Assembly: GCF_011742875.1 (NCBI RefSeq)
Contig: NZ_JAAQTL010000001.1
Span: 930,001 to 994,000, forward strand
Direction of reading: 5' to 3'
Source: Luteibacter yeojuensis
GTDB taxonomy: Bacteria; Pseudomonadota; Gammaproteobacteria; Xanthomonadales; Rhodanobacteraceae
DNA: 64,000 nucleotides
Shown: in pieces, positions 1 through 64,000 of the stretch
Numbering within the stretch: the stretch's first letter is position 1
Layout: every line of letters starts with the position of its first letter
Program-made: the position numbers and the translations under genes
The notes under the pieces: model-generated
The model's database searches: none
The model's input: the letters and a program-made list of their open reading frames with translations, nothing else
Told to the model about the DNA's origin: nothing

Positions 1-322
1 GGCGACGCAGACTTGCATCGAGCGCGGGACCCACGCGTTCCGGACGATGATTGTTGTTCCAGAGCTTGGTGGTGACGAAAAGCTCTCCGCGCGTCAGTGT
101 CCCTTCGGCGAAAGCTTCCTGGAGCGCTTCGCCGACGACATCTTCGTTACGGTAGGCCTCCGCGGCATCGATATGCCGAAACCCCACGCGTAGCGCTGCC
201 TTGATGGCGCGCTTGGCCATGACGGGATCCGGAATGAGGGTTCCGAATCCGAGTGCGGGCAGCTCCCCTTTGCCGCCCGGCAGCGGGAGCGCGGTGTTCT
301 GCAGGGGTGTAGGGAATGACAT
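1..322 (-). CDS. Aldo/keto reductase, 5' part only (runs off left edge)
   Basis: This encodes the first 107 residues of an NAD(P)H-dependent aldo/keto reductase; the rest lies beyond the left edge. The ATG at 322 has a CAGGAG ribosome site 7 bases upstream. The conserved AKR catalytic residues can be read in order: D52 in HIDAAEAY, Y57, and K86 in TTKLW. AKRs reduce carbonyl substrates with a TIM-barrel fold in the cytosol; the substrate cannot be told from this fragment. The gene lies 98 bases downstream of the efflux outer-membrane factor on the same strand, so read-through from the efflux operon is possible. The family call is secure and the physiological role is unknown. Confidence 0.88.
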   Translation of the reverse strand, partial: MSFPTPLQNTALPLPGGKGELPALGFGTLIPDPVMAKRAIKAALRVGFRHIDAAEAYRNEDVVGEALQEAFAEGTLTRGELFVTTKLWNNNHRPERVGPALDASLRR

Positions 323-420
323 GACGATGCTCCTGATTCAGTGCGACGCGCGACACATTCCAGACCAGGCATGAAGCCTAGCGAGCGTGCCGCAGACCCG
401 GGGTGAAGACGATGGATACG

Positions 421-1923
421 CTACGGGCTACGGACCGGTGGCTGTTCGGAACCGTCGCGCTCATGGCGGCCCGTTGCGGAACGTGCGAATGCACCGCTGC
501 TGTTTCCGCCCAGCGCCATGGAGAGCTCTACGGTGTCGAGATAGCGCGCCGTCGTTGCGCGGATGTGATCGATCAGGGCGCGCTGGTAGGTCCGCTCGGC
601 ATCCAGTACCTGCAAAACGCTGGTCTCGCCGGCACGATAGCCTTGCCGATTCAGGCGGAGGCTGGTGCTGGCGGCGTCCAGGGCATGTTGCTGCGCTGCG
701 TACTCCTCGCCGTCATGGCCGATGGCCTGCAGCACGTCCGCAACCTGCCCCAGCGACACGATCACCGTCTGCCGATAGTTGGCCATGGACACGTCATAGC
801 CATCGATCGAAGCACGCCGGTTTGCCTGCAGCGTTCCGCCATGGAAGACCGGTGCCGTCAATCCGCCCAGAAGCCCCCAAAGCATTCCACCTCCCGGGCC
901 GATCTGGCTTGCCGATGCCGAGAGTTGCAGGTGAGGATACATATCCGCCGTGGCGACACCGATGGCGGCACTGGCCGCGTGAAGCTGCGCTTCCGCCTCC
1001 AGGATGTCCGGGCGTTCGCGAGCGAGTTCCGACGGCAGGCTTAGAGGCAGGTCCGCCGGCAACGAAAAGTCGTCGAGTGCGAAATCCGGCGGTACCCAGT
1101 CGGCGGGCCCTCTGCCTGCCAGCACCGAAAGCGCATGACGCGCGATGTCCCGCTGCTGCGCGAGCGGAGGAAGCAGCGTCTCGTCCTGGGCGAGTTGGCT
1201 CGTCGCCAGTGCCACGTCGACCTGCGTTGCGCTCCCATAGCGGTGTGCGGTCTGCACCAGCTCGAGGTTCTTGCGATCGTCGGTCAGCAGGGTTTGAACC
1301 GCCTGGATCTGCGCCCCGGCAGAAGCAAGCCGTAGTGCCTGCTCGGCCACATTGCCCGTCACCGTGAGATAGGCCGCATCGAAGCGGTGCCGTTGAAGCT
1401 CGGCCAGCGCGGCCTGCTCTTCCACCTTGCGCCGGGTGCCGCCGAACAGGTCGAAATCGAAGCTCACCTGCAGGCCCACCGCATAGACGTTGGACGTCGC
1501 CAGCGCGCCGGCACCGCCGGCACGTTGCCTGCCGCCCCTCGCCCCTACGTCCACCTGCGGTGCCAGGCCGCCCCGGGTTGCCGCCACCGCTTCGTCCGCC
1601 TGCCGGATCGTGGCGTCGGCGGCCGCCAGATCGAGGTTGCCGGCTATCGCCTGCCGCATGACCTCATCGAGCTTCGCCGAGCCAAGGACCTGCCACCAGT
1701 CGCCGTCCACCTTCCTGTCGAAGTCGATGTGCGGAACCCCGTTGGCATCGGCGTCGCGTGAAAGCCGCCGCTCGGCGCCGATGTCGTAATGCTGCGACGC
1801 AAGCGCGGCCGGTCGCGTGAAATCCGGGCCGACCATGCAGCCAGACAGAAGAGCCAGCGCAGGTACCGCGACCAGCGCCCATCGGCCCATCGGTAGGTAA
1901 GGAAGAAATCTTGCCGTTGTCAT
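421..1923 (-). CDS. Efflux outer-membrane lipoprotein, NodT/OprM family
   Basis: This 500-residue outer-membrane factor forms the TolC-like exit duct of a tripartite efflux pump. A lipoprotein signal ends at LLSGC near residue 26, followed by MVGPDFTRP, the usual start of mature NodT-type proteins. Two repeated outer-membrane efflux domains follow, with the typical ARERPDILEAEAQLHAA segment in the second half. The ATG at 1923 was chosen because the lipoprotein signal begins there; the frame stays open further upstream but only overlaps the permease gene. It is the last gene of the MFP-permease-OMF operon, 17 bases after the permease stop. Substrates are unknown. Confidence 0.9.
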   Translation of the reverse strand: MTTARFLPYLPMGRWALVAVPALALLSGCMVGPDFTRPAALASQHYDIGAERRLSRDADANGVPHIDFDRKVDGDWWQVLGSAKLDEVMRQAIAGNLDLAAADATIRQADEAVAATRGGLAPQVDVGARGGRQRAGGAGALATSNVYAVGLQVSFDFDLFGGTRRKVEEQAALAELQRHRFDAAYLTVTGNVAEQALRLASAGAQIQAVQTLLTDDRKNLELVQTAHRYGSATQVDVALATSQLAQDETLLPPLAQQRDIARHALSVLAGRGPADWVPPDFALDDFSLPADLPLSLPSELARERPDILEAEAQLHAASAAIGVATADMYPHLQLSASASQIGPGGGMLWGLLGGLTAPVFHGGTLQANRRASIDGYDVSMANYRQTVIVSLGQVADVLQAIGHDGEEYAAQQHALDAASTSLRLNRQGYRAGETSVLQVLDAERTYQRALIDHIRATTARYLDTVELSMALGGNSSGAFARSATGRHERDGSEQPPVRSP

Positions 1924-1940
1924 CGTCGGCTCCGCCACCC

Positions 1941-3437
1941 TCAGTGGCTTGTGCGTGGCTTGCGTAGGAGGAACACCAGCGGACTGGCGGCGAGCATGGC
2001 GACCAGCAGGAGTTTGAACTGGCCGATCACGGCGACTATCGCCGCCTGACCGGTAACCAACTCGTTGAACAGAGCGAGCTGGCGTCCGGCGAGATGACCG
2101 GTTGCCTGGGCGACGGGACCGTACGGTCGAAGATGCTTGGCAAGCGCCAGATGCATGCTCTGCGTGTTGGCGTAAAAGAATATCTGTACGACCGAAATGC
2201 CCAACGTGCTGCCGAACAGGCGTGCCAGGTTGAAGATGACGGTCGCTTCCGAGCGGAGCGCCGGATTCAAGGTCGAGAAGGCCGCACGGCTCAGCGCAGG
2301 CAGCAACATGCCCAGGCCGGCCCCTTGCACAGCGCCTGCCGCCATGACCGGCACGGAATCCATCGCGGGCGAATAGCCGAGCATCAGCCAGGTGCCAAGC
2401 GCCGAGAGCGCGGCGCCGCCAAGCACGGCGATCCGGTTGTCCAGCCACGCCGGCACTCGCCAGGTCAGGATCAGCGCGCAAACCAATGCGGCGCCGCGTG
2501 GCAAGGTCAGATAACCGGCCGTGTCCGCCGGATAGCCCAGAAGCTCCTCGAGCATGGGCGAGGTCAATGCGAGCGTCGGCAGCAGGACGAACCCGTAGAT
2601 GAAGTACATCGCGGTGGCCACGCTGAAATTACGATCCCGCAACACCGTCGTGTTGAGGTAGTGATCCCGCCGCGTGAACGCGTGCACGATGTAGAGGTAG
2701 AAGCCCAGGGCCGCGGCGATCGCCTCCACCCGGATCTCGGTGGAAGCGAACCATTCGAGGCGCTCGCCGCGATCCATCAGCATCTGCAGGCCGGCGATGC
2801 CCACGGAAAAGGCCGCGAAGCCGAAGAAGTCGAAGGGCACGACCCGCGCGCCGCTTTTCTCCCGAAGACACAGCGCCACGACAAGGAAGATGCCGACGGC
2901 CATCGGAAGGCTGAGATAGAAGATCGAGTGCCAGCCGTGATACTCGCTCAACCAGCCACCGACGGCAGGACCACTGACGATGCCCAACATGGCCGTCACG
3001 CTCCATGTCGGTCCGATATGACCGTGCCTGAGCGGTGGCAATTCGTCGAGCAGGATGGCCATGGACAAGGGGGCAAGCGTGCCGCTGGCCGCTCCCTGCA
3101 TGATTCGCGCGCCCACGAACGAAAGCGGCGTGGTGGCGAGCGTGCACAGTTCCAAAGCCAGCGCGAATAGCGCCAACGAAAGGAGAAAGATCCGCTTTCT
3201 CCCGAACCTGCCCGCAAGCCAGTGCGTCATCGGCATCACGAGCGCTCCCGCCGCGATATAGGAGGAAAATACCCAGCCGATTTCGTCGTCGGTCATCGAC
3301 AGACCGCCCTGCACGTGAAGTACGGCGGCATTCGGCACGGAGATATTGAACGCCTGCATGTATGTGGCAAGCACGCCGGCCGCGACGAGTGCGCGGTGGC
3401 GCCATACGAGGTCGGGTGTACGCGTGTCGGTATTCAC
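1941..3437 (-). CDS. DHA2-family (EmrB/QacA-like) multidrug permease
   Basis: This 498-residue permease is the inner-membrane drug:proton antiporter of an EmrAB-TolC-like pump. It has about 14 hydrophobic segments. The MFS motif A region reads THWLAGRFGRKR between helices 2 and 3, and motif C-like GIVSGPAVGGWLSE lies in helix 5, as expected for drug exporters. The GTG at 3437 was chosen because it overlaps the stop of the preceding membrane-fusion gene as GTGA, a translational-coupling arrangement. The operon order MFP, permease, OMF and the divergent TetR suggest export of toxic compounds sensed by that regulator. The actual substrate is not visible. Confidence 0.9.
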   Translation of the reverse strand: MNTDTRTPDLVWRHRALVAAGVLATYMQAFNISVPNAAVLHVQGGLSMTDDEIGWVFSSYIAAGALVMPMTHWLAGRFGRKRIFLLSLALFALALELCTLATTPLSFVGARIMQGAASGTLAPLSMAILLDELPPLRHGHIGPTWSVTAMLGIVSGPAVGGWLSEYHGWHSIFYLSLPMAVGIFLVVALCLREKSGARVVPFDFFGFAAFSVGIAGLQMLMDRGERLEWFASTEIRVEAIAAALGFYLYIVHAFTRRDHYLNTTVLRDRNFSVATAMYFIYGFVLLPTLALTSPMLEELLGYPADTAGYLTLPRGAALVCALILTWRVPAWLDNRIAVLGGAALSALGTWLMLGYSPAMDSVPVMAAGAVQGAGLGMLLPALSRAAFSTLNPALRSEATVIFNLARLFGSTLGISVVQIFFYANTQSMHLALAKHLRPYGPVAQATGHLAGRQLALFNELVTGQAAIVAVIGQFKLLLVAMLAASPLVFLLRKPRTSH

Positions 3438-4510
3438 CGTGCGGTTCCCGCCAGGGTTTCCGCCGATGCGGTATCCACCCGCGCATACACGCTGATGCCT
3501 GAGTACAGCGGCCACCTGGCGTCCACCGTGTCCAGTTCCAGGCGCACCGGCAGGCGCTGCACCACTTTCACCCAGTTGCCGGTGGCGTTCTCGGGCGGAA
3601 GCACCGCGAACTCCGAGCCGGTGCCGGGGCTCATGCTCACCACGTGCGCCTTGAACGGGTGCCCTGGATAGGCGTCGACCTCGATCGTCGAGACCTGGCC
3701 GGGACGCATCCGCGTCAGGTCGGTTTCGCGGAAATTCGCCTCGATCCAGACGTCGCGGCTCGACATCATCGCGAACACCGAGGCACCGCCGTTTACGAAA
3801 TCCCCGACTTGCAGGTCGTCGACCCTTGTCACGATGCCATCGTCGGGAGCCAGGACATCGGTATAAGAAAGATCGAGCTTCGCGCGGTCCAACTGCGCGC
3901 GGGCCTCGCGCACGGTGGGGTGCAGATCGACGGCGATGTCCGGATTGCCCGAGAGTCCGGCCACCGTGTTGGCCACCTGCTGCTGCATCGAGGCGATGCG
4001 CTGCCTTGCCACTTTCAGGCCGGTTTCCGCCTGCTCGTACGCGGCGCGCGAGGCGAAGTCGGAGGCGAGCAACGCCTTCTTGCGGTCGAATTCCCGGGCG
4101 GCGAAGTCTGCCGAATCCTTGGCCGACTGGAGATCGGCCAGTTGCTGGCGATAGGTTGCCTTGAGGCCCTCGACCTGCAGGCGCGCGCTGCTCAGCCTCG
4201 CCCCGGCCTGCTCGACCGCGATCCGGTACGGTGCCGGATCGATGCGAAACAACAACTGCCCCTTGCGTACGCTTTCGTTGTCCTTGACGGCCACCTGCAC
4301 GACCTGGCCGGATACTCGCGCATTGATGGAATCCTTTGCCGCACGGACAAAGGCGTCGTCGGTGGCGACGTAGCGCCGCCCCGCCACATACATGGCCCCG
4401 CCGCCGATGAGGAGCAGCAAAGGCAACCCCACCATGAGCGGCTTGCGCCAGCGTGCGCTCATGCGACGAAGCGTGCTTACGTCGATCTCATCGAACTGTT
4501 TGACATTCAT
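3434..4510 (-). CDS. Membrane fusion protein of MFS efflux pump (EmrA/HlyD family)
   Basis: This 358-residue periplasmic adaptor links the DHA2 permease to the outer-membrane factor. A single N-terminal membrane anchor (PLMVGLPLLLLIGGGAMYVAG, near residues 24-44) is followed by the HlyD/EmrA start YVATDDAFVRAA, a biotinyl-lipoyl half-motif, a long alpha-hairpin (residues about 90-190) and the second lipoyl half with LAPDDGIVTRVDDLQVGDFV. The ATG at 4510 gives a cytosolic stub of normal length. It is the first gene of the operon, about 150 bases downstream of a good sigma70-type promoter, and its stop overlaps the permease start by 4 bases. Confidence 0.9.
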   Translation of the reverse strand: MNVKQFDEIDVSTLRRMSARWRKPLMVGLPLLLLIGGGAMYVAGRRYVATDDAFVRAAKDSINARVSGQVVQVAVKDNESVRKGQLLFRIDPAPYRIAVEQAGARLSSARLQVEGLKATYRQQLADLQSAKDSADFAAREFDRKKALLASDFASRAAYEQAETGLKVARQRIASMQQQVANTVAGLSGNPDIAVDLHPTVREARAQLDRAKLDLSYTDVLAPDDGIVTRVDDLQVGDFVNGGASVFAMMSSRDVWIEANFRETDLTRMRPGQVSTIEVDAYPGHPFKAHVVSMSPGTGSEFAVLPPENATGNWVKVVQRLPVRLELDTVDARWPLYSGISVYARVDTASAETLAGTAR

Positions 4511-4652
4511 GGCATCGGGAAGAACCAGCAGGAAGGAGTGAAAGGGCGCTGTCCGGATATCGCGGGCAAAGCCTCCCCTTGGCGGCGCCAAGGGGCATCG
4601 CCAACGGTTTGCCTGGACAGGGTGTCCGGCACGGGTTTCCGCACCGCTTGAA

Positions 4653-4723
4653 TTTTGTACCGATGTGGATAATATTCTTACCCTCATCACGGGTCAAGTT
4701 TTTTTATGCGCGAAGGTACAAAA
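4653..4723. promoter_or_regulatory. Split inverted repeat, candidate TetR operator
   Basis: TTTTGTACC at 4653-4661 and its exact reverse complement GGTACAAAA at 4715-4723 flank the divergent promoter region, with 53 bases between the arms. The left arm covers the expected start site of the efflux operon. The right arm lies inside codons 4-6 of the tetR gene. Such a layout would let the TetR protein repress both directions, possibly by binding two half-sites or two separate operators. Function is inferred from position and symmetry only. Confidence 0.5.
4669..4697 (-). promoter_or_regulatory. Sigma70-type promoter of the efflux operon
   Basis: On the minus strand a TTGACC -35 box (4697-4692) is separated by exactly 17 bases from a TATTAT -10 box (4674-4669). 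The expected start point falls near 4662, beside one arm of an inverted repeat. The site is read by eye; no transcript data are available. Confidence 0.65.
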
Positions 4724-5335
4724 AAAGATCCGCCGACGAAGCGCGGTCGGGGGCGGCCCCGCGCTTACGAGCCCGATGTCGCCCTGCGCCAGGCCGCGAA
4801 CGCGTTCTGGAAGGCCGGCTACGCCGGCACGTCGCTTGACGATATCTCCGCCGCCACGGGGATGAATCGCCCTAGCCTGCGAGCGGCTTTTGGCGACAAG
4901 CACGAGATCTACGTAAAGGCACTGGGCGATTACTGGTCTCGAAAGTTCGCGGCGATACACGAGGCATTCGCCGGCGACAACGCACTCGGCGAAACGCTCA
5001 TGCGCGTCTACGACGCGGCGCTATCGATCTATTTCTCGGGCGATGAGCAGGTGCTGGGATGTTTTGTGGTGGCCACTGCCGTCACCGAAGCGGCCGGGGA
5101 CCCCGAGATCCAGGGCATCGTCGCCGAGGGCTTTCGCAAGCTGGATGCCGACTTCGAAGCGCGTTTCAAGAAGGCGCTCCAAAAGGGCGAACTGGGGCCG
5201 GGGGCCGATCCCAAGGCACTTGCGCTACTGGCCACCGCGACCATGCAGACGCTGGCGATTCGCGCTCGCTCGGGCACGTCCCGCGCCGAACTGAGGAAGC
5301 TCGCCCACAAGGCCACTGTCGCCCTGAGCGCCTGA
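4706..5335 (+). CDS. TetR/AcrR-family transcriptional regulator
   Basis: This 209-residue repressor has an N-terminal TetR helix-turn-helix at about residues 25-70 (GYAGTSLDDISAATGMNRPSLRAAFGDKHEIY) and a C-terminal ligand/dimer domain. It is transcribed away from the efflux operon, so it most likely represses that operon and itself. The next in-frame ATG is 52 codons downstream, inside the DNA-binding domain, so 4706 is the likely start. The start has no clear ribosome-binding site, only a run of T, so the message may be leaderless or poorly translated. The inducing ligand is unknown. Confidence 0.88.
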   Translation: MREGTKKDPPTKRGRGRPRAYEPDVALRQAANAFWKAGYAGTSLDDISAATGMNRPSLRAAFGDKHEIYVKALGDYWSRKFAAIHEAFAGDNALGETLMRVYDAALSIYFSGDEQVLGCFVVATAVTEAAGDPEIQGIVAEGFRKLDADFEARFKKALQKGELGPGADPKALALLATATMQTLAIRARSGTSRAELRKLAHKATVALSA

Positions 5336-5436
5336 AGGCCCCCGCGCACCCGCGATAACCGGGCGGCTCGCCCTCGGTCACCGCCCGCATCGAGTGTGGG
5401 AAATCGGCAAGTCGCCATCGCCATCGCGATCATGAG

Positions 5437-5478
5437 TTGACCTGGGTCAATTCATCCCCGAAGGGAACGTCGTACAAA
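5437..5478 (+). promoter_or_regulatory. FNR/Anr-type class II promoter of the cyd operon
   Basis: TTGACCTGGGTCAA at 5437-5450 has two perfect TTGAC/GTCAA half-sites separated by 4 bases, the layout of FNR/Anr/Dnr boxes. A TACAAA -10 box lies at 5473-5478. If transcription starts about 7 bases after it (near 5485), the box is centred at -41.5, the classical class II activator position. The stretch 5336-5674 otherwise holds no convincing gene; the cyd leader would be about 190 bases long. This fits induction of the bd oxidase when oxygen falls. Confidence 0.7.
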
Positions 5479-5674
5479 TGTTCCTCGGTCATCGGGCGCA
5501 TCCACGGTTAGGACTTTTTCTTATCGGTGTCCAACGCCTTGGTGTGCAAGGGTCCGAGCAGCCTGGCGCATGGCGGGAGATCCACCGGTAGAGCGGGTCG
5601 CCGTCGTTCCGACCGATGCTCAGTCGCCATGGGTTGCATGCGTTCGGGTGGACCGGAAGAAGGGAGGTGTCTTG

Positions 5675-5920
5675 GTGAGAACGTACAGCGATCCCGCAGG
5701 GGGCGGCGGCGAAGCGCGGCCTGGCCTTCCTGGTCATGGCCGCTCTCCTCTCCGGCGTCTTTCGCGAAACCTCATCGTGCTGGTCGTTTTCAAGCTCGCC
5801 GTGCTCATGACCATCTGGTACGTGGCGATCCGTCCCCTCCCCCGTGCGGATGTCTCGCCGGCGGGCGTCGGACGCCTTCTCGCCCCCGCCTCAGCCTCCA
5901 GCCAGGGAACCTCTCCATGA
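5675..5920 (+). CDS. cydP: Putative cytochrome bd small subunit CydP
   Basis: This 81-residue protein has one membrane helix (NLIVLVVFKLAVLMTIWYVA) preceded by the basic stretch RRLSRN and followed by a proline-rich tail. It matches the small CydP proteins encoded just upstream of cydA in pseudomonads and xanthomonads, thought to be an accessory subunit of the oxidase. The GTG at 5675 was chosen for its AGGGAGG ribosome site 7 bases upstream; longer in-frame starts lack one and add low-complexity sequence. Its stop overlaps the cydA start as ATGA, indicating coupled translation. The role is inferred from gene order and helix pattern. Confidence 0.7.
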   Translation: MRTYSDPAGGGGEARPGLPGHGRSPLRRLSRNLIVLVVFKLAVLMTIWYVAIRPLPRADVSPAGVGRLLAPASASSQGTSP

Positions 5921-7488
5921 TCGTCGATCCCGACGTCGTTAGCTTGTCCCGCCTGCAATTCGCACTGACCGCGCTTTATCACTTCCTTTTCGTGCCGCTC
6001 ACCCTCGGCCTTGCCTTCATCCTCGCCATCATGGAGAGCGTGTATGTCATGACGCGCCGGGAGGTGTGGAAACGCATGACCCAGTTCTGGGGCGTGCTGT
6101 TCGGCATCAACTTCGCCATGGGTGTCGCCACCGGCGTCACCATGGAGTTCCAGTTCGGGACCAATTGGGCGTACTACTCGCATTACGTGGGCGACATTTT
6201 CGGTGCGCCCCTCGCCATCGAAGGCATGATGGCGTTCTTCCTCGAAGGCACGTTGGTAGGCCTCTTCTTCTTCGGATGGGATCGCATCTCGCCAGTCAAG
6301 CACATGCTGGTGACCTGGTTTCTCGCCTTGGCCACGAGCTTGTCCGCGCTATGGATACTGATCGCGAACGCCTGGATGCAGAATCCCGTCGGCGCGGCCT
6401 TCAATCCGCAGACGATGCGCATGGAGGTCACCCGGTTCAGCGAGGTGATCTTCAATCCGGTGGCGCAGGCCAAGTTCGTCCATACCGTCAGCGCGGGCTA
6501 CACGATGGGCGCGATGTTCGTCCTGTCCATCAGCGCGTGGTACCTGTTGCGTGGACGCAACGTGGAATTCGCCAAGCGCTCCATCACGGTGGCCGCGAGC
6601 TTTGGCCTGGCCGCCTCCCTCTCGGTCGTGGTGCTGGGCGATGAATCCGGTTATTCCGTCTCCGAGAACCAGAAGATGAAGATGGCCGCGATAGAGGCCA
6701 TGTGGGAGACGGAACCGGCACCCGCGGCATTTACCTTGTTCGGTCTGCCTGACGTGCAGTCGCACACGACCCACGCCAGGATCGCGGTGCCATGGGTGAT
6801 GGGGCTGATAGGTACCCGCTCGATCCACGAGACCATCCCGGGCATTCGCAACCTCGTGGACGACGCGAAACTGCGCATCGGCAACGGCCTGAAGGCCTAC
6901 GATGCGATGCTCGTGCTACGCGAGGACAAGGACAATGCGCAGGCCAAGGCCATGCTCGCCGCGCACGACAAGGATATGGGCTACGCGCTGCTGCTGAAGC
7001 GCTTCGTCGCGGATCCGCGCCAAGCCACGGCGGTGGATATCCAGAAAGCCGCCGACAGCACGATTCCCAACGTGCCGGTGTTGTTCTGGTCGTTCCGGAT
7101 CATGGTCGCGTGCGGGCTCTACTTCATCGTGCTGTTCGCCTATGCGTTCTGGCGATCGAGCAAGCGCCGCCTCGATGGAACCGGCTTCCTCAAGACCGCC
7201 CTGTGGAGCCTGCCGCTGCCGTGGGTCGCCGCGGAGCTTGGATGGATCGTGGCCGAGTATGGCCGCCAGCCCTGGGCGATCGAGGGTGTCCTGCCGACGG
7301 CCCTGGGCGCCTCCTCGCTGACCGCCGGGCAGGTATGGCTTTCCCTGGGAGGTTTCGTGCTGTTCTACACGGCGCTGGCGATCGTCGACGGGTACCTGAT
7401 GGTGAAATTCGCGCGCAAGGGACCCGACGGCCTGGGCATGTGGCCCCCGCAGCCCGACGCCCTTCCCACCACGGCGCAAACGGTCTGA
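5917..7488 (+). CDS. cydA: Cytochrome bd ubiquinol oxidase subunit I
   Basis: This 523-residue inner-membrane subunit oxidises ubiquinol and carries the three haems of the bd oxidase. Expected ligands are present: H22 ([14 protein letters not shown], haem b595), H189 ([11 protein letters not shown], haem b558) and M396 (FRIMVACG, haem b558). The conserved GRQPW motif of the quinol site lies at residues 449-453. The length close to 520 residues indicates the long Q-loop type, as in E. coli CydA. It follows cydP with a 4-base overlap and precedes cydB by 11 bases. Confidence 0.97.
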
Positions 7489-7499
7489 AGGAGATCGGC

Positions 7500-8630
7500 A
7501 TGTTCGACTACGACACCCTGCGCGTCATCTGGTGGCTCCTGATCGGTGTGCTGCTGATCGGCTTCGCCGTCATGGACGGATTCGACTTCGGCGTGGCCGC
7601 CCTGCTGCGGGTACTGGGGCGGGATGCGCATGAGCGTATCGTGCTTCTGGAGACGATCGAACCGACATGGGAGGGCAACCAGGTCTGGTTCATCCTGGGT
7701 GGCGGTGCGGTATTCGCCGCGTGGCCACTCTTGTATGCGGCATCGTTCTCCGGCTTGTACGTGGCCATGTTCGTGCTGTTGACCGCCTTCATCATCCGGC
7801 CGGTCGGCTTCAACTTCCGCGAAAAGTTCGAAGACTCGCGCTGGCAGCTGGCCTGGGACATCGGTCTGATGGCCTCCGGCGTGATCGTGATGCTGGTATG
7901 CGGCGTGGCCTTCGGCAACCTTTTCCTCGGCCTGCCGTTCCATTACGACGGTGATCTGCGGATGTCCTGGGACGGGACATTCTTCCAGCTCTTCCGGCCC
8001 TTTGCGCTCCTTTGCGGCGCCGTGAGCCTCTGCATGCTGCTTGCCCACGGGGCGTGCTGGGCAGCCATGCGTGCCGACCATGTCATTGCCGAACGCGCCG
8101 CGAAGGTGGCGCGCATCGCCTCGCTGGCCTACCTGGTGCTGTTCGCTGCGGCCGGCGTCTGGCTGGCTCTTGGCGTGCCTGGCTTTGCCATCGCCGGCAC
8201 CGTCGTCACCGACGGCATCTCCAACCCCCTGGGCAAGCAAGTCGTGGTCGGTGGATCGTGGTTCGCGAACTACAGGGCGAATCCCGCCTTCTGGGTTGCT
8301 CCTGCGCTCGCCGTGGCCGGCGCGGTGGGTACGCAGATCCTCGTGTCCCGACGCGGCCTGGGCGGCTTCCTGTGCAGCTCGCTGGCCATCGCCGGAACGA
8401 TCCTTTCCGCGGGCCTTGCGCTGTTTCCATTCCTCATGCCGTCCGCGACGTCACCGGTATCGAGCCTGACGGTATGGGACGCGTCCTCGAGCCAGGGCAC
8501 GCTCCTGTTGATGCTCGGTGTCACGGCCGTCTTCATGCCGGTGATCATTCTCTACACCGGCTGGGTCTATCGCGTCATGCGCGGGCGCGTCACGCTAGAG
8601 CATGTGCGCAAATCCCACACCACTTACTGA
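7500..8630 (+). CDS. cydB: Cytochrome bd ubiquinol oxidase subunit II
   Basis: This 376-residue polytopic subunit pairs with CydA. The typical N-terminus is present ([28 protein letters not shown], residues about 9-36), as are [26 protein letters not shown] and [12 protein letters not shown]. The family length is about 380 residues. A GGAG ribosome site precedes the ATG at 7500. The bd oxidase reduces oxygen with high affinity and without proton pumping, so with the FNR-like site the operon fits microaerobic respiration. Confidence 0.97.
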
Positions 8631-8645
8631 AGGAGCGGCGACATC

Positions 8646-8783
8646 ATGTGGTATTTCGCCTGGATTCTCGGCCTGGGGCTGGCCTGCACTTTCGCCGTGC
8701 TCAATGCGATGTGGTATGAGGTGCACTCCGACGACGAGGCAAGCCGGAGACGCGACCCCATTCCCAAGCATGAGGGCACCTAA
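8646..8783 (+). CDS. cydX: Cytochrome bd small subunit CydX
   Basis: This 45-residue protein begins MWYFAWILGLGLACTFAVLN, followed by AMWYE, the hallmark of CydX/YbgT proteins: one membrane helix with a conserved tryptophan and glutamate. CydX stabilises the haem site of the CydAB complex. The gene lies 15 bases after cydB with an AAGGAG ribosome site. Its last 4 bases overlap the 3' end of the convergent hydrolase gene. Confidence 0.93.
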   Translation: MWYFAWILGLGLACTFAVLNAMWYEVHSDDEASRRRDPIPKHEGT

Positions 8784-9655
8784 GGAGGCGGCGATCCAAG
8801 GAAGCGTCCGACGACCTCCGGCAGCATCGCATCCACGGGAAGCGAGTAATGGGTGGTGCCGGGCAGGATGGCGAGCTCGTTCGCGGGACGTTGGGAACCA
8901 TCCATGCCGGCATCGCGACGACCGCCTCCCAGCGCCTTCCAGAACTCGACCATGTGTTCGGGCCGGATGGCATCGGCGTCGGCAAAGACAAGTAGCGTGC
9001 GCGCTTGAAGCTTTGCGACGTCGGCGCTCCAGTCGAAGGGGCGCTTGGTCAGGTCGCCGACCTTCCTGAAGAGACGGGTCCAGTCGACCTCCGGGTAGCG
9101 CGCTCCCAAGGGCGATGCCTTGACGCTCGGGCCGAGCGTGGCCGCGTTGGCCTCCAACTGCCTGAAAGCCTCTACGCCTTCGGGATAGAAGCCGTCCTGC
9201 CTCATTGCCGCGGACACGACCACCAGCCGGTCGACCGCGTCCGGATGACGGATGGCGGCCTGCAGCGCGACGCCGGCGCCCAGCGAATAGCCCATGAGGT
9301 CCGCCTTCCCGAGTTTCAGCTGGCCGATCAGGGCGGCCACGTCGTCGCCCATCGTTTCGCTGCGGAGCGGCCTGTCGGTGTCCGGCGTGCGTCCATGGGC
9401 CTGGAGATGGACGGCGACCACCCGTCGCCCCTTGGCCAGTTTGGCCAGGTTGCTTCCGAAGCTGTCCGGGTCGATGCCGCCGTGGAGAAGAACGAGTGGT
9501 TTGCCGGCACCGTGTACGCTGTAAAACAGATGCTGTCCGTCGACATCGGCGAAAGCCCCGCGCGAAGCGACGGGACTCTCCGTGGCTCGAATGGGAAGGG
9601 CCGCCGCCAGCACCGCGGATGAAAGGGAAGCCTTCACGAAATCGCGTCTGAGCAT
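8780..9655 (-). CDS. Alpha/beta-fold hydrolase with twin-arginine-type signal
   Basis: This 291-residue protein starts with RRDFVKASLSSAVLAAALP, a twin-arginine-like export signal, so it probably acts in the periplasm. The oxyanion strand motif VLLHGG, the nucleophile elbow GYSLG (near residue 122) and the C-terminal catalytic histidine in GTTHYSLP are all visible; the acid is likely the aspartate in VFADADAI. The closest theme is the small-molecule esterase and haloperoxidase-like branch; the substrate is unknown. It is convergent with cydX, sharing 4 bases. Confidence 0.88.
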   Translation of the reverse strand: MLRRDFVKASLSSAVLAAALPIRATESPVASRGAFADVDGQHLFYSVHGAGKPLVLLHGGIDPDSFGSNLAKLAKGRRVVAVHLQAHGRTPDTDRPLRSETMGDDVAALIGQLKLGKADLMGYSLGAGVALQAAIRHPDAVDRLVVVSAAMRQDGFYPEGVEAFRQLEANAATLGPSVKASPLGARYPEVDWTRLFRKVGDLTKRPFDWSADVAKLQARTLLVFADADAIRPEHMVEFWKALGGGRRDAGMDGSQRPANELAILPGTTHYSLPVDAMLPEVVGRFLGSPPP

Positions 9656-9728
9656 GGTCGTCCTCGTCTCGTTGCGCCGGATCGGCCGGCACGAAGGTGG
9701 TCGCGATGCGCGGCTCGCCGCGGCGCGG

Positions 9729-10229
9729 TCAGGCCCCGCCTGCGAGCAACTCGTCCAGTTGGTCGAACTGCTCGGGCAGGCCTTCCGCCGAACCGGCGAG
9801 GGCTTCGTCCAGCGCGGCCGTCGTGGGGTAGAGTTCGTGCAACGTGACCCGTGTCTTGCCGGACATTTCCTCGAACGTCACCGTCGTCACGGCACCTTGT
9901 TCGCTCTCTTCGTTTGTCCACACGATGCGCTTGTTAGGCACGACTTCCCTGTAGGTGCCGAAGAACGCCATGGGTTGATCGAAGGACGGGTGGCGGAACA
10001 CGAGGCGGTACGAACCACCGGTGCGAACATCCATGTCGCACGAGAGCAACGCGAGGCCCACCGACTTCGGAACCCACCAGCGCTGGAACAGCTCGGGCTT
10101 GCTCCACGCCTCGAAGACGGTGTGCACGGGGGCATCGAACGTCCGCATCACGACGAGTTCGCGATCGGACTTGCGCTCCACGGCCGTACGGTTCGTCGCC
10201 GCGGTGCTACCTTCTTTTACGTTGGTCAT
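9729..10229 (-). CDS. SRPBCC (AHSA1/START-like) domain protein
   Basis: This 166-residue protein is a helix-grip fold (AHSA1/activator of Hsp90-type SRPBCC) protein. Family marks are the strand VVMRTFDAPVHTVFEAWSKPELFQRWWVP, the mid-segment GTYREVVPNKRIVWTNE, and the C-terminal helix around GLPEQFDQLDELL. These proteins bind a hydrophobic ligand in a deep cavity, but most paired with ArsR regulators have no defined ligand. Its start overlaps the arsR gene by 23 bases, so the two are co-expressed. Confidence 0.87.
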   Translation of the reverse strand: MTNVKEGSTAATNRTAVERKSDRELVVMRTFDAPVHTVFEAWSKPELFQRWWVPKSVGLALLSCDMDVRTGGSYRLVFRHPSFDQPMAFFGTYREVVPNKRIVWTNEESEQGAVTTVTFEEMSGKTRVTLHELYPTTAALDEALAGSAEGLPEQFDQLDELLAGGA

Positions 10230-10569
10230 CGGCCTTCTCCTTGCGTTTCAGTTGATCGACAAGTTCGTCCAGCGCGTCGAAGCGCGCGCTCCAGAGCTGG
10301 CGATGCTGCTCGATCCAGGCGGCCTCCTCTTCCAGCCGCCGCGGTCCGAGCTTGCAGGTGCGCACGCGTCCTACCTTCTCCGTGACCACGAGCCCCGCCT
10401 CTTCCAGGACGCTCACGTGCTTCTTCATGCCCGTGAGGGTCATGTGAAACCTTTCGGCGAGGTCGGTGATCGAGGCGTCCGAACCCCCGAGTTGCTCCAG
10501 CACGCCGCGCCGGGTGACGTCGGAGAGCGCGGCGAACGTCGCATCGAGTCGGGCTTGATAGTGAACCAT
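10207..10569 (-). CDS. ArsR-family winged-helix repressor
   Basis: This 120-residue regulator has the ArsR winged-helix fold: FAALSDVTRRGVLEQLGGSDASITDLAERFHMTLTGMKKHVSVLEEAGLV spans the recognition helices. The cysteine cluster of metal-sensing ArsR proteins is absent, so it likely senses something other than metals. The start MVHYQ at 10569 is typical for ArsR proteins paired with SRPBCC partners. Its start codon lies inside an 18-base inverted repeat, suggesting tight autorepression. The two genes form an operon; the inducer is unknown. Confidence 0.9.
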   Translation of the reverse strand: MVHYQARLDATFAALSDVTRRGVLEQLGGSDASITDLAERFHMTLTGMKKHVSVLEEAGLVVTEKVGRVRTCKLGPRRLEEEAAWIEQHRQLWSARFDALDELVDQLKRKEKADDQRKRR

Positions 10570-10578
10570 GTGGTTCAC
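10561..10578 (-). promoter_or_regulatory. Palindromic operator over the arsR start codon
   Basis: GTGAACCATGTGGTTCAC has perfect 8-base arms around a 2-base centre. The arsR start codon (10569-10567) falls inside it. Binding of the dimeric regulator here would block transcription or initiation. The position also suggests a very short or absent leader on the message. Confidence 0.6.
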
Positions 10579-10653
10579 TGTAAGACACATGACGGCGGCT
10601 TGCAAGGCCGGGCCGGCGAGGCAGCCAGCCCGGCCCCGGCGAACACGGCAAGG

Positions 10654-12231
10654 TCAAGGTGCGATGCTGGCCTGGCGGCGCTGCACGTGCTCGCGGCACA
10701 TGTGCTCGACGAACGCACGATGGTCGGGAAGGTCGTCGAGTGCGCGGGCCGCGGCCTGCCGGATCATCGCGAACTCCCTGCGTGCGGCGTCGACCTGCGG
10801 GTAGGCGCTGCGCATGGATTCCAGATCGGTCTGGAACTCCATGCCGTAAAGCACGTATTGCCAGCTGCAGGTCATGAACATTTCCAGGTCGGCGATGAAG
10901 TCCAGCCGGTGCGGAGGGCGCCGCTTCCATTTCTCGAGCTTCTCCCGCAGGGTGGGCGGGATGCCGGCGACGTCGGCGTTGTCGACCCAGAACGGCGAGT
11001 CGCGCCGCTGGCTCAGGCAATAGTGCATCTTGATGAAATCGATGATGCGGTCGTACCGCGCCACCATCATCTCGTTGAAGTGGTTCGCGGCCCCCTGCAT
11101 GTCGTCGGTGTCGGCCGGCAACAGATGCGTGAGGAGGTAGGTCGCCAGCTCCACGAGCGCGATGCCGGTGGATTCCAGCGGCTCGACGAAGCCGCCCGCC
11201 AGTCCCACCGCCACGCAATTCTTTTTCCAGTGCTCGGGGCGGTATCCCGTCTCGAACTTGATGTGCATCGCCTTCAGGCCTTCGGCGGCGCGCCCCACGT
11301 AGCGCCGGAAGACATCTTCGGCGCGGTCGTCGGCGGTGTGGCGCGACGAATAGACGTAACCGACGCCGCGACGCTTCTGCAAACCGATATCCCAGATCCA
11401 GCCGGCCTCCTGGGCGGTGGAGATGGTGTACGACGGAATGGGTGCGTCGGGGGTGTCGTACGGCACCTGCATGGCCACCGCGCGATCGGCGAAAAGCACG
11501 TCCGCGCGACTGCGGAAAGGCGACTGCATCGCATTGCCGATCAGCATGCCGCGAAGGCCGGTGCAATCCACGTACAGGTCGGCGGTGATATCGCCCTCCT
11601 CCCTTGTCACCAGGCGCGCGATGGCTCCCTGCTCGTCGCGGTCCACGCGCTCCACGGTGGCCACATGCCGAACCACACCGAGCGACTCCTGGCCATGTTC
11701 GGCGAGCACGCGGGCGAAACAGGCCGCGTCGAAGTGGAAGGCGTGATTCATCGGCCCCTGGTAGTCCGCGTCCCCAGGGCGCTTGGGTGCGCGCGAGCGC
11801 TCCACAAGCGTGCTCTGCATGGACACGGCCTCGGCGAACGGCATGCCCGCCGGGGCGGCGCCGAGCAGCCAGTACGGCAGCAGTTCAGGGCCGCCCGGAC
11901 GCTGGCTGGGTGCGTTGAAAGGATGAAAGAAGTGATCCGCGCCGGGGGTGCCCGGGGGACGTACCCAATGGCGGTAGTGGATGCCTTGCTTATAGGTCGC
12001 GGTGGCGCCGACCAGAAAGCGGCGCTCGTCGAGACCGATCGCCGACAGCGTGCCCCGGATCGAGGGAAACGTCGCCTCGCCCACGCCGAGCAGACCGATA
12101 TCCGGCGACTCCACCAGATGTACCTGCACGCTGCGCGGGTCGGCCGCGTTGACCGCCTTGGCGAGGTAGCACGCCGCCAGCCAACCGGCGGTGCCGCCGC
12201 CCACGATCAACACTTTCCTCAGACGCGCCAT
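10654..12231 (-). CDS. Tryptophan-halogenase-like flavoprotein
   Basis: This 525-residue protein belongs to the flavin-dependent tryptophan 7-halogenase family. It has the FAD-binding GGGTAGW motif near the N-terminus, a lysine in ATYKQGIHYRHW at the position of the catalytic lysine, and EPLESTGI near the active-site glutamate/serine. The canonical WxWxIP motif reads WIWDIGL, so it is altered. In Xanthomonadaceae such proteins are regularly encoded beside TonB-dependent receptors and glycosidases, where no chlorinated product is known. ATG 12231 places the FAD motif at the usual distance. It follows the TonB receptor after a probable terminator. Confidence 0.85.
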   Translation of the reverse strand: MARLRKVLIVGGGTAGWLAACYLAKAVNAADPRSVQVHLVESPDIGLLGVGEATFPSIRGTLSAIGLDERRFLVGATATYKQGIHYRHWVRPPGTPGADHFFHPFNAPSQRPGGPELLPYWLLGAAPAGMPFAEAVSMQSTLVERSRAPKRPGDADYQGPMNHAFHFDAACFARVLAEHGQESLGVVRHVATVERVDRDEQGAIARLVTREEGDITADLYVDCTGLRGMLIGNAMQSPFRSRADVLFADRAVAMQVPYDTPDAPIPSYTISTAQEAGWIWDIGLQKRRGVGYVYSSRHTADDRAEDVFRRYVGRAAEGLKAMHIKFETGYRPEHWKKNCVAVGLAGGFVEPLESTGIALVELATYLLTHLLPADTDDMQGAANHFNEMMVARYDRIIDFIKMHYCLSQRRDSPFWVDNADVAGIPPTLREKLEKWKRRPPHRLDFIADLEMFMTCSWQYVLYGMEFQTDLESMRSAYPQVDAARREFAMIRQAAARALDDLPDHRAFVEHMCREHVQRRQASIAP

Positions 12232-12272
12232 CCTGTGTCCCCACCGGTGTTGCATGACGAAGAGAAAGAAAC

Positions 12273-12297
12273 GCCGGGCCGCTTATGCGGGCCCGGC
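12273..12297 (-). terminator. Rho-independent-like terminator after the TonB receptor gene
   Basis: On the minus strand GCCGGGCC and GGCCCGGC arms (12290-12297 and 12273-12280) form an 8-base GC-rich stem with a 9-base loop. A T-rich tail (GTTTCTTTCTCTT) follows. It lies in the gap between the TonB receptor stop and the halogenase-like start, so it may end or attenuate the receptor message. Confidence 0.55.
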
Positions 12298-12403
12298 AAA
12301 AAAGCCATTCGCGGGAGAGAGAAGGCGACGCTCCTTCGAGCGCCGCCTGCGGAACGGCAAGCGTCAGGTGTCGCCCGCGTCCTACGGGACGCGATGCATC
12401 ACC

Positions 12404-14842
12404 TCAGAACCAGACACCGACCTGCACGCCGTACGTACGCGGCGCGAGGTACTGCGACACGTACTGCAGCGATCCGTCGGACATCAGGAAGCGGCCGGCG
12501 CTGGTGCGGATCTTTTCGTCGGACACGTTCTGCACGTACGCATTGACCCACCACTTGTCGCCCGGCTCGCTGTAACGCAGCGACAGGTCGCCGCGCGTGT
12601 ACGCCTTCTGCCGGTCGCCCGAACCCAGGTTGAAGTAGCTCAGCCACTGCGAACTCTGGTACTGCGCGCTGATGCGCGGCGTGAGGCGGCCGCCGTTGGC
12701 GAGGTGGAACGTGTGCTCGTAGATGCCGGTGAGCGACACGTTCGGCGCGTGCGGGAGATCGTTGCCGGTGACGTTCATGCAGTTGGCGAGGTTGGACTCG
12801 GGCGGGCATGCCGGCAGTCCCTGGTAGTCGTTTGAGCCGGCATAGACCAGCTTTCCGAGTTCCTTCTTCGGTATGGCCGAGAAGATCAGGTTGAAGCGAT
12901 CGTTCGTCTGCTGGTAGGCCAGTTCCGTTTCGAAGCCGAGCACCTTGGTGCTGCCGCCCACGTTGGAAAAGCCCAGGCCGTGGTTGCCGTCCGGGTAGAC
13001 GATCGGCGCGGAGAGCTGGAAGTTCTTGAAGTCCTCGTAATAGACGGCCGAGTTCCAGGTCATGTGGCCGTCGAGGAAGGTGAACTTGCTGCCGATTTCA
13101 TAGTTGGTCAGCGTCTCGGGCTTGTACAGCGTGCCCGCGTCCTGGGTGCCGCCGGATTTATAGCCGGTGGATACGCTGGCGTAGAGCAGGCCGTTCTCGC
13201 TCACGTCGGTGTCCAGGCGCAGCAGCCAGGTTGGCTTGCTCTTGCTGTACTTGGCGGTATTCCGCTGCGAGATGGCGAAGCCGTTCGACGGATCCGGGTA
13301 CACGTCCGGAGAGATCGGCACCTGCGGCACGGCCGGGTCGTATGCCCAGCCCCAGTTGATGCCGCCCTTGTTCTCCTTGGTGTCGTGCGACCAGCGCGCA
13401 CCGCCGGTGAGTCGCCAATGGTCGCTCAGGTGCCAGGTGGCCTGGCCGAACAAGGCGTACGACTTCACCGTTTCCTTCGGCTGGATGAACGAGCCCTGCC
13501 AGCTCACGGTGCCGTAGCGCGTACCGTTCATGATGGGGATGTCGAAGCGGATGTCGTTGTCTTCGTAGCCGTAGTAGGCGCCGAGGATCCAGTCCAGGGT
13601 CTGCGGGCCGGTCGACTTCAGGTTTATTTCCTGGCTCCAGCTCTTGTAGTTGGAATCGTTGGTGCGGTCGTCCTGGTAGACGCCATTGGTGGTGAAGCTG
13701 GTGGGCACGCTGACGCCGACGTCCTGGTCGAAGTCGCTCTTGCCGGAGTATTTGTTGTAGCCGGCGATATAGCTGAGCTGCACACCGTCGTTGATGTTCC
13801 AGTCCATGCGGCTGCGCACCGTCTTCGACGTACGGTCCAGGTAGGGCGCCGTATCGATCAACGCGGACCAGAAATCCTGGCCCTGGCGGGGCGTCTGCAT
13901 CAGGCTGAGGCTGGGCGTGCCGCGATCGGCGAAATACTCGTACGACAGGTTCCATTTGAACGCGTCGCTGGGTTGCCACAACGCGCTGACGCGCGCGGCG
14001 GACTGGTCCTGGGCGTTGTACTTGTCGCCGCCCTGCACGTACTGGCCGGGATCGATCGGCTTGAAGTTGGCCAGCGTGCCTCCGGAAGCGGGCGACGCAA
14101 GGTACGCCTGCTGCTGCGCCGCCAGGCTCGGCAGCTGGCCCGACGGCCTCTGGTAGTCGACGTAGCCGTCGTGCTGCTGGTGGACCGCGGCGACGCGCAT
14201 GGCGAAGGTGTCGCTGATGGGCAGGTTGAACGCGGCCCTCGCGCCGGTCTGGTTGTAGTTGCCCGCTTCGACCTGCGCGTTGCCGTAGAAGCCCGCACCG
14301 ATATCCGGCTTGGCCGTCTGGAAGCTGATCGCACCGGCCGTGGAATTACGGCCCCAGAGGGTACCCTGCGGGCCGCGGAGCGTCTCCACGCCTTCCATGT
14401 CCAGCAACAGGCCCGACGCGGCCTCGGCGCGAGGCGCGTAGACGCCGTCGACGAAGGTGGCGACCTCGGGATCGGCGTATTCGGTCTTGGCGCTGTCGTT
14501 GCCGATGCCGCGCAAGGTGAGGGTTACCACGCCGTGATCGCCCTGCGACGTGCCCTGCAGGCCGGGCACCAGCTTGGTCAGGTCCTGAACCGTCATGACG
14601 CGCTCCCTGTCGAGCGTGTCGACAGTGATCGCCGTTACCGCCACCGGCGTCTTCTGCAGCGGCGTCTCGCGCTTGGTCGCGGTCACCGAGACGGCATCGA
14701 GGTTCTGCACTTTCCTCTCGGCAGGTCCCGGATTACCGGATGGCGGGTTCTGCACCGTTGCTTCCTGGTCGGCCGCAAGCAGCGTGCCCGGAGCAAACGC
14801 GAGTGACATGGCGACATACAACAACTTGTGACGCAGATTCAT
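12404..14842 (-). CDS. TonB-dependent outer-membrane receptor
   Basis: This 812-residue protein imports a substrate, probably an oligosaccharide here, across the outer membrane using TonB energy. A signal peptide (LLYVAMSLAFAPGTLLAAD) is followed by a TonB-box-like LDAVSVTATKRE, a plug domain with DLTKLVPGL and ETLRGPQGTLWGRNSTAGAI, and a 22-strand barrel ending in a terminal aromatic residue (GVQVGVWF). ATG 14842 has a GGGGAGAG ribosome site. It sits between a GH3 enzyme and a halogenase-like protein, the common order of sugar-scavenging loci in Xanthomonadaceae. The exact sugar is not visible. Confidence 0.93.
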   Translation of the reverse strand: MNLRHKLLYVAMSLAFAPGTLLAADQEATVQNPPSGNPGPAERKVQNLDAVSVTATKRETPLQKTPVAVTAITVDTLDRERVMTVQDLTKLVPGLQGTSQGDHGVVTLTLRGIGNDSAKTEYADPEVATFVDGVYAPRAEAASGLLLDMEGVETLRGPQGTLWGRNSTAGAISFQTAKPDIGAGFYGNAQVEAGNYNQTGARAAFNLPISDTFAMRVAAVHQQHDGYVDYQRPSGQLPSLAAQQQAYLASPASGGTLANFKPIDPGQYVQGGDKYNAQDQSAARVSALWQPSDAFKWNLSYEYFADRGTPSLSLMQTPRQGQDFWSALIDTAPYLDRTSKTVRSRMDWNINDGVQLSYIAGYNKYSGKSDFDQDVGVSVPTSFTTNGVYQDDRTNDSNYKSWSQEINLKSTGPQTLDWILGAYYGYEDNDIRFDIPIMNGTRYGTVSWQGSFIQPKETVKSYALFGQATWHLSDHWRLTGGARWSHDTKENKGGINWGWAYDPAVPQVPISPDVYPDPSNGFAISQRNTAKYSKSKPTWLLRLDTDVSENGLLYASVSTGYKSGGTQDAGTLYKPETLTNYEIGSKFTFLDGHMTWNSAVYYEDFKNFQLSAPIVYPDGNHGLGFSNVGGSTKVLGFETELAYQQTNDRFNLIFSAIPKKELGKLVYAGSNDYQGLPACPPESNLANCMNVTGNDLPHAPNVSLTGIYEHTFHLANGGRLTPRISAQYQSSQWLSYFNLGSGDRQKAYTRGDLSLRYSEPGDKWWVNAYVQNVSDEKIRTSAGRFLMSDGSLQYVSQYLAPRTYGVQVGVWF

Positions 14843-14990
14843 CTTGCTCTCCCCATCAATCGTTCGGATCAGTCTTGTCCGCCGCATGCGCCGGCCATGA
14901 CAAAGGTTTTTCCCAAACTCCCCAGCGATGCCCCATCGACGACGACGTCGCTGTCGTCGCCGAACGCCAAGGCATCGTTCCCCTAGCCCC

Positions 14991-17543
14991 TCATTGCCCG
15001 GCACCGTGTGCCGGGCACGCCAGCGTCCGGTCCGCCACCGTGCCGAGCGACACGTCGGCGATCGCAATCCGTGTTCCGGGACGACCGGACCATTCGAACG
15101 GGCGATCGATCTTGCCCATGCTCGCGCCGGCGTCGCGGAAACATTTCAGCGGGACGCCAAGCCGCATCCATTCCCCTCGAGGCAGCGTGGACAGCTGACT
15201 CCCGATGGATACCTGCCCGCTGCAACCGGTACCGCAGCCGACCCCGATCGTCGCGCTGTCCCCGGAAGGCACCGCGTCGATCCTCGTCGTGACGACGAGC
15301 AAAACGTCTCCGTTCGTCTCGCGCTCCACGTCGAGCGGCTCGGGTGCCACCAGTTCGATACGCGCGGCATCGGCGCCGGTACCCGACCAGACCAGCCCGC
15401 GCGCGTCCTCCTGTGCCTTGTAGTCGAGCGCGCCGATCTGCAGGCTGCCGTCTTTCGTCGCTGCCGGCACGGCGGCGACATTCGTGGCCACGCCGTTCGC
15501 GCCGGTCAGGCGCAACGCGAAACCCTGGGCCGGCTTGCCTTTGTTGAAATAGACGCCGGCCTGCCCCGTGCTCAATACGATTCCCGGGTCTTCGGGCAAG
15601 CTTCCGCCAGGCTTCTTATCGGCGTAGGTAAGGCCGAAGCCGTAAGGAAACTGCGGATGCCGGCCTTGCACGGCGCTGCCCGGCCACGCGTAGGGCAGCT
15701 TGCCGTGGAAGTCGTGCGCGACACGGCCGTCGCGGGAACGCAGCAGCACATCGGCGATGCCCTCCCCTTCGCTGCCGGGAAGCCATGCCACCACGAAGGC
15801 ATCGGCGGCATTGATCTCGCGATTCAGCCACAGCGGCCGCCCGGTCAGGAACACGGCCGTCACCGGTATGCCCTGCCCGCGCAGCTTGCGCAGCAGATCG
15901 AGGTCGCGGTCGTTGCCCGGCCGGTATGCCAGGTTCGGCAAGTCGCCCTGGAACTCGGCGTAAGGGTCCTCGCCGAACACCACGATGGCGGCATCGGGTT
16001 TCCGTTGATAGTCGCCGTCCACCGACAGCTCGGCGCTTCCGCCCGCCGCCTCCACCTGTGCGCGGAGGCCGGCCCAGATGGACGTGGCTCCCGGGAAATT
16101 CGCGTTGGTCAGACCCGTACCTTGCCAGGTCAGTGTCCAGCCGCCGTTCTGTTTGGAAATGTTGTCTGCGCCGTCGCCGGCGACCAGGATGTGCTTGCGC
16201 GGATCGATCGGTAGCGTGTCCCTGTCGTTCTTCAGCAGCACCAGCGACTCGCGGACCGCCCGACGGGCCACCGCGCGATGCGCTGGACTCCCGACCACCT
16301 CCGCGGACTTGACCGCCAACGGGTTGGCCGAGGGCAATCCCGCCTCGAACAGGCCTGCGCGCATCTTCACCCGCAGGATGCGCGTCACGGCATCGTCCAC
16401 CCGGCTCATCGGGATGACGCCGGCTTTCACCTCGGCCAGGGTGTTCTTGTACAGCCCCTTCCAGGAATCGGGCGCTTCCAGCATGTCCAGCCCGGCGTTG
16501 TATGCGGCGGCGCAGTCCTCGTTCGTGCAGCCGGGTACCTGTCCGTGCGCGTTCCAGTCGCCCAATACGATCCCGTCGAAGCCCATGCGCTCCTTGAGCA
16601 CATCGGTGATCAGGGACTTGTTGCCGGCCATCTTCACCCCGTTCCAACTGGAGAACGAGACCATGACCACCTGCACGCCAGCCTTGATCGCCGGCGGGTA
16701 GCCTGCTGCGTGCACGTCACGCAAGGTCGCCTCGCTGACCCGGGCGTCGCCCTGGTCCTTGCCATCGTGGGTGCCGCCGTCGCCGACGAAGTGCTTGGCC
16801 GTGGCGATGACGTGTCCGGCATCCAGAAACTGGGGCGTACCGGCTTTGCCTTCCAAGCCGCCGATCACGGCGGCGGCGTATTGCGCCACCAGCGCCGGAT
16901 TCTGCGAGTAACCTTCGTACGAACGGCCCCAGCGCACGTCCTGCGGCACCGTGAGCGTCGGCGCGAACGTCCAGCCGATGCCGCTCGCGCGAAGTTCCTG
17001 CGCGGTGACCTCGCCGATCTCATGCACCAACGACGGATCGCGCATGGCGCCCAACCCGGCGTTCTGCGGAAAGAGCGTGCTTCCGACCAGGTTGTTGTGA
17101 CCATGCACGGCATCGATGCCGAACAACACCGGGATGGCCAATCCTCCTTGCGACGTGTCCATCGAGGCGCGGTAGAACGCATCGGACAGGGCTTGCCATT
17201 GCGACGCGACGGGGAACGGTTGTCCCGGCGGTTTGGAGTTGCCACCCGCCAGGACCGACCCCAGCCGGTATTCGCGCACATCGTCCGGCGTGACCGATTT
17301 GATGTCGGCCTGGATCATCTGGCCGACTTTGTCCGCCACCGACATCTTCATCAACAACGCCCGGATGCGGGATTCGATCGCGGGATCGGGCGGCAGCGGC
17401 GAATGACCTTGCGGCCATTGACCGGGATGCACGACGGTCGCCTCGCCAGCCATGCCCGGAACGGCCATGAGCAGCGCTCCGGCAAAGGAAAGCGCGGCGG
17501 GAACGCTCCGCAGGAACCGGCTCGATGAGTGCGGCAATGGCAC
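14991..17543 (-). CDS. Exported GH3 beta-glucosidase (ExoP-like)
   Basis: This is a GH3 enzyme of about 850 residues that removes glucose from beta-glucan or cello-oligosaccharide ends. After a signal peptide (AALSFAGALLMAVPGMAGE) come the (beta/alpha)8 domain with KHF (250-251) and the nucleophile D329 in IVLGDWNAHG, then the second alpha/beta domain, then a C-terminal sugar-binding-like domain as in exo-glucanase ExoP. GTG 17543 was chosen because AAGGAG lies 7 bases upstream and the signal peptide follows at once. A LacI-type operator lies 58-71 bases upstream, so it is probably repressed by the adjacent regulator. Confidence 0.9.
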   Translation of the reverse strand: MPLPHSSSRFLRSVPAALSFAGALLMAVPGMAGEATVVHPGQWPQGHSPLPPDPAIESRIRALLMKMSVADKVGQMIQADIKSVTPDDVREYRLGSVLAGGNSKPPGQPFPVASQWQALSDAFYRASMDTSQGGLAIPVLFGIDAVHGHNNLVGSTLFPQNAGLGAMRDPSLVHEIGEVTAQELRASGIGWTFAPTLTVPQDVRWGRSYEGYSQNPALVAQYAAAVIGGLEGKAGTPQFLDAGHVIATAKHFVGDGGTHDGKDQGDARVSEATLRDVHAAGYPPAIKAGVQVVMVSFSSWNGVKMAGNKSLITDVLKERMGFDGIVLGDWNAHGQVPGCTNEDCAAAYNAGLDMLEAPDSWKGLYKNTLAEVKAGVIPMSRVDDAVTRILRVKMRAGLFEAGLPSANPLAVKSAEVVGSPAHRAVARRAVRESLVLLKNDRDTLPIDPRKHILVAGDGADNISKQNGGWTLTWQGTGLTNANFPGATSIWAGLRAQVEAAGGSAELSVDGDYQRKPDAAIVVFGEDPYAEFQGDLPNLAYRPGNDRDLDLLRKLRGQGIPVTAVFLTGRPLWLNREINAADAFVVAWLPGSEGEGIADVLLRSRDGRVAHDFHGKLPYAWPGSAVQGRHPQFPYGFGLTYADKKPGGSLPEDPGIVLSTGQAGVYFNKGKPAQGFALRLTGANGVATNVAAVPAATKDGSLQIGALDYKAQEDARGLVWSGTGADAARIELVAPEPLDVERETNGDVLLVVTTRIDAVPSGDSATIGVGCGTGCSGQVSIGSQLSTLPRGEWMRLGVPLKCFRDAGASMGKIDRPFEWSGRPGTRIAIADVSLGTVADRTLACPAHGAGQ

Positions 17544-17600
17544 GACAAAGCTCCTTGCTGGCGCACCGGCGGCACGCTCCGGGTCGCATGGTGGCAGGAA

Positions 17601-17614
17601 TGACAGCGCTGTCA
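17601..17614. promoter_or_regulatory. LacI-family operator palindrome
   Basis: TGACAGCGCTGTCA is a perfect 14-base palindrome with a central CG step. It fits the consensus of sugar-responsive LacI-family operators, such as those for beta-glucoside regulators. It lies in the 124-base gap between the lacI-type gene and the GH3 gene, in the promoter position for GH3. Confidence 0.75.
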
Positions 17615-17667
17615 ATCTTGCTTTGCAGCATCGCCGCCGCGCTTGTCGCGCGGTAGGCGGCGTCACT

Positions 17668-18681
17668 TCAGGGTGCGATGGCGGTGGAGCCGCGGATCTG
17701 CAGCGAGAACGGAACCTGTACCAGCCGCCCGGTTCCGTGGCCGCGCAAGACGCTCAACAGTTGTTCGGCCGCGATCTTCCCCATCTCCCGACTGGGTTGC
17801 TCGACGGTCGTGAGCGCCGGCCAGAGCTGACGCGAGAGCGGCGTGTCGTCGAAGCCGCAGACCGAGAGGTCATGCGGCACTTTCAAGCCGTACTCCCCCG
17901 CCGCCCACATCACGCCGGTGGCCATGTCGTCATTGGCGGCAAACACCGCCGTCGGCCGCTCGGGCAATGAAAACAGTTGCCGTGCCGCCTCCACACCGGA
18001 GCCGAATGTAAATGCGCCCTGCACCACCAGCGACGGATCCTCCGGCAGGCCCGCGGCGGCCATCGCGTCGCGATAGCCCGCCAGTCGCCAACGGCTGGCA
18101 CCGTGATCGGCGATGCCGAGCACATGGGCGATCCGCCTGTGGCCCAGCCCAAGGAGGTGCTCCACGATCGCGCGCGCGGCGCGCTGCTCGTCCATCGTCA
18201 CGCCCACCGTCTTGCCGCGCCGGAGCGGCGACACACTGGCGTAGGGCACGTCGCGCTCGCGCAGGCGTTTCAGCAGCGGCGCATAGTCGGTAATCGGCGG
18301 CGTCAGCACGACACCGTCGGGATGATGGTCGGAAATGAGCGCGTCGAAGCGGCGGATGAAATCGGCATCGCGCATGCGCAGCGGGCGCACCATCATGCTG
18401 TAGCGATGTGCGTCGCAGGCCTCGAGCACGCCATCCTGGATCTCGGCCAGGTAGGTCGACGCCGGGTTGTCGTTGTTATCGTACAGCATGGCGATCAGGA
18501 ACGAGCGTTTGCCCGCCAGGCTGCGTGCCGACGGATTCGGGCGATAGTCCATCGCCTCCATGGCGGCACGCACGCGCTGACGCGTGGCGTCGGTCACGTT
18601 GGCCTCGTCATTGAGCACGCGCGACACCGTCTTGGGCGATACGCCGGCTGTGCGCGCCACGTCTTCGAGGCGTACCCGCAT
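17668..18681 (-). CDS. LacI-family sugar-responsive repressor
   Basis: This 337-residue regulator has the LacI helix-turn-helix at the start (VRLEDVARTAGVSPKTVSRVLN) with the hinge-region YRPNPSARSLAG, then a periplasmic-binding-like effector domain (residues about 60-335). ATG 18681 has GGAG upstream and puts the HTH at residue 5, as in the family. It lies between GH3 and the divergent sugar permease and should control both sides. The nearby TGACAGCGCTGTCA palindrome is its probable operator. The effector is likely a glucose- or cellobiose-type sugar. Confidence 0.92.
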   Translation of the reverse strand: MRVRLEDVARTAGVSPKTVSRVLNDEANVTDATRQRVRAAMEAMDYRPNPSARSLAGKRSFLIAMLYDNNDNPASTYLAEIQDGVLEACDAHRYSMMVRPLRMRDADFIRRFDALISDHHPDGVVLTPPITDYAPLLKRLRERDVPYASVSPLRRGKTVGVTMDEQRAARAIVEHLLGLGHRRIAHVLGIADHGASRWRLAGYRDAMAAAGLPEDPSLVVQGAFTFGSGVEAARQLFSLPERPTAVFAANDDMATGVMWAAGEYGLKVPHDLSVCGFDDTPLSRQLWPALTTVEQPSREMGKIAAEQLLSVLRGHGTGRLVQVPFSLQIRGSTAIAP

Positions 18682-18759
18682 GGATTCTCCGCTGTCATCA
18701 CGCTGTCGGGCGACTATGCCGCCAGTCCCCTCTCCTTTACAAGGACGATGGGGGGCCTC

Positions 18760-18779
18760 CATGCTGCGACCGCAGCATG
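18760..18779. repeat. Inverted repeat in the lacI/permease divergent region
   Basis: CATGCTGCG and CGCAGCATG form perfect 9-base arms around a 2-base centre. The repeat lies 48 bases upstream of the short ORF that precedes the sugar permease. It could be an operator or a hairpin in the permease leader. It differs from the LacI-type palindrome at 17601. Confidence 0.4.
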
Positions 18780-18826
18780 CGGGATGGGCCGGGCCATGAC
18801 ATAACTGTTGCTGGAGGAGGTCACCC

Positions 18827-18871
18827 ATGATCCGGATCAACCACAGTGCGGGCCGGCTCCGCGCATGCTGA
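18827..18871 (+). CDS. Possible 14-codon upstream (leader) ORF of the sugar permease
   Basis: An ATG at 18827 sits 6 bases after a near-perfect GGAGGAGG ribosome site (18813-18820) and opens a 14-codon frame (MIRINHSAGRLRAC). It ends at TGA 18869-18871, one base after the permease ATG (18865-18867). The permease itself has no ribosome site, so ribosomes ending this ORF may restart on it. Whether the peptide matters is unknown. Confidence 0.45.
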   Translation: MIRINHSAGRLRAC

Positions 18872-20400
18872 GCCCGTCGCCGACCGAGGTCGCCTCGCGG
18901 CACGCCATCCATGCGCGCGACCAGGCGCGGAAGACCGAAAAATCGTCACTGTCGTTCTGGCAGATATGGAACATGTGCTTCGGCTTCGTCGGCCTGCAAT
19001 TCGGCCTCGCGTTGCAGAACGCGAACGTCAGCCGGATCTTCCAGACCCTCGGCGCGAGCGTTAACGACATCCCCGCCCTTTGGATCGCCGCACCGCTCAC
19101 GGGGCTGATCGTCCAACCGATCGTCGGCCACTATTCCGACCGCACCTGGAATCGCCTCGGCCGGCGCCGGCCCTACTTCCTGGCCGGAGCGGTGTTTGCC
19201 TCTGTCGCCCTCCTGTGGATGCCGAACGCGCCTGCGCTGTGGATGGCGGCGGGTCTGCTCTGGATCCTGGATGCGTCGATCAACGTCTCGATGGAACCGT
19301 TCCGCGCGCTGGTCGGCGATCAACTGCCCACGCGCCAGCGCCCCATCGGCTACGCGATGCAGAGTTTCTTCATTGGCGCCGGTGCCGTGGTCGCCTCCAT
19401 CCTGCCCTGGGTCCTGGCCCGGTTCGGGGTCGCGAACGTGGCTGCGGACGGAGGCATCCCCGATACGGTGAAGTACGCGTTCTACGGTGGCGGCGCGGTA
19501 CTGCTGGGCGCGGTGCTCTGGACCATCCTGGTCACGCGCGAATACACGCCCGCCCAACTGCGGTCGTTTACCGATCACGTGCCCGAAGGGCCCTCGGTGG
19601 ACGTATCGCGTGCCGGACGGCCGGGCCTGCTGCTGCTCTCGGCCGGCATCGCGATACTGTTCGCGATCGGGTATTTCGGACTGGAAAAGGAGGTCTACCT
19701 GCTGGCCGCGGGGCTGATCGCGTTCGGTCTCCTGCTTACCTGGCTCGGGCGCACCCGCAGCCGCGGCATGCTGCGCGAGGTGATGGGAGACCTCTACGGC
19801 ATGCCCGGCTCGATGCGCCGGCTGGCCGGGGTCCAGTTGTTCTCGTGGTTCTCGCTGTTTGCGATGTGGATCTACACCACCGCGGGCGTGACCCAGACGA
19901 TTTACGCCACCACCGATACCGCCTCCTCCGCCTATAACGAGGGAGCCAACTGGGTCGGCGTGCTGTTCGCCGCGTACAACGGATTCGGAGCGCTGGCCGC
20001 GGCGGTCATCCCCCTCATGGTGCGGCGATGGGGCCTGCGGATCAGTCACGTGACGAATCTGTGCCTTGGCGGAGCGGGACTGCTCTCTTTCCTCTTTATC
20101 CGCGATCCGCACTGGCTGCTCGCGTCGATGGCCGGTGTCGGCTTCGCCTGGGCCTCGATCCTCTCGCTGCCTTACGCGTTGCTCTCCGACAGCGTGCCGA
20201 CCGCGAAGATGGGCGTCTACATGGGCATCTTCAACTTCTTCATCGTGATTCCGCAGGTGCTCGCCGCCAGCGTCCTGGGCCTGCTGCTGCGACTTTGCTT
20301 TCGCAACCAGCCTATCTGGGCGCTCGGCCTGGGCGGAGCCGGCCTGCTCGTCGCCGCCTTGTGCACGCTGTACATCCCCGAGCCCGAACGCCGGACATAA
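18865..20400 (+). CDS. MFS sugar permease (GPH/SUC-like)
   Basis: This permease of about 511 residues has 12 membrane segments. The family marker VGHYSDRTWNRLGRRRPYFLAG after helix 2 is typical of the sucrose/maltose-type branch of the MFS found in xanthomonads. It would bring the sugar released by the neighbouring glycosidases into the cytosol. An in-frame TTG at 18808 could extend it, but that would place the ribosome site inside the gene, so ATG 18865 is preferred. It is divergent from lacI, and the GH35 gene follows 121 bases later. Confidence 0.87.
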   Translation: MLSPSPTEVASRHAIHARDQARKTEKSSLSFWQIWNMCFGFVGLQFGLALQNANVSRIFQTLGASVNDIPALWIAAPLTGLIVQPIVGHYSDRTWNRLGRRRPYFLAGAVFASVALLWMPNAPALWMAAGLLWILDASINVSMEPFRALVGDQLPTRQRPIGYAMQSFFIGAGAVVASILPWVLARFGVANVAADGGIPDTVKYAFYGGGAVLLGAVLWTILVTREYTPAQLRSFTDHVPEGPSVDVSRAGRPGLLLLSAGIAILFAIGYFGLEKEVYLLAAGLIAFGLLLTWLGRTRSRGMLREVMGDLYGMPGSMRRLAGVQLFSWFSLFAMWIYTTAGVTQTIYATTDTASSAYNEGANWVGVLFAAYNGFGALAAAVIPLMVRRWGLRISHVTNLCLGGAGLLSFLFIRDPHWLLASMAGVGFAWASILSLPYALLSDSVPTAKMGVYMGIFNFFIVIPQVLAASVLGLLLRLCFRNQPIWALGLGGAGLLVAALCTLYIPEPERRT

Positions 20401-20521
20401 GCGAGCGCGCGGCGCGCGTTCCCGGCTCGGAGACGAATTACCCAAAGTTGCATAAATACCCAATCTCACCCATCCTTTCCGCGACGCCGCAGGGCGCGCT
20501 GTCGTCGATCGGAGGGTGGGT

Positions 20522-23407
20522 ATGATCTCGTTTCGCTGGGCCGGCGTCGCGCTGGCGCTATGGGGCGCATCGAGCGCCATGGCGGCGCCCGCGCATACCG
20601 TCACGTATGACCGTTACTCGCTCATCGTCGACGGGAAGCCCATGTACCTCTGGTCGGGCTCGTTCCATTACTGGCGGCTGCCGTCCCCCGACCTCTGGCT
20701 CGACGTATTGCAGAAGATGAAGGCCGCCGGCTTCAACGCCGTGGAGATCTACTTCGACTGGGGCTACCACTCGCCTCGACGGGGCGTCTACGACTTCTCC
20801 GGCATCCGCGACGTGGATCGCCTGCTCGACATGGCGCGCGACGTCGGCATCTATGTCATCGCGCGCCCGGGCCCATACATCAATGCGGAAACCGATGCGG
20901 GCGGCTTTCCCGGATGGCTGGTGACCACGGCGGGCAAGCCGCGCTCCACCTCGCCCGAATACACCGCGGCATACCGTGAATGGATGACGCAGATCGACCG
21001 GATCATCGCGCGTCATCAGGTCACCGACGGCCGCGGCACCGTTCTGCTCTACCAGGTCGAGAACGAACTCTACGACGAGTCGGCCGACACCCGCCGCTAC
21101 ATGCAGGATCTCGAGGACAAGGCACGCGCGGACGGCATCACCGTGCCGCTCACGGGCAACCATAACGGCAATTTCGTCCAGGGGCTGGGCGCGACCGATA
21201 TCCCGGGCCACGATTCCTATCCGCTCGATTTCGACTGCACGCGTCCGGAACGCTGGAACGCCATCTACGACTTCAGCGCCGAGCGTCGGGAACTCACGCG
21301 CACGCCGCTGTTCTTTCCGGAATACCAGGGTGGCGCGTTCGACGTCTGGGGCGGCCCGGGTTACGCGGCCTGCCGCGCGCTCACCGGGCCGGCCTTCGAG
21401 CGCGTGTTCTACGAGTCGGTCATGGCGGCCGGATCGACGATGCAGAACTTCTACATGACCTACGGAGGCATCAACTGGGGCTGGTTGTCGTCGCCGGGCG
21501 TGTATACGTCGTACGACTACGGTGCCGCTATCACGGCCAGCCGCCAGCTCACGCCCAAGTACGACCAGCAGAAGCTCATCGGCTACATGACGCGTGCGGT
21601 GGCACCGCTGGCCCGGACGGATGCAATCGGTACCTCGGTGCCGGACAACCGGCGCCTTCAGGTCACCGCGCGGATCAATCCGGACGACGGCACGCGCTTC
21701 TACTTCCTGCGTCATGCGGAGGCCCAGGATACGAGCGACGATGCCACGCACCTCAAGATCGTGTTGAACGATAGGGGCGAAACCACGATTCCGGAGCAAC
21801 CCGGTACCACGATCCATATCGCCGGACGCGATGCCAAGGTCTTGCTGGCCGATTATCGCTTTGGAAAGCAAAGCCTCGCCTATTCCACGTCGGAGCTGCT
21901 GACCCAGCTGCGGCTGGGTACACGCGACCTGGCTGTTTTTTATGGCCGTCACGGCGAAGACGGCGAGACCGTCCTGCGTTATCCGTCCGAACCGAAGACA
22001 CGGGTCCTCCAAGGCAAGGTGACGACACACTGGGATGCTGCCACGCATTCGCTGCGGCTCAATTACCGCCACGACGGCCTGGCACGAGTGGCCATCGATC
22101 AGGGCGATACCTCATTGCTCCTGTTGGTCGGCGACAACGAGGCCGCCATCCGGTTCTGGCAGCTGGACACGGTGGATGGCCCGGTGCTGGTTCGCGGTCC
22201 CTACCTTGTACGCGGTGCCGTTCGCTCGGGCGACACCATCGCGCTCACCGGCGATACCGACCAGGCGGGCGAGGTGGAGTTGTTCGGCCTTCCCGACACG
22301 CGGCACGTCTCCTGGAACGGTGTGCCGGTCGACACCGTTACGACGGCGTCTGCCAGCCTGCTTGCCCATGTCGATGGACCGGCGCCCGTATCGCTTCCCC
22401 GCCTCGAGAACTGGCGAGTGAGCGATGGTGCGCCGGAGATCGCACCCACATTCGACGACAGCGGCTGGCTCACCACCGACCGCACCAGCTCGCCTAATCC
22501 GTACTGGAACCATCGGCTGCCGATCCTCGACAGCGATGCCTACGGCTTCCACCACGGCAATGTGTGGTATCGCGGACATTTCCGGGCGACCGGCAAGGAG
22601 ATCGGCATCCGCCTGTCCGCCAACATGGGGGTGCATCTGGGTAACCACGGCATCTTCACCGCGTGGCTCAACGGCCATTTCCTCGGCAACAACCCCAGCG
22701 GCGCGCAACAGTTCGCCATCGACCCGGCCTGGTTGAAGAAAGGCGGCGACAACGTCACCGCGGTGCTGGTGGACAACCACGGCCATCTCCAGGAGGAGCA
22801 CAACGGTGCTTTCCGCGAGCCGCGCGGCCTCCTGTCGGCCACCTTTGCCAACGCCGCCACCGACATCCAGTGGAAGATCCAGGGAAACCTCGGAGGGGAA
22901 AACCTGCCCGACCCCATGCGGGGCCCGTTCAACGCGGGTGGCCTGTACGGAGAACGCATGGGCTGGCAGATGCCCGGCTTCGCCGATGCGAAGTGGGAAA
23001 CCACCACCTTGCCGCATGCCACCGACAAGCCTGGCGTCGACTGGTACCGCACCACCTTCCGTCTCGACCTGCCTGCCGGACAGGACGTACCGATCGCCTT
23101 GCGCATCCACGATCTGGCGTCCCATCACTACCGCGCCATCGTCTTCATCAACGGCTGGCAGATCGGTCGGTATATCAGCGACGTCGGACCGCAGACCGAT
23201 TTCGAGCTGCCTTCCGGGCTGCTGAACCCGCACGGAAACAACACCATCGCCATCGCCGCCTGGAGCACCGCGCACGACGGCGGCCTGGGCGAGGTATCGC
23301 TGGTGCTGCAGGGCAATTACCGGACCTCGCTTGTTCCCAACCCGCCACCTTTTGCAAGCGATAGACTGCCCGCCACAGACCTGCCCGACCAAGGCCGACA
23401 TGACTGA
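20522..23407 (+). CDS. GH35 beta-galactosidase, exported
   Basis: This 961-residue enzyme removes terminal beta-galactose from oligo- or polysaccharides. A signal peptide (VALALWGASSAMAAPA) precedes the GH35 barrel. The acid/base E182 in QVENEL and the nucleophile E267 in FFPEYQGG are in place, and the ARPGPYINAE segment is family-typical. C-terminal jelly-roll domains follow, with WYRGHF and WYRTTFRLDLP in the two copies. ATG 20522 has GGAGG 6 bases upstream. It ends within the next gene (8-base overlap). It fits breakdown of plant galactosyl-glucans. Confidence 0.93.
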   Translation: MISFRWAGVALALWGASSAMAAPAHTVTYDRYSLIVDGKPMYLWSGSFHYWRLPSPDLWLDVLQKMKAAGFNAVEIYFDWGYHSPRRGVYDFSGIRDVDRLLDMARDVGIYVIARPGPYINAETDAGGFPGWLVTTAGKPRSTSPEYTAAYREWMTQIDRIIARHQVTDGRGTVLLYQVENELYDESADTRRYMQDLEDKARADGITVPLTGNHNGNFVQGLGATDIPGHDSYPLDFDCTRPERWNAIYDFSAERRELTRTPLFFPEYQGGAFDVWGGPGYAACRALTGPAFERVFYESVMAAGSTMQNFYMTYGGINWGWLSSPGVYTSYDYGAAITASRQLTPKYDQQKLIGYMTRAVAPLARTDAIGTSVPDNRRLQVTARINPDDGTRFYFLRHAEAQDTSDDATHLKIVLNDRGETTIPEQPGTTIHIAGRDAKVLLADYRFGKQSLAYSTSELLTQLRLGTRDLAVFYGRHGEDGETVLRYPSEPKTRVLQGKVTTHWDAATHSLRLNYRHDGLARVAIDQGDTSLLLLVGDNEAAIRFWQLDTVDGPVLVRGPYLVRGAVRSGDTIALTGDTDQAGEVELFGLPDTRHVSWNGVPVDTVTTASASLLAHVDGPAPVSLPRLENWRVSDGAPEIAPTFDDSGWLTTDRTSSPNPYWNHRLPILDSDAYGFHHGNVWYRGHFRATGKEIGIRLSANMGVHLGNHGIFTAWLNGHFLGNNPSGAQQFAIDPAWLKKGGDNVTAVLVDNHGHLQEEHNGAFREPRGLLSATFANAATDIQWKIQGNLGGENLPDPMRGPFNAGGLYGERMGWQMPGFADAKWETTTLPHATDKPGVDWYRTTFRLDLPAGQDVPIALRIHDLASHHYRAIVFINGWQIGRYISDVGPQTDFELPSGLLNPHGNNTIAIAAWSTAHDGGLGEVSLVLQGNYRTSLVPNPPPFASDRLPATDLPDQGRHD

Positions 23408-24098
23408 CGCCCTCGAAAGCCGGCACTACCGCCTCTCCGCCTACTGCATACTTTTCTTTGTGGCCGTGCAGACATTCCAGGAGCTGGGTTCTCGCTTCTG
23501 GATCCCCGAGGCTCAGGGACCGGAGCAGGAGCTCCTGGTTTACCTGCTGACGATCGACCGCGTGCGCGCCCTGCTCGTCCTGCTGTCGATCATCCTGCTG
23601 GTCGTGCCTTACACGGTCATTGCCGTGCGTTACGCGGGCCGGCTACCCGTGGTGGCGATCATCGGGTTTACCGGCATGCTTGGTTTCGTCGGGTTCGAGA
23701 TATTGCACAGAAGCGTCGATTACTTCGTCGTTGGACGCCAATGGGCGACGGCGCTGGAAGCATCCGGGGGCGCCGGCTCCAATCCAGCGATCCTCGCCCA
23801 GTATGTATTGTGGAGCGGCTTCGCGCGTGGTCTCTACTTCCCGCTGATGCTCTCGTATATGGGATGTTCCATCGCTTTCTTCTACGCGACGATGCGCGAT
23901 AAAGGTATGTGGGCACGGTTGGCCTCGTTTGCATTTGCGCTGAATGCGCTACGACTGCTCGCGAGGATGACCAGCACCTACGGCGGCGCGACCTGGCTCG
24001 ATCCCATCAACAACACGGCGTACTTCCCATTCGTATTTGTGATAAACAGCCTGCTCGCCACGTGGCTATTCCACCTTGCAGGTCGCACCCGTGAATGA
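23400..24098 (+). CDS. Integral membrane protein, family not recognised
   Basis: This 232-residue protein has about six hydrophobic segments, for example YCILFFVAVQTF, VRALLVLLSIILLVVPYTVIA, VVAIIGFTGMLGFVGFEIL and YFPFVFVINSLLATWLF. I do not recognise the family. It starts inside the last codons of the GH35 gene (8-base overlap) and its stop lies inside the first codons of the CPXCG gene, so it belongs to the same transcript. No motif suggests a substrate. The start at 23400 is supported only by the coupling. Confidence 0.65.
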   Translation: MTDALESRHYRLSAYCILFFVAVQTFQELGSRFWIPEAQGPEQELLVYLLTIDRVRALLVLLSIILLVVPYTVIAVRYAGRLPVVAIIGFTGMLGFVGFEILHRSVDYFVVGRQWATALEASGGAGSNPAILAQYVLWSGFARGLYFPLMLSYMGCSIAFFYATMRDKGMWARLASFAFALNALRLLARMTSTYGGATWLDPINNTAYFPFVFVINSLLATWLFHLAGRTRE

Positions 24099-24282
24099 GT
24101 TTACCGACATCGCATGTCCCTACTGCGGCGAGATCATCGAGGTGGTCGTGGATGTCTCCGCAGGGAGCCAGACTTATATTGAGGATTGCCAGGTGTGCTG
24201 CCGCCCGATCACGATCCGGCTAACCGTGGATGAAGGCGACGAATCCTTCACGGTTTCCGCCTTTACGGAGAACGACGGCTAG
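24091..24282 (+). CDS. CPXCG-motif small cysteine-rich protein
   Basis: This 63-residue protein carries CPYCGE near the N-terminus and CQVCCRPI further on, a four-cysteine zinc-ribbon-like pattern of the CPXCG family found in proteobacteria. Function in the family is unknown. The GTG at 24091 overlaps the preceding stop and gives the usual N-terminus (NEFTDIACPYCGE). The last 20 bases overlap the convergent glycosyltransferase gene. Confidence 0.85.
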   Translation: MNEFTDIACPYCGEIIEVVVDVSAGSQTYIEDCQVCCRPITIRLTVDEGDESFTVSAFTENDG

Positions 24283-25852
24283 GCTGGACCTGTTCGAGGT
24301 CGGCTGCCGGTACCAGGCCGGCCCAACCGTCGGTCAGTACGAGCGCGGCATTCACTAGCGGATGGAGCCGACCGTGGCTGGCATGGACAAGTGCGTAGCC
24401 TTGCGGATTGGATTCGATCCAGGCTGCCTTTTCGCCGATCACGGGCAAGGGCTTCTGCAATCTCGCCAGGTAATTGACAAGACCGGGCTCGCCGCTCGTC
24501 ACGGCGACCGCGACGCCGTCGCGCTGGAGTGCCGCGACGACCGTCGCCAGTCGCTGCGGGTCCATGCGGGCCTTCAAATGGGTCCCGAGAAGCAGCACGA
24601 TCGATACCAGCGAGAGTAGCGCCGCGCACGAGGCGCGCATGAGGCGCTCGCGCTCGGGAGCCGCCTTCCACATCGTGAGCGAGGCACCGGCCAGGAGCAG
24701 CGTGGCAGAGGTGATGGCCGCGATATACCACGAGGCGTTCCCCTGCAGGCCGATGACGGCGGAGGCGGCGAGCCACGCCCAGGCCACGGCGGCCAGCAAC
24801 AGAAGCAGGCGCACACGGCCGAGCGCGAAGATCGCGGGTACTCTTTCGTGCATGGCCGACAACAGGAGCGCGACGCCCGGAAGCAGCGGAATGAGGTAGT
24901 GGACCTGTTTCCCGCTGACCAGCGAAAAGCCTGCGAGCGCCGGTAGCGATGCGGCCACGCCGAGCCGGGCCACCTTGTTCTTCGACACGCCGTGAAAAGC
25001 GGCTGCCGCCTGGCGCCATCTCAGCAAGAGCGACCACGGCAGGAGAAATGGCAGCAGCAAGGGAATGTACCAATACCAACCGCGCCTGTGATCGAAGCTT
25101 TCGGCCACTCGGCCTACCGATTGATGTATCAAGGTGTCTGCGATCGATGTGCCGTGGAAACGCGAAGCGCTCACCGCCGCCCAGACCGCCAGGGGCAGCG
25201 CCGCGATCACGAGTCCCACCAACAGGCCCTTGGTCATCCGTCCCGCGTGACCAAGGGGACGGCCATGCCACCAGCGCATGAGCAGGATGGGGCCGGCCAT
25301 ATGCAGAAGATACACCGGGCCTTTCGCCAGGAGGCCGAATGCGACGACGACGAGGAAGAACGCGTACCTTGGCCAGCGCCGGTCATGCAGCCATTGCACG
25401 AGGCCGAGGAGCCCCAGTGCCACGAAGCAAAGCAATGGAACGTCGAACATGACCACGGGGGAAAACGCGCCGAAGACGACGAACGGAAGCATCAGCCAGC
25501 CTGCGGATGCGGGATCGCGATGCCCCAGCACCCCGGCGATTCGCGACGTCGCGGCCACGGCGCCCGCGGCGAAAGCCACGCATACCAGGCGCGCGGCCAG
25601 CGTCGATACTCCAAAAAGCGACCATGCGGCATTGACGAGCCAGAACAGCAACGGCGACTTGTCCATATACGGCAAGTCGTTCAACGTCAGACCGATGGCG
25701 TTGCCGGTCCGGCGCATTTCCCACGCGATGGAAAGGTACCGGGTCTCGTCGATCGGGATGGGGGGAAGCATCGCGGCGGGGATCGTCCAAAGCAGCGCGA
25801 CCGCCCACGGACGATGCTTCAACCCGTCGAGGAACAGATGAAGATTCTTCAT
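24263..25852 (-). CDS. PMT/ArnT-like GT-C glycosyltransferase
   Basis: This 529-residue membrane protein has about 12 helices and the GT-C mark PIDETRYLSIAWEM in the first periplasmic loop, where the aspartate-glutamate pair is the catalytic base in PMT_2/ArnT-type enzymes. These enzymes use polyprenyl-phosphate sugars to modify lipid A, proteins or cell-wall polymers in the periplasm. The substrate is unknown. ATG 25852 is the first start that gives a normal N-terminus; 25900 is a possible longer one. The 3' end overlaps the CPXCG gene. Confidence 0.85.
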   Translation of the reverse strand: MKNLHLFLDGLKHRPWAVALLWTIPAAMLPPIPIDETRYLSIAWEMRRTGNAIGLTLNDLPYMDKSPLLFWLVNAAWSLFGVSTLAARLVCVAFAAGAVAATSRIAGVLGHRDPASAGWLMLPFVVFGAFSPVVMFDVPLLCFVALGLLGLVQWLHDRRWPRYAFFLVVVAFGLLAKGPVYLLHMAGPILLMRWWHGRPLGHAGRMTKGLLVGLVIAALPLAVWAAVSASRFHGTSIADTLIHQSVGRVAESFDHRRGWYWYIPLLLPFLLPWSLLLRWRQAAAAFHGVSKNKVARLGVAASLPALAGFSLVSGKQVHYLIPLLPGVALLLSAMHERVPAIFALGRVRLLLLLAAVAWAWLAASAVIGLQGNASWYIAAITSATLLLAGASLTMWKAAPERERLMRASCAALLSLVSIVLLLGTHLKARMDPQRLATVVAALQRDGVAVAVTSGEPGLVNYLARLQKPLPVIGEKAAWIESNPQGYALVHASHGRLHPLVNAALVLTDGWAGLVPAADLEQVQPSRRSP

Positions 25853-25983
25853 GCGCGAAAGCGTATTCGTCGCTCGCGTGAAGGATTGGTCACGCCCCAT
25901 CCGGTTCGACCTGATGTCGTGCGAAGAATCCAGAGATACGGCGTCACAGGGCCGTGCGGCAGGTTGCGGGCCGCTCAGGAGAC

Positions 25984-26000
25984 GTGCCCGAAACGGGCAC
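25984..26000. terminator. Short hairpin between araC-type and glycosyltransferase genes
   Basis: GTGCCCG and CGGGCAC form perfect 7-base arms around an AAA loop. It lies 100 bases after the stop of the AraC-type gene on the minus strand, but no T-run follows in either direction. It may be a weak terminator. Nothing else is evident in 25853-26099. Confidence 0.3.
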
Positions 26001-26099
26001 TCTTCCCGGAAGCGACATGAGAAAATTCCGAGCAACTCGCACACGGCCATCGTGGCGGCGATCGACTCACTCCACGGCTCAATCGAATGCCGCGGAGGA

Positions 26100-27056
26100 T
26101 CAAGCCAGGGCTTCGATGTCGCGGGCCAGACGACGCCAGTTTCCCGGTGTCATTCCCATCTTGCCGGTGAACGCACGCCGGAACGCGGCCACGGATCGAT
26201 AGCCGACCGTTTCCGCCACGGACTCGGTCGTCGTCGCCGGTTTCTTCAGTTCATTCGCGGCCAGGCTCATGCGGATATCGGCGAGCAGGTCGATGGCGGA
26301 GCGCCCGAGCATGTCCTGGAAGTGCCGCATGAAGGTGGCCCGCGACATGCTGCACAGCTCGGCCAGGTCGGGCAGGCTCCACGGCCGTGCCGGCTCGGCG
26401 AACATCGCCGCTACCGCGGGAGCGAGTCGTGGATGGCCTGCGAGGGCCAGCAGGCCTGTGGGAGCCTCGTCGGATTCGCTCGCCGCGCGAAGGGAGAGCG
26501 TGAACAATGCCGCGGTGAGCGCGTTGAGGATCGCATGCCCACCGAGTTTGTCGCCCGTGGACTCCAGGCGCATCAGTTCGAGGAGGCTGGCCAGGTGACT
26601 GGCGGCCGATCCGGCCCCCTCCTGCCCCATGGCGCGCACCACGAGCGCCGTGGGCAAATAATCGCGGATCAGCTGATTGTGTGGCGGCTCGATGAAGAAG
26701 CGCCCGCACAGCATGTCCAGGGGTTCGCCCGGACCGCCGTTTTCCTTGAGCGTCCATCCCCCGGGGCCCCGTCTTTCATGGACTTCCGCCGGCGCATGGC
26801 CGCTGCCGTCGTGCAGCACATAAGCGGAACCGTGGGGCAAAAGCACGATATCTCCCGCCAGCAACTCCCTGGACACGCCGGCTTCCAGGTCCTCGATGAC
26901 AGCCCTGCCCCTCAGCACGGCGTGGTAGGGAATCTCATGCGGTGCGGCGCGCGTGCGGTCGACACGCCACGGCGCACCGTAGACGCACCGGACCTCCAGC
27001 TGCCCGGTGACTGTGATCATATGGAGGAGTTGGCTTAGCCAGTCGGCTTCGGGCAT
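26100..27056 (-). CDS. AraC-family regulator with cupin-type N-terminal domain
   Basis: This 318-residue regulator has an N-terminal cupin_6 domain (residues about 1-190; HEIPYHAVLRGRAVIE and DIVLLPHGSAYVLHDGS are typical) and a C-terminal AraC double helix-turn-helix (WSLPDLAELCSMSRATFMRHFQDMLG and ESVAETVGYRSVAAFRRAFTGKMGMTPGNWR). This branch often controls neighbouring oxidoreductases or efflux genes. The ATG at 27056 begins directly with the domain. The next genes on this strand are unrelated, so its target is unclear; the efflux operon at 27641 is a candidate. Confidence 0.88.
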   Translation of the reverse strand: MPEADWLSQLLHMITVTGQLEVRCVYGAPWRVDRTRAAPHEIPYHAVLRGRAVIEDLEAGVSRELLAGDIVLLPHGSAYVLHDGSGHAPAEVHERRGPGGWTLKENGGPGEPLDMLCGRFFIEPPHNQLIRDYLPTALVVRAMGQEGAGSAASHLASLLELMRLESTGDKLGGHAILNALTAALFTLSLRAASESDEAPTGLLALAGHPRLAPAVAAMFAEPARPWSLPDLAELCSMSRATFMRHFQDMLGRSAIDLLADIRMSLAANELKKPATTTESVAETVGYRSVAAFRRAFTGKMGMTPGNWRRLARDIEALA

Positions 27057-27157
27057 GGCAGCGAGACCCGCATCGGCGCGGTGATCGATATGCTGCGCCT
27101 GCGGGCCCGCCGTTGATAAGAACCAAGAACGCGTTTCCCGGATGTACCGTGCCGCTT

Positions 27158-27601
27158 TTACGCCTCGGCCGCGTTGATCGCCGAACGCACGCTCAACTCG
27201 TACCAGTGCTCCTTCCCACGCTCGTCGTGGAACTTGCGCAAGACCGGAGCCAGTTCGTTGTCCACGCACCATGTATCGAATACCCGCCAGGCGGCGTGGT
27301 ACGGATGCGTCGGATTGCGGATGTCGTAGTCGGACGTCCAGCGGAAGGTCTGCAGGATCAGCGCCACGGTGTTGTTGTGACCCGCTCCCAACCGCACGGG
27401 TATCACCTCCGCGCCGGCGAGAATGCGCATCGTGAACTCCGTGCGGACCGTGTCGAAGAACTCCTGCACCTGGCGCAGATCGCGTTCGCCGCACGGCCCA
27501 TGGAGATGGGCGTCCCGCTCCAGCGCCTTCATGCAGTCGGCTTTCGCGCAGGTCTCCGTGATGTGCAGCATGGCGCCCAACGTAGTGGCTGGCATGGTCA
27601 T
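27158..27601 (-). CDS. Hypothetical protein, 147 residues
   Basis: I do not recognise this protein. It begins with HITETCAKADCMKALERD, containing two cysteines and a histidine that could bind metal, and continues as a mostly alpha/beta soluble chain with a tryptophan-rich middle (FRWTSDYD, AWRVFDTWCVDNELAPVLRKF). No signal peptide or membrane segment is visible. It starts 40 bases after the RND outer-membrane gene on the same strand, so it may be the last gene of that operon. A GAGG-like ribosome site precedes the ATG. Confidence 0.6.
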   Translation of the reverse strand: MTMPATTLGAMLHITETCAKADCMKALERDAHLHGPCGERDLRQVQEFFDTVRTEFTMRILAGAEVIPVRLGAGHNNTVALILQTFRWTSDYDIRNPTHPYHAAWRVFDTWCVDNELAPVLRKFHDERGKEHWYELSVRSAINAAEA

Positions 27602-27640
27602 GACCTCGGCTCGGCAAGGGGGTGGAGAGACATCGGTGGC

Positions 27641-29113
27641 TCAGGGTCTGGCAAGGGCGACGGGCGATGGGGTATCGCCCCACCCTCCTCCCAGCGCCCG
27701 GATCAGGTTCACCGTCGCGCTGGCCTGCTCTCCCCGCAACCGGATGTCGCCGAGACGCGTGCCAAGCACGACGCGCTCCGAGTCCAGGACGTTGAGATAG
27801 GCAACGGAGCCGTCCTCATATTGCACTTTCGACAGATCGAAGGCGCGCGAGGCCGCGCTCACGGCATCGCCCTGCACCGTGGTCTGCGTTGCCAGGATGC
27901 GCAGGGCGGACAGGCTGTCCTCCACCTCGCGGAAGGCCAGTAACACACGGCCGCGATAGTCGGCCACGCTCTCCTCGTAGCGAGCCTTCGCGCCTTCCAG
28001 GTTGCCTTTGCGTACGCCACCGTCGAAGAGCGGGAGGTTGACCGCCGTACCCACCAGCGGCCCCAGCAGGAATGTCCGGCTGGACCACTTGAACACGTTC
28101 GAAAGGCTTTCGGCTTCGTAACCGCCGGTACCCGTCAGGTTGATCGAAGGGAAGTACGCGGCCCTTGCGACACCGATGCGCGCATTCGCGGCTGCCATGG
28201 CACGCTCCGCCGCGGATACGTCCGGGCGCCGTTCCAGCAGGGCGGAAGGAAGTCCGGCGGGAATGCGCAGGACCACCGGCTTCAGCGGCGAGGCGGCGAG
28301 GCTGAAGCCCGCGGGCGCCTTGCCCAGCAGGACCGCAAGCGCGTGCTCCGCATCGGCGCGCGCCCGCTGGACGGTCATGGCGTCCGAACGTGCCGAAGCG
28401 AGCTCGGCCTCGCTCTGCGCGACTTCGAGATCCGTCACTTCGCCGGCTTCGCTCCTGTGCCTGACGAAGTCGGCGGTCTCGCTTCTCAGTTGGATCGCCC
28501 GGCCATAGACCTCGAGTTCCGCATCCAGCTCGCGCAAGCGGAAGTAGTCGAGCGCCACCTCGGCCTGCAGGACGAGCTGCACCGAACGGAACAATGCTTC
28601 GGTCTGCTGCGTGTCCGCGTGCGCGGCATGGACGCTCGAGGCCACGCGGCCGAAGAGGTCGGCTTCGTAAGAGGCGTTTGCCTGCGCACGCCATACGGTC
28701 TGCGCCTCCGGGCGCATGCCGTTACGGGGTACGCCGAGGGATTCGGGCGCATTCTGCTGCCGCGTCGGGCCGACGCCGGCGGAAATGCCGGGGAAGCGAT
28801 CCGCGTTCGTACGGCGCTCTACCGCGCGGGCCTCCTTGACCCGGGCTGCGGCGGCGGCGAGATCGAGGTTGCCGGCCAAGGCCTCGGCTTCCAGGCGATC
28901 GAGCACCGCGTCGCCGAATACTTTCCACCATTCGCCGCGTGCCGCCGCTTCGGATGGCAACGCCGGTTGCCAGTGTCCGGTCGCATCGTCCTTGAGTGCT
29001 TCCTTGTAGGCTGCCGGCGCGTTCACCTCCGGCACCGTGTACTTCGGGGCCAACGAGCAGCCGCCCAGGCCCGTCGCGATCATGACGGCGATGAGAGTCG
29101 ATGACGGACGCAT
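27641..29113 (-). CDS. RND efflux outer-membrane lipoprotein (OprM/OprN-like)
   Basis: This 490-residue outer-membrane factor completes a tripartite RND pump. A lipoprotein signal ends at GLGGC and is followed by SLAPKYTVPEVNAP; two outer-membrane efflux domains follow, with LLERRPDVSAAERAMAAANARIGVARAAYFP in the second. Its ATG overlaps the RND stop as TGATG (1-base overlap), showing coupled translation. It is a paralogue of the OMF at 421-1923, with similar motifs (GEWWKVFGDAVLD against GDWWQVLGSAKLD), but belongs to a different pump type. Confidence 0.93.
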   Translation of the reverse strand: MRPSSTLIAVMIATGLGGCSLAPKYTVPEVNAPAAYKEALKDDATGHWQPALPSEAAARGEWWKVFGDAVLDRLEAEALAGNLDLAAAAARVKEARAVERRTNADRFPGISAGVGPTRQQNAPESLGVPRNGMRPEAQTVWRAQANASYEADLFGRVASSVHAAHADTQQTEALFRSVQLVLQAEVALDYFRLRELDAELEVYGRAIQLRSETADFVRHRSEAGEVTDLEVAQSEAELASARSDAMTVQRARADAEHALAVLLGKAPAGFSLAASPLKPVVLRIPAGLPSALLERRPDVSAAERAMAAANARIGVARAAYFPSINLTGTGGYEAESLSNVFKWSSRTFLLGPLVGTAVNLPLFDGGVRKGNLEGAKARYEESVADYRGRVLLAFREVEDSLSALRILATQTTVQGDAVSAASRAFDLSKVQYEDGSVAYLNVLDSERVVLGTRLGDIRLRGEQASATVNLIRALGGGWGDTPSPVALARP

Positions 29114-32100
29114 CAGGCGGTCCTCCCCGGCATGGCGTCTTCGATGCCGATGACGCGCCCGTTTCTTCCGTGCTTGTCCTCCAGCTGGTGCCCGCCGGCC
29201 AGGCGACGAAGGAGCACGTAGAACACCGGCGTCAGCAACAGGCCGAACAAGGTCACGCCCAGCATGCCGAAGAACACGGCGACACCCATGGCATGGCGTG
29301 TCTCCGAGCCTGCGCCATGGGAAAACACCAGCGGGACCACGCCCATGATGAAGGCGATGGACGTCATCAGGATCGGACGCAGACGCAGGCGACTCGCTTC
29401 GATCGCGGCGTCCACGATGGACCGGCCCTGGATCTCGAGTTCGCGCGCGAATTCCACGATGAGGATCGCGTTCTTGGAAGCCAGGCCTACCAGGACCATG
29501 AGTCCCACCTGGGTAAAGATGTTGTTGTCACCGTTATCCAGCCACACGCCGAGCAAGGCGCAGAGGAGGCTCATCGGCGCGATCAGGATCACGGCCAGCG
29601 GCAGGGTCAGGCTCTCGTAGAGGGCCGCGAGCGCCAGATAGACGAGCAACAGGCTCAGCGGGAAGATCACGAACGACGCGTTGCCGGCGATGATCTGCTG
29701 GTAGGTGAGGTCCGTCCATTCGAGGCGGAAGCCGCGTGGCAATGTCTCGGCGGCCACCCGCTCCACCGCTGCCTGGGCTTCGCCGGAAGAATAGCCGGGA
29801 GCCGGTCCCCCGTTGACGTCGGCGGCCAGGTAGCCGTTGTACCGCACGACCGATTCCGGACCGAACGTCCGGGATACCTTCACCAGCGAGCCCAGCGGGA
29901 TCATCTCCCCGGCCGCGTTACGCGTCTTCAGCAGTCCGATGTCCGTCGGATGCGCGCGGAATGGCGCATCCGCCTGCACGCGGACCTGGAATACACGGCC
30001 GAAGCGGTTGAAGTCGTTGACGTACTGCGAGCCCAGGAACACCTGCATGGTGTTGAACACGTCGGTAACCGACACGCCGAGCTGTTTCGCGTTATCGCGG
30101 TCCAGGTCCACGTTGAGCTGCGGCACGTCGATCTGGTAGTTGCTGAACGCCGGGCCCAGTTCGGGGGTCCTGGCCGCCTTCGCCAGGAACGCCCTGGTGA
30201 CGTCGTTGAGCGCGGTGTATCCCTTGGCGCCGCGATCCTCGATCTGGAACTTGAAGCCGCCGAGGGTACCGAGGCCGAGCACGGGAGGCGGCGGGAACAC
30301 GGCGATGTAAGCCCCCTTGATGGCGGCGTACTTCTGGTTCAGCGCCGCCACGATGGCGGTGGCCGACTCGGCCTCGCCGTGGCGCTCCGCGAACGGCTTG
30401 AGCTTCAGGAACATCACCACGGCGCTGGACGAGTTCACGAAGCCGTTCACTGAGAGCCCGGGGTGCTGCACGGCATGTTCCACGCCCGGCTGGGCCAGCC
30501 CGATCTTGCCCATCTCGCGGGTGATGGCGACCGTGCGATCGAGCGACGCGCCATTGGGCAATTGTGCCACCGCGACGATGTATTCCTTGTCCTGCAACGG
30601 GATGAAGCCTCCCGGGACGGTGTGCCCCATGAACGCCGCGAAGCCCAGGAGGACGAGATAGACCGCCACCATGAGGCCCTTGTGCCGGATGACGCGGGTG
30701 ACTCCCGACCCGTAATGGTCGGAGCCGCGCCGGAACATCCGGTTGAAGGAACCGAAGAAGCGGCCAAGCACACGATCCATGACCCGGGTGAGGGCGTCCT
30801 TCTTCTCCTCCCGCCCTTTCAGCAGCAGCGCCGCGAGCGCCGGGGAAAGCGTGAGCGAGTTGAACGCGGAGATCACCGTGGAGATGGCGATGGTCATCGC
30901 GAACTGCTTATAGAACTGCCCCGTGAGGCCCGACATGAAGGCCAGCGGGACGAAGACGGCGACCAGGGTCAACGCGATGGCCACGATGGGACCGCTGACC
31001 TCCTGCATCGCCTGGTATGTCGCGTCGCGCGCGGGAAGGCCGGACTCGATGTTCCGCTCGACGTTCTCCACGACCACGATGGCGTCGTCGACCACGATGC
31101 CGATGGCCAGCACCATGCCGAACAGCGACAGCGTGTTGATCGAATAGCCGAGCAGCAACAGCAGCGAGAACGTGCCCACGATGGATACCGGCACCGCCAG
31201 CAGCGGAATCAGCGAGGCTCGCCAGGTCTGCAGGAACAGGATCACGACGAGGACGACGAGTGCGACCGCTTCGATGAGGGTATGGATCACCGCCTCGATG
31301 CTGGAACGGACGAAGGTCGTCGGGTCGTAGATGATGCTGTACTCGACGCCGGGCGGCATGTCCGCCTTCAGGTCTTTCATGGCCTCGCGAACGTCGTGCG
31401 ATACGTGCAGGGAGTTCGCGCCGGGCAGCTGGAAGATCCACAGCGCGGCGGCCTCCTTGTTGTCCAGCAGGGCGCCCGATCCGAATTCGGCGGGACCGAG
31501 TTCCACGCGGGCCACGTCGCGCAGGTGGATGAGCGCACCATGCTCGCTCTTCAGGACGATGTCGCGGAATTCATCCTCGGTCTGCAGCCGCCCCTTGGCA
31601 TTGATACTGAGCTGCAGGGGCACCTTTCCCGACATCGGCGACCCGCCGATGAGACCGGCCGCCACCTGGACGTTTTGCTCGCGTATGGCGCTCACGACGT
31701 CCGAGGCCGTGAGGTTGCGCTCGGCGAGCTTCTGCGGATCCAGCCAGACGCGCATGGCGTAATCGCCGGCTCCCTTGATGACGACCTGGCCGACGCCGGT
31801 GATTCGTTCCAGTCGTTCCTTGACGTTGATGAGGGCGTAATTGCGCAGGTACGTCTGGTCGTAACGGTTATCCGGCGATATCAGGTGCACGGCGAGCGTC
31901 AGGGTCGGCGACGACTTGATCGTCGTGACGCCCAGCAGCTGCACGTCGGGCGGGAGGCGCGGCAAGGCCTGCGCCACACGATTCTGCACCAGCTGCTGGT
32001 TCTTGTCCGGGTCGGTTCCGAGGCGGAAGGTGACCGTCAGTGCGATGTTGCCGTCGGCGCTCGCCTGGGACTGCATGTAGAGCATGCCTTCGACGCCGTT

Positions 32101-32313
32101 GATCTGTTCCTCGAGGGGCGCGGCGACGGTATCGGCGAGCACCTTGGGGTTGGCACCCGGATAGGAGGCATAGACGACCACCGAGGGCGGAACGACCTCG
32201 GGGTACTCGGAAATGGGCAGCTGGAATATCGCGATGACGCCCGCCAGCAGGATCAGGGTCGAGAGGACGCCCGCGAAGATGGGTCGGTCGATGAAAAAGC
32301 GGGAGATGTTCAT
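29113..32313 (-). CDS. RND (HAE1/AcrB-MexF-like) multidrug transporter
   Basis: This 1066-residue inner-membrane transporter exports drugs using the proton gradient. It has the start MNISRFFIDRPIFAGVL, the GGSPMSGKVPLQL and GANSLHVSHDVREAMKDLK periplasmic segments, and the proton-relay helix LSLFGMVLAIGIVVDDAIVVVENVER with the paired aspartates. Two large periplasmic loops lie between helices 1-2 and 7-8 as expected. The MexF/BpeF branch fits the sequence best, but the substrate is not determined. It follows the membrane-fusion gene by 22 bases. Confidence 0.95.
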   Translation of the reverse strand: MNISRFFIDRPIFAGVLSTLILLAGVIAIFQLPISEYPEVVPPSVVVYASYPGANPKVLADTVAAPLEEQINGVEGMLYMQSQASADGNIALTVTFRLGTDPDKNQQLVQNRVAQALPRLPPDVQLLGVTTIKSSPTLTLAVHLISPDNRYDQTYLRNYALINVKERLERITGVGQVVIKGAGDYAMRVWLDPQKLAERNLTASDVVSAIREQNVQVAAGLIGGSPMSGKVPLQLSINAKGRLQTEDEFRDIVLKSEHGALIHLRDVARVELGPAEFGSGALLDNKEAAALWIFQLPGANSLHVSHDVREAMKDLKADMPPGVEYSIIYDPTTFVRSSIEAVIHTLIEAVALVVLVVILFLQTWRASLIPLLAVPVSIVGTFSLLLLLGYSINTLSLFGMVLAIGIVVDDAIVVVENVERNIESGLPARDATYQAMQEVSGPIVAIALTLVAVFVPLAFMSGLTGQFYKQFAMTIAISTVISAFNSLTLSPALAALLLKGREEKKDALTRVMDRVLGRFFGSFNRMFRRGSDHYGSGVTRVIRHKGLMVAVYLVLLGFAAFMGHTVPGGFIPLQDKEYIVAVAQLPNGASLDRTVAITREMGKIGLAQPGVEHAVQHPGLSVNGFVNSSSAVVMFLKLKPFAERHGEAESATAIVAALNQKYAAIKGAYIAVFPPPPVLGLGTLGGFKFQIEDRGAKGYTALNDVTRAFLAKAARTPELGPAFSNYQIDVPQLNVDLDRDNAKQLGVSVTDVFNTMQVFLGSQYVNDFNRFGRVFQVRVQADAPFRAHPTDIGLLKTRNAAGEMIPLGSLVKVSRTFGPESVVRYNGYLAADVNGGPAPGYSSGEAQAAVERVAAETLPRGFRLEWTDLTYQQIIAGNASFVIFPLSLLLVYLALAALYESLTLPLAVILIAPMSLLCALLGVWLDNGDNNIFTQVGLMVLVGLASKNAILIVEFARELEIQGRSIVDAAIEASRLRLRPILMTSIAFIMGVVPLVFSHGAGSETRHAMGVAVFFGMLGVTLFGLLLTPVFYVLLRRLAGGHQLEDKHGRNGRVIGIEDAMPGRTA

Positions 32314-32335
32314 GGCGTCTCGTTATGAGGGTGAT

Positions 32336-33484
32336 TTACCGGGTAGCGACGGGGTCGTTCTCGCCCGCCATCGGCACCACCTTCACCTGGACCTGCTCGC
32401 CGGGATGCACGCGCTGAATGCCATCGACGATGATCCGTTCGCCCGGTTTCAGGCCGGAGCTGATCACGCGAAGCCCGTCGACGAGGCTGCCGAGGAAGAC
32501 TTCCCTGTATTGCGCGGTCTTGTTTCCGTCGACCACGAGCACGTACTTCTTCGCCTGGTCGGTCGAGATCGCCCGGTCGTCCACGAGCACCGCGGGATGC
32601 GGCGGTGCCGCGCCCACCGAGACGCGCGCGAAGAGCCCCGGCACGAGGGCGCCGTCCGTGTTCTCGAACGAGGCGCGGACCCTGATCGTGCCCGTGGTGT
32701 TTTCCAGCTGGTTGTCGACCGAAGCGATCTTTCCCAGCCGGGTGACGCCGGTCTCGTTGGCCAGGCCGAGGCGCACCTCCACCTCGCGCTGGCCCGCGGT
32801 GTCCAGGAACTGGAGATAAGTCCGTTCGTCGACGTCGAAGTCGGCGTAGATCGGCGAGATCGAGACCAGCGTCGTCAGCGAGGGCGAACTGTAGCCGGCC
32901 GCCACGATGTTCCCCACCGTGCGTTCCGCGCGGGACACCTTGCCGTCCACGGGAGCGTCGATCGTCGTGTAACCGAGGTCGACCTTCGCCTGTTCCAGTG
33001 CCGCCTCGGCGGCCTTCACATCGGCCGTAGCGGACAGGGACGCATTGAAGCGATCGTCGAAATCGCGCCGGGAAATCGCGTTGCCGGCGAGCAGTTTCTG
33101 CGCGCGCACATAGTCGGCGCTCGCGAACGTAGCCCGCGCGCGCGCGGCGGCGAGCTGCGCCGCGGCGCGGTCCGCGGCCGCCTGGTACGGACGGGGGTCG
33201 ATGAGGAAGAGAGGATCGCCCTTCTTCACCCGCTGCCCGTCCCGGAAGTAGACCTTGGTGATCTTCCCGGGAACCTGGGCCCGGATGTCGACGCGGTCCA
33301 CGGCCTGCAAGCGCCCCGAGTAGACCTGCCGCTCGGCTACCTGCCTGTTGACGACCTCGGCGACGTCCACGGAGGGGACCTGCGCGGCGGCGGGTGCGCC
33401 CGCGTGGCTGCACGCGCCGAGAAGAAGAACGAAGGCTGCGCCGCTCGCGGCCATCGGTATGCGATGACGATGGGCATGGATCAT
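32336..33484 (-). CDS. RND membrane fusion lipoprotein (AcrA/MexE-like)
   Basis: This 382-residue periplasmic adaptor has a lipoprotein-type signal ending in LLLGAC (near residue 24). It continues with VNRQVAERQVYSGRLQAVDRVDIRAQVPGKI, the usual lipoyl start, and FRDGQRVKKGDPLFLIDPRPYQ. A long hairpin, beta-barrel and membrane-proximal domain follow. Its ATG overlaps the stop of the CorA-type gene (ATGA). It is the first pump gene in the CorA-MFP-RND-OMF operon. Confidence 0.93.
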   Translation of the reverse strand: MIHAHRHRIPMAASGAAFVLLLGACSHAGAPAAAQVPSVDVAEVVNRQVAERQVYSGRLQAVDRVDIRAQVPGKITKVYFRDGQRVKKGDPLFLIDPRPYQAAADRAAAQLAAARARATFASADYVRAQKLLAGNAISRRDFDDRFNASLSATADVKAAEAALEQAKVDLGYTTIDAPVDGKVSRAERTVGNIVAAGYSSPSLTTLVSISPIYADFDVDERTYLQFLDTAGQREVEVRLGLANETGVTRLGKIASVDNQLENTTGTIRVRASFENTDGALVPGLFARVSVGAAPPHPAVLVDDRAISTDQAKKYVLVVDGNKTAQYREVFLGSLVDGLRVISSGLKPGERIIVDGIQRVHPGEQVQVKVVPMAGENDPVATR

Positions 33485-34488
33485 GGGATGTTTCCTAAGG
33501 GTCGGGTGTTGCGCCGTTGCAACGGCTGAAGCCAGCCGAGGCGCCGAAAACGCCAGTAGAGGAGTGCACAGATCGACCACATCAGGCCCAGCGCGGCGAA
33601 GTAGCCCCAACGGGTGTGCGTCTCGGGCATGTTGATGAAGTTCATCCCGTAGATGCCCGCGATCGCGGTCGGGACGCCGAGGATCCCGGCCCACGCCGCG
33701 AGCTGCCGGGTTATCGCCGACTGTCGCTGCTGTTCGAGCAGGCTGCTGGCTTCCAGGGAGGTACGGATGACGTCGATGAGGCCCGTCGTCATCGCCTCGA
33801 TGCGCAACAGCTTGTCGAGCACGTCGCGAAAGTACGGCCTCGCGTCGCTCGACACGCAGGGGATGCTGAGCGTCGCCAGCTTGTTGCAGACCTCGATCAT
33901 GCGCGTGATCGTGTGCTGGAAATGGATGGCCTCGCGCCTGAGATGGAAGATGCGCGCGATCTCGTCCCTGCCGAGCGACGCATCCAGCAGGCGCTTTTCG
34001 ATGAGAAGCACTTCGTCGGTGATCATCTGCACGACCGGGAAATACCTGTCCACGATCAGGTCGAGCACGCCGTGGACCACGTATTCCGGTCCATCGACGT
34101 CGCGCCGGGCGATGCTGTGCACGCTCTGCCTCAGGCTGTGGCCGAAGAACGTCTCCGTTCTGCAGATCGTGATCGCGCGCCCGGAGATCAGGAAGATGCC
34201 GACGTCCGTGTACTGGATGGCCTCCGGGCCGAGTTCGGCCACCTTCGCGAGGATGAAGACGTGATCCGCGTACAGGTCGACCTTGGCGACCTGCGCGTTC
34301 CCCATCGAATCCTCGAGGGCCAGATCGTGGAGCCCGAAGACCTGGCGAAGCGCTTCGATCTCCTCTCCGCGGGCGTCGATCACGTCGATCCACGCGAACG
34401 CGTCGTCCTTGAATCGGATCGTCGTGCCGTCCCAGGGCATCCAGGAAAGAGCGTCGTTGCCATCGAAAACCGCGGTCACGATACTCAT
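33481..34488 (-). CDS. CorA-family divalent cation transporter
   Basis: This 335-residue protein has a cytosolic funnel domain and two C-terminal membrane helices separated by the GMN selectivity motif (GIYGMNFINMPETHTRWGYF). CorA proteins form pentameric magnesium, cobalt or nickel channels. It is the first gene of the RND efflux operon and ends with a 4-base overlap into the adaptor gene, an unusual arrangement. ATG 34488 follows GGTGG by 5 bases; a GTG at 34500 is an alternative. A signal role in efflux is speculative. Confidence 0.9.
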   Translation of the reverse strand: MSIVTAVFDGNDALSWMPWDGTTIRFKDDAFAWIDVIDARGEEIEALRQVFGLHDLALEDSMGNAQVAKVDLYADHVFILAKVAELGPEAIQYTDVGIFLISGRAITICRTETFFGHSLRQSVHSIARRDVDGPEYVVHGVLDLIVDRYFPVVQMITDEVLLIEKRLLDASLGRDEIARIFHLRREAIHFQHTITRMIEVCNKLATLSIPCVSSDARPYFRDVLDKLLRIEAMTTGLIDVIRTSLEASSLLEQQRQSAITRQLAAWAGILGVPTAIAGIYGMNFINMPETHTRWGYFAALGLMWSICALLYWRFRRLGWLQPLQRRNTRPLGNIP

Positions 34489-34506
34489 GTCATCCACCAC
34501 CGGCGT

Positions 34507-34932
34507 TCATGGAGGGCTTGCGTGCGTGGTCCCGCGGTCGTCCGGGCCGGAAACCGATTCGAGGAAGGCGATGATCAGGCGTCTCTGCTCCGCATCGTCC
34601 ATCTCCAGGTACATCTTGCTGCCCGGTGCCATCTTCTGCGTACCGCTCAGCCATTGGTCGAGTCTGGCCGGCGTCCAGGCGCCGCCGAGCATCTTCAGCG
34701 CGGACGAGTAGTCGTACCCCGGAACGCTCGCGACCTTCCTTCCGACCACGTTCCTGTGCCGCGGGCCGATCCTGTCCTCGTCGACCGAATGGCAGGCACT
34801 GCACTGGTTCTGGTAAAGCACCTTCCCGGCGGCCGCATCGTCGGCCGCCGCAACCCGGTGGCTGATCGTCGTCGACATCAGCACGCCGCACAGCAGGAAA
34901 CAGGCCTTGGGGTTCATCCTTCGACCCATCAT
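34507..34932 (-). CDS. Class I c-type cytochrome, periplasmic
   Basis: This 141-residue protein has a signal peptide (CFLLCGVLMSTTISHRVAAA) and one haem-binding site, CSACH at residues 44-48, in the cytochrome c2-like context GKVLYQNQCSACHSVDEDRIGPRHRNVVGRK. The likely axial methionine lies in GTQKMAPGSKM. It is a small electron carrier. The ATG at 34932 overlaps the stop of the ferritin-like gene as ATGA; ATG 34917 is a second possible start. Its redox partner is unknown. Confidence 0.88.
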   Translation of the reverse strand: MMGRRMNPKACFLLCGVLMSTTISHRVAAADDAAAGKVLYQNQCSACHSVDEDRIGPRHRNVVGRKVASVPGYDYSSALKMLGGAWTPARLDQWLSGTQKMAPGSKMYLEMDDAEQRRLIIAFLESVSGPDDRGTTHASPP

Positions 34933-35492
34933 GCGAACACGTAGGGAGCCGAGGGAATCGGCGTTCCGGCGGCGTTGTTCAGCGTCGTCCAGTGGATCGC
35001 CTCGTCCGCCGAGATCGCCGCGAACAGCTTGGCCAGCTTGGGATCCTTGAGGGACGTCACCTGGCCGATGTAAGCACTGGCGGCGCCGCGCTCGAGCGTC
35101 GTCGCCAGGGCGACCACGTCGCTTTCCGACTTCAACGAGGCAAGCTTGAGTTCGGCCACGTACTGGGCATCGGTCCTCGGCTCGACGGCCTTTCCACCGG
35201 CTTGCATGACCAGTTTCGCCAAGGAATCCCGGTGCGCTTCATGGTGACCCATGAAGATCAGCGCGAGCTTGAGGGTGCCTGGCGAGAGCAGTCCGCTCTT
35301 GCCGGCAAGCCGGTAGGCAGCGATGCCCTCGTGCTCAAGCGCGAGGGCCGTCTGGATGACGCCGACGTCGCTCGAAGGCGAAGCCGTGGCGGCGAGCGCA
35401 CGATGGGACAGAAGCGTGCCCGCGCCGACGCTGAGCGTCGCGACGCCCGCGCGCGCAAGGAAAGTCCGCCTGCTGGCGATCGAATCGTTCAT
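34929..35492 (-). CDS. Ferritin-like domain protein with Tat-type signal
   Basis: This 187-residue protein starts with SRRTFLARAGVATLSVGAGTLLSH, a twin-arginine export signal, and continues as a four-helix bundle with the DUF4439-like pattern (VIQTALALEHEGIAAYRLAG, MGHHEAHRDSLAKLV, ISADEAIHWTTLNNA). Paired E/H residues suggest a di-iron or similar site. Its partner is the coupled cytochrome c gene, so a periplasmic redox function is likely. The start was set at the Tat motif. Confidence 0.8.
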   Translation of the reverse strand: MNDSIASRRTFLARAGVATLSVGAGTLLSHRALAATASPSSDVGVIQTALALEHEGIAAYRLAGKSGLLSPGTLKLALIFMGHHEAHRDSLAKLVMQAGGKAVEPRTDAQYVAELKLASLKSESDVVALATTLERGAASAYIGQVTSLKDPKLAKLFAAISADEAIHWTTLNNAAGTPIPSAPYVFA

Positions 35493-35570
35493 TTGTCTTA
35501 CTCCTGGTGGTCGAGGTGAAGTGGAACCCACCAGGACACGAGGCGACAGCCTCAATCGAGTAAGACTGCA

Positions 35571-36134
35571 TCAGGGAATGAAGAGCACCGCTCCGAGCCT
35601 CACAAGCCGGTGCTGCATGCGTCGTTCGACACCGAGGTTCGCCGCGAACACATCGACTCTGTTGCCGTCGCGAAGCCTCCATGTCGCGACCTTCGACGAG
35701 GCGTAGAAACTCGCCGACCATCTCCGTTCGACGACGAGGGCCAGGAGATCGGCGACCTCCGCCGATTCGTCGGCGCCGAAGACGAATCCGGGCGCCTGAC
35801 GCAACGAACGCCAGTCTCCCCTGCCCCGTCGATACGACGCGGTCGGATCCGATTCGCAGCCTCCGTCCCACTGCCATCCGTCGAATCGCAGCAGTCCGCC
35901 ACGGAAAGGACCGGCGTCATCCAGCAAGACGGTGAAGAGTTCGCGCAAGCCGACGAAGGTGGGTCGCGGCGCGAATTGGAAGAAGCACGTTCCCGGCGTA
36001 CCGGGCACCGGCCCCTCGGCGAGTCCGCGTGTGGCGAGCCACGCCGACGATTCGGCGGCCGTGAGGAAACGGGGCGACGTGCTCGCTGGAACGGTCTTCC
36101 TGTCCGCTTGGCTGTGGGATGCCGGGGATGACAT
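35571..36134 (-). CDS. Hypothetical protein with the domain shared with the DUF1993 protein
   Basis: This 187-residue protein is not recognised by name. From residue 22 it aligns by eye with the last 155 residues of the protein at 38238-39260: FLTAAESSAWL against FLTAGETATWL, GGLLRFDGWQWD against GGLLRVVDWIWD, and VVERRWSASFY against ILERRWSARFY. It therefore represents a stand-alone copy of an unnamed domain. No signal peptide or membrane segment is seen. AAGGA precedes the ATG. Function unknown; both copies flank the AraC/oxidoreductase pair. Confidence 0.75.
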   Translation of the reverse strand: MSSPASHSQADRKTVPASTSPRFLTAAESSAWLATRGLAEGPVPGTPGTCFFQFAPRPTFVGLRELFTVLLDDAGPFRGGLLRFDGWQWDGGCESDPTASYRRGRGDWRSLRQAPGFVFGADESAEVADLLALVVERRWSASFYASSKVATWRLRDGNRVDVFAANLGVERRMQHRLVRLGAVLFIP

Positions 36135-36219
36135 GCTGATTCCTTACGCGGCGCGAAGACCTGCCCATTGGCACATGCGCGGCCTTCGTCGGAAAACACC
36201 CTAAAGGGTCGAGAGATTC

Positions 36220-37122
36220 CTAGGTGCCGAACGATTCGCGACGCCAAGCGCCGGGCGGGCACCCCATGAACCGAATGAATAGCCGGCTAAATTGACTCGA
36301 ATCGGAGAAACCCACGCGGGACGCGATTTCCGTCAGGGGCAGCGAACGATTGCCCATGAGTTCGAGGGCACGCTCGAGGCGACGCGCCGTGAGCCAGTCG
36401 CGAGGCGAGACGCCGAAAGAGCGCTTGAATGCGCGAACGAACTCGGCATAGACCAAACCACGGGTATCCGCGAGTTCGCGGATCGATACGCCTTTTTCCA
36501 TATGGTCGCGCATGACCGACGCCGCATCGCGCCACTGTTCGGCCGCCATGGCATGCGATGCGACAGGAAGGTTCGCCTCCTCCACCGCACCAAGCTGAAC
36601 CAGCCTCGCGCACGTCGCCAGGAGAACGTGCCGCACGTAGCGTTCGCGATCGCGGGTCAGGCGGTCGACGAGCGATTCCTTCAAGCATTCCATGATCGAA
36701 TGGAGTATCGGATCGTCCATCCGCCTGCCGCTTCGGAATGTGTGTCTTTCGAGGGATAAAGCGCCGACATCGAAGAGGACCTGGCGCGGGATGTAGAGCG
36801 CGAGGGCGCGTAACGGCGAGGACCAGGAAAGCGAGAATGGCTCCCTGAGGTCGAGCAGGCAGCTCTCGTTCTGCCCGGTGCGGTCTACCTGCCATACGTC
36901 GTTCCCCTCCTCGCACCGGAGGTTTTCCAACCGGTCCGTGAAGTGAATGAGAAGGAAGGCATCGTCGGGGCGCATGGAGACACTTTCGCCTCCCCGACGC
37001 GGGGACACCTCCAACTCCGCCAAAGTGATCGCGAGACCTGGCGAGGCGCATACTACGGTGGCCGACAGATCCTTCAGGCCAAAAGATCGCGCCATCCGCT
37101 GGCTTGGCAGTTCCTTCGGCAT
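36220..37122 (-). CDS. AraC-family regulator (AraC-binding-like N-terminus)
   Basis: This 300-residue regulator has an N-terminal AraC-binding-like domain (FSLSWSSPLRALALYIPRQVLFDVGAL is typical of the DUF6597/AraC_binding_2 branch) and a C-terminal double helix-turn-helix (VSIRELADTRGLVYAEFVRAFKRSFGVSPRDWL and LPLTEIASRVGFSDSSQFSRLFIRFMGCPPGAWR). It is divergent from the zinc-type oxidoreductase gene and probably controls it. GAGGG lies 7 bases before ATG 37122. Confidence 0.9.
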   Translation of the reverse strand: MPKELPSQRMARSFGLKDLSATVVCASPGLAITLAELEVSPRRGGESVSMRPDDAFLLIHFTDRLENLRCEEGNDVWQVDRTGQNESCLLDLREPFSLSWSSPLRALALYIPRQVLFDVGALSLERHTFRSGRRMDDPILHSIMECLKESLVDRLTRDRERYVRHVLLATCARLVQLGAVEEANLPVASHAMAAEQWRDAASVMRDHMEKGVSIRELADTRGLVYAEFVRAFKRSFGVSPRDWLTARRLERALELMGNRSLPLTEIASRVGFSDSSQFSRLFIRFMGCPPGAWRRESFGT

Positions 37123-37280
37123 CGGACACCCTCGTTGAGCTCATGGAGACGGTGGTCAGTGTCGGCTCCGTTCCCCTCCTCGCGAAGACCCGTTCGGGAG
37201 GCGATGGGCGCACTCAAACGAGGGTTGTCCGGTGTCGATCGCCTTTCTACCGTGATCCTTCTCATCGAGGAGACAGCAAC

Positions 37281-38198
37281 ATGAAAGCGATAGTGGTTAC
37301 CGACAAAGCAGCCGGCAAGCCTGGGATGACGTTGACGACACGACCTGACCCACAAGCGGCGATCAACGATGTCATCGTGCAGGTCGTCGCGTCGGGGTTC
37401 GTCCCCACCGAACTCGAATGGCCTTCGACCTGGACCGATCGTCTCGACCAGAACCGGGCACCGTCGATTCTCGGACACGAACTGGCCGGCGTGGTCACCT
37501 CCTTGGGCTATGGCTCCACCGGTCTGTCGATCGGACAGCGGGTATTCGGCCTCTCCGACTGGTATCGCGACGGTTCGCTCGCGGAATACATCGCCATCGA
37601 GGCGCGCAACCTCGCACCGTTGCCGGGCGATGTCGACTTCACGGTGGGGGCTAGTCTTCCCATCTCCGGTCTCACCGCATGGCAGGGCCTGTTCCAGCAC
37701 GGGCACCTCCAGTCGGGCCAACGCGTGCTCGCCCACGGCGCCGCCGGTGCCGTCGGCACCATGGTCACGCAACTTGCGCGCGAAGCCGGCGCGTACGTCG
37801 TCGCTACCGGCCGCGCCGCCGATCGCCAGAAAGCGCTCGATTATGGCGCGCACGAGTTCCTGGACCTCGAGAACGACACCCTCGAGGATGCCGGTGCCGT
37901 CGACCTGGTCTTCGACGTCATCGGGGGAGATATCCAGAAGCGTTCCGCGCGCATGATCCGGGCCGGCGGGACCCTGGTGACCGTCGTCGGCCCGCCCGAG
38001 GCCCGCCCCGCCGACGGCCGCGCGATCGATTTCGTCGTCGAATCCGATCGTGCCCAGCTGACCGAGATCGTCCAGCGCGTCCGGGACGGACGGCTGCGGA
38101 CGAACATCGGCCACATCGCAAGCCTCGACGATGCCGTCGCCGCGTTCAATCCGACCACGCGGATCAGCGGCAAGACGGTCGTACGCATTCGCCCGTAA
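37281..38198 (+). CDS. NADPH-dependent quinone-reductase-like MDR oxidoreductase
   Basis: This 305-residue enzyme is a zinc-free medium-chain reductase with an N-terminal GroES-like domain (ILGHELAGVVTSLG, DWYRDGSLAEYIAIEARNLAPLP) and a Rossmann nucleotide site (VLAHGAAGAVGTMVTQLAREAGAYVVAT). The structural zinc cysteine cluster is absent, as in quinone reductases. It reduces small carbonyls or quinones in the cytosol; the substrate is unknown. GAGGAG precedes ATG 37281. It is divergent from an AraC regulator and followed by a strong hairpin. Confidence 0.9.
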   Translation: MKAIVVTDKAAGKPGMTLTTRPDPQAAINDVIVQVVASGFVPTELEWPSTWTDRLDQNRAPSILGHELAGVVTSLGYGSTGLSIGQRVFGLSDWYRDGSLAEYIAIEARNLAPLPGDVDFTVGASLPISGLTAWQGLFQHGHLQSGQRVLAHGAAGAVGTMVTQLAREAGAYVVATGRAADRQKALDYGAHEFLDLENDTLEDAGAVDLVFDVIGGDIQKRSARMIRAGGTLVTVVGPPEARPADGRAIDFVVESDRAQLTEIVQRVRDGRLRTNIGHIASLDDAVAAFNPTTRISGKTVVRIRP

Positions 38199-38203
38199 GA
38201 CAC

Positions 38204-38231
38204 GAAGGGCCCTGGCAAGCCAGGGCCCTTC
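38204..38231. terminator. Bidirectional hairpin terminator
   Basis: GAAGGGCCCTGGC and GCCAGGGCCCTTC form perfect 13-base arms with a 2-base AA centre. They lie between the stops of the convergent oxidoreductase and DUF1993 genes. Neither side has a clear T-run, but the position and stem strength suggest a shared terminator. Confidence 0.6.
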
Positions 38232-38237
38232 CGCCGA

Positions 38238-39260
38238 TCAGTCGAAACGACCGAAGCCGCATTCGATCAAGCGGAAATTCACTCGCCGCTCGGCCTCTTC
38301 GTCCTTGCCGAAGAGAATGAAGCGATCGCCTTCGTCGATCTGCAACGCCGCCGCTCCCGAGCGGAGGTAGAACCGCGCCGACCACCTCCGCTCCAGGATC
38401 ATGGTCATGAGTTCCTTGGCCGCCCCGGCATCTTCCGGCCCGAACAGAAACCCAGGAACCTCGAGCAGCGGCCTGTCCTCGTCATAGCGGTCGCGATAGG
38501 ACTGCGTGGGATCGCCTTCGTATTCGTCGTCCCAGATCCAGTCGACGACCCGGAGCAGCCCTCCGTCGAAACCCCCCAGGTCCTCCATCAGGCCATCGAC
38601 AAGATCTCGCGGGTTCAGGACAACCCCCTTCGTGGTGAACGGAAACCGGTACGCGCCCGCCGTCCCGTGCCGCTCCAGCCATGTCGCCGTCTCCCCCGCC
38701 GTAAGGAAGCGCATGGTCGTCCACGGGCTGGGCTCCAGCGACATGTCGCCGCACTGGAACTTTCCGAAGTAGTCCTCCTTGCCGATGGGGAAACCCCGGT
38801 GGCGAAGGATGGCGTGCACCATGGCGATGTGGAAATAGAAATTGGGCATCAACACCGTGCGCAGGAAATCGACGCCCGGCATGGAATAGTCGGCACGACG
38901 GTACGACTGGTCGATGGCGCGGTCCTCGCTCCCGTTGAAATGCGCGGGCCGGAAGCTCCTCAGGTAGGCACGCGTCTTCATGATCCGGTGGCGGAAATCC
39001 GCGGGCGTCTTCTTGCTGTCCGGAAAGGATGGCGCCTCCCGCCCGGTCAGTCGCGCCGGCCCCCCTTTCGCATTGTCGCAGGCGATCTGGATCTGCCGGC
39101 CCAGGGTGAACATGTCGGGCGCAAGCCGTGCGCCCAGGATGTCTTCGGCGTCGGCCTTGCCGGCCGCATGCGCCTCCTCGATGCGGTCGATATAGGAAAG
39201 CAGCACGCCCAGGCCTCGCCAGAGTACAGGGATCGTGGATTCGAACATGGTCAGTGACAT
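38238..39260 (-). CDS. DUF1993 protein with an extra C-terminal domain
   Basis: This 340-residue protein has an N-terminal DUF1993 helical domain (residues about 1-172; FRHRIMKTRAYLRSF and LPNFYFH-like LMPNFYFHIAMVHAIL are typical; DUF1993 belongs to the DinB-like fold). A C-terminal domain (about 185-340) is shared with the protein at 35571-36134. The fusion is not a usual DUF1993 length (about 170). The role is unknown. ATG 39260 follows AAGGGA. It converges with the oxidoreductase gene across a hairpin. Confidence 0.8.
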   Translation of the reverse strand: MSLTMFESTIPVLWRGLGVLLSYIDRIEEAHAAGKADAEDILGARLAPDMFTLGRQIQIACDNAKGGPARLTGREAPSFPDSKKTPADFRHRIMKTRAYLRSFRPAHFNGSEDRAIDQSYRRADYSMPGVDFLRTVLMPNFYFHIAMVHAILRHRGFPIGKEDYFGKFQCGDMSLEPSPWTTMRFLTAGETATWLERHGTAGAYRFPFTTKGVVLNPRDLVDGLMEDLGGFDGGLLRVVDWIWDDEYEGDPTQSYRDRYDEDRPLLEVPGFLFGPEDAGAAKELMTMILERRWSARFYLRSGAAALQIDEGDRFILFGKDEEAERRVNFRLIECGFGRFD

Positions 39261-39560
39261 GGTGGTTCCCTTTGGTAATTGCCTGGATTTCCGCATAGCG
39301 CCACCCACCTCGAAAGACTCGAACGAGTCGCACCCCGACCCCCCCCTTTGTTGCCTAAAAGACACCAATCCGGGGCGCTTTGCCGGTGGTGAGTCGCTCG
39401 CGTACCGAGACTGGGGGGTGCATCCCGCCTCTTCCGGGGGATGTCCCGTTGTCGCTTTCATCCGTTTTTGACTACTTCGATCCACTCCTTTGGGAGTTGT
39501 ACGCTCGTGCCGCCGGGCCGAACAATGCACAGCCTCACGACGAGCGTTCGGTGAACTAAC
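39261..39560. other. 300-base intergenic region between divergent genes
   Basis: This region separates the DUF1993 gene (minus) from the receiver gene (plus). It holds a C-rich run near 39340 and a TTGACT at 39468-39473 that has no matching -10 box at proper spacing. I see no coding sequence, RNA gene or strong repeat in it. Promoters for both flanking genes must lie here. Confidence 0.5.
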
Positions 39561-39947
39561 GTGCGACGCAAAGTAAGGATTCTCATCGCCGATCGGAATC
39601 GGATGATGCGCGAGGGTCTACGCGCCATCATCGAGCAGACCGACGATATGGACGTCGTCGGGGAGATGGGCGATGACCGCACCGCCCTTTCTCTGGTCGA
39701 GCGATTACGTCCCGACGTCGCTCTCGTGGATCTCGAACTGAAGGAACCGGCCAGCCTTGATTTCATCGATCTGCTCAGCCATGCCTCGCCACGCCCCTGC
39801 GTCATCGCCATGGCCACCTACCCCGACGATTCGGTCGCCCATCGCGCGCTGTGCCGCGGTGCTTCGTCAACCTTCCTGAAGACATCCAGCCGCGACGACA
39901 TCATCGAGGCGATCCGACAGGCCTGCCCTTCGCGGAACCCAGGATGA
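39561..39947 (+). CDS. Single-domain response-regulator receiver
   Basis: This 128-residue protein is a receiver domain without an output domain. The phosphoacceptor D57 (VALVDLEL), T86 and K107 (FLKTSS) are present, but the acidic pair of the canonical sequence (ADDHP) reads ADRNR, so one magnesium-binding acid is replaced by arginine. It resembles the receiver of the NarL-type regulator at 40864. GTG 39561 is the start. Its TGA stop is in the same frame as the following kinase, see that entry. Confidence 0.85.
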   Translation: MRRKVRILIADRNRMMREGLRAIIEQTDDMDVVGEMGDDRTALSLVERLRPDVALVDLELKEPASLDFIDLLSHASPRPCVIAMATYPDDSVAHRALCRGASSTFLKTSSRDDIIEAIRQACPSRNPG

Positions 39948-40145
39948 GATTCACTCTTTCGGGCGTTTGAGCGCCGGGGATCCCACGCCAACCTTCCGGG
40001 AACCGCAGTTTCCGAGGCCTCGATTATCCCTTTTCGCAATATCTCCCCGCTCCCGGCAATACTGTCCGGCTGGAGCGGCATAGCACTGGTATCCGTAGCC
40101 CTCGTCGTCATCTGGTACGCGTTTCGCTGGCGTCTCAACCAGACC

Positions 40146-40793
40146 GTGACGCGTACGCGCATACGGGAGGAAGAGCGCGATCGTATCGCACGTGACCTCC
40201 ACGATACCCTCCTGCAAAGTATCCAGGGTCTCTTGCTGACCTTGCAGGCCATCAGCCGCCAGCCGATGGAAGAGGAGACGCGACAGGCGCTGGTGCGCGC
40301 CGTCGCGGTCGCCAGGCGCGCCGTCGCGGACAGCCGCGACAAGGTGGGCACGCTACGTGCCGGCGACGCCCCCCCCGTCTGTCCGATGATCCTCCTCCTC
40401 GAAGAACTCGAGGCGGAATCGTCGACCACGGGAAAGGACACCGAAGTCGTCCTGGAGGGGCATGTGCGTGAACTGGCGTGGGAGGTGACCGAGGAGATCG
40501 TCGCCATTCTTCGCGAAGCACTGACCAATGCCAGGAAACATGCGCAGGCCAGCCGCATCGCCTTGCGGGTGTCGTTCGAGAAGCGCCATCTTGTCGCCAT
40601 CGTGCAGGACGACGGCGTCGGCATCGGGAGCCATGTCCTGGACCGCGGCGTACGTGAAGGCCACTTCGGTCTTGTCGGCATGCGGGAGCGTGCACGGCGG
40701 ATCGGCGCCAGGTTCCAGATCGCCTCGGCTCCCGGCGAGGGAACCACCGTCACCCTGAAAGTCCGGGCCAAATGCGCCTACCTGCGCACCTAG
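40146..40793 (+). CDS. NarL-type sensor histidine kinase, N-terminus uncertain
   Basis: This gene encodes a histidine kinase with the HisKA_3 motif (RIARDLHDTLLQSIQG, H19 from this start) and a HATPase domain with DDGVGIG and GLVGMRERARRIG. The frame is open back to 39948 and carries a clear membrane helix (GIALVSVALVVIWYAF) at about 40077-40124, but there is no ATG, GTG or TTG before 40146. The true start is therefore unclear: a rare start, a frameshift, or a soluble kinase from 40146. An ATG at 39944 overlapping the receiver stop as ATGA runs out of frame after 8 codons. Confidence 0.7.
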   Translation: MTRTRIREEERDRIARDLHDTLLQSIQGLLLTLQAISRQPMEEETRQALVRAVAVARRAVADSRDKVGTLRAGDAPPVCPMILLLEELEAESSTTGKDTEVVLEGHVRELAWEVTEEIVAILREALTNARKHAQASRIALRVSFEKRHLVAIVQDDGVGIGSHVLDRGVREGHFGLVGMRERARRIGARFQIASAPGEGTTVTLKVRAKCAYLRT

Positions 40794-40863
40794 GTGCCCG
40801 GCCTCCTATACTATGCGCGTGAGGCAAGAAGCATCGCTTCACGCCCCCGGAAGGACTGAAGCT

Positions 40864-41493
40864 ATGAATCAGAGCAGAATCATCCGGATCATGATCGCCG
40901 ACGACCATCCCATGATGCGCGAGGGGTTGCGTTCGACGCTCGAGGACGAACGCGACATGAAAGTGGTCGCGGAGGTGGCGAACGGTGCCGAGGCCATCGA
41001 GCACTTCGGCCTCTCCGATCCCGACGTGGTGCTGATGGACCTGCAGATGCCGCGCGTCGACGGCACGCAGGCGATCGCCGCCATTCGCGAGCAGGATCCC
41101 CAGATTCCCATCGTGGTCCTGACGACGTACCCCGGCGATGCCCGGGTGACCCGGGCGATGGCCGTCGGGGCGACGTCCTATCTGTTGAAGACGGCCTCGA
41201 GCGAGGAGATCATCGCCACGATCCGTGCCGCCTTCTGCGGACGGCGGCACGTGGCGCCGGATGTGCTCCAGGACGTCAGCGCTCACCAGGGGATGGAGGG
41301 CCTGACGCCGCGCGAACTGAGCGTCCTGCGGCTGGCGTCGCAGGGCATGAGCAACAAGGAAATCGGCGCTTCGTTGCATATCGCCGAAGAAACCGTAAAA
41401 ACGCGGATGAAGTCGATCCTCTCGAAGCTGAACGCCCACGATCGTACCCATGCTGTCACCATAGCGATCCATCGCGGCTTCCTGGACACCTGA
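40864..41493 (+). CDS. NarL/FixJ-family response regulator
   Basis: This 209-residue regulator has a receiver domain (acidic pair D13-D14, phosphoacceptor D59 in VVLMDLQMP, lysine in YLLKTAS) and a LuxR-type DNA-binding domain (LTPRELSVLRLASQGMSNKEIGASLHIAEETVKTRMKSIL, residues about 145-205). ATG 40864 has AAGGA upstream. It lies between the two histidine kinases and is the likely output of the system. Confidence 0.93.
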   Translation: MNQSRIIRIMIADDHPMMREGLRSTLEDERDMKVVAEVANGAEAIEHFGLSDPDVVLMDLQMPRVDGTQAIAAIREQDPQIPIVVLTTYPGDARVTRAMAVGATSYLLKTASSEEIIATIRAAFCGRRHVAPDVLQDVSAHQGMEGLTPRELSVLRLASQGMSNKEIGASLHIAEETVKTRMKSILSKLNAHDRTHAVTIAIHRGFLDT

Positions 41494-41530
41494 GTCCTGG
41501 CGACGCCGCTTCTCCACGGAACCCCCAGCC

Positions 41531-42259
41531 ATGAAGACGGGATATCGCCACTACATCGAGGGAGCGCTCGTCGCGATCGCTGCTTTTTCCGGTTATCGCC
41601 TGTATGTCGCGCGACGCGACGACCAGCGACGAATCCGCGCCGAGGAGCGCGAGCGCATCGCCCGCGACCTTCACGACACCCTGCTGCAGAGCGTGCAGGG
41701 CCTGCTCCTCACGGTCCAGGCGATAAGCCGGAAACCTCCGTCGGAGAAGGCGCAGGAGGAACTCGCGCGCGCAGCGGAACTGGCCCGGCAGGCCGTCATC
41801 GAAAGTCGGGACAAGCTGGGACTGATGCGCAGCGACCAGAGCGGGAGCGGATGCCCGCTTCGGCTCTTCCTCAACGAAATCATCGAGAGCGTCTTCCCGG
41901 ACGACGAGCGAGTCTCGTTGTCGCTGAACGGCCGCATTCGTCAGCTGCACTGGAACGTCGCCGGCGAAATCGTCGCCATCGTCCGCGAGGCCCTGGTCAA
42001 CGCACGCAGCCATTCGGCGGCGTCAGCCGTCCGGGTACGGGTCATCTTCAGCTGGCGGCAGCTCATCGTCAGCGTCATGGACGACGGCAAGGGCATCCCC
42101 GAAGGCGTGCTCGCCGAAGGCATGCGTCGCGATCATTACGGCTTGCTGGGCATGAGCGAACGCGCGGAGGCGATTCCCGCCACCTTGCGCATCCGCTCGC
42201 GTTCCGGCGCGGGTACGGAGGTCCGTCTCAGCGTGCCCGCGCACATCGCCTACCGCTAG
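41531..42259 (+). CDS. NarL-type sensor histidine kinase
   Basis: This 242-residue kinase has one N-terminal membrane helix (GALVAIAAFSGYRLYV, residues 11-26) and no periplasmic sensor domain. The HisKA_3 motif RIARDLHDTLLQSVQG carries H48, and the HATPase part has MDDGKGIPEGV and GLLGMSERAEAI. It resembles the kinase at 40146, so the two arose by duplication. It likely phosphorylates the regulator at 40864. Its last 4 bases overlap the convergent cytochrome gene. Confidence 0.92.
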   Translation: MKTGYRHYIEGALVAIAAFSGYRLYVARRDDQRRIRAEERERIARDLHDTLLQSVQGLLLTVQAISRKPPSEKAQEELARAAELARQAVIESRDKLGLMRSDQSGSGCPLRLFLNEIIESVFPDDERVSLSLNGRIRQLHWNVAGEIVAIVREALVNARSHSAASAVRVRVIFSWRQLIVSVMDDGKGIPEGVLAEGMRRDHYGLLGMSERAEAIPATLRIRSRSGAGTEVRLSVPAHIAYR

Positions 42260-42828
42260 TTCTTGAGAACAGGGTATCCCTGGACGTAGATCCAGTCGGT
42301 CGATTTCGCCGGCGTATGGCAGGCCTGGCAGTCCGTGCGATAGTCGGTCGACGTGGTCTTCTTGGGGTTGCCGGCATCGAACCACGACCAGGCCCACCCT
42401 TCGCCCCACAACTTGTTGTCCGGATGCCTGTTCTTGTCGTCCTTCACCATCACGAACCACCCCTTCAGGGTCTGCTCGTGGCTGACGGTGCCTGTGGTCA
42501 TGGGTCCCGTGGCGGCTTCGAAGACTTCCTTGACCAGGACCGCGCCGTCGGGAAACTTGCCATTCTTCTTATAGGCAGCGGTCGTTCCAGGCGATGCGTA
42601 GACAACGTGCATTTCCTTGGCACCTTCCTTGCCGGATGCCGCGACCGACCACGTTCCGAGATACTCGTAAGTCTCCCGATACTTGTCCGGCACGTGCAGG
42701 TTTCCGCTCGCGTCCGACAACGACGCGGACTGCGGCTTGGCCTTGGCGCCGGCAGCGTTCACATCGGCGCAGGCCAGCACAGCGGCCAGCGCCATGCCCA
42801 GGATAACGACGGTATTTCGGTGTGACAT
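42256..42828 (-). CDS. Cytochrome P460-family protein
   Basis: This 190-residue secreted protein has a signal peptide (VVILGMALAAVLACADVNAA) and one haem site, CQACH at residues 167-171, near the C-terminus, as in cytochrome P460. The typical YEYLGTWSV and GWFVMVKD strands are visible. P460 enzymes oxidise hydroxylamine or bind nitric oxide; relatives here may serve nitrosative-stress roles. ATG 42828 has AGGAGG upstream. The nearby NarL-type system could regulate it, which is only a guess. Confidence 0.87.
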   Translation of the reverse strand: MSHRNTVVILGMALAAVLACADVNAAGAKAKPQSASLSDASGNLHVPDKYRETYEYLGTWSVAASGKEGAKEMHVVYASPGTTAAYKKNGKFPDGAVLVKEVFEAATGPMTTGTVSHEQTLKGWFVMVKDDKNRHPDNKLWGEGWAWSWFDAGNPKKTTSTDYRTDCQACHTPAKSTDWIYVQGYPVLKN

Positions 42829-43045
42829 GGGTGAACCTCCTCCCGAACTGCTCGCAGGAATCGCGGCGTCGACCATGATCGACCAGCCCGGCGGTAACGG
42901 ATTCACCCTATCGAGTGGATTTCCATGGCATTCGCTTGTACGGATATGCGGTGGGTGGCGTTGCCAGGACCGACAATCATCGGCTCGTGTCCGGCGCTAT
43001 GCTCGCCTTTTTTCCAGGCACGCCTTTACGGTCGGCGGAGATCCC

Positions 43046-43693
43046 ATGAGCAGCGCAGCCATCGAGATGAAGTTCGAAATCGTCGTCATTCCCGTGGCGG
43101 ATGTCGATCGCGCGAAACGCTTTTACAGCGACCTTGGCTGGCGGCTCGATGCGGATTTCGCCTCGGACGACGGGTTCTATCGTGTCGTCCAGTTCACCCC
43201 GCCCGGCTCGGGATGCTCGGTCATCTTCGGCAGGAACGTCACGGCGGCGACGCCCGGCTCTTCGCAGGGGCTGTATCTCATCGTTTCCGACATCGAGGCC
43301 GCCCACAAGGACATGCTCGCTCGCGGTGTCGCGATAAGCGAGGTATTCCACGACGCTGCCGGGGTCTATGCCGGCGCGGACGATCCCTATCTCTTTGGTC
43401 GCGCCCGGATCGATGGACGCCATCCCGAACGCAGCAGCTACCGCTCGTTCGCCAGCTTCAGCGATCCCGATGGCAATGGCTGGCTGTTCCAGGAGGTCAC
43501 CCAGCGGCTGCCCGGCCGTGTCGAGGTCGCCACGTTCGGCTCGCCGAAAGACCTCGCCGCCGCGCTTCGCCGGGCGGGAACCGCCCACGGCGAGCACGAG
43601 GAGCGGAACGGTGGCCAGCGCGATGAAAACTGGCCCGAATGGTACGCGGAGTACCTCATCAACGAGCAAACGGGAAAGGAACTCCCCGTATAA
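43046..43693 (+). CDS. Glyoxalase/VOC-family protein
   Basis: This 215-residue protein has a vicinal-oxygen-chelate fold: FEIVVIPVADVDRAKRFYSDLGWRLDADF at the start and SFSDPDGNGWLFQEVTQR in the second half. A C-terminal extension (residues about 160-215), rich in charged residues, ends in WYAEYLINEQTGKELPV. Related proteins act on small molecules through metal-bound histidine and glutamate residues; the substrate is unknown. GGCGGAG precedes ATG 43046. Confidence 0.88.
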   Translation: MSSAAIEMKFEIVVIPVADVDRAKRFYSDLGWRLDADFASDDGFYRVVQFTPPGSGCSVIFGRNVTAATPGSSQGLYLIVSDIEAAHKDMLARGVAISEVFHDAAGVYAGADDPYLFGRARIDGRHPERSSYRSFASFSDPDGNGWLFQEVTQRLPGRVEVATFGSPKDLAAALRRAGTAHGEHEERNGGQRDENWPEWYAEYLINEQTGKELPV

Positions 43694-43713
43694 GCCGTGC
43701 CGCCGGCCGGGGT

Positions 43714-44409
43714 TCAATCGCCGCCGGCATCGTGCGGAAGCATTCCTCTCGCGAGACCTGCGATGCCGGCGCGAAACGCCGTCGCTCCGCCGTTGGAAGG
43801 ATGCCGGATCTTCGCCGCTTCGACGCCGATCCCTCGCAGCGCGTCGGCTGCCACGTTTCCCACGGCAACCACGGTGACGCGGGGAAGCGCGGCGATCAAC
43901 TTCTCCAGCCAGACGGCGCCCAACGCCTTCTCCGGCCCATTGGGCGGCCGGTTCGACAGCGGAACGTCCGCGAAGGGATGCCAGGGGAACGCGCCCCAGA
44001 GAAGGGTCTGCCCGGCGATACCCGCGTCGCGCAGCGCCCGCCAGACGATGGTGGACGACGGCTCCCGCCATGGCAGGCGGCGCGACGTGAGCCTCCCGGC
44101 CAGCCGCCCGATCCTTGGCACGCCGTCCTCGAGCAGCAGTGCTTCGGACGTGAACGGCGAACCGGTGACCCGCGTGCCCTGGTAGCCGGGCGCCTCGCCC
44201 ACCAGCAGAAGCTTCGGTGCCGAAAGGGACAGATGGCGTCGCAGGCGTTCGCGCCGGCCTGCGATGGCGTCTGGCGCGATGTCGTCGGCGGAAACCGCGT
44301 TCCAGGGATCGAAGACACGGCGCATGCCTGCGGTCGGCGCAGAGAAGAAGTCGTCGAGAAAAGCGTCGATCTTCGCCTGCATGCGTATCGCCATACCGTT
44401 GCCTGACAT
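43714..44409 (-). CDS. Uracil-DNA glycosylase superfamily protein
   Basis: This 231-residue protein has the superfamily motif 1 region LLLVGEAPGYQGTRVTGSPFTSE (residues about 68-89) and the C-terminal motif RHPSNGG near residue 205. It would remove uracil or related bases from DNA, or be a non-catalytic relative; the catalytic residue cannot be assigned with certainty. ATG 44409 is the first start; M6 and M10 are alternatives. It converges with the VOC gene, 20 bases apart. Confidence 0.85.
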   Translation of the reverse strand: MSGNGMAIRMQAKIDAFLDDFFSAPTAGMRRVFDPWNAVSADDIAPDAIAGRRERLRRHLSLSAPKLLLVGEAPGYQGTRVTGSPFTSEALLLEDGVPRIGRLAGRLTSRRLPWREPSSTIVWRALRDAGIAGQTLLWGAFPWHPFADVPLSNRPPNGPEKALGAVWLEKLIAALPRVTVVAVGNVAADALRGIGVEAAKIRHPSNGGATAFRAGIAGLARGMLPHDAGGD

Positions 44410-44424
44410 GAAAAGACTCGATGA

Positions 44425-44832
44425 CTAGCTGCTTCCCGCGACTTTGCCCCCGTCCTCGAAATGCCGATAGGCTGCCGGAACGTTGACGGACGTGTGTGCC
44501 CAGTCGAACAGGCTGTACTCGCCATAATGGGCCATGGAGACGGTTTCCAACGTCTCCTCCACGGAGCGTCCTTCTTCCACGGCCTTGCTGACCGCGGCGT
44601 CCAGTTCGCGAAGATAGCTGAGCGGGAACTCGATATCCGCCGGACGCATCGGCCGCCCATGCCCCGGGATGATCGTCGCGTCCTCGGGCAGGAAGTCCCG
44701 CACCCGGGCAAGGGTCTCGATCGTATCCCTGTGCCGCCCCTCCAGCAACCACGGCAAGGCCGGCGACGGTGCCTGGATCATGTTGCCGACCCATAGCACT
44801 TTCGCTTCCGGCGCCCAGACGACGAAATGACG
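44425..44832 (-). pseudogene. MBL-fold hydrolase, C-terminal remnant
   Basis: Only about 136 residues of a metallo-beta-lactamase-fold hydrolase remain. They run from RHFVVWAPEAKVLWVGNM through DATIIPGHGRPM to the C-terminus; the intact family has about 280 residues. Upstream of 44832 the frame continues without a family-like sequence and no metal-binding HxHxDH motif is present. The 5' half has been lost, and the cut lies next to the end of another remnant. Confidence 0.75.
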
Positions 44833-44898
44833 TAGTCTCCGATGGAAAGATCGTTTCCAGGACCGGCCCGAGACCGGGCTCCGCCTGGTGTTGCATGC

Positions 44899-45168
44899 TC
44901 AGTGGCCGTGACGGAGAGCGAGTTCGCTCTCCTTGATGTCCGCGACCGGCCCGAGGATCGAACTGTCGAACGACCGCAGTTCGCGTCCAGCCACGAGACG
45001 CGATGGCATGTCGGGATTGGCCAGCGCACCACGGCCCAGGGCGACCATGTCGACGCCCGACCCGATCAGCGCTTCGGCGCGATCGATGTCGTGCAGGCTG
45101 CCATTGGCGATGATCATGGCCTTCGGCGCGTAGCGCTTCGCGAGCACCGCGAGGGTGTCGCGGCGCAT
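44899..45168 (-). pseudogene. Old-yellow-enzyme-type oxidoreductase, C-terminal remnant
   Basis: About 90 residues of an NADH:flavin oxidoreductase/OYE protein remain. MRRDTLAVLAKRYA leads into MIIANGSLHDIDRAEALIGSGVDMVALGRGALANPD, the end of the OYE barrel with its FMN phosphate-binding GRG-like segment. The first three quarters of the gene are missing. The break lies at about 45160-45170, where the LysR remnant starts on the other strand. Confidence 0.75.
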
Positions 45169-45949
45169 TGCCGCGCTGGAAGACGAACTCGGTGTGCGTC
45201 TGCTGCATCGAACGACACGGTCTGTTTCGCTCACGCCGGAAGGCGAAGCCTTCCTTCCCTATGCGAGCGCGATGATCGATGCCGAAGAGGGTGCGAGGCA
45301 CGAGTTCGGCAGAAACCTGTCGGCCGTGCGGGGGCATCTCAGGCTCACCGCGCCGAGCATCTTCGGGCAGGAAATCGTTCTTCCCCTGGTCAAGGAACTG
45401 TTGAAACAGTATCCCGAGATCGGCGTCGAGCTGGATCTCAGCGATCGCGTCGTGGACATCGTCGCGGGCGGTTACGACCTCGCCATCCGGATCGCGGTGC
45501 TGAAGGATTCGGACCTTATCGCACGAAGACTTGCCGCCAATCCGCGGATCCTCTGCGCGTCGCCGGCCTATCTGGCCGAACGGGGAACGCCGCGCACGGT
45601 GCCGGAACTCCACGGGCACGACTGCATCATGCTCACCCCGATAGGCAAATGGCCGTTCGTCATCGACGGCGAAGTCCACCGTATTTCGCTCTCAGGCCGG
45701 TTCACGAGCGCGAGCGTCGAGGCGGTCCGCTCGATCGCACTGGACGGCTCGGGTATCGCCATGCTGACGTGGTGGGATGTACGCGAACACCTGGCGTCGG
45801 GCCGCTTGCGCCAGATAACGCTCGAAGACGCATCGACCGAAGAACTCTCCGTATGGGCCCTCACCCCTTCCCGGCGCTACGTCCCGAGCCGGGTGAAGGT
45901 CTTCCTCGATGCGCTCGAGCGGGCCTTGACCGATAGCCCGGCCGGATAA
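45155..45949 (+). pseudogene. LysR-family regulator lacking its DNA-binding domain
   Basis: This frame encodes about 264 residues of a LysR protein. It begins in SRRIAALEDELGVRLLHRTTRSVSLTPEGE, the end of the usual helix-turn-helix region, so about the first 38 residues with the recognition helix are gone. The effector domain is complete (GHLRLTAPSIFGQEIVLPLVKELLKQYPEIGVELDLSDRVVD, and WALTPSRRYVPSRVKVFLDALE at the end). It cannot act as a normal regulator. The GTG at 45155 lies inside the OYE remnant on the opposite strand. Confidence 0.8.
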
Positions 45950-45972
45950 CGAAGCGGGCATGCGACAGCGCA

Positions 45973-47304
45973 TCAGGTATAGAGGCTTGCCCTCGATGTC
46001 TCCTCGGATACGTCGGCGGCAAAATCGTTCAGCAAGTCCAGTGGCGCGGTGAACTCTGCGAGCCGCTCATGCTGGGCGAGGAGGTTCCTGCAGCGCTCGA
46101 GCAGGGTGGCGCGCAACGCTTCGATGCGCCTCATCGCGGCATCCAGGCCTGTCCTGTCGACTTGCTGGACGCCATCGATATCGTACGTCAGCTTCTCCGT
46201 GATGGTTTGCCGCGCCCTGTTCACCAGGGCGAGCGAATCGGCCGTCACATGCTGCGTCTGCCGGACCAGCTCGTCTCCCACGGCTCGATCGGCGATCGCG
46301 CCGGTACGGGCGTGCATGTAGTCCACCACTCCCGAGATGGCATCCCTGGGCAATGCGCGTTCTCCGCTGGCGATGCCTTGCAGAGCGGCCGCCTGCACCT
46401 CGCCGCTTATGAATGCGCGCATGCCCTGCGACAGTTCGATCTTCGTGATGGAGGTCGCGACCTGATTCGTGAAGTGATCGATCAACGCGCCCAACGACCC
46501 CGTGGGTCCCGCGATGTGCGGCGCGTCGCTGTGGAGGGCCCCGAGCGCACTCAAGTCGTTCTGCTTGACCGCGTCGGCGCCAAGGTTCATCGCGGGTTGC
46601 GCGGTCCAGTTGGCGATCTGGGTGGACGACCCTGCGCCGGTCCAGTGGTATTCCTGCAGGGAGTACCCGAAGCTCGTCGGCAACAACGTCTCGACAGGGC
46701 GGAGGTTGGCGTTGGCGTGGTCGCCGTAATTCGCTGTCACGGTGTATTGGAATAGCCGTTTCTGCGGTTGCTGACGCGCCTCGATGATGGGCGCTTCGAT
46801 ATCGTTCAACGCCGCGGCATTGAAGGTCTTCGTCGCGGGGACGATGTTCGCCGGAACGCCCTCGCCGCCCAGCTTGTGCGCGAGCAGGTGACAACGCTCG
46901 TATATTCCCCCGCGCATGTCGTTGATCGCCTGGAGCGCGAAAGTCAGGTTCGTGTTGATCGCGCCGCTGCCTGCCTTGAAGGCACCAAGCCTCGCGCTGC
47001 TCGTGGCCGGAACGTTGAAGGCGCCGCGCGTCTGCGTGGTGTAGTTCGCCGTGGAAGCGGGTAGTCCGTAGAGCGATGACACCGGGTTCGCTCCGCTGAA
47101 GGCCGGAATGGCGATCTTTCGCTGGATCGGCGCGTTGCCGTCGACAGGCGCCTCCCGCAGCCGGGACAGATGGCTTTCCTGGTGGCGCTGCCTGGGGCTC
47201 GTGTCGACCTTTCGCTGGATCGGAGGCGCGGGCAGGCGACCGCCCGCCGAGGCGACCGGCGAGCCGCCCTTGCCGACGCGTTCGTCCTGCACGGCGTCCT
47301 TCAT
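45973..47304 (-). CDS. Putative eCIS cargo with nuclease-like domain
   Basis: This 443-residue protein is the last gene of the eCIS array. The N-terminus carries PPIQRKVDTSPRQ (QRK 30-32) and a second PIQRK (59-63); QRK/VQRK motifs are common in proteins tied to eCIS loci. Residues about 130-210 resemble the DNA/RNA non-specific endonuclease fold (YERCHLLAHKLGG, H139; NIVPATKTFN, N153 and N162; E170). The remainder (about 230-443) is alpha-helical with no family I recognise. No signal peptide is present. It is probably a payload loaded into the tube; no immunity gene is visible. Cargo status is inferred from position and motif. Confidence 0.65.
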   Translation of the reverse strand: MKDAVQDERVGKGGSPVASAGGRLPAPPIQRKVDTSPRQRHQESHLSRLREAPVDGNAPIQRKIAIPAFSGANPVSSLYGLPASTANYTTQTRGAFNVPATSSARLGAFKAGSGAINTNLTFALQAINDMRGGIYERCHLLAHKLGGEGVPANIVPATKTFNAAALNDIEAPIIEARQQPQKRLFQYTVTANYGDHANANLRPVETLLPTSFGYSLQEYHWTGAGSSTQIANWTAQPAMNLGADAVKQNDLSALGALHSDAPHIAGPTGSLGALIDHFTNQVATSITKIELSQGMRAFISGEVQAAALQGIASGERALPRDAISGVVDYMHARTGAIADRAVGDELVRQTQHVTADSLALVNRARQTITEKLTYDIDGVQQVDRTGLDAAMRRIEALRATLLERCRNLLAQHERLAEFTAPLDLLNDFAADVSEETSRASLYT

Positions 47305-47317
47305 GTCCTGGCGCTTT

Positions 47318-47512
47318 TTACTTGCCGCCCTTGCCCTTCTTCGCCCCCGCTTTTTCCTTCGGCTTTTCTCCCTTCAGCTGCGCGATGTGAGCGGCCTCAC
47401 CCACCTGTCGCGGGCTATCCGCTGCTTTCCTCTGCACGGGACCTCTCGCATCCGACGCTGCCGCCGCCGGCTCGATCGCACCTTTTGCCTGCTTCACGGG
47501 TTCCGCTTTCAT
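47318..47512 (-). CDS. Small basic protein with VQRK/SPRQ motif
   Basis: This 64-residue protein is encoded between the GH18-like gene and the cargo gene. Its middle, VQRKAADSPRQVGEAAHIAQL (Q27 to L46), lines up without gaps with the N-terminal motif of the cargo protein. The tail is lysine-rich (KEKAGAKKGKGGK). Its ATG overlaps the upstream stop as ATGA, so the two genes are coupled, and a 13-base gap precedes the cargo gene. It could be a loading adaptor, a mini-cargo, or a decoy carrying the signal alone. No family is recognised. Confidence 0.7.
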   Translation of the reverse strand: MKAEPVKQAKGAIEPAAAASDARGPVQRKAADSPRQVGEAAHIAQLKGEKPKEKAGAKKGKGGK

Positions 47513-49920
47513 GGTTTCTCCACCCTTGGTTTGAGCATGTGATAAGCGATCGTCGCGACCAGCGCGACCAATACCACGGCGAGCAACGCGTTGCCTTGCC
47601 GTACCTGCGCCAGTGCCGGATCGCCCAGGAGCAGCAGCCCACCGAGGACCAGGAAGACGATGGCGCCAAGCAACAGGCCGAGCTGGAACGGCAGGCCGAC
47701 CTGCCGCATCCGGCAGCTCGATTGGTAAACGACGAAGGCGATCAGCCACACCAGGAGGACGGCCTCGGCGAGGATGCGCAAGGGCCAACGGTATTCGCAG
47801 ACCCATCCTTTCAGGCTTTCGGTGCGCGGGGGACGTGGCAGGAAGCTGCGCCGGACCCGCGCGGCGGCCACGCCGCCGAGGGGCTCGTCCAGGGCGGGGG
47901 CCGCCCAGAATCCCGCACCGCCGAAATTATCCGATGCGTACGAAAGGTCTTCGGTAAGATCCTCGCCGGTCGACGCACCCGTGGAAACGATCGGGATCAC
48001 CCGGCGAAGCAGGATCCGGCACATCTCTTCGGATATGTCCTTGTCGCGATCGATCGTAACAAGGATCTCGCGCATGCTGTTCGCGCTCGGCTGGGTGAGC
48101 AGCACCATGTATCGCAGCGAAAGATTCGTGCCGCTCTGTTCCCGCGCGTTCCCGCCGGGCACCTTCCCGCCCCGTGGATCCAGCGCCTCGGCCTGGCCCA
48201 GGTACTCCGCCATGCGGCTGGGAGTCCAGATGGCTCCCGTCCCGGTCAGGTCCGTGTCCCGCAGCACGATATTGAGCACGTAGGCGCGCTGACGCCGGCG
48301 CAGTTCGGCGACGAGGCCGCGAACCTGCTGGTTGAGGTAGCGCTCGAACGCCGGCCGCAGCGGATCGTCGGCCCCGGGCATCCGATCCAGGTACAGGGTC
48401 AGGCCGTTGCCGTAACGTTCCACCCTGGCGAAGCCGGGAACCCACGCATGGACACGCGATGCGAGATCGGAGAGCGGCGTGTCGATGAAGTTCGTCGCCT
48501 GGACGGCCAATCGCTCGGCGATGTCCCTGACGTTGTCGTCCGTGGCGTCTTGGAGGAAGCGCCAGTCGTTGTGGTAGAGAGTGTAGTCCAGGGCGGTTTT
48601 CTGCCGCTGTGCCTCGCGGATGAAGGCCGTATCCTGTGCCGTCGTCCAGCCGGGTTCCATCAGGTCGCCATTGTCGGCGAACCAGAGCGCGAACACGCTG
48701 ATGCGCGAAAGCATGCTGAAATCGAGACGGCGAGGCGCGGCGCCGTTGTCCCAGTATGGATAGAACCCGTAAACCTGTCCGCTCAGCGCGCGAACGCAAC
48801 CGCAGCCGGCGCCGGACCATGACGGCGCGGCGGGCTGGATCAGCGAATGGGACTGCTTCGCCTTCTCGATCAGCAGCGCGTGCATGGACGCGCTCATCAG
48901 CCATTGGGGTACCTGTTGCCACGGCAAGTGGCTTGGCGGCACCGAATCGTCGGCGCTGGCCACCTTCGACCAGTCGGGCGGGCAGTCCGAGTCCTTCATG
49001 ACGGGCGGAGGCTGGTGCTGCCGGTTCGCCGCCGCCACGATCATCTCCCTGGAAAAAGCGCACAGCCTTGTGTCCAGGGCCGCCACGAACAGATCGCGCC
49101 CGGGAAATTCGACACCGACCAGCGGCGCGAGCATCCGCTGGAACTGTGCCTTGGCATCCACGTCGACGGTCGGGTCCACGAACTCGTTCCTGGGGACGCT
49201 CTTGCCCTCGGCCTTGCCCTCGTCCTTGGCCGTGCCGCCGTCCGCGCCTTCTTCCTTCTCGTCCGCGGGCTCGGGTTCCGCGGCCGGGATGAGGCCGGCG
49301 ACCTCCGTGACATCGGCGGAACGTCGCTTGAGATCCGCAAGCACGTCCTTGTCCTTGAAGATATCGGGAGTAAGCCTGTACACATCCATCGTCGACTGCG
49401 GCGACGACGGCGCGGCGAGCGTCTCGATCAATGGCACGGTCGTGAGCGGCTGGGGAGGAAGCGGCTTGGGCGGCGGCGGCGTTTCCTCCGGCTTCTTCGC
49501 GGGCTCCGCCGGACGAGGCGGCCTGGGCCGCGGTTCCGTCCTGGGAGGCGGTGCCGGCCGCGGCGCCATGATCGCAAGCCTGTACGTCTGCTGCGCGATG
49601 CAGCCATGTCGATCCCGTACTCCGGCGACGAACACCGCCACCATCGGCAAGGTGGCCGGTGCACCCGCGAGCTCGCCGGCGGCACTGAGGGACATGCCGG
49701 GTGGAAGACTCTCCGACCGGTAGGTATACGGCGGCACGCCGCCGGTGGCGCGCAGCGTGTAGCGATAGGGCTGTCCCACGGTGCCGGAAGGCAAGGTCAT
49801 CACGCTGTCGCCAAGGCGCAACGGCTGCACCTCGGCGCACGTGAGCGCCGACGCGGCCGCCGGCGCGCCGACCAGCAGCGCGAGCAGCATGCCGAGTCCG
49901 CGTCGCACGAAGGAACTCAT
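47509..49920 (-). CDS. Secreted, membrane-anchored GH18-like protein of the eCIS locus
   Basis: This 803-residue protein has a signal peptide (MLLALLVGAPAAASA), a putative Ig domain (about 38-118; ATGGVPPYTYRSESLPPGMSLSAAGELAGAP), a proline-rich linker (120-160), an acidic segment (215-245), a GH18-like region starting at GQVYGFYPYWDN (381-392) and three C-terminal membrane helices (about 715-732, 747-765, 778-795). I do not see the DxxDxDxE motif of active GH18 chitinases, so it may bind rather than cut. It follows the AAA+ gene with a 4-base overlap. Export to the periplasm with an inner-membrane anchor suggests a role in envelope attachment or release of the particle. Confidence 0.75.
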   Translation of the reverse strand: MSSFVRRGLGMLLALLVGAPAAASALTCAEVQPLRLGDSVMTLPSGTVGQPYRYTLRATGGVPPYTYRSESLPPGMSLSAAGELAGAPATLPMVAVFVAGVRDRHGCIAQQTYRLAIMAPRPAPPPRTEPRPRPPRPAEPAKKPEETPPPPKPLPPQPLTTVPLIETLAAPSSPQSTMDVYRLTPDIFKDKDVLADLKRRSADVTEVAGLIPAAEPEPADEKEEGADGGTAKDEGKAEGKSVPRNEFVDPTVDVDAKAQFQRMLAPLVGVEFPGRDLFVAALDTRLCAFSREMIVAAANRQHQPPPVMKDSDCPPDWSKVASADDSVPPSHLPWQQVPQWLMSASMHALLIEKAKQSHSLIQPAAPSWSGAGCGCVRALSGQVYGFYPYWDNGAAPRRLDFSMLSRISVFALWFADNGDLMEPGWTTAQDTAFIREAQRQKTALDYTLYHNDWRFLQDATDDNVRDIAERLAVQATNFIDTPLSDLASRVHAWVPGFARVERYGNGLTLYLDRMPGADDPLRPAFERYLNQQVRGLVAELRRRQRAYVLNIVLRDTDLTGTGAIWTPSRMAEYLGQAEALDPRGGKVPGGNAREQSGTNLSLRYMVLLTQPSANSMREILVTIDRDKDISEEMCRILLRRVIPIVSTGASTGEDLTEDLSYASDNFGGAGFWAAPALDEPLGGVAAARVRRSFLPRPPRTESLKGWVCEYRWPLRILAEAVLLVWLIAFVVYQSSCRMRQVGLPFQLGLLLGAIVFLVLGGLLLLGDPALAQVRQGNALLAVVLVALVATIAYHMLKPRVEKP

Positions 49921-51278
49921 CCCAGGGTCCTCCCTTCCTTGCCGAGCTCCTTCGCCAGGGCCGCGCGCAGATGCGCGGCACCTATCCGGTTGGCACCGGT
50001 GCGCGCGGCCTGCAATACGGCAAAGCGCAAGGCGTTGACGATCGCGCCGCCGGAGAGGACGTAGCGCTCAGCCAGGGCCTCCACGTCGACGTCCGGCGCC
50101 ACGCGGCCCACTTGCGGAAGGAGACTTTGCCAGAGTCGCAGTCGTTGCTCGGCGTCGGGCATCGGGAAATACACCATGGATTGGAAACGGCGGGAGAAGG
50201 CTTCGTCGAGGTTCCCGCGCAGGTTGCTGGCGAGGATCACCACGCCGGGGAAATCCTCCACGCGCTGGAGCAGGTACGCGATTTCCTGGTTGGCGTGGCG
50301 ATCGTTGCTGTTCTGTACCGCGCCGCGCTTGCCGAACAGCGCGTCGGCCTCGTCGAAGAACAGGATCCAGCGCCGGCTCTGCGCCTGGTCGAACACGCGG
50401 GCCAGGTTCTTCTCGGTCTCGCCGATGAATTTCGACACCACCATCGACAGGTCGATGCGGTACACGTCCACGCCGGTGCTTTGGCCGAGCAACGTGGCCG
50501 AAAGCGTCTTTCCCGTCCCGGGCGGCCCATAAAACAGGCTGCGGTATCCCGGCTTGACCACGCGTGCGAGCCCCCAGTCGCGCATCAGCCGCGGACCGTC
50601 GTTCAACCACGTCCGGATCATGTCGATCTCGTCCATCACGTCGGGCGAAAGCACCAGGTCCGACCAGGTCAGGCCGGTGGTCACACGTTTCGCCGGAAAC
50701 TGGATGTTGTAGTCCGGCTTGTCCGCGACGCCCGTCTGCAGGCGCTGCAGCGATTCCGCACTGACCGTGAGGGCACCGCTCAGCTGCGGCTCGTTGCCGG
50801 TTCCCTCGCCGTCCAGCCGCAAGACGTCCCGCGAAACGAGCGGATGGTGCGCGTCGAAGATCCCAAGCAGCGCGATCCGCGACGCCAGCCGGTCTCCCGC
50901 GACCAGGAATGCCGCCGTCTCGCCGGTCGGCAGGAAGCCGCCGTGGCGCTGCGCCTTCCAGCCGCCGAATTCGGTGAAGCCACGGTCGAGGTTCTGGTTG
51001 CGGACGAAGAGGAGGTCGAGCAGCCCGGGCCGCACATGGGGTGCTATCGCCAGGGCGAGCACGGCGCGCTCGCGGGCTTGCAGGCCGAGATCGGCGATCA
51101 GCACGGCCAGCGCGCTTTCCGGCGGCAGGACGGGCGGCGCGGGAGCCGCTTCGAAGCCTTCCGGCTGCTGCTGGAAATGCTGTTCCAGACGAAGGTCGAC
51201 GATGCGCTCGAGCCATCGCAATTCCTGCTCGAGCGCCGACGCGTGAACCCTGTAGCGATCCTCATCGCCATTCGACAT
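49917..51278 (-). CDS. eCIS AAA+ ATPase (Afp15-like)
   Basis: This 453-residue ATPase has an N-terminal helical domain (1-200) and a C-terminal AAA+ domain with Walker A GPPGTGKT at 251-258, Walker B FFDEAD at 307-312 and the arginine-finger-like SRRFQ. In Afp/PVC systems this ATPase is an assembly or reset factor and is encoded near the 3' end of the operon. It overlaps the tape-measure gene by 17 bases and the GH18-like gene by 4 bases. The family call is strong; its step in assembly is not proven. Confidence 0.92.
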   Translation of the reverse strand: MSNGDEDRYRVHASALEQELRWLERIVDLRLEQHFQQQPEGFEAAPAPPVLPPESALAVLIADLGLQARERAVLALAIAPHVRPGLLDLLFVRNQNLDRGFTEFGGWKAQRHGGFLPTGETAAFLVAGDRLASRIALLGIFDAHHPLVSRDVLRLDGEGTGNEPQLSGALTVSAESLQRLQTGVADKPDYNIQFPAKRVTTGLTWSDLVLSPDVMDEIDMIRTWLNDGPRLMRDWGLARVVKPGYRSLFYGPPGTGKTLSATLLGQSTGVDVYRIDLSMVVSKFIGETEKNLARVFDQAQSRRWILFFDEADALFGKRGAVQNSNDRHANQEIAYLLQRVEDFPGVVILASNLRGNLDEAFSRRFQSMVYFPMPDAEQRLRLWQSLLPQVGRVAPDVDVEALAERYVLSGGAIVNALRFAVLQAARTGANRIGAAHLRAALAKELGKEGRTLG

Positions 51279-53082
51279 GGATCACCTCCTTCATCCAGGG
51301 CAGCCGGATCGTTCCGTACGTCCAGGGAAGCCGGTCGAGCAGCACGTCGAAGGGACTCGGTTGCACCTTCAGCCGCCAATGTTCGCGGTCGAAGGCTTCG
51401 TGCTCGACCATGCGCCCGATACGTTGGAGGAAGGTCTGGCGAAGTCCGTGCGGCGATGTCCGGCCCAGCGCCTGCCAATGCGCGACCACGGCGGGCAGCA
51501 GGCTGTCGAGGACAGGCAGGAGCGTCCCCAGCGGCGCGGCCGGCGGCACCGGCTCGTCGATCGGCAGGCCGCACAGCAACTTGTTGAGCACCCATTCGTG
51601 CTCCTCGCTGCCGGTGTGTCCGTCGCTGAGATACACGAGGCAGTGTACAGCCCGATACTGCGCGGCCCGGTCGACGAAAACGCCATCGCTCGTCAGGCCG
51701 ACCATGTCGAAGAGTCGCGGCGCATAGTTGGCGAGCAGCACCAGGCCCGCGTTAGCGATGTAGATCGCTTCGTTGTCCGGGTGGTCGTCCGCGGGCGAAA
51801 CGCTGCCGTCGCTCCGACGGCCGTGCTTGATGTGCGGCCGCTCGTCTCCCCGCTCGGTCGTTCCCCGGCCGGTGCGCGCGATATCGAACACCTGCGCTTC
51901 TTCCTCCGTGCCCATGGCATCCAGCGCTTCCTGCCAGACACCGTGCCAGGCGACGTGGTCCTGGGGAACGCGCTTCGTCTCGGCGAGATAGGCCAGACTG
52001 TAATCGAACAGGTGGATCTGCAAGGCCGACAGGCCGAGTCCCGCGGTGCGCACGCAGGCGTCGGACTGGTGCAGGAGCGCGAACTGCCGCAGGGACTCCT
52101 GCCACGTGCCGGGCAAGGTGTCGGCGAGGTTCGTGTCCTGCGTTTCCGCCCCGTCCGCGGGCGAAGCCACGGCTGCCCTGCCCTCGTCGGCGCGCGTACG
52201 ACGGGTATCGAGGAGGCGTAGCCGCAGGCCGAGGAAAAGGCTGCGCCGGAGTCCCCCCGCATCCCTCCCCGGCGAAGGCGAGCGGAGACGGAGAGCCCAC
52301 GCCACGGTTTCGTCCCTCCCGACGACCGTCAACAGGCTGCCGCACAACGCGTCCATGAGCTGGCGTAGCCGGGTCACTCCGAGATGGCTGCTGCGGCTGG
52401 TCCACAGCGCATGCAGCCCCGCCACGCGCCATGCCTGCCGCATCTGCGCAAGCTGGTAGGCATTGAGGCGGCCCTGCGCGCGCAAGGGTTCGAGCAGCGC
52501 CTCGTCGAGGTCTTCCAGGCCCTGTGCCAATTCGGCGTGGCGCACGGCCAGGAGTGCGTGAAGGCCATGATGCGGCGCGATCTGGCTCAGCCGCCGAACC
52601 GCGCGCTCGGGGTGCGGGAGGCGAAGCAAGGCCGACCACAGCCGCGGCCCGGATTGCCGTGCCAGGTGGCTCAGCCACTCGGCCAGCGAGGCGTGGGCGA
52701 GCGACGGCATCGACCAGTGCAGTCGCCCGTTCTCGACGTAATAGAGGAAGTTTTCCAGCGCGCGGTATCCTTCCCCGCGCCGTCCGGGCATGCGCTCTTC
52801 GTCCTCCTGACGCTGCCGCCGCAACGCCGTGTCGAGCGCGAGTTCCAGATGCCGCTCCCATACGGCGGTGTCCGCATCGGCGGGCAGGTCGCCCAGGTCG
52901 ATCTCCAGCCGGTCGACGCGCCACACGTGCCCGTGCGACGAAAGGCGATCGAACGACCGCTCGAGCAGGCGCGCCCCGTCGCCGAGGATGAAGTCCCGCA
53001 GCCGTTGCTGCGTGGCGACGGCGTGGATCCGGTCGTCGCTGTGGCAGGACCACTCCAGGGTTTCGATCATGTGGCGGCTCAC
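51262..53082 (-). CDS. Contractile injection system tape-measure protein (CIS_TMP)
   Basis: This 606-residue protein matches the CIS tape-measure family: WRVDRLEIDLGDLPADADTAVWE near residue 60, LENFLYYVENGRLHW after it, and the C-terminal YIANAGLVLLANYAPRLFDMVGL. In eCIS it sets the tube length or occupies its lumen; it corresponds to Afp14. GTG 53082 overlaps the previous stop as GTGA; ATG 53070 is a possible alternative. It lies immediately after the Afp12-like gene. Confidence 0.82.
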   Translation of the reverse strand: MSRHMIETLEWSCHSDDRIHAVATQQRLRDFILGDGARLLERSFDRLSSHGHVWRVDRLEIDLGDLPADADTAVWERHLELALDTALRRQRQEDEERMPGRRGEGYRALENFLYYVENGRLHWSMPSLAHASLAEWLSHLARQSGPRLWSALLRLPHPERAVRRLSQIAPHHGLHALLAVRHAELAQGLEDLDEALLEPLRAQGRLNAYQLAQMRQAWRVAGLHALWTSRSSHLGVTRLRQLMDALCGSLLTVVGRDETVAWALRLRSPSPGRDAGGLRRSLFLGLRLRLLDTRRTRADEGRAAVASPADGAETQDTNLADTLPGTWQESLRQFALLHQSDACVRTAGLGLSALQIHLFDYSLAYLAETKRVPQDHVAWHGVWQEALDAMGTEEEAQVFDIARTGRGTTERGDERPHIKHGRRSDGSVSPADDHPDNEAIYIANAGLVLLANYAPRLFDMVGLTSDGVFVDRAAQYRAVHCLVYLSDGHTGSEEHEWVLNKLLCGLPIDEPVPPAAPLGTLLPVLDSLLPAVVAHWQALGRTSPHGLRQTFLQRIGRMVEHEAFDREHWRLKVQPSPFDVLLDRLPWTYGTIRLPWMKEVIHVEWR

Positions 53083-55547
53083 GTCGAACGGTCCGGTTCG
53101 GCGGGGGATGCCGGGAGCCCTCGTTGCAGCTCGCGCCATATCTGCCGGCGCAGCGAGCGCGCGCAACGCTCCACGCGCGTGGCACTCGCAGCGGTTTCCG
53201 CGGCGTGGGCCAGCCGGTGCGAGCCATAGCTCTGCATGGCTTCGAGCCAGGCCGCATACCGCCGCTCGAAATGGCGCATCGCCCGCGCATCGAGCCATAC
53301 CGTCTCGACGCGAAGATGCGCCGGGGCATTCAGCGTCAGCGTCTCCAGGGCGACGCGCCGGAAAGACGCATGCTGTCCGCGAGCCGTCCAGGCCGGGAAC
53401 ACGGCCGTCAGTCGATGGGGGTAGAAGTCCACGGGGGGATCGTCTTCGTCCGCTGCCGGCGGACGAAGCAGCATGTGTTCGACAAGATGCATGCCTTCGC
53501 ATTCCAGCTGCAGGCGGCAGGCGAATTCGTGCAGGCACATCGCGGCTGCCTCGGCCGATGCGCGCGGCGATCGCAGCGGCAACACCCAGCTCGGTCCCTG
53601 CTCGTCGCTGCCCAGCCAGAGGGCGGTCGCATCCGCGTGGCGATAGCGCTCGGCATGCACCGCGCTGCGCAACAGGGCGGGAGGCAGCGCGGCCGGATCC
53701 AGTGTCGGAAAATACTGTGCCAGCGCTCGCGCGGCACTGGCGAGGCCCGGCCCCATGGCTTCCACCACGCGATGGCGTCCCGGCCCCCAGACGACGGGGG
53801 GATGCGCCTCTGCCGGAGCGTCCTGGGTCGCTTCGAGTCGCGCGCTTTCGGCCGCCAGTGCGACACCCGCGCTCTTCATCGGTTTCATCAGCAGGCGGCT
53901 GTGGTGGTATTTGAACCCGAGAAGGAGGCTAACCCTCTGTTGCAGGGCGGGCGTGTTGCCGCGTCGCCCGAGCGAGCGCCTGCTGTAGTCGATCCCGCCA
54001 TGGCGGTCGCGCGTCAGGGTCGCGATGCGCACGAGGAACAGACGCTTCTGTTCGATCAGGTGCGCGCGCCAGCCTTCCGCGCTGAAATACCATCCGAACG
54101 GACGGATGCTGCCTTGCCAGCACCCCTCCCCGTACAACGCCAGCTGGTGGTCGAGCACGCGGCCGCGCCGCTCGAGCGCATCGTCGGCGGCCGCGAAGAC
54201 CTGTTCGCGCAGCCGCTCGCGGTCGGTCGTGTACAGCGCTTCCAGACCGGCGAGCTGCGCGTCGGCAAGTACGTCCCATGCGTAGCTGGCGCGTGGCCGC
54301 GGTCGCGTCGTGTAGAGGTCGCGAAGGTAGCGTGTCTGCGCGCCGCCATGGGCCAGCCACTGTTCGAGCAAGGCCACGTAGGCGTGGAACTGGGCGGTCG
54401 AGGCGGCGGCGTAGCGCTCGCGGTAGATGTGCGGCAATTGCTTGAGGAGCGACACATAAGGCCGGGGCGGCACGTAGTTCCCCTGTGGGCGGTTCAAGGG
54501 CGACCCCGGCATCTCGGGTGCGCTGTCGGCCGTCGCCCGCCCCTGCCCGTTGCGCCGCAGGTCGTCGAGCCGCTGCAGCAGCGCATCCGCCGCGACGGCG
54601 ATGCGATTGCCGCGCCGGTGGACCGTCCAGTTTTTTATCGCGTCGCGGTGGTCCGGCCAACGCAGGCGCAGTACCCAGCCGTCGCCCCGTCGCGGCAGCG
54701 CGTCGCCGGTCCCTGCCAGGCCGTCGGCGTCAAGATCGATGCGGGCGACTTCGAAAACCCCTTCCACCGACAGCGCGATGCGGGCCAGGTCGCCGAAGTA
54801 AATCCGGCCGTCGCGGTCCAGCGCGAGGCGCTCGGTCTCGATCCACCCCTGGTGCAGGCGCGGTCCGTCGAGCACATCGGCAAGGGAGACGTCGCTGCCC
54901 TCCTCGGCCAGGCGCGTCGACAAGGACAGGCGTTCCGGCGCCGCATCCACATACCTCGCACACCGTTCGACCAGCTCGGCGAGTATCTCTTCCGGCGCGC
55001 GCGTTCCCTCGATACCGAGATGGACGTTCAGGGTGCACCAGCGCGGCTGGAGCACGCTGGGCAGACCGTCCAGGTCTTCGCACAGGTTGCGCTGCGCCCA
55101 ATACGCACGCGCGGCGGCGGCGACGGCATCGTCCGGCGTCGCCACCTCCAGCTGAACCTGCCAGAGGCCGTCGCCGGCATGCGACCGGACATGCGCCTGC
55201 AAGGCACCGGGGACGCGGTCGAGCAGCCAGCGCATGTAATCCATGGCGGTGCAAGGACGGCAAGGCAGGATATCCTCGGCCGCGCGGAGCCCGAGCGCGC
55301 GGTAGTGGATACGTCCGTCCGGACTGCTCAACAGGTCGGCCAGGGGCTGTCGCGCGCCGAAGATGTCTTCCGTCAGCGCGAAGCAGAACGCATCCAGCAA
55401 GGTGACGCCGGGATCGTGGTAGTTGTAATCGGTCCACTGCTCGCCGCTGAGCTCCTGCAACGCCGCGAGCGCACGCGCCCGCAACGCGTCGTACGCCAGG
55501 GGATCGTCGACGCGATGTCTTGGGATGACCGCCGCGGGAACGATCAC
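53079..55547 (-). CDS. eCIS baseplate protein, Afp12-like
   Basis: This 822-residue protein has the baseplate-wedge start YNYHDPGVTLLDAFCFALTEDIFG, seen in proteins of the J/gp6-type baseplate ring and in Afp12-like proteins. The rest is of unclear fold with several conserved tryptophans (SYAWDVLADAQL). GTG 55547 overlaps the stop of the upstream gene as GTGA and puts this motif at the usual distance. Together with the 1330-residue protein it would form the wedge of the baseplate. Assignment rests on the N-terminus and gene order. Confidence 0.75.
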   Translation of the reverse strand: MIVPAAVIPRHRVDDPLAYDALRARALAALQELSGEQWTDYNYHDPGVTLLDAFCFALTEDIFGARQPLADLLSSPDGRIHYRALGLRAAEDILPCRPCTAMDYMRWLLDRVPGALQAHVRSHAGDGLWQVQLEVATPDDAVAAAARAYWAQRNLCEDLDGLPSVLQPRWCTLNVHLGIEGTRAPEEILAELVERCARYVDAAPERLSLSTRLAEEGSDVSLADVLDGPRLHQGWIETERLALDRDGRIYFGDLARIALSVEGVFEVARIDLDADGLAGTGDALPRRGDGWVLRLRWPDHRDAIKNWTVHRRGNRIAVAADALLQRLDDLRRNGQGRATADSAPEMPGSPLNRPQGNYVPPRPYVSLLKQLPHIYRERYAAASTAQFHAYVALLEQWLAHGGAQTRYLRDLYTTRPRPRASYAWDVLADAQLAGLEALYTTDRERLREQVFAAADDALERRGRVLDHQLALYGEGCWQGSIRPFGWYFSAEGWRAHLIEQKRLFLVRIATLTRDRHGGIDYSRRSLGRRGNTPALQQRVSLLLGFKYHHSRLLMKPMKSAGVALAAESARLEATQDAPAEAHPPVVWGPGRHRVVEAMGPGLASAARALAQYFPTLDPAALPPALLRSAVHAERYRHADATALWLGSDEQGPSWVLPLRSPRASAEAAAMCLHEFACRLQLECEGMHLVEHMLLRPPAADEDDPPVDFYPHRLTAVFPAWTARGQHASFRRVALETLTLNAPAHLRVETVWLDARAMRHFERRYAAWLEAMQSYGSHRLAHAAETAASATRVERCARSLRRQIWRELQRGLPASPAEPDRST

Positions 55548-56350
55548 TTGCGCTCTCCGTCCATGTGCGGATCGAACCAGAGCTGGGTGACATGCGCCTT
55601 GATCGCGATGCCCTTCCCGTAGTCGCATCCGGTGCGCACCTGCAAGCGATACACCGCGTTGCGGCCATGGGTGCCGTGCCAGCGGAGTTGCAGCCGGTCG
55701 CACCGGCGGGAATAGAACGCGTGGGTCGCGTCGATACCCCGCTTGCGATTGAAGAAGTCGAAGATGCCGAGCGTGGGATTGTAGGCATTGAGCGCGACCG
55801 CGTGGACGAGGGCGAAATGCCCTTCGCCCTGATGGCCGGCACCGGCGGTCACTTCGAAGGCCTGGCAGCCATCCAGATCGTCGGTGAGGTCTTGCCACTG
55901 CCCGTTGGCAAGGAGCGCGACGGCGGGCGAGCGCGCATAGCTTCCGCGTCGCCCCTTGCTGCGCACGATGCCGTCCACGTCGAGCGCCTCCTCCGGCTGG
56001 GCGCGTCGGATGCCCACGCGGCCCGAGGGGTCGAGCGTCCATAAGGGGGGCACCGCCTCGGGAGCCGCGTCGCCGGCAGGCGGCTGGTTGGAACGGATGA
56101 GCAGCTGGCCTTGTGCGCCGCCGAAGCCGACCGACCACAGCGGCGCGTCCGGGTCCTGGTCGCGAAAGAAGCTCAACAAGGCTTCGTAACCCGCCGCGGC
56201 GGAAATCTCGAAACCGCGCTCGACCGACTTGCTGAAGCCCTCGTCGCTCATGTTGAGCATGGAGTCGATCAGGTCGGCGAAGTGCGCCTGCGTGGGCAGG
56301 GACCCGTCGGCGAAATAGCTGCGCAGGGATTCGCGGTTGCGGATGGTCAT
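55544..56350 (-). CDS. Fibre-like protein inside the eCIS baseplate genes
   Basis: This 268-residue protein begins RNRESLRSYFADGSLPTQAHFADLIDSMLNMSDEGF, an N-terminal attachment-like domain found in eCIS loci. The middle reads GRVGIRRAQPEEALDVDG, close to the repeat of tail-fibre proteins with an endosialidase-chaperone-like domain. The end has a beta-rich part (VYRLQVRTGCDYGKGIAIKAHVTQLW). It could be a short receptor-binding or baseplate fibre. Its ATG and stop overlap both neighbours by 4 bases. No recognised family name; the role is inferred. Confidence 0.6.
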   Translation of the reverse strand: MTIRNRESLRSYFADGSLPTQAHFADLIDSMLNMSDEGFSKSVERGFEISAAAGYEALLSFFRDQDPDAPLWSVGFGGAQGQLLIRSNQPPAGDAAPEAVPPLWTLDPSGRVGIRRAQPEEALDVDGIVRSKGRRGSYARSPAVALLANGQWQDLTDDLDGCQAFEVTAGAGHQGEGHFALVHAVALNAYNPTLGIFDFFNRKRGIDATHAFYSRRCDRLQLRWHGTHGRNAVYRLQVRTGCDYGKGIAIKAHVTQLWFDPHMDGERK

Positions 56351-59300
56351 CGTCCCGCACCGCCCATGATGAACGTGCCGCCGATCTCGAGCCTGCCTAC
56401 GCCGGTCGGCTGTTCGTCGCGGGAGGCGCCCGCACCGGCCAGCTCGATGAGGTGCCTGGGCCTGGGCAGCACCAGGCTCCAGGACTGCGCGGGACGCACC
56501 ATGCGCACCGGCGCACCGGCGCGCGCACGGCCGGTATCGTAGAGCCGGTACGTATTGTCGTCGCGACGGACGATGTGCAGGAGCGACATCGAGCCGATCG
56601 CCTCGACATCGTCCAATCCGCGAAGGTACGCCTCGATGGCCTCGGCACGCACCTCCCAGTCGAAACTGGCCCGGCACCCGTCCTCGTGCCAGGGCGACAG
56701 GTATTCCACGACGGCGCGGTTCGCGCGGAACAGGGCGGCGCCCGGATGCGCGCCATTCACCAGCCGGAGCGTGCAGCGCACCTGGATGTATTCGTAGACC
56801 GCGTTACGAACGACGATCCGCAATCCGGGCGCGCTGCGCTCGCGCAGGTAGGCCATCATTTCCTCGAGTACCGCCGCATCGAAATGCGGCGCGTCCGTGC
56901 TGTGGAACAAGATGCCCCGCTGCGGAGCCGGAACCACCACGACGAGTACTCCTCCGGGGCCGCCGGATACCGCGGCCTGGCCCGCTTCGCCGTTGACGAA
57001 ACACTTCGCCTTGAAGATGTCCGGAAACGCATCGAGCAGGAGCCGCTCGTAATCCCATGGTGTGCTCGCCCGGTCCTTGTGCCGCAGCCGTTCCGCACTG
57101 CGAACGCGCAGCATGCCCGGCGTCTCCGGCTGGGCGATGCCGAACGACGGGCCGATCTGCTGCACGGAGAGAAGGCCTCCGACAGGTTGCAGGGGCGTCC
57201 GCACGCTCCCCGGAGCCAGCGGCAACGTCGAGTCTCCCGCGCCGCGCCGGTGGACGCGAGTGGCCGTGATGGCCTGGGTATAGATGCCATAGAGACCGGC
57301 AAGGCGTTCGAGGACACCGTCGGCGCTCAGCCGTATCCAGTACAGCCGGCCCGGCCACTGCGGACAGTCGCGCGTCATGCCGGCGGGCAGATCGACAGCG
57401 ACGATGCCGCTGCGCAGGAAGCCCATGGTGCCGTCCGACAATACCCGCTCGGATTCGAGCTCGCGCCACTCGCCCTCGCTCCAGACGGCCCAGCTCGTCG
57501 CCGGCAACGGCGCCTGCCAGCTCTCGGCGGCGCTCTCCGCGCGGAGGCTGAAATACAGGCTCAGGGCGCCGCACGGATCGGTGCCGGACAGCCCTATGTA
57601 CAGGTTGCCCTGGTGCACGTAACGCGGCAGCAGCGGTACCCCGTCCATCCCCGGCCTCGCGCGGGGCGTGTCGTACCCGAAAGGATGCAGGTGCATCAGC
57701 TTTCCGAACGACGAAGGGGTCGTCGCCTTCAGCGAGATCCGTTCGCTGGCCACGTAGTCCAGCGATACCTGGTCGACCGTCGGCGTGTACGGTTCGTTCG
57801 GCAACGGCCTCACGAGCCCGGCTCGACGGGATCGCGCGTTGCCGGCCATGGTTTCCGACAGCAGCCGCGGATACAGCGCATGTCCGAACGCCGCCTGCGG
57901 ACCGGCGAGTTCGAGCCGGAAGAATCCGTTGCGCGTGGACGTGCCGAACGCGAACGGTTCGGGCACCGACGCCTGCGCGCGATGGTAGAGCGAGAGGTCG
58001 CTGCCGGGCAGCGAAAGCGTGGCGTCCGGGCTCAGGTGCCGTTCGCCGTGGAACAGGCTCTGCAAGCCTTCTCCGCTTCGCCACTGTCCGTCACGCAGGA
58101 TCGCGGGTTTGACCTGGAAGCCGGACGCGGACCAGGAACCCGGATAATCGCGGTACCACGCCGCGAAACCTCCCTCCTCGCCCGGCAACCGTCCCCACAG
58201 GACATGGAGGCGAAGTTCGCGCAGCGGCTTGCCGGCCAGCTCATCGTTGCCGAACAGACAGTAGTCGCCGACGGCGGGCAAGGGCCCGAAAGGCTGGAAG
58301 GGCTTGCCGGCGTCGAGCCGGCCCAGCTGGTTGTAGATCACGAGGCCGCGCACGCCCGCGACATGCGTCGACAGCGTGATGTCGTGCAGTACCACCTGTT
58401 CCAGGAGGCTGAATGCATACAGGCGCGTACGCGTCTGCAAGGTCAGCCGCAGCACCGGTTGCTCCGGGCACGCCGTGCCGTGCACGGACGGCTTGCACGA
58501 CACGACCGGCGGCTGTTCCTGGCCGAGATGAATGGACAACTCGATGCATCCGCCCCAGCCGAAGCCCTCGCTCGTCCGGCGGACGGCAAGCACGTCGCCC
58601 GGCACCAGCCAACCGTCGGCAACGCTGAATTCGGCTTGCCAGACACCGCGGAACACCCTGTTGAAGATCAGTTCGCGGTCGGGACCGCCCTGGCCTTCGT
58701 CGTGCTCGTGCGGGTAGATCAGGATCAGGGGATCGTCCAGTTCGACGGCCCGTGCATCGCCGCCGCCGAGCAGGCCGGCCGCGCGAGCACGCAAGGCGGC
58801 GGTGTCCCGTGGGTGCAACGCTTCGTTGCCGGCTATCAGCCAGGCGGCGAACAGGCGGCCCAGGCAGGCCTTGAACCGGTCCGCGTCGTCCTGCGCGAGA
58901 CAGGACGCCACGAGATAGCACAGGCGTACGTCGCCCTCGGTACGCGGCGCGCGCCCCCACGCCGCCTCGGCGCGCTGCGCAGCCGGGGATGCCGGCGTCG
59001 ATCCGAAGGCATCCGCGTGCAGCCGCATCCCGGCGGCATCGAAACGGGCGAAGACGTCCGCCAGCCACGCGGCATCGCGCGCTCCCGCTTCGCGACGCAG
59101 CAGCGCGGCGAGGTTGTCGTCGTCGACGGCCGGATGCGACAGGCGAAGCAGCAGCCGCACCCTGCGGTCGCCCTCTTTCAGCGCGAGCATCGGCGACACC
59201 AGGGCGAAACCGAGCCTGGCATGTGCCGCGCCGGCCGCCGAGCCCTTGGCCTCGCCGCCCAGGAGCGGCCACCACGACGGCTCCCCGACATAGGCCGCGT

Positions 59301-60339
59301 CCGGAGACCGCAGCGGAATCTCCTGCGCGAGCGCGCGCGTCGCATAGCCGAACTCCCGTTCCGGCGAGATCAGGGGATCGTGGTCCATGCGCAGGCTGTA
59401 AAGCGCGGCGACCTCGTTGTCGGTCACTTCCAGCGCGTGGTCCGAGGCGAACTCGATGCCCTGCCCATGCATGTCCTTGCCACCGACGAAGCGCGTCCCG
59501 CGCGGCAGGTACACGGGCGGCGCGTACGTGGCGTCCCTCGTGAAGCGCAGGTAGACGCGCTCCTCCGGTGGGCGCCGCGGGCGCATGCGCAGGATATCGA
59601 GGAAATAGAAATCGGTGAGGCGCTCGGGGAAGCGGTTCACCTCCGTCCGCGATGCCTGGAAGATCTCCAGGGCGGCCATGAGCAGGCCCATCGCGGGTTC
59701 GTGCTTTCCGTTGGCGAGGCTTGGCGGAAGCTGCGACAACGCGATCGGCTGCAAGCGCGCGAGCGACACGCAAAGGGCGCCCCACAAGCGCCGCAGCAGC
59801 GACCTGCGGCTACGGCCGCCCCTCGGCACGCTTCCCCCGCGGTCGGCCACGGCATCCATGCGCCACGCCGGATGCATTTCCCTGGCCGACGGTTCGTCCC
59901 ATCCGAAAGAGCGGACCGCCTCGTGCAGGAGATCGCGCAGGTTGTTTCCAATGGCCGCCATGGTCGCCTGCAACACATGCACCGCGGTCCGGGTCTCGTG
60001 GCGGGCGAGCCAGCGGCACCAGCCGTCGACGCGGGACACCACCTGGCGCACGCGCCACCACAGGTGCCGTTCGTCAGCCCATCCCCAGACCTCCGCAAAC
60101 GCCTGCTTCGCCTGGTCCAGGGGGAAGGACGCCATATCCGCGAGCACCACGCTCTCGTCGCGAAGGAGCGCGTCGTCCCAGCACCCGGCGGTGCCGCCGT
60201 CGCCGGTGGCGAAGCGGACATGGGCCGCATAGCCGAGGATCAGGCGGATGCGCTCGGCCAGGCTGAATTCGTCGGGCACGACATAGCCGCGACGAAGTGC
60301 GTCGGCAAGGCGTTCGTCCTGTTGCGTTCCGCTGTTCAT
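56347..60339 (-). CDS. eCIS large baseplate protein J-like (Afp11-like)
   Basis: This 1330-residue protein is the largest in the operon. It has a long N-terminal region, a middle with many aromatic beta-segments (LTDFYFLDILRM near 255, NYQLGRL-like VIYNQLGRLDAG), and a C-terminal part with TPWDYERLLLDAFPDIFKAKCFV and EEMMAYLRERSAPGLRIVVRNAVYEYIQVRCTLRL, which is the family mark of baseplate J/Afp11-like proteins. It would form a wedge of the baseplate around the spike. It starts 15 bases after the gp25 gene and overlaps the fibre-like gene by 4 bases. Confidence 0.85.
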   Translation of the reverse strand: MNSGTQQDERLADALRRGYVVPDEFSLAERIRLILGYAAHVRFATGDGGTAGCWDDALLRDESVVLADMASFPLDQAKQAFAEVWGWADERHLWWRVRQVVSRVDGWCRWLARHETRTAVHVLQATMAAIGNNLRDLLHEAVRSFGWDEPSAREMHPAWRMDAVADRGGSVPRGGRSRRSLLRRLWGALCVSLARLQPIALSQLPPSLANGKHEPAMGLLMAALEIFQASRTEVNRFPERLTDFYFLDILRMRPRRPPEERVYLRFTRDATYAPPVYLPRGTRFVGGKDMHGQGIEFASDHALEVTDNEVAALYSLRMDHDPLISPEREFGYATRALAQEIPLRSPDAAYVGEPSWWPLLGGEAKGSAAGAAHARLGFALVSPMLALKEGDRRVRLLLRLSHPAVDDDNLAALLRREAGARDAAWLADVFARFDAAGMRLHADAFGSTPASPAAQRAEAAWGRAPRTEGDVRLCYLVASCLAQDDADRFKACLGRLFAAWLIAGNEALHPRDTAALRARAAGLLGGGDARAVELDDPLILIYPHEHDEGQGGPDRELIFNRVFRGVWQAEFSVADGWLVPGDVLAVRRTSEGFGWGGCIELSIHLGQEQPPVVSCKPSVHGTACPEQPVLRLTLQTRTRLYAFSLLEQVVLHDITLSTHVAGVRGLVIYNQLGRLDAGKPFQPFGPLPAVGDYCLFGNDELAGKPLRELRLHVLWGRLPGEEGGFAAWYRDYPGSWSASGFQVKPAILRDGQWRSGEGLQSLFHGERHLSPDATLSLPGSDLSLYHRAQASVPEPFAFGTSTRNGFFRLELAGPQAAFGHALYPRLLSETMAGNARSRRAGLVRPLPNEPYTPTVDQVSLDYVASERISLKATTPSSFGKLMHLHPFGYDTPRARPGMDGVPLLPRYVHQGNLYIGLSGTDPCGALSLYFSLRAESAAESWQAPLPATSWAVWSEGEWRELESERVLSDGTMGFLRSGIVAVDLPAGMTRDCPQWPGRLYWIRLSADGVLERLAGLYGIYTQAITATRVHRRGAGDSTLPLAPGSVRTPLQPVGGLLSVQQIGPSFGIAQPETPGMLRVRSAERLRHKDRASTPWDYERLLLDAFPDIFKAKCFVNGEAGQAAVSGGPGGVLVVVVPAPQRGILFHSTDAPHFDAAVLEEMMAYLRERSAPGLRIVVRNAVYEYIQVRCTLRLVNGAHPGAALFRANRAVVEYLSPWHEDGCRASFDWEVRAEAIEAYLRGLDDVEAIGSMSLLHIVRRDDNTYRLYDTGRARAGAPVRMVRPAQSWSLVLPRPRHLIELAGAGASRDEQPTGVGRLEIGGTFIMGGAGR

Positions 60340-60354
60340 GGCTTCCGCGCGCGA

Positions 60355-60765
60355 TCAGGCCCGCACCGGGTGGGTGGCCTGGTGCAGATAGAAGGGATAC
60401 ACGAGGTTGTGCCGGCTGTTGGTGCCGCGCACCGTGTAGTCGAGGGCGATCTCCAGCTTGCCGTTGAGCGGGTCGACCAGCTGCGCTTCGATGCGGTTCA
60501 GCACGATCCGCGGCTCGTAGAACAGGATGGCCTTGCGCATGAGCTCCTTGATCTCGGTGACGGTCTGTTCGTTCGCCTCCTCGAACACCATGCGGCGCAG
60601 GTCGCAGCCGTAGTTCGGCAACATGACCCGCTCCCCGGGGTTCGTCGAGAAAAGGATGTGCAGGCTTTCGGCGATGTCGGTCTCGTCCGCCACCATCACC
60701 GCTTCCTTGGTGCGCGGGTCGAACCGCGGCGGAAAACTCCAGCCCCTCCCCAGGAAGCTCGACAT
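60355..60765 (-). CDS. Baseplate gp25-like protein (Afp9-like)
   Basis: This 136-residue protein is the lysozyme-like gp25/W family baseplate subunit. Its DIAESLHILFSTNPGERVMLPNYGCDLRRMVFEEAN segment is typical. It connects the baseplate to the sheath. The gene is 2 bases after the PAAR gene and 15 bases before the large baseplate gene. The start ATG 60765 gives the usual short N-terminus (MSSFLGRGWSFPPRF). Confidence 0.92.
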   Translation of the reverse strand: MSSFLGRGWSFPPRFDPRTKEAVMVADETDIAESLHILFSTNPGERVMLPNYGCDLRRMVFEEANEQTVTEIKELMRKAILFYEPRIVLNRIEAQLVDPLNGKLEIALDYTVRGTNSRHNLVYPFYLHQATHPVRA

Positions 60766-60767
60766 GT

Positions 60768-61067
60768 CTACCCTCCGATGATGACGGTGAAGCAACCCAG
60801 GACGACGCTGCCGCCGTGCGCGGTCGTGTCGCCGATGCGCGCCGCGGGCTTGCCGCCGATCATCACCGTGGCCGATCCCTTGACGATCGCATCGGGCGGA
60901 CCGACGCAGGTCGCCGTGTCGCCCAGCACCGCGGCCGGCAGCTTGGCGATCAGCACCGTCGGCACGCCGGGGCCGACGATCGGGCCGCCCACATGGGGAA
61001 CCGGCGGCACGCCGGGTGTCACCATCGGGCACGTATGCATATCGGTCAGGCGGGCGGCGGGCGGCAT
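60768..61067 (-). CDS. PAAR-domain spike tip protein (Afp10-like)
   Basis: This 99-residue protein is a PAAR-repeat protein: MPPAARLTDMHTCPM at the start, the proline/glycine-rich VPHVGGPIVGPG core, and GDTTAHGGSVVLGCFTVIIGG at the end. PAAR proteins form the sharp metal-binding tip on the spike. Cys/His residues for the metal are present. It follows the VgrG-like gene by 9 bases. Confidence 0.93.
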   Translation of the reverse strand: MPPAARLTDMHTCPMVTPGVPPVPHVGGPIVGPGVPTVLIAKLPAAVLGDTATCVGPPDAIVKGSATVMIGGKPAARIGDTTAHGGSVVLGCFTVIIGG

Positions 61068-61076
61068 CGGGATTCC

Positions 61077-62864
61077 TCAATTGATCAGGACCATCGCGCC
61101 CTTGACCGTGGTCGTCGCGGCGGCGGAAAGTTCGGCGGACGCCGAACCCTTTCCCGTGAACGCCGCCTGCGCTTCGCAGGTGACGTTCATGCCGGTCGCC
61201 TTCAGGTCGGCCGTGGCGGCGATATCGATCGCGCCGTTGGCGGAAATCGTCACGTTGCCCTTGGCCGTGAGCTTGATGTCCGACTGGCTGTCCAGGGCGA
61301 TACCCGCGCTGGACAGCTTGGCGCTGTTGTTGTGCTGGTCGAGAACGGTGATGGACTGGTCCTTGTCGTCCAGCACGACCTGGTTGTTGCCCGGGGTGAT
61401 CACCGTGATGATCTTGTCGTTCTCGTTGAACTCGATCTTGTGCAGGCACCGCGTGACGATCGCCTTGGTGTTGTTCTGCGCTTCGATGGTGTAAGGCGGC
61501 TGACGGGAACTGCTGTAGAGCGAGCCCAGCACCACCGGACTGCTGGGATCGCCGTTGAGGTAGCCGACCAGCACTTCGTCGTCGACCTCGGGCATGAAAA
61601 AGGCGCCGAATCCGCTGGAGGCGTGGAACTGCAACGGGCGGGCCCAGATCCCGGGCGTCGTCGCCTGCATGACGGGAATCTTGACCTGTATCCGCTGCTC
61701 GCCCATGGGATCGCCATCGAGCTTCACCACCACGCCGATCTGCAGTCCGCTCACGCCAGGCAGCAGTCCGCCGTTGAGCGGTGCCGCGACGTCGTCGCGC
61801 TCCACGTGCCACTCCGGGCGCAGGCCGAATTCGACCTGGGTCGTCCAGTGGCCACTGCCGAGCGTGTGTTCGATCGACGTGACATAGACCGAACCGCTGA
61901 AGCGCGCGCCCACGCCCTTCACCTCGATAAGGCTGTCGGGAACCGCCGCCGCGCTTCCCACGAAGCTCATCCGCCCGCGAATACGCGCCAGTGCCGCCTT
62001 CTGCTGCGTGGCCTTGGCCCAGTCGGTGAGCCCGGCCAATGGTTGCGCCGCGCTGGTCTGGAGCACGTACTTGGCCGGACTGGCGACTTCCGCGAGGGTG
62101 GACCCGGTCAGGTTGCCTTGCGGATTGAGGCTCGCCGGGGAGGCCGGGTTTCCCTCCACGATCGCCTGCTGCTTGGGATCCCATGACACGGCCTGCACGG
62201 CCGTATACTGGGTGCGCGCATCCATGTCCGCTTCGAACGCGATGAGTTCGGTGCCCCACCCGACCGAGAGTACCGCGGCCCCGGACGTCGTCGGCGGCTT
62301 CACGTTCACGCTGCCGGCGTCCACGTTCACGAGCAGGCCGTTCGCATCCGCGCGTGCCAGCATGAAGTCCCAGTCGCTGCAGTAGAACTGCACCAGCTCG
62401 TCGTAGGTCGTCGAGGTGGCGGTCACGGATGCCGTCAGGCCATGGGCAGCGACCAGGCCGCTGATGATGTCGCTGTCCTTCTGCGCCAGGTAGTTCGCGT
62501 TGTTGCGCCCGATGGTCATGCGGGTCGCCGCATCGCGGCATTCCAGCACCAGGCGCGAGCTGGCCTTGCCGTCGATCCTCAGGCCATGGCGCACGACGAT
62601 GCCGCTGAAGATCGTGCCTTCGTCGTTTCCATACCCGGCACTGATCGTCAGCGCCACGCCCGGCACGAGGGTCGCGGCGTCGCTCAGCGCGAAGCTTCCG
62701 GTCGGCATGTCGCCGTCACTGATGACGATCTCCGCCCAGGGGATGCGGTTGATCGCCCGGCGGACGGTCACCGCGACCACCGGCAGGCTCGCCAGCTTCT
62801 GGCCGCCGGTCTCGATGGTCAGGCGCACCGGCCCGGCGGCGTGTGTATTGGGGGAATCGGCCAT
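61077..62864 (-). CDS. VgrG-like spike protein (Afp8-like)
   Basis: This 595-residue protein is the central spike. An N-terminal gpD-like domain (WAEIVISDGDMPTGSFALSD) is followed by the gp5-like OB-fold, with MPEVDDEVLVGYLNGDPSSPVVLGSLYSS near 470-500. The end is a beta-helix with repeated G/A-rich turns (SDIKLTAKGNVTISANGAIDI). It carries the PAAR tip. No toxin domain is fused. It starts 3 bases after the LysM gene. Confidence 0.93.
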   Translation of the reverse strand: MADSPNTHAAGPVRLTIETGGQKLASLPVVAVTVRRAINRIPWAEIVISDGDMPTGSFALSDAATLVPGVALTISAGYGNDEGTIFSGIVVRHGLRIDGKASSRLVLECRDAATRMTIGRNNANYLAQKDSDIISGLVAAHGLTASVTATSTTYDELVQFYCSDWDFMLARADANGLLVNVDAGSVNVKPPTTSGAAVLSVGWGTELIAFEADMDARTQYTAVQAVSWDPKQQAIVEGNPASPASLNPQGNLTGSTLAEVASPAKYVLQTSAAQPLAGLTDWAKATQQKAALARIRGRMSFVGSAAAVPDSLIEVKGVGARFSGSVYVTSIEHTLGSGHWTTQVEFGLRPEWHVERDDVAAPLNGGLLPGVSGLQIGVVVKLDGDPMGEQRIQVKIPVMQATTPGIWARPLQFHASSGFGAFFMPEVDDEVLVGYLNGDPSSPVVLGSLYSSSRQPPYTIEAQNNTKAIVTRCLHKIEFNENDKIITVITPGNNQVVLDDKDQSITVLDQHNNSAKLSSAGIALDSQSDIKLTAKGNVTISANGAIDIAATADLKATGMNVTCEAQAAFTGKGSASAELSAAATTTVKGAMVLIN

Positions 62865-62867
62865 GGG

Positions 62868-63560
62868 TCAGTCCAGCGGCGGAAAATGCAGGGTCAGGCC
62901 CGGCGCGAGGGCACGGAACGTCTGCAATCCGTTGAACCGGGCCACCTCCACGTAGTAGCGGCTGTCGCCATAGATGCGATGGCACAGCAGCGGCAGGGTG
63001 TCGCCATCCCTCACGACCACCGCGTGACTGAGGTCGGGCGATTGCATGTCGGCTTCGAGGGCCGCTTCGAGCGGCTTCTTGAAGCCCTGGAACGACATCG
63101 TCACCTTGGCGCGCAACGGGGCGCCGCTAGGACGGAAGAGCGTGTAATCGGTGGAGATGCTCGTTGCACGGCCGTAGAAGACGAGCGTTCCCCACAGCAC
63201 CTGCACCACGTTGGGTTCGTGCTGGGGACCGTTGTACTTGTGGATGATCGTGTCCAGCTTCGCGAGCTGGTCTTCGACCTCGGCGGGCAACTGGATGTTC
63301 GAGGGAATCGGAACGGCGCCGGTGCCGTCGAACACCGTGACGAAATCCAGCGTGTCGGGCTGCATCTTCGCGAAATTGCGCCCGCTGCCGGTATCCCCCA
63401 TGGGCACGCAGCCGCCAAACTCGGTCTGGCGCACCCAGGTCATTTCCGACGGATTGATCAGCAGCGAGATCGAATCGCCGGTCGCCTTGGGCGCATCGCC
63501 GCTGATGTCGCAGACCGTGATCTTCAGTTGCGATTTCCCCGAGGAGAGATTCGCCGCCAT
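62868..63560 (-). CDS. LysM-domain baseplate hub protein (Afp7-like)
   Basis: This 230-residue protein corresponds to Afp7/gp53-like hub proteins. The N-terminal body (LKITVCDISGD, NPSEMTWVRQTEF) is family-typical. A C-terminal LysM domain reads VVVRDGDTLPLLCHRIYGDSRYYVEVARFNGL. The hub links the tube to the spike; the LysM part is thought to contact the baseplate rather than peptidoglycan. It starts directly after the DUF5908 stop codon. Confidence 0.88.
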   Translation of the reverse strand: MAANLSSGKSQLKITVCDISGDAPKATGDSISLLINPSEMTWVRQTEFGGCVPMGDTGSGRNFAKMQPDTLDFVTVFDGTGAVPIPSNIQLPAEVEDQLAKLDTIIHKYNGPQHEPNVVQVLWGTLVFYGRATSISTDYTLFRPSGAPLRAKVTMSFQGFKKPLEAALEADMQSPDLSHAVVVRDGDTLPLLCHRIYGDSRYYVEVARFNGLQTFRALAPGLTLHFPPLD

Positions 63561-63767
63561 TCATCGCTCCCGCATCCGTTCCCACTCCAACGCGATGGCG
63601 GAGCGCATCTTCTGGCGCTCCTGCATGCCACCGCCACCTTCGCAGTCCACGTCGCACTCGCAGTCGTCGCTGGCCGCGCCGGCTTTTTCCGCGCTTTTCG
63701 CCGGCGCCTTGGCCTCGCCGGAACCGACGCTGGACTTGATCACCATCTGTCGAATCTCGATCGTCAC
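63561..63767 (-). CDS. DUF5908 small eCIS protein
   Basis: This 68-residue protein begins MTIEIRQMVIKSSV, the mark of the DUF5908 family that occurs in eCIS loci between tube and LysM genes. A cysteine cluster (CECDVDCEGGGG) follows, then a charged helix (MQERQKMRSAIALEWERMRER). GTG 63767 has GAGG 7 bases upstream. Its function is unknown; it is too small to be structural on its own. It lies 8 bases after the tail-tube stop. Confidence 0.8.
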   Translation of the reverse strand: MTIEIRQMVIKSSVGSGEAKAPAKSAEKAGAASDDCECDVDCEGGGGMQERQKMRSAIALEWERMRER

Positions 63768-63775
63768 GATCGGCC

Positions 63776-64000
63776 TCAATCGCTTCGTTGTACGTACTGG
63801 TAGGCCAGCTCGATGGTCTCGAGCGCCACCTCGTTGCGGGTGGAATTGAAACTGTCGATCTCCCAGCGAACCGGATAGGCATTGGCGAACGACCACGTCC
63901 GCAGGGGTGTGGCCGTCGCGTCGAGCAGCTTCACCGTGACCGGCGCGAGCTTGATCGCCACCGACAGGCCGCCTTCGAGCGTGCTCTTGCACCACCCCAC
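63776..64000 (-). CDS. eCIS tail-tube protein, C-terminal part (runs off right edge)
   Basis: The last 74 codons of a T4 gp19-like/Afp1-Afp5-type inner-tube protein are visible. SVAIKLAPVTVKLLDATATPLRTWSFANAYPVRWEID and ETIELAYQYVQ are typical of the phage tail-tube family. The 5' part, and presumably further tube and sheath genes, lie beyond the right edge. In eCIS operons tube genes precede the LysM gene, as here. Confidence 0.85.
   Translation of the reverse strand: MGWCKSTLEGGLSVAIKLAPVTVKLLDATATPLRTWSFANAYPVRWEIDSFNSTRNEVALETIELAYQYVQRSD

Follow-up and report, generated by a model that had tools for sequence, protein, structure and literature searches.

The current study concerns a contractile injection system (CIS) operon within the 64,000-nucleotide stretch of DNA from the soil bacterium Luteibacter yeojuensis that we analyzed (hereafter, the window), and the question it raises is what three genes are doing at the 3' end of an eCIS gene array. 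The answer bears upon two questions, namely how particles of this CIS branch come into contact with a membrane and what selects their cargo. The three genes are three different things: they encode a GH18-like protein with a predicted membrane anchor, a 64-aa basic protein, and a nuclease. We consider the chances about even that this 3' module belongs to the CIS and performs two jobs for it, one as an envelope factor and the other in the loading of tag-marked cargo.

The preliminary description of this locus had proposed an eCIS gene order from tube to AAA+, and profile or PDB matches bear this out, with the array's eCIS genes all located on the minus strand. Reading in the direction of transcription, these are the C-terminal end of a second tail-tube protein that is cut by the window edge (63776..64000; Phage_T4_gp19, 1.1e-40 on the whole gene L002:1776-2273), a DUF5908-like small protein (63561..63770; PF19265, 9.9e-5 and 23.5 bits, under the 27.7-bit cut-off), a LysM-type tube/spike connector (62868..63560; CIS_tube PF19266, 2.3e-35; PDB 9rce_H, 1.4e-43; Phage_tail_X, which is LysM-like, at 0.0022, under that profile's cut-off), a VgrG-like spike (61077..62864; Phage_base_V, 8.3e-22; PDB 9rce_F, 6.7e-162), a PAAR tip (60768..61067; PF05488, 1.9e-23), a gp25-like baseplate protein (60355..60765; PF04965, 5.2e-25), and a J-like baseplate protein (Cis11/Afp11; 56347..60339) that has no Pfam match and is recognized by PDB 9rce_A (7.3e-120) and the baseplate wedge family phrog_6 (2.6e-5). 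After proteins at the tail fiber and Afp12 positions come the tape-measure protein CIS_TMP (51262..53070, start uncertain; PF19268, 2.4e-88 on 51262-53094) and an AAA+ ATPase at the Afp15/Pvc15 position (49917..51278; PF00004, 4.5e-27). The window stops inside the second tube gene, and further tubes, a sheath and a Pvc16_N gene follow on the same contig; sheath, tube, spike, PAAR, gp25, J-like baseplate, tape measure, AAA+ and Pvc16-like terminator are thus clustered. Most of the individual names originally given to these genes hold by profile or PDB match, while the Afp12-like protein (53079..55547) had no match in the Pfam search and is named by position and conservation only, and the 268-aa fiber-like protein (55544..56350) likewise drew no Pfam match. 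The fiber-position gene was examined for the diversification expected of a receptor-binding tail fiber and was well conserved in Burkholderiales, as judged at this locus only (in L009-L011, its identity is 54% across 263-266 aa, compared with 34-37% for the Afp12-position protein).

As previously described, the array runs on from the AAA+ gene into the GH18-like, 64-aa and nuclease genes, with successive gaps of -4, -4 and 13 nt. The accompanying claim that there is no obvious terminator likewise stood: between 45700 and 51400, neither promoter-like nor terminator-like sites were found (0 and 0, with shuffle means of 0.6 and 3.3, respectively).

When examining the distribution of the GH18-like gene, it is evident that it regularly accompanies such injectors. 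Among the best-scoring 80 of 369 loci, each assigned to the phylum stated in its sequence record, the gene adjoins AAA+ in all 56 non-Bacteroidota loci, being the next gene in 51, downstream after a gap in two, upstream in two, and recognized by a wider profile in one (L062); in Bacteroidota, a profile places it beside AAA+ in 1 of 24 loci. Since these 80 loci are the best-scoring ones, the set is biased to relatives. Beyond them, CIS_TMP is found in 8/8 genomes carrying the GH18-like gene in a same-family sample of 233 genomes, in 5/5 in a same-phylum sample of 398, and in 28/28 in an other-family sample of 125, and no genome in these samples has the gene without CIS_TMP. The preliminary description had held that homologues occurring without eCIS would speak against the module, and none were seen for the GH18-like gene in these samples. 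The converse is less strict, as the GH18-like match is absent from 5/13, 4/9 and 1/29 genomes with CIS_TMP above the cut-off, respectively; these absences are less certain in the first two samples, in which scoring was confined to the 4 best candidates of each genome, than in the third, in which every candidate was scored. They concern nine different genomes, with tape-measure frames of 469-514 aa in five, broken or partial in two, and 615 aa (G364) and 1485 aa (G345) in the remaining two. In one genome (G677), the GH18-like gene and CIS_TMP lie ~144 kb apart. The full-length profile (A1) matched in 86 of the 233 same-family genomes, and among the matches listed, 8 reach past model position 214; as this search was confused by Ig-like domains, a C-terminal profile (A3) was used for the samples of 398 and 125 genomes. 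The gene is therefore known across phyla and is not lineage-specific, so the earlier suggestion of an envelope factor specific to this lineage has to be abandoned. The proposed neighbor check, which asked whether the 3' genes are absent beside most homologous loci, divides the module: the GH18-like gene is present among the non-Bacteroidota, whereas the nuclease gene is absent beside most loci, as is the 64-aa gene outside of the Rhodanobacteraceae.

The GH18-like protein (803 aa; 47509..49920, minus strand) is predicted to consist of a signal peptide, an Ig-like domain (He_PIG, 1.4e-6), a GH18-fold barrel and three C-terminal membrane helices. Hydropathy places hydrophobic segments at residues 8-31, 712-738, 740-773 and 770-798, the latter three (47527..47787) being followed by a conserved tail, KPRVEKP, in which K797, P798, V800 and P803 are invariant among 23 sequences. 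Structure prediction (mean pLDDT 72.6) gives a (beta/alpha)8 barrel of the GH18 type at residues 378-696 (47833..48789). In GH18 glycoside hydrolases, the catalytic motif is DxxDxDxE. In the window protein it reads NxxTxYxD (N505/T508/Y510/D512), and in nearly all of 52 relatives the second motif D is replaced by T or S, with the third usually replaced by Y or F; the acid position holds N, K, H, T or P in several, while an acidic residue is often still present there. PF00704 is absent from the Pfam matches of the window protein and matches 2 of 29 family members at E values up to 0.1 (best 0.09). A viral structure library returned matches of the Ig-like and general GH18 kind, and a search for similar proteins on plasmids gave one record, which matches in the Ig-like part only. 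NCBIfam has no family for any of the three, PADLOC matched AAA+ alone and none of them, and PHROGs gave no match for the GH18-like or 64-aa protein and one weak match of unknown function (5.2e-4) for the nuclease.

Because the catalytic motif is degenerate, we read the GH18-like protein as a membrane docking or trigger factor. After export, it would be held in the inner membrane by its three C-terminal helices, showing the Ig-like domain and the barrel to the periplasm, where the barrel has probably lost catalysis and would serve in binding. Its conserved tail would point into the cytoplasm, the site of particle assembly. Like CisA in Streptomyces, the protein may dock the particle at the membrane or trigger it there. 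CisA is encoded within the CIS cluster of S. coelicolor and is needed there for function and firing (PMC12237407). CisA shares with the GH18-like protein its encoding in the cluster, an ordered periplasmic domain and conservation with its own CIS type, the membrane nature of the GH18-like protein being assigned by hydropathy only. In contrast, CisA is a single-pass protein of type IId loci with a disordered cytoplasmic N-terminus and a substrate-binding-like C-terminal domain, whereas the GH18-like protein combines a predicted signal peptide with Ig-like and GH18-like domains and a C-terminal set of three helices. Judging from these domain descriptions, we read it as working like CisA while being unrelated to it. 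Another precedent is the thylakoid-anchored CIS of Anabaena, where Cis13 carries a membrane helix (PMC8894136). The first 40 residues of the fiber-position protein align weakly (E 0.12) with this protein, All3316, its closest PDB match, but the window protein has no strongly hydrophobic segment (top 19-aa hydropathy 1.2). The membrane part described for Anabaena is Cis13 itself, whereas here it would be the GH18-like protein.

Other explanations for this protein were also considered. It could be a working periplasmic glycosidase, cutting peptidoglycan for particle exit or for firing through the wall. The degenerate motif across the relatives and the paucity of PF00704 matches argue against this, making it an unlikely reading overall, and a simple active chitinase is disfavored by the same motif. 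Less likely still is that the protein shields the producer, acting in the periplasm to bind, or confer immunity to, the cell's own particle or cargo. The ectodomain is predicted to be periplasmic and, by eye, no other candidate immunity gene adjoins the nuclease, but the GH18-like protein is conserved while the cargo varies between loci, and immunity to one particular cargo would not produce such a pattern. It is highly improbable that the three genes form a transcription unit of their own that merely adjoins the eCIS operon, given the 4-nt overlaps, the failure to find promoter- or terminator-like sites at the junctions, and the many genomes in which the GH18-like gene is linked to the system.

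The preliminary description had also expected the module to contain cargo as well as an envelope factor, and this appears likely for two of the three genes, the nuclease and the GH18-like gene, though not for the 64-aa protein. The nuclease (443 aa; 45973..47304, minus strand; Endonuclea_NS_2 PF13930, 2.1e-8 and 34.9 bits, above the 27-bit cut-off) is encoded last in the array, and by position it is likely an ordinary 3'-end cargo that is probably injected by the particle and would presumably act as a toxin. The cargo gene at the 3' end differs between loci and the nuclease changes from genome to genome. Toxins associated with eCIS and carrying DUF4157/eCIS_core are described as having a 3'-end position, an enzymatic domain and an N-terminal loading region (PMC8213781, PMC11297309); the window nuclease resembles them in position, enzymatic domain and a putative N-terminal loading region, but has no eCIS_core match. 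A second tagged, nuclease-like protein, encoded at the 5' end of the operon and outside of the window, does carry eCIS_core. Both homologues of the window nuclease carry NSPRM/NSARM..AQR. The putative tag of the window nuclease, PPIQRKVDTSPRQRHQESHLSRLRE, spans residues 27-51 (47152..47226, minus strand).

In PVC and Afp, the loading signal is a disordered N-terminal leader needed for loading through AAA+. Here, an N-terminal tag with a recognizable sequence may mark the cargo, and the nuclease, which bears one, would be the cargo. The tag consensus is approximately S-P-R-Q-x-x-Q-x-x-x-L-x-Q-L at this locus and S-P-R-x-x-A-Q-R elsewhere. Among 46 non-Bacteroidota ORFs with an eCIS_core signature, 32 have a motif of the form [ST][PSA][RLQ]xxxQ ahead of that signature, as opposed to a mean of 4.6 and a maximum of 11 in 1000 shuffles; 14 of the 46 lack it, 1/46 C-terminal windows has it, and it occurs in 0/12 Bacteroidota eCIS_core ORFs. 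An earlier, narrower regular expression had matched 3' of the GH18-like gene in 17/48 loci, some by chance, at rates of 19/756 ORFs downstream, 3/830 upstream and 5/2567 on the other strand.

The 64-aa protein (47318..47512, minus strand; pI 10.1) is seemingly neither an enzyme nor an envelope protein; judging from its sequence, it resembles a tag that lacks a cargo domain and ends in a lysine-rich tail. It belongs to a protein family that, as far as the search reached, is confined to the Rhodanobacteraceae; this comprises 51 clusters of 59-70 aa and evolves under purifying selection (dN/dS 0.09-0.26 in 21 pairs). Its gene overlaps the GH18-like gene, and in 15 of 29 GH18-like homologue clusters the longest contig equals in size that of a 64-aa cluster. 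The best conserved part across the 51 clusters is the tag core, GPVQRKAADSPRQVGEAAHIAQLKG (47369..47443, minus strand). A profile built from 12 cargo tags, with the nuclease tag among its seeds, recovers 6/7 small proteins tested. When 24,476 frames were scanned with it, each of the 12 top-ranking matches outside the seeds was located 3' of the GH18-like gene, whereas the 13th resembles a chance match. In the opposite direction, cargo tags score poorly against a profile derived only from the small proteins (E 0.014 for the top one and 0.29 for the second, with the rest interspersed among chance hits), and in the protein's own genome this profile ranks the nuclease tag (E 0.098) behind a chance match (E 0.019). 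A search for further tags in that genome gave matches at chance level, the one with E 0.019, at C2:361041, lying antisense to another long ORF. The 64-aa protein may occupy the cargo's loading site, on AAA+ or the tube, as a primer, plug or loading regulator. A partial precedent comes from the MAC system, where JF50_12605 is undetected in particles and yet is needed for efficient association of the cargo Mif1 (PMC6748791); by that description it differs from the 64-aa protein, which looks like a tag rather than a folded chaperone (pLDDT of the structure model, 58.7).

It is also conceivable, albeit rather doubtful, that the 64-aa protein acts as a small basic effector in its own right, using its tag to be loaded and then delivered. 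This would suit the tag and lysine-rich tail. It would also suit the basic proteins of greater length that occupy the same position and contain a tag-like stretch in Roseateles (142 aa, net +18, in L009) and Paucibacter (108 aa, net +14, in L013), but the 51 clusters vary little in length or sequence, unlike cargo genes. Considerably less plausible is that the gene is a remnant of a former cargo gene in the same slot. In Rhizobacter (L014, L015, L023), the coupled position does hold a short protein made up of a tag, an eCIS_core-like part and little else, and among eight Rhodanobacteraceae loci, one (L006) has a broken 64-aa frame; against this stand the purifying selection and the 51 homologous clusters.

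Returning to the reading of a dock and a free tag, the membrane candidate is a single protein accompanying the system across phyla, while the cargo candidate is a short tag that is visible by eye and could be deleted or transplanted. Together, the membrane protein, the free tag and the tagged nuclease make membrane finding and cargo loading testable, and the small size of the 64-aa protein suits it to direct binding assays with AAA+ and the tube. A recognizable tag would also allow genomes to be searched for cargo that, like the window nuclease, lacks eCIS_core. More speculatively, and with only limited confidence on our part, the locus may represent a large, mostly uncharacterized branch of "extracellular" CIS in Pseudomonadota, Nitrospirota and Desulfobacterota that is in fact docked from the inside to the inner membrane of the producing cell, with a pseudo-GH18 membrane protein as a dock that senses the cell wall from its periplasmic face and takes the place of receptor-binding fibers and sequence-tag loading that is gated or primed by a free tag encoded overlapping the dock gene.

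What is new here is the free-standing tag protein and a tag recognizable by sequence. In the literature covered, which took in few subscription papers, not the dbeCIS paper (Chen 2019), and for some searches the top-ranked results, neither of the two proteins, GH18-like and 64-aa, was found described, nor was the tag motif. A relative of the GH18-like protein is already present in the PDB as 9r9a, an entry that no paper in that literature names. Chain B of this entry ("Uncharacterized protein", 864 aa) is homologous over the barrel and membrane part (1.1e-50), whereas its N-terminal half is unmatched by the full-length GH18-like profile. Entries 9r9h, 9r9i, 9r9n and 9rce, whose codes lie near that of 9r9a, contain the proteins in the PDB most closely related to the sheath, spike, gp25, LysM and J-like proteins.

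The 3' end of the contractile injection system (CIS) cluster is three layers rather than one new add-on: a membrane component that occurs across the branch, a free tag shared by the family, and tagged cargo that is exchangeable. The preliminary description had treated the three 3' genes as one module that may hold cargo and a lineage-specific envelope factor. The membrane component, however, is found at all 56 non-Bacteroidota loci sampled, and only the free tag is family-wide. The observation that the array runs on past the AAA+ gene into the GH18-like (47509..49920, minus strand), 64-aa (47318..47512, minus strand) and nuclease (45973..47304, minus strand) genes does hold, since the successive spacings are a 4-nt overlap, a second 4-nt overlap and a 13-nt gap, and a scan of 45700-51400 found no promoter- or terminator-like site.

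The 3' part of the cluster lies on the minus strand of the window, with Pfam matches for tube/LysM, spike, PAAR, gp25, tape measure and AAA+, as well as a DUF5908 match below cut-off in a small protein, and the J-like protein matches PDB 9rce_A (7.3e-120). Past the window edge, the same contig (locus L002) encodes two gp19-type tubes, a sheath, a Pvc16_N protein and, directly upstream of the latter gene, a LuxR-type response regulator (L002:5810-6469, minus strand), which is perhaps the operon's own regulator. Near the cluster, a NarL-type response regulator is flanked by two sensor-kinase-like genes (40146-42259, plus strand; by eye). Among the best 80 of 369 AAA+ relatives, the closest locus is that of Luteibacter jiangsuensis (L003; 91% AAA+ identity).

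These best 80 relatives in genome contigs served as our locus sample (56 non-Bacteroidota and 24 Bacteroidota, judged by record title), and in 56/56 non-Bacteroidota loci a GH18-like gene lies near AAA+: it adjoins AAA+ in 51 cases, follows it after a gap in two, and lies upstream in two, including L052 with a match of E 2.5e-4 only. The L062 gene was found with a wider profile, before a masked stretch. The profile matched 1/24 Bacteroidota loci (L046, weakly), and L069 shows a resemblance by eye only. Linkage also extends to whole genomes, sampled in three sets that overlap by a few genomes. With at most four GH18-like candidates scored per genome, the tape-measure family CIS_TMP occurred in 13 of 233 same-family genomes and a full-length GH18-like match in eight (8/8 within those 13), while in 398 genomes of the phylum CIS_TMP exceeded cut-off in nine and the barrel profile matched in five (5/5 within those nine). 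In another family (125 genomes), the respective numbers were 29 and 28 (28/28 within those 29), and in 27/28 both genes share a contig and a strand and are no more than about 7 kb apart; in G677 they lie about 144 kb apart. Across the three samples, nine different genomes encode CIS_TMP but gave no match for the GH18-like gene. Five of these have tape-measure frames of 469-514 aa, two have a broken or partial frame, and the frames of G364 and G345 measure 615 and 1485 aa, respectively.

A profile of the barrel and membrane part matched chain B of PDB 9r9a, an 864-aa 'Uncharacterized protein' (1.1e-50). This protein has probably already been handled by others together with a related CIS, because PDB entries with neighboring codes supply the closest relatives for the sheath (9r9h, 9r9i, 9r9n, 9rce) and for the spike, gp25, J-like and LysM proteins (9rce). 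No entry of this series was among the best 60 of 263 PDB rows for AAA+, the tape-measure protein had no PDB match, and our literature search found no paper naming 9R9A. The 9r9a relative makes the GH18-like part less novel, and its role could soon be confirmed or corrected. Arguing from linkage and by analogy with CisA (PMC12237407), the GH18-like membrane protein may dock or trigger the particle.

What the free tag does is the least certain part of this picture. In the window and in each of seven other Rhodanobacteraceae loci, the 64-aa gene begins 4 nt before the GH18-like reading frame ends; the 64-aa frame is broken in L006. A protein search returned 51 clusters of 59-70 aa, those named by organism being from Dyella, Luteibacter and Rhodanobacter. 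Pairwise dN/dS is 0.09-0.26 (21 pairs, seven genes), with several dS values >2 and near saturation. The best conserved stretch, PRQxxEAAHIAQLKG, precedes a lysine-rich tail, and the AlphaFold model (mean pLDDT 58.7) shows only two helices, one of low confidence at 34-47 and a shorter one at 25-32. In L014, L015 and L023, the slot held by the 64-aa protein in Rhodanobacteraceae is filled by a 181-184 aa protein, little more than tag and eCIS_core-like domain, whose gene likewise has a 4-nt overlap with the GH18-like stop.

The 64-aa core is similar to the N-terminal ends of the cargo encoded downstream of it. Twelve cargo tags, with no small protein among them, were made into a profile and run on 24,476 frames (80 loci and the window). 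Half of its 12 best non-seed matches (E 0.0005 to 0.35) were small proteins, six of the seven, and the other half were ORFs located 3' of the GH18-like gene in Burkholderiales (L009, L010, L011, L013); the 13th (E 0.44) was chance-like, and the reverse search, small-protein profile against cargo tags, was weaker. The motif [ST][PSA][RLQ]xxxQ lies upstream of the eCIS_core signature (itself a regex) in 32/46 non-Bacteroidota ORFs, which are mutually related and thus not independent cases, whereas 1000 shuffles averaged 4.6 and reached 11 at most; it occurs in 1/46 C-terminal windows and 0/12 Bacteroidota ORFs. A stricter form was found in 10/46 versus 0.03 shuffled, and an earlier, different tag regex matched in 17/48 loci.

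The 3' end is a known cargo slot (PMC8213781). The nuclease there (Endonuclea_NS_2, 2.1e-8) carries its tag at residues 27-51, and each of its two homologues, from a search that scored only candidates sharing most words, has an SPRM/SARM-type tag. A second tagged protein is encoded at the operon's 5' end, about 5 kb past the window end (L002:6699-7763, minus strand), with two tag-like stretches (SPRQ/SPMQ), an eCIS_core domain (3.2e-12) and an Endonuclea_NS_2-like C-terminus below cut-off (4.3e-5). Nine cargo ORFs of relatives yielded eCIS_core in seven and Endonuclea_NS_2, below cut-off, in three (L003, L007, L016), L003 having both.

The 268-aa protein at the fibre position (55544..56350, minus strand), between the J-like and Afp12-position proteins, shares 54% identity with its Burkholderiales counterparts (L009-L011), compared with 66-67% for AAA+, 39-43% for matched tape-measure parts and 32-40% for Afp12-position, J-like and GH18-like parts. 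Identity is 37-39% in Nitrosomonas loci with a match, not above most matched tape-measure parts, and 29-36% in Bacteroidota. The N-terminal 40 residues of the 268-aa protein show weak similarity to Cis13, from the thylakoid CIS (E 0.12). Rapid diversification of receptor-binding fibres is described in PMC12923769; for the fibre-position gene of this cluster, sequence comparison suggests that a fixed partner fits better than changing targets.

Several neighboring genes were also encountered. A gene for a small SAM-methyltransferase-like protein is found repeatedly between cargo and the GH18-like (or AAA+) gene, at L004:14061-14684 (Methyltransf_25, 1.6e-10; the sole copy profile-tested) and, by eye, at L007:13944-14552 and in L022, L026, L032, L033, L041, L076 and L078, as well as after AAA+ in Bacteroidota (L030, L034, L049, L055, L080, L081, L082); none was seen in the window's 3' module. 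By the 3' end of the cluster, short fragment-like ORFs (44425-45234, minus strand; by eye, a metallo-beta-lactamase-fold protein and a flavin oxidoreductase) are possibly decayed genes. About 22 kb separate the cluster from a gene that by eye is beta-galactosidase-like (20516-23407, plus strand), and in L. jiangsuensis one such gene, also by eye, directly adjoins cargo (L003:16336-19173).
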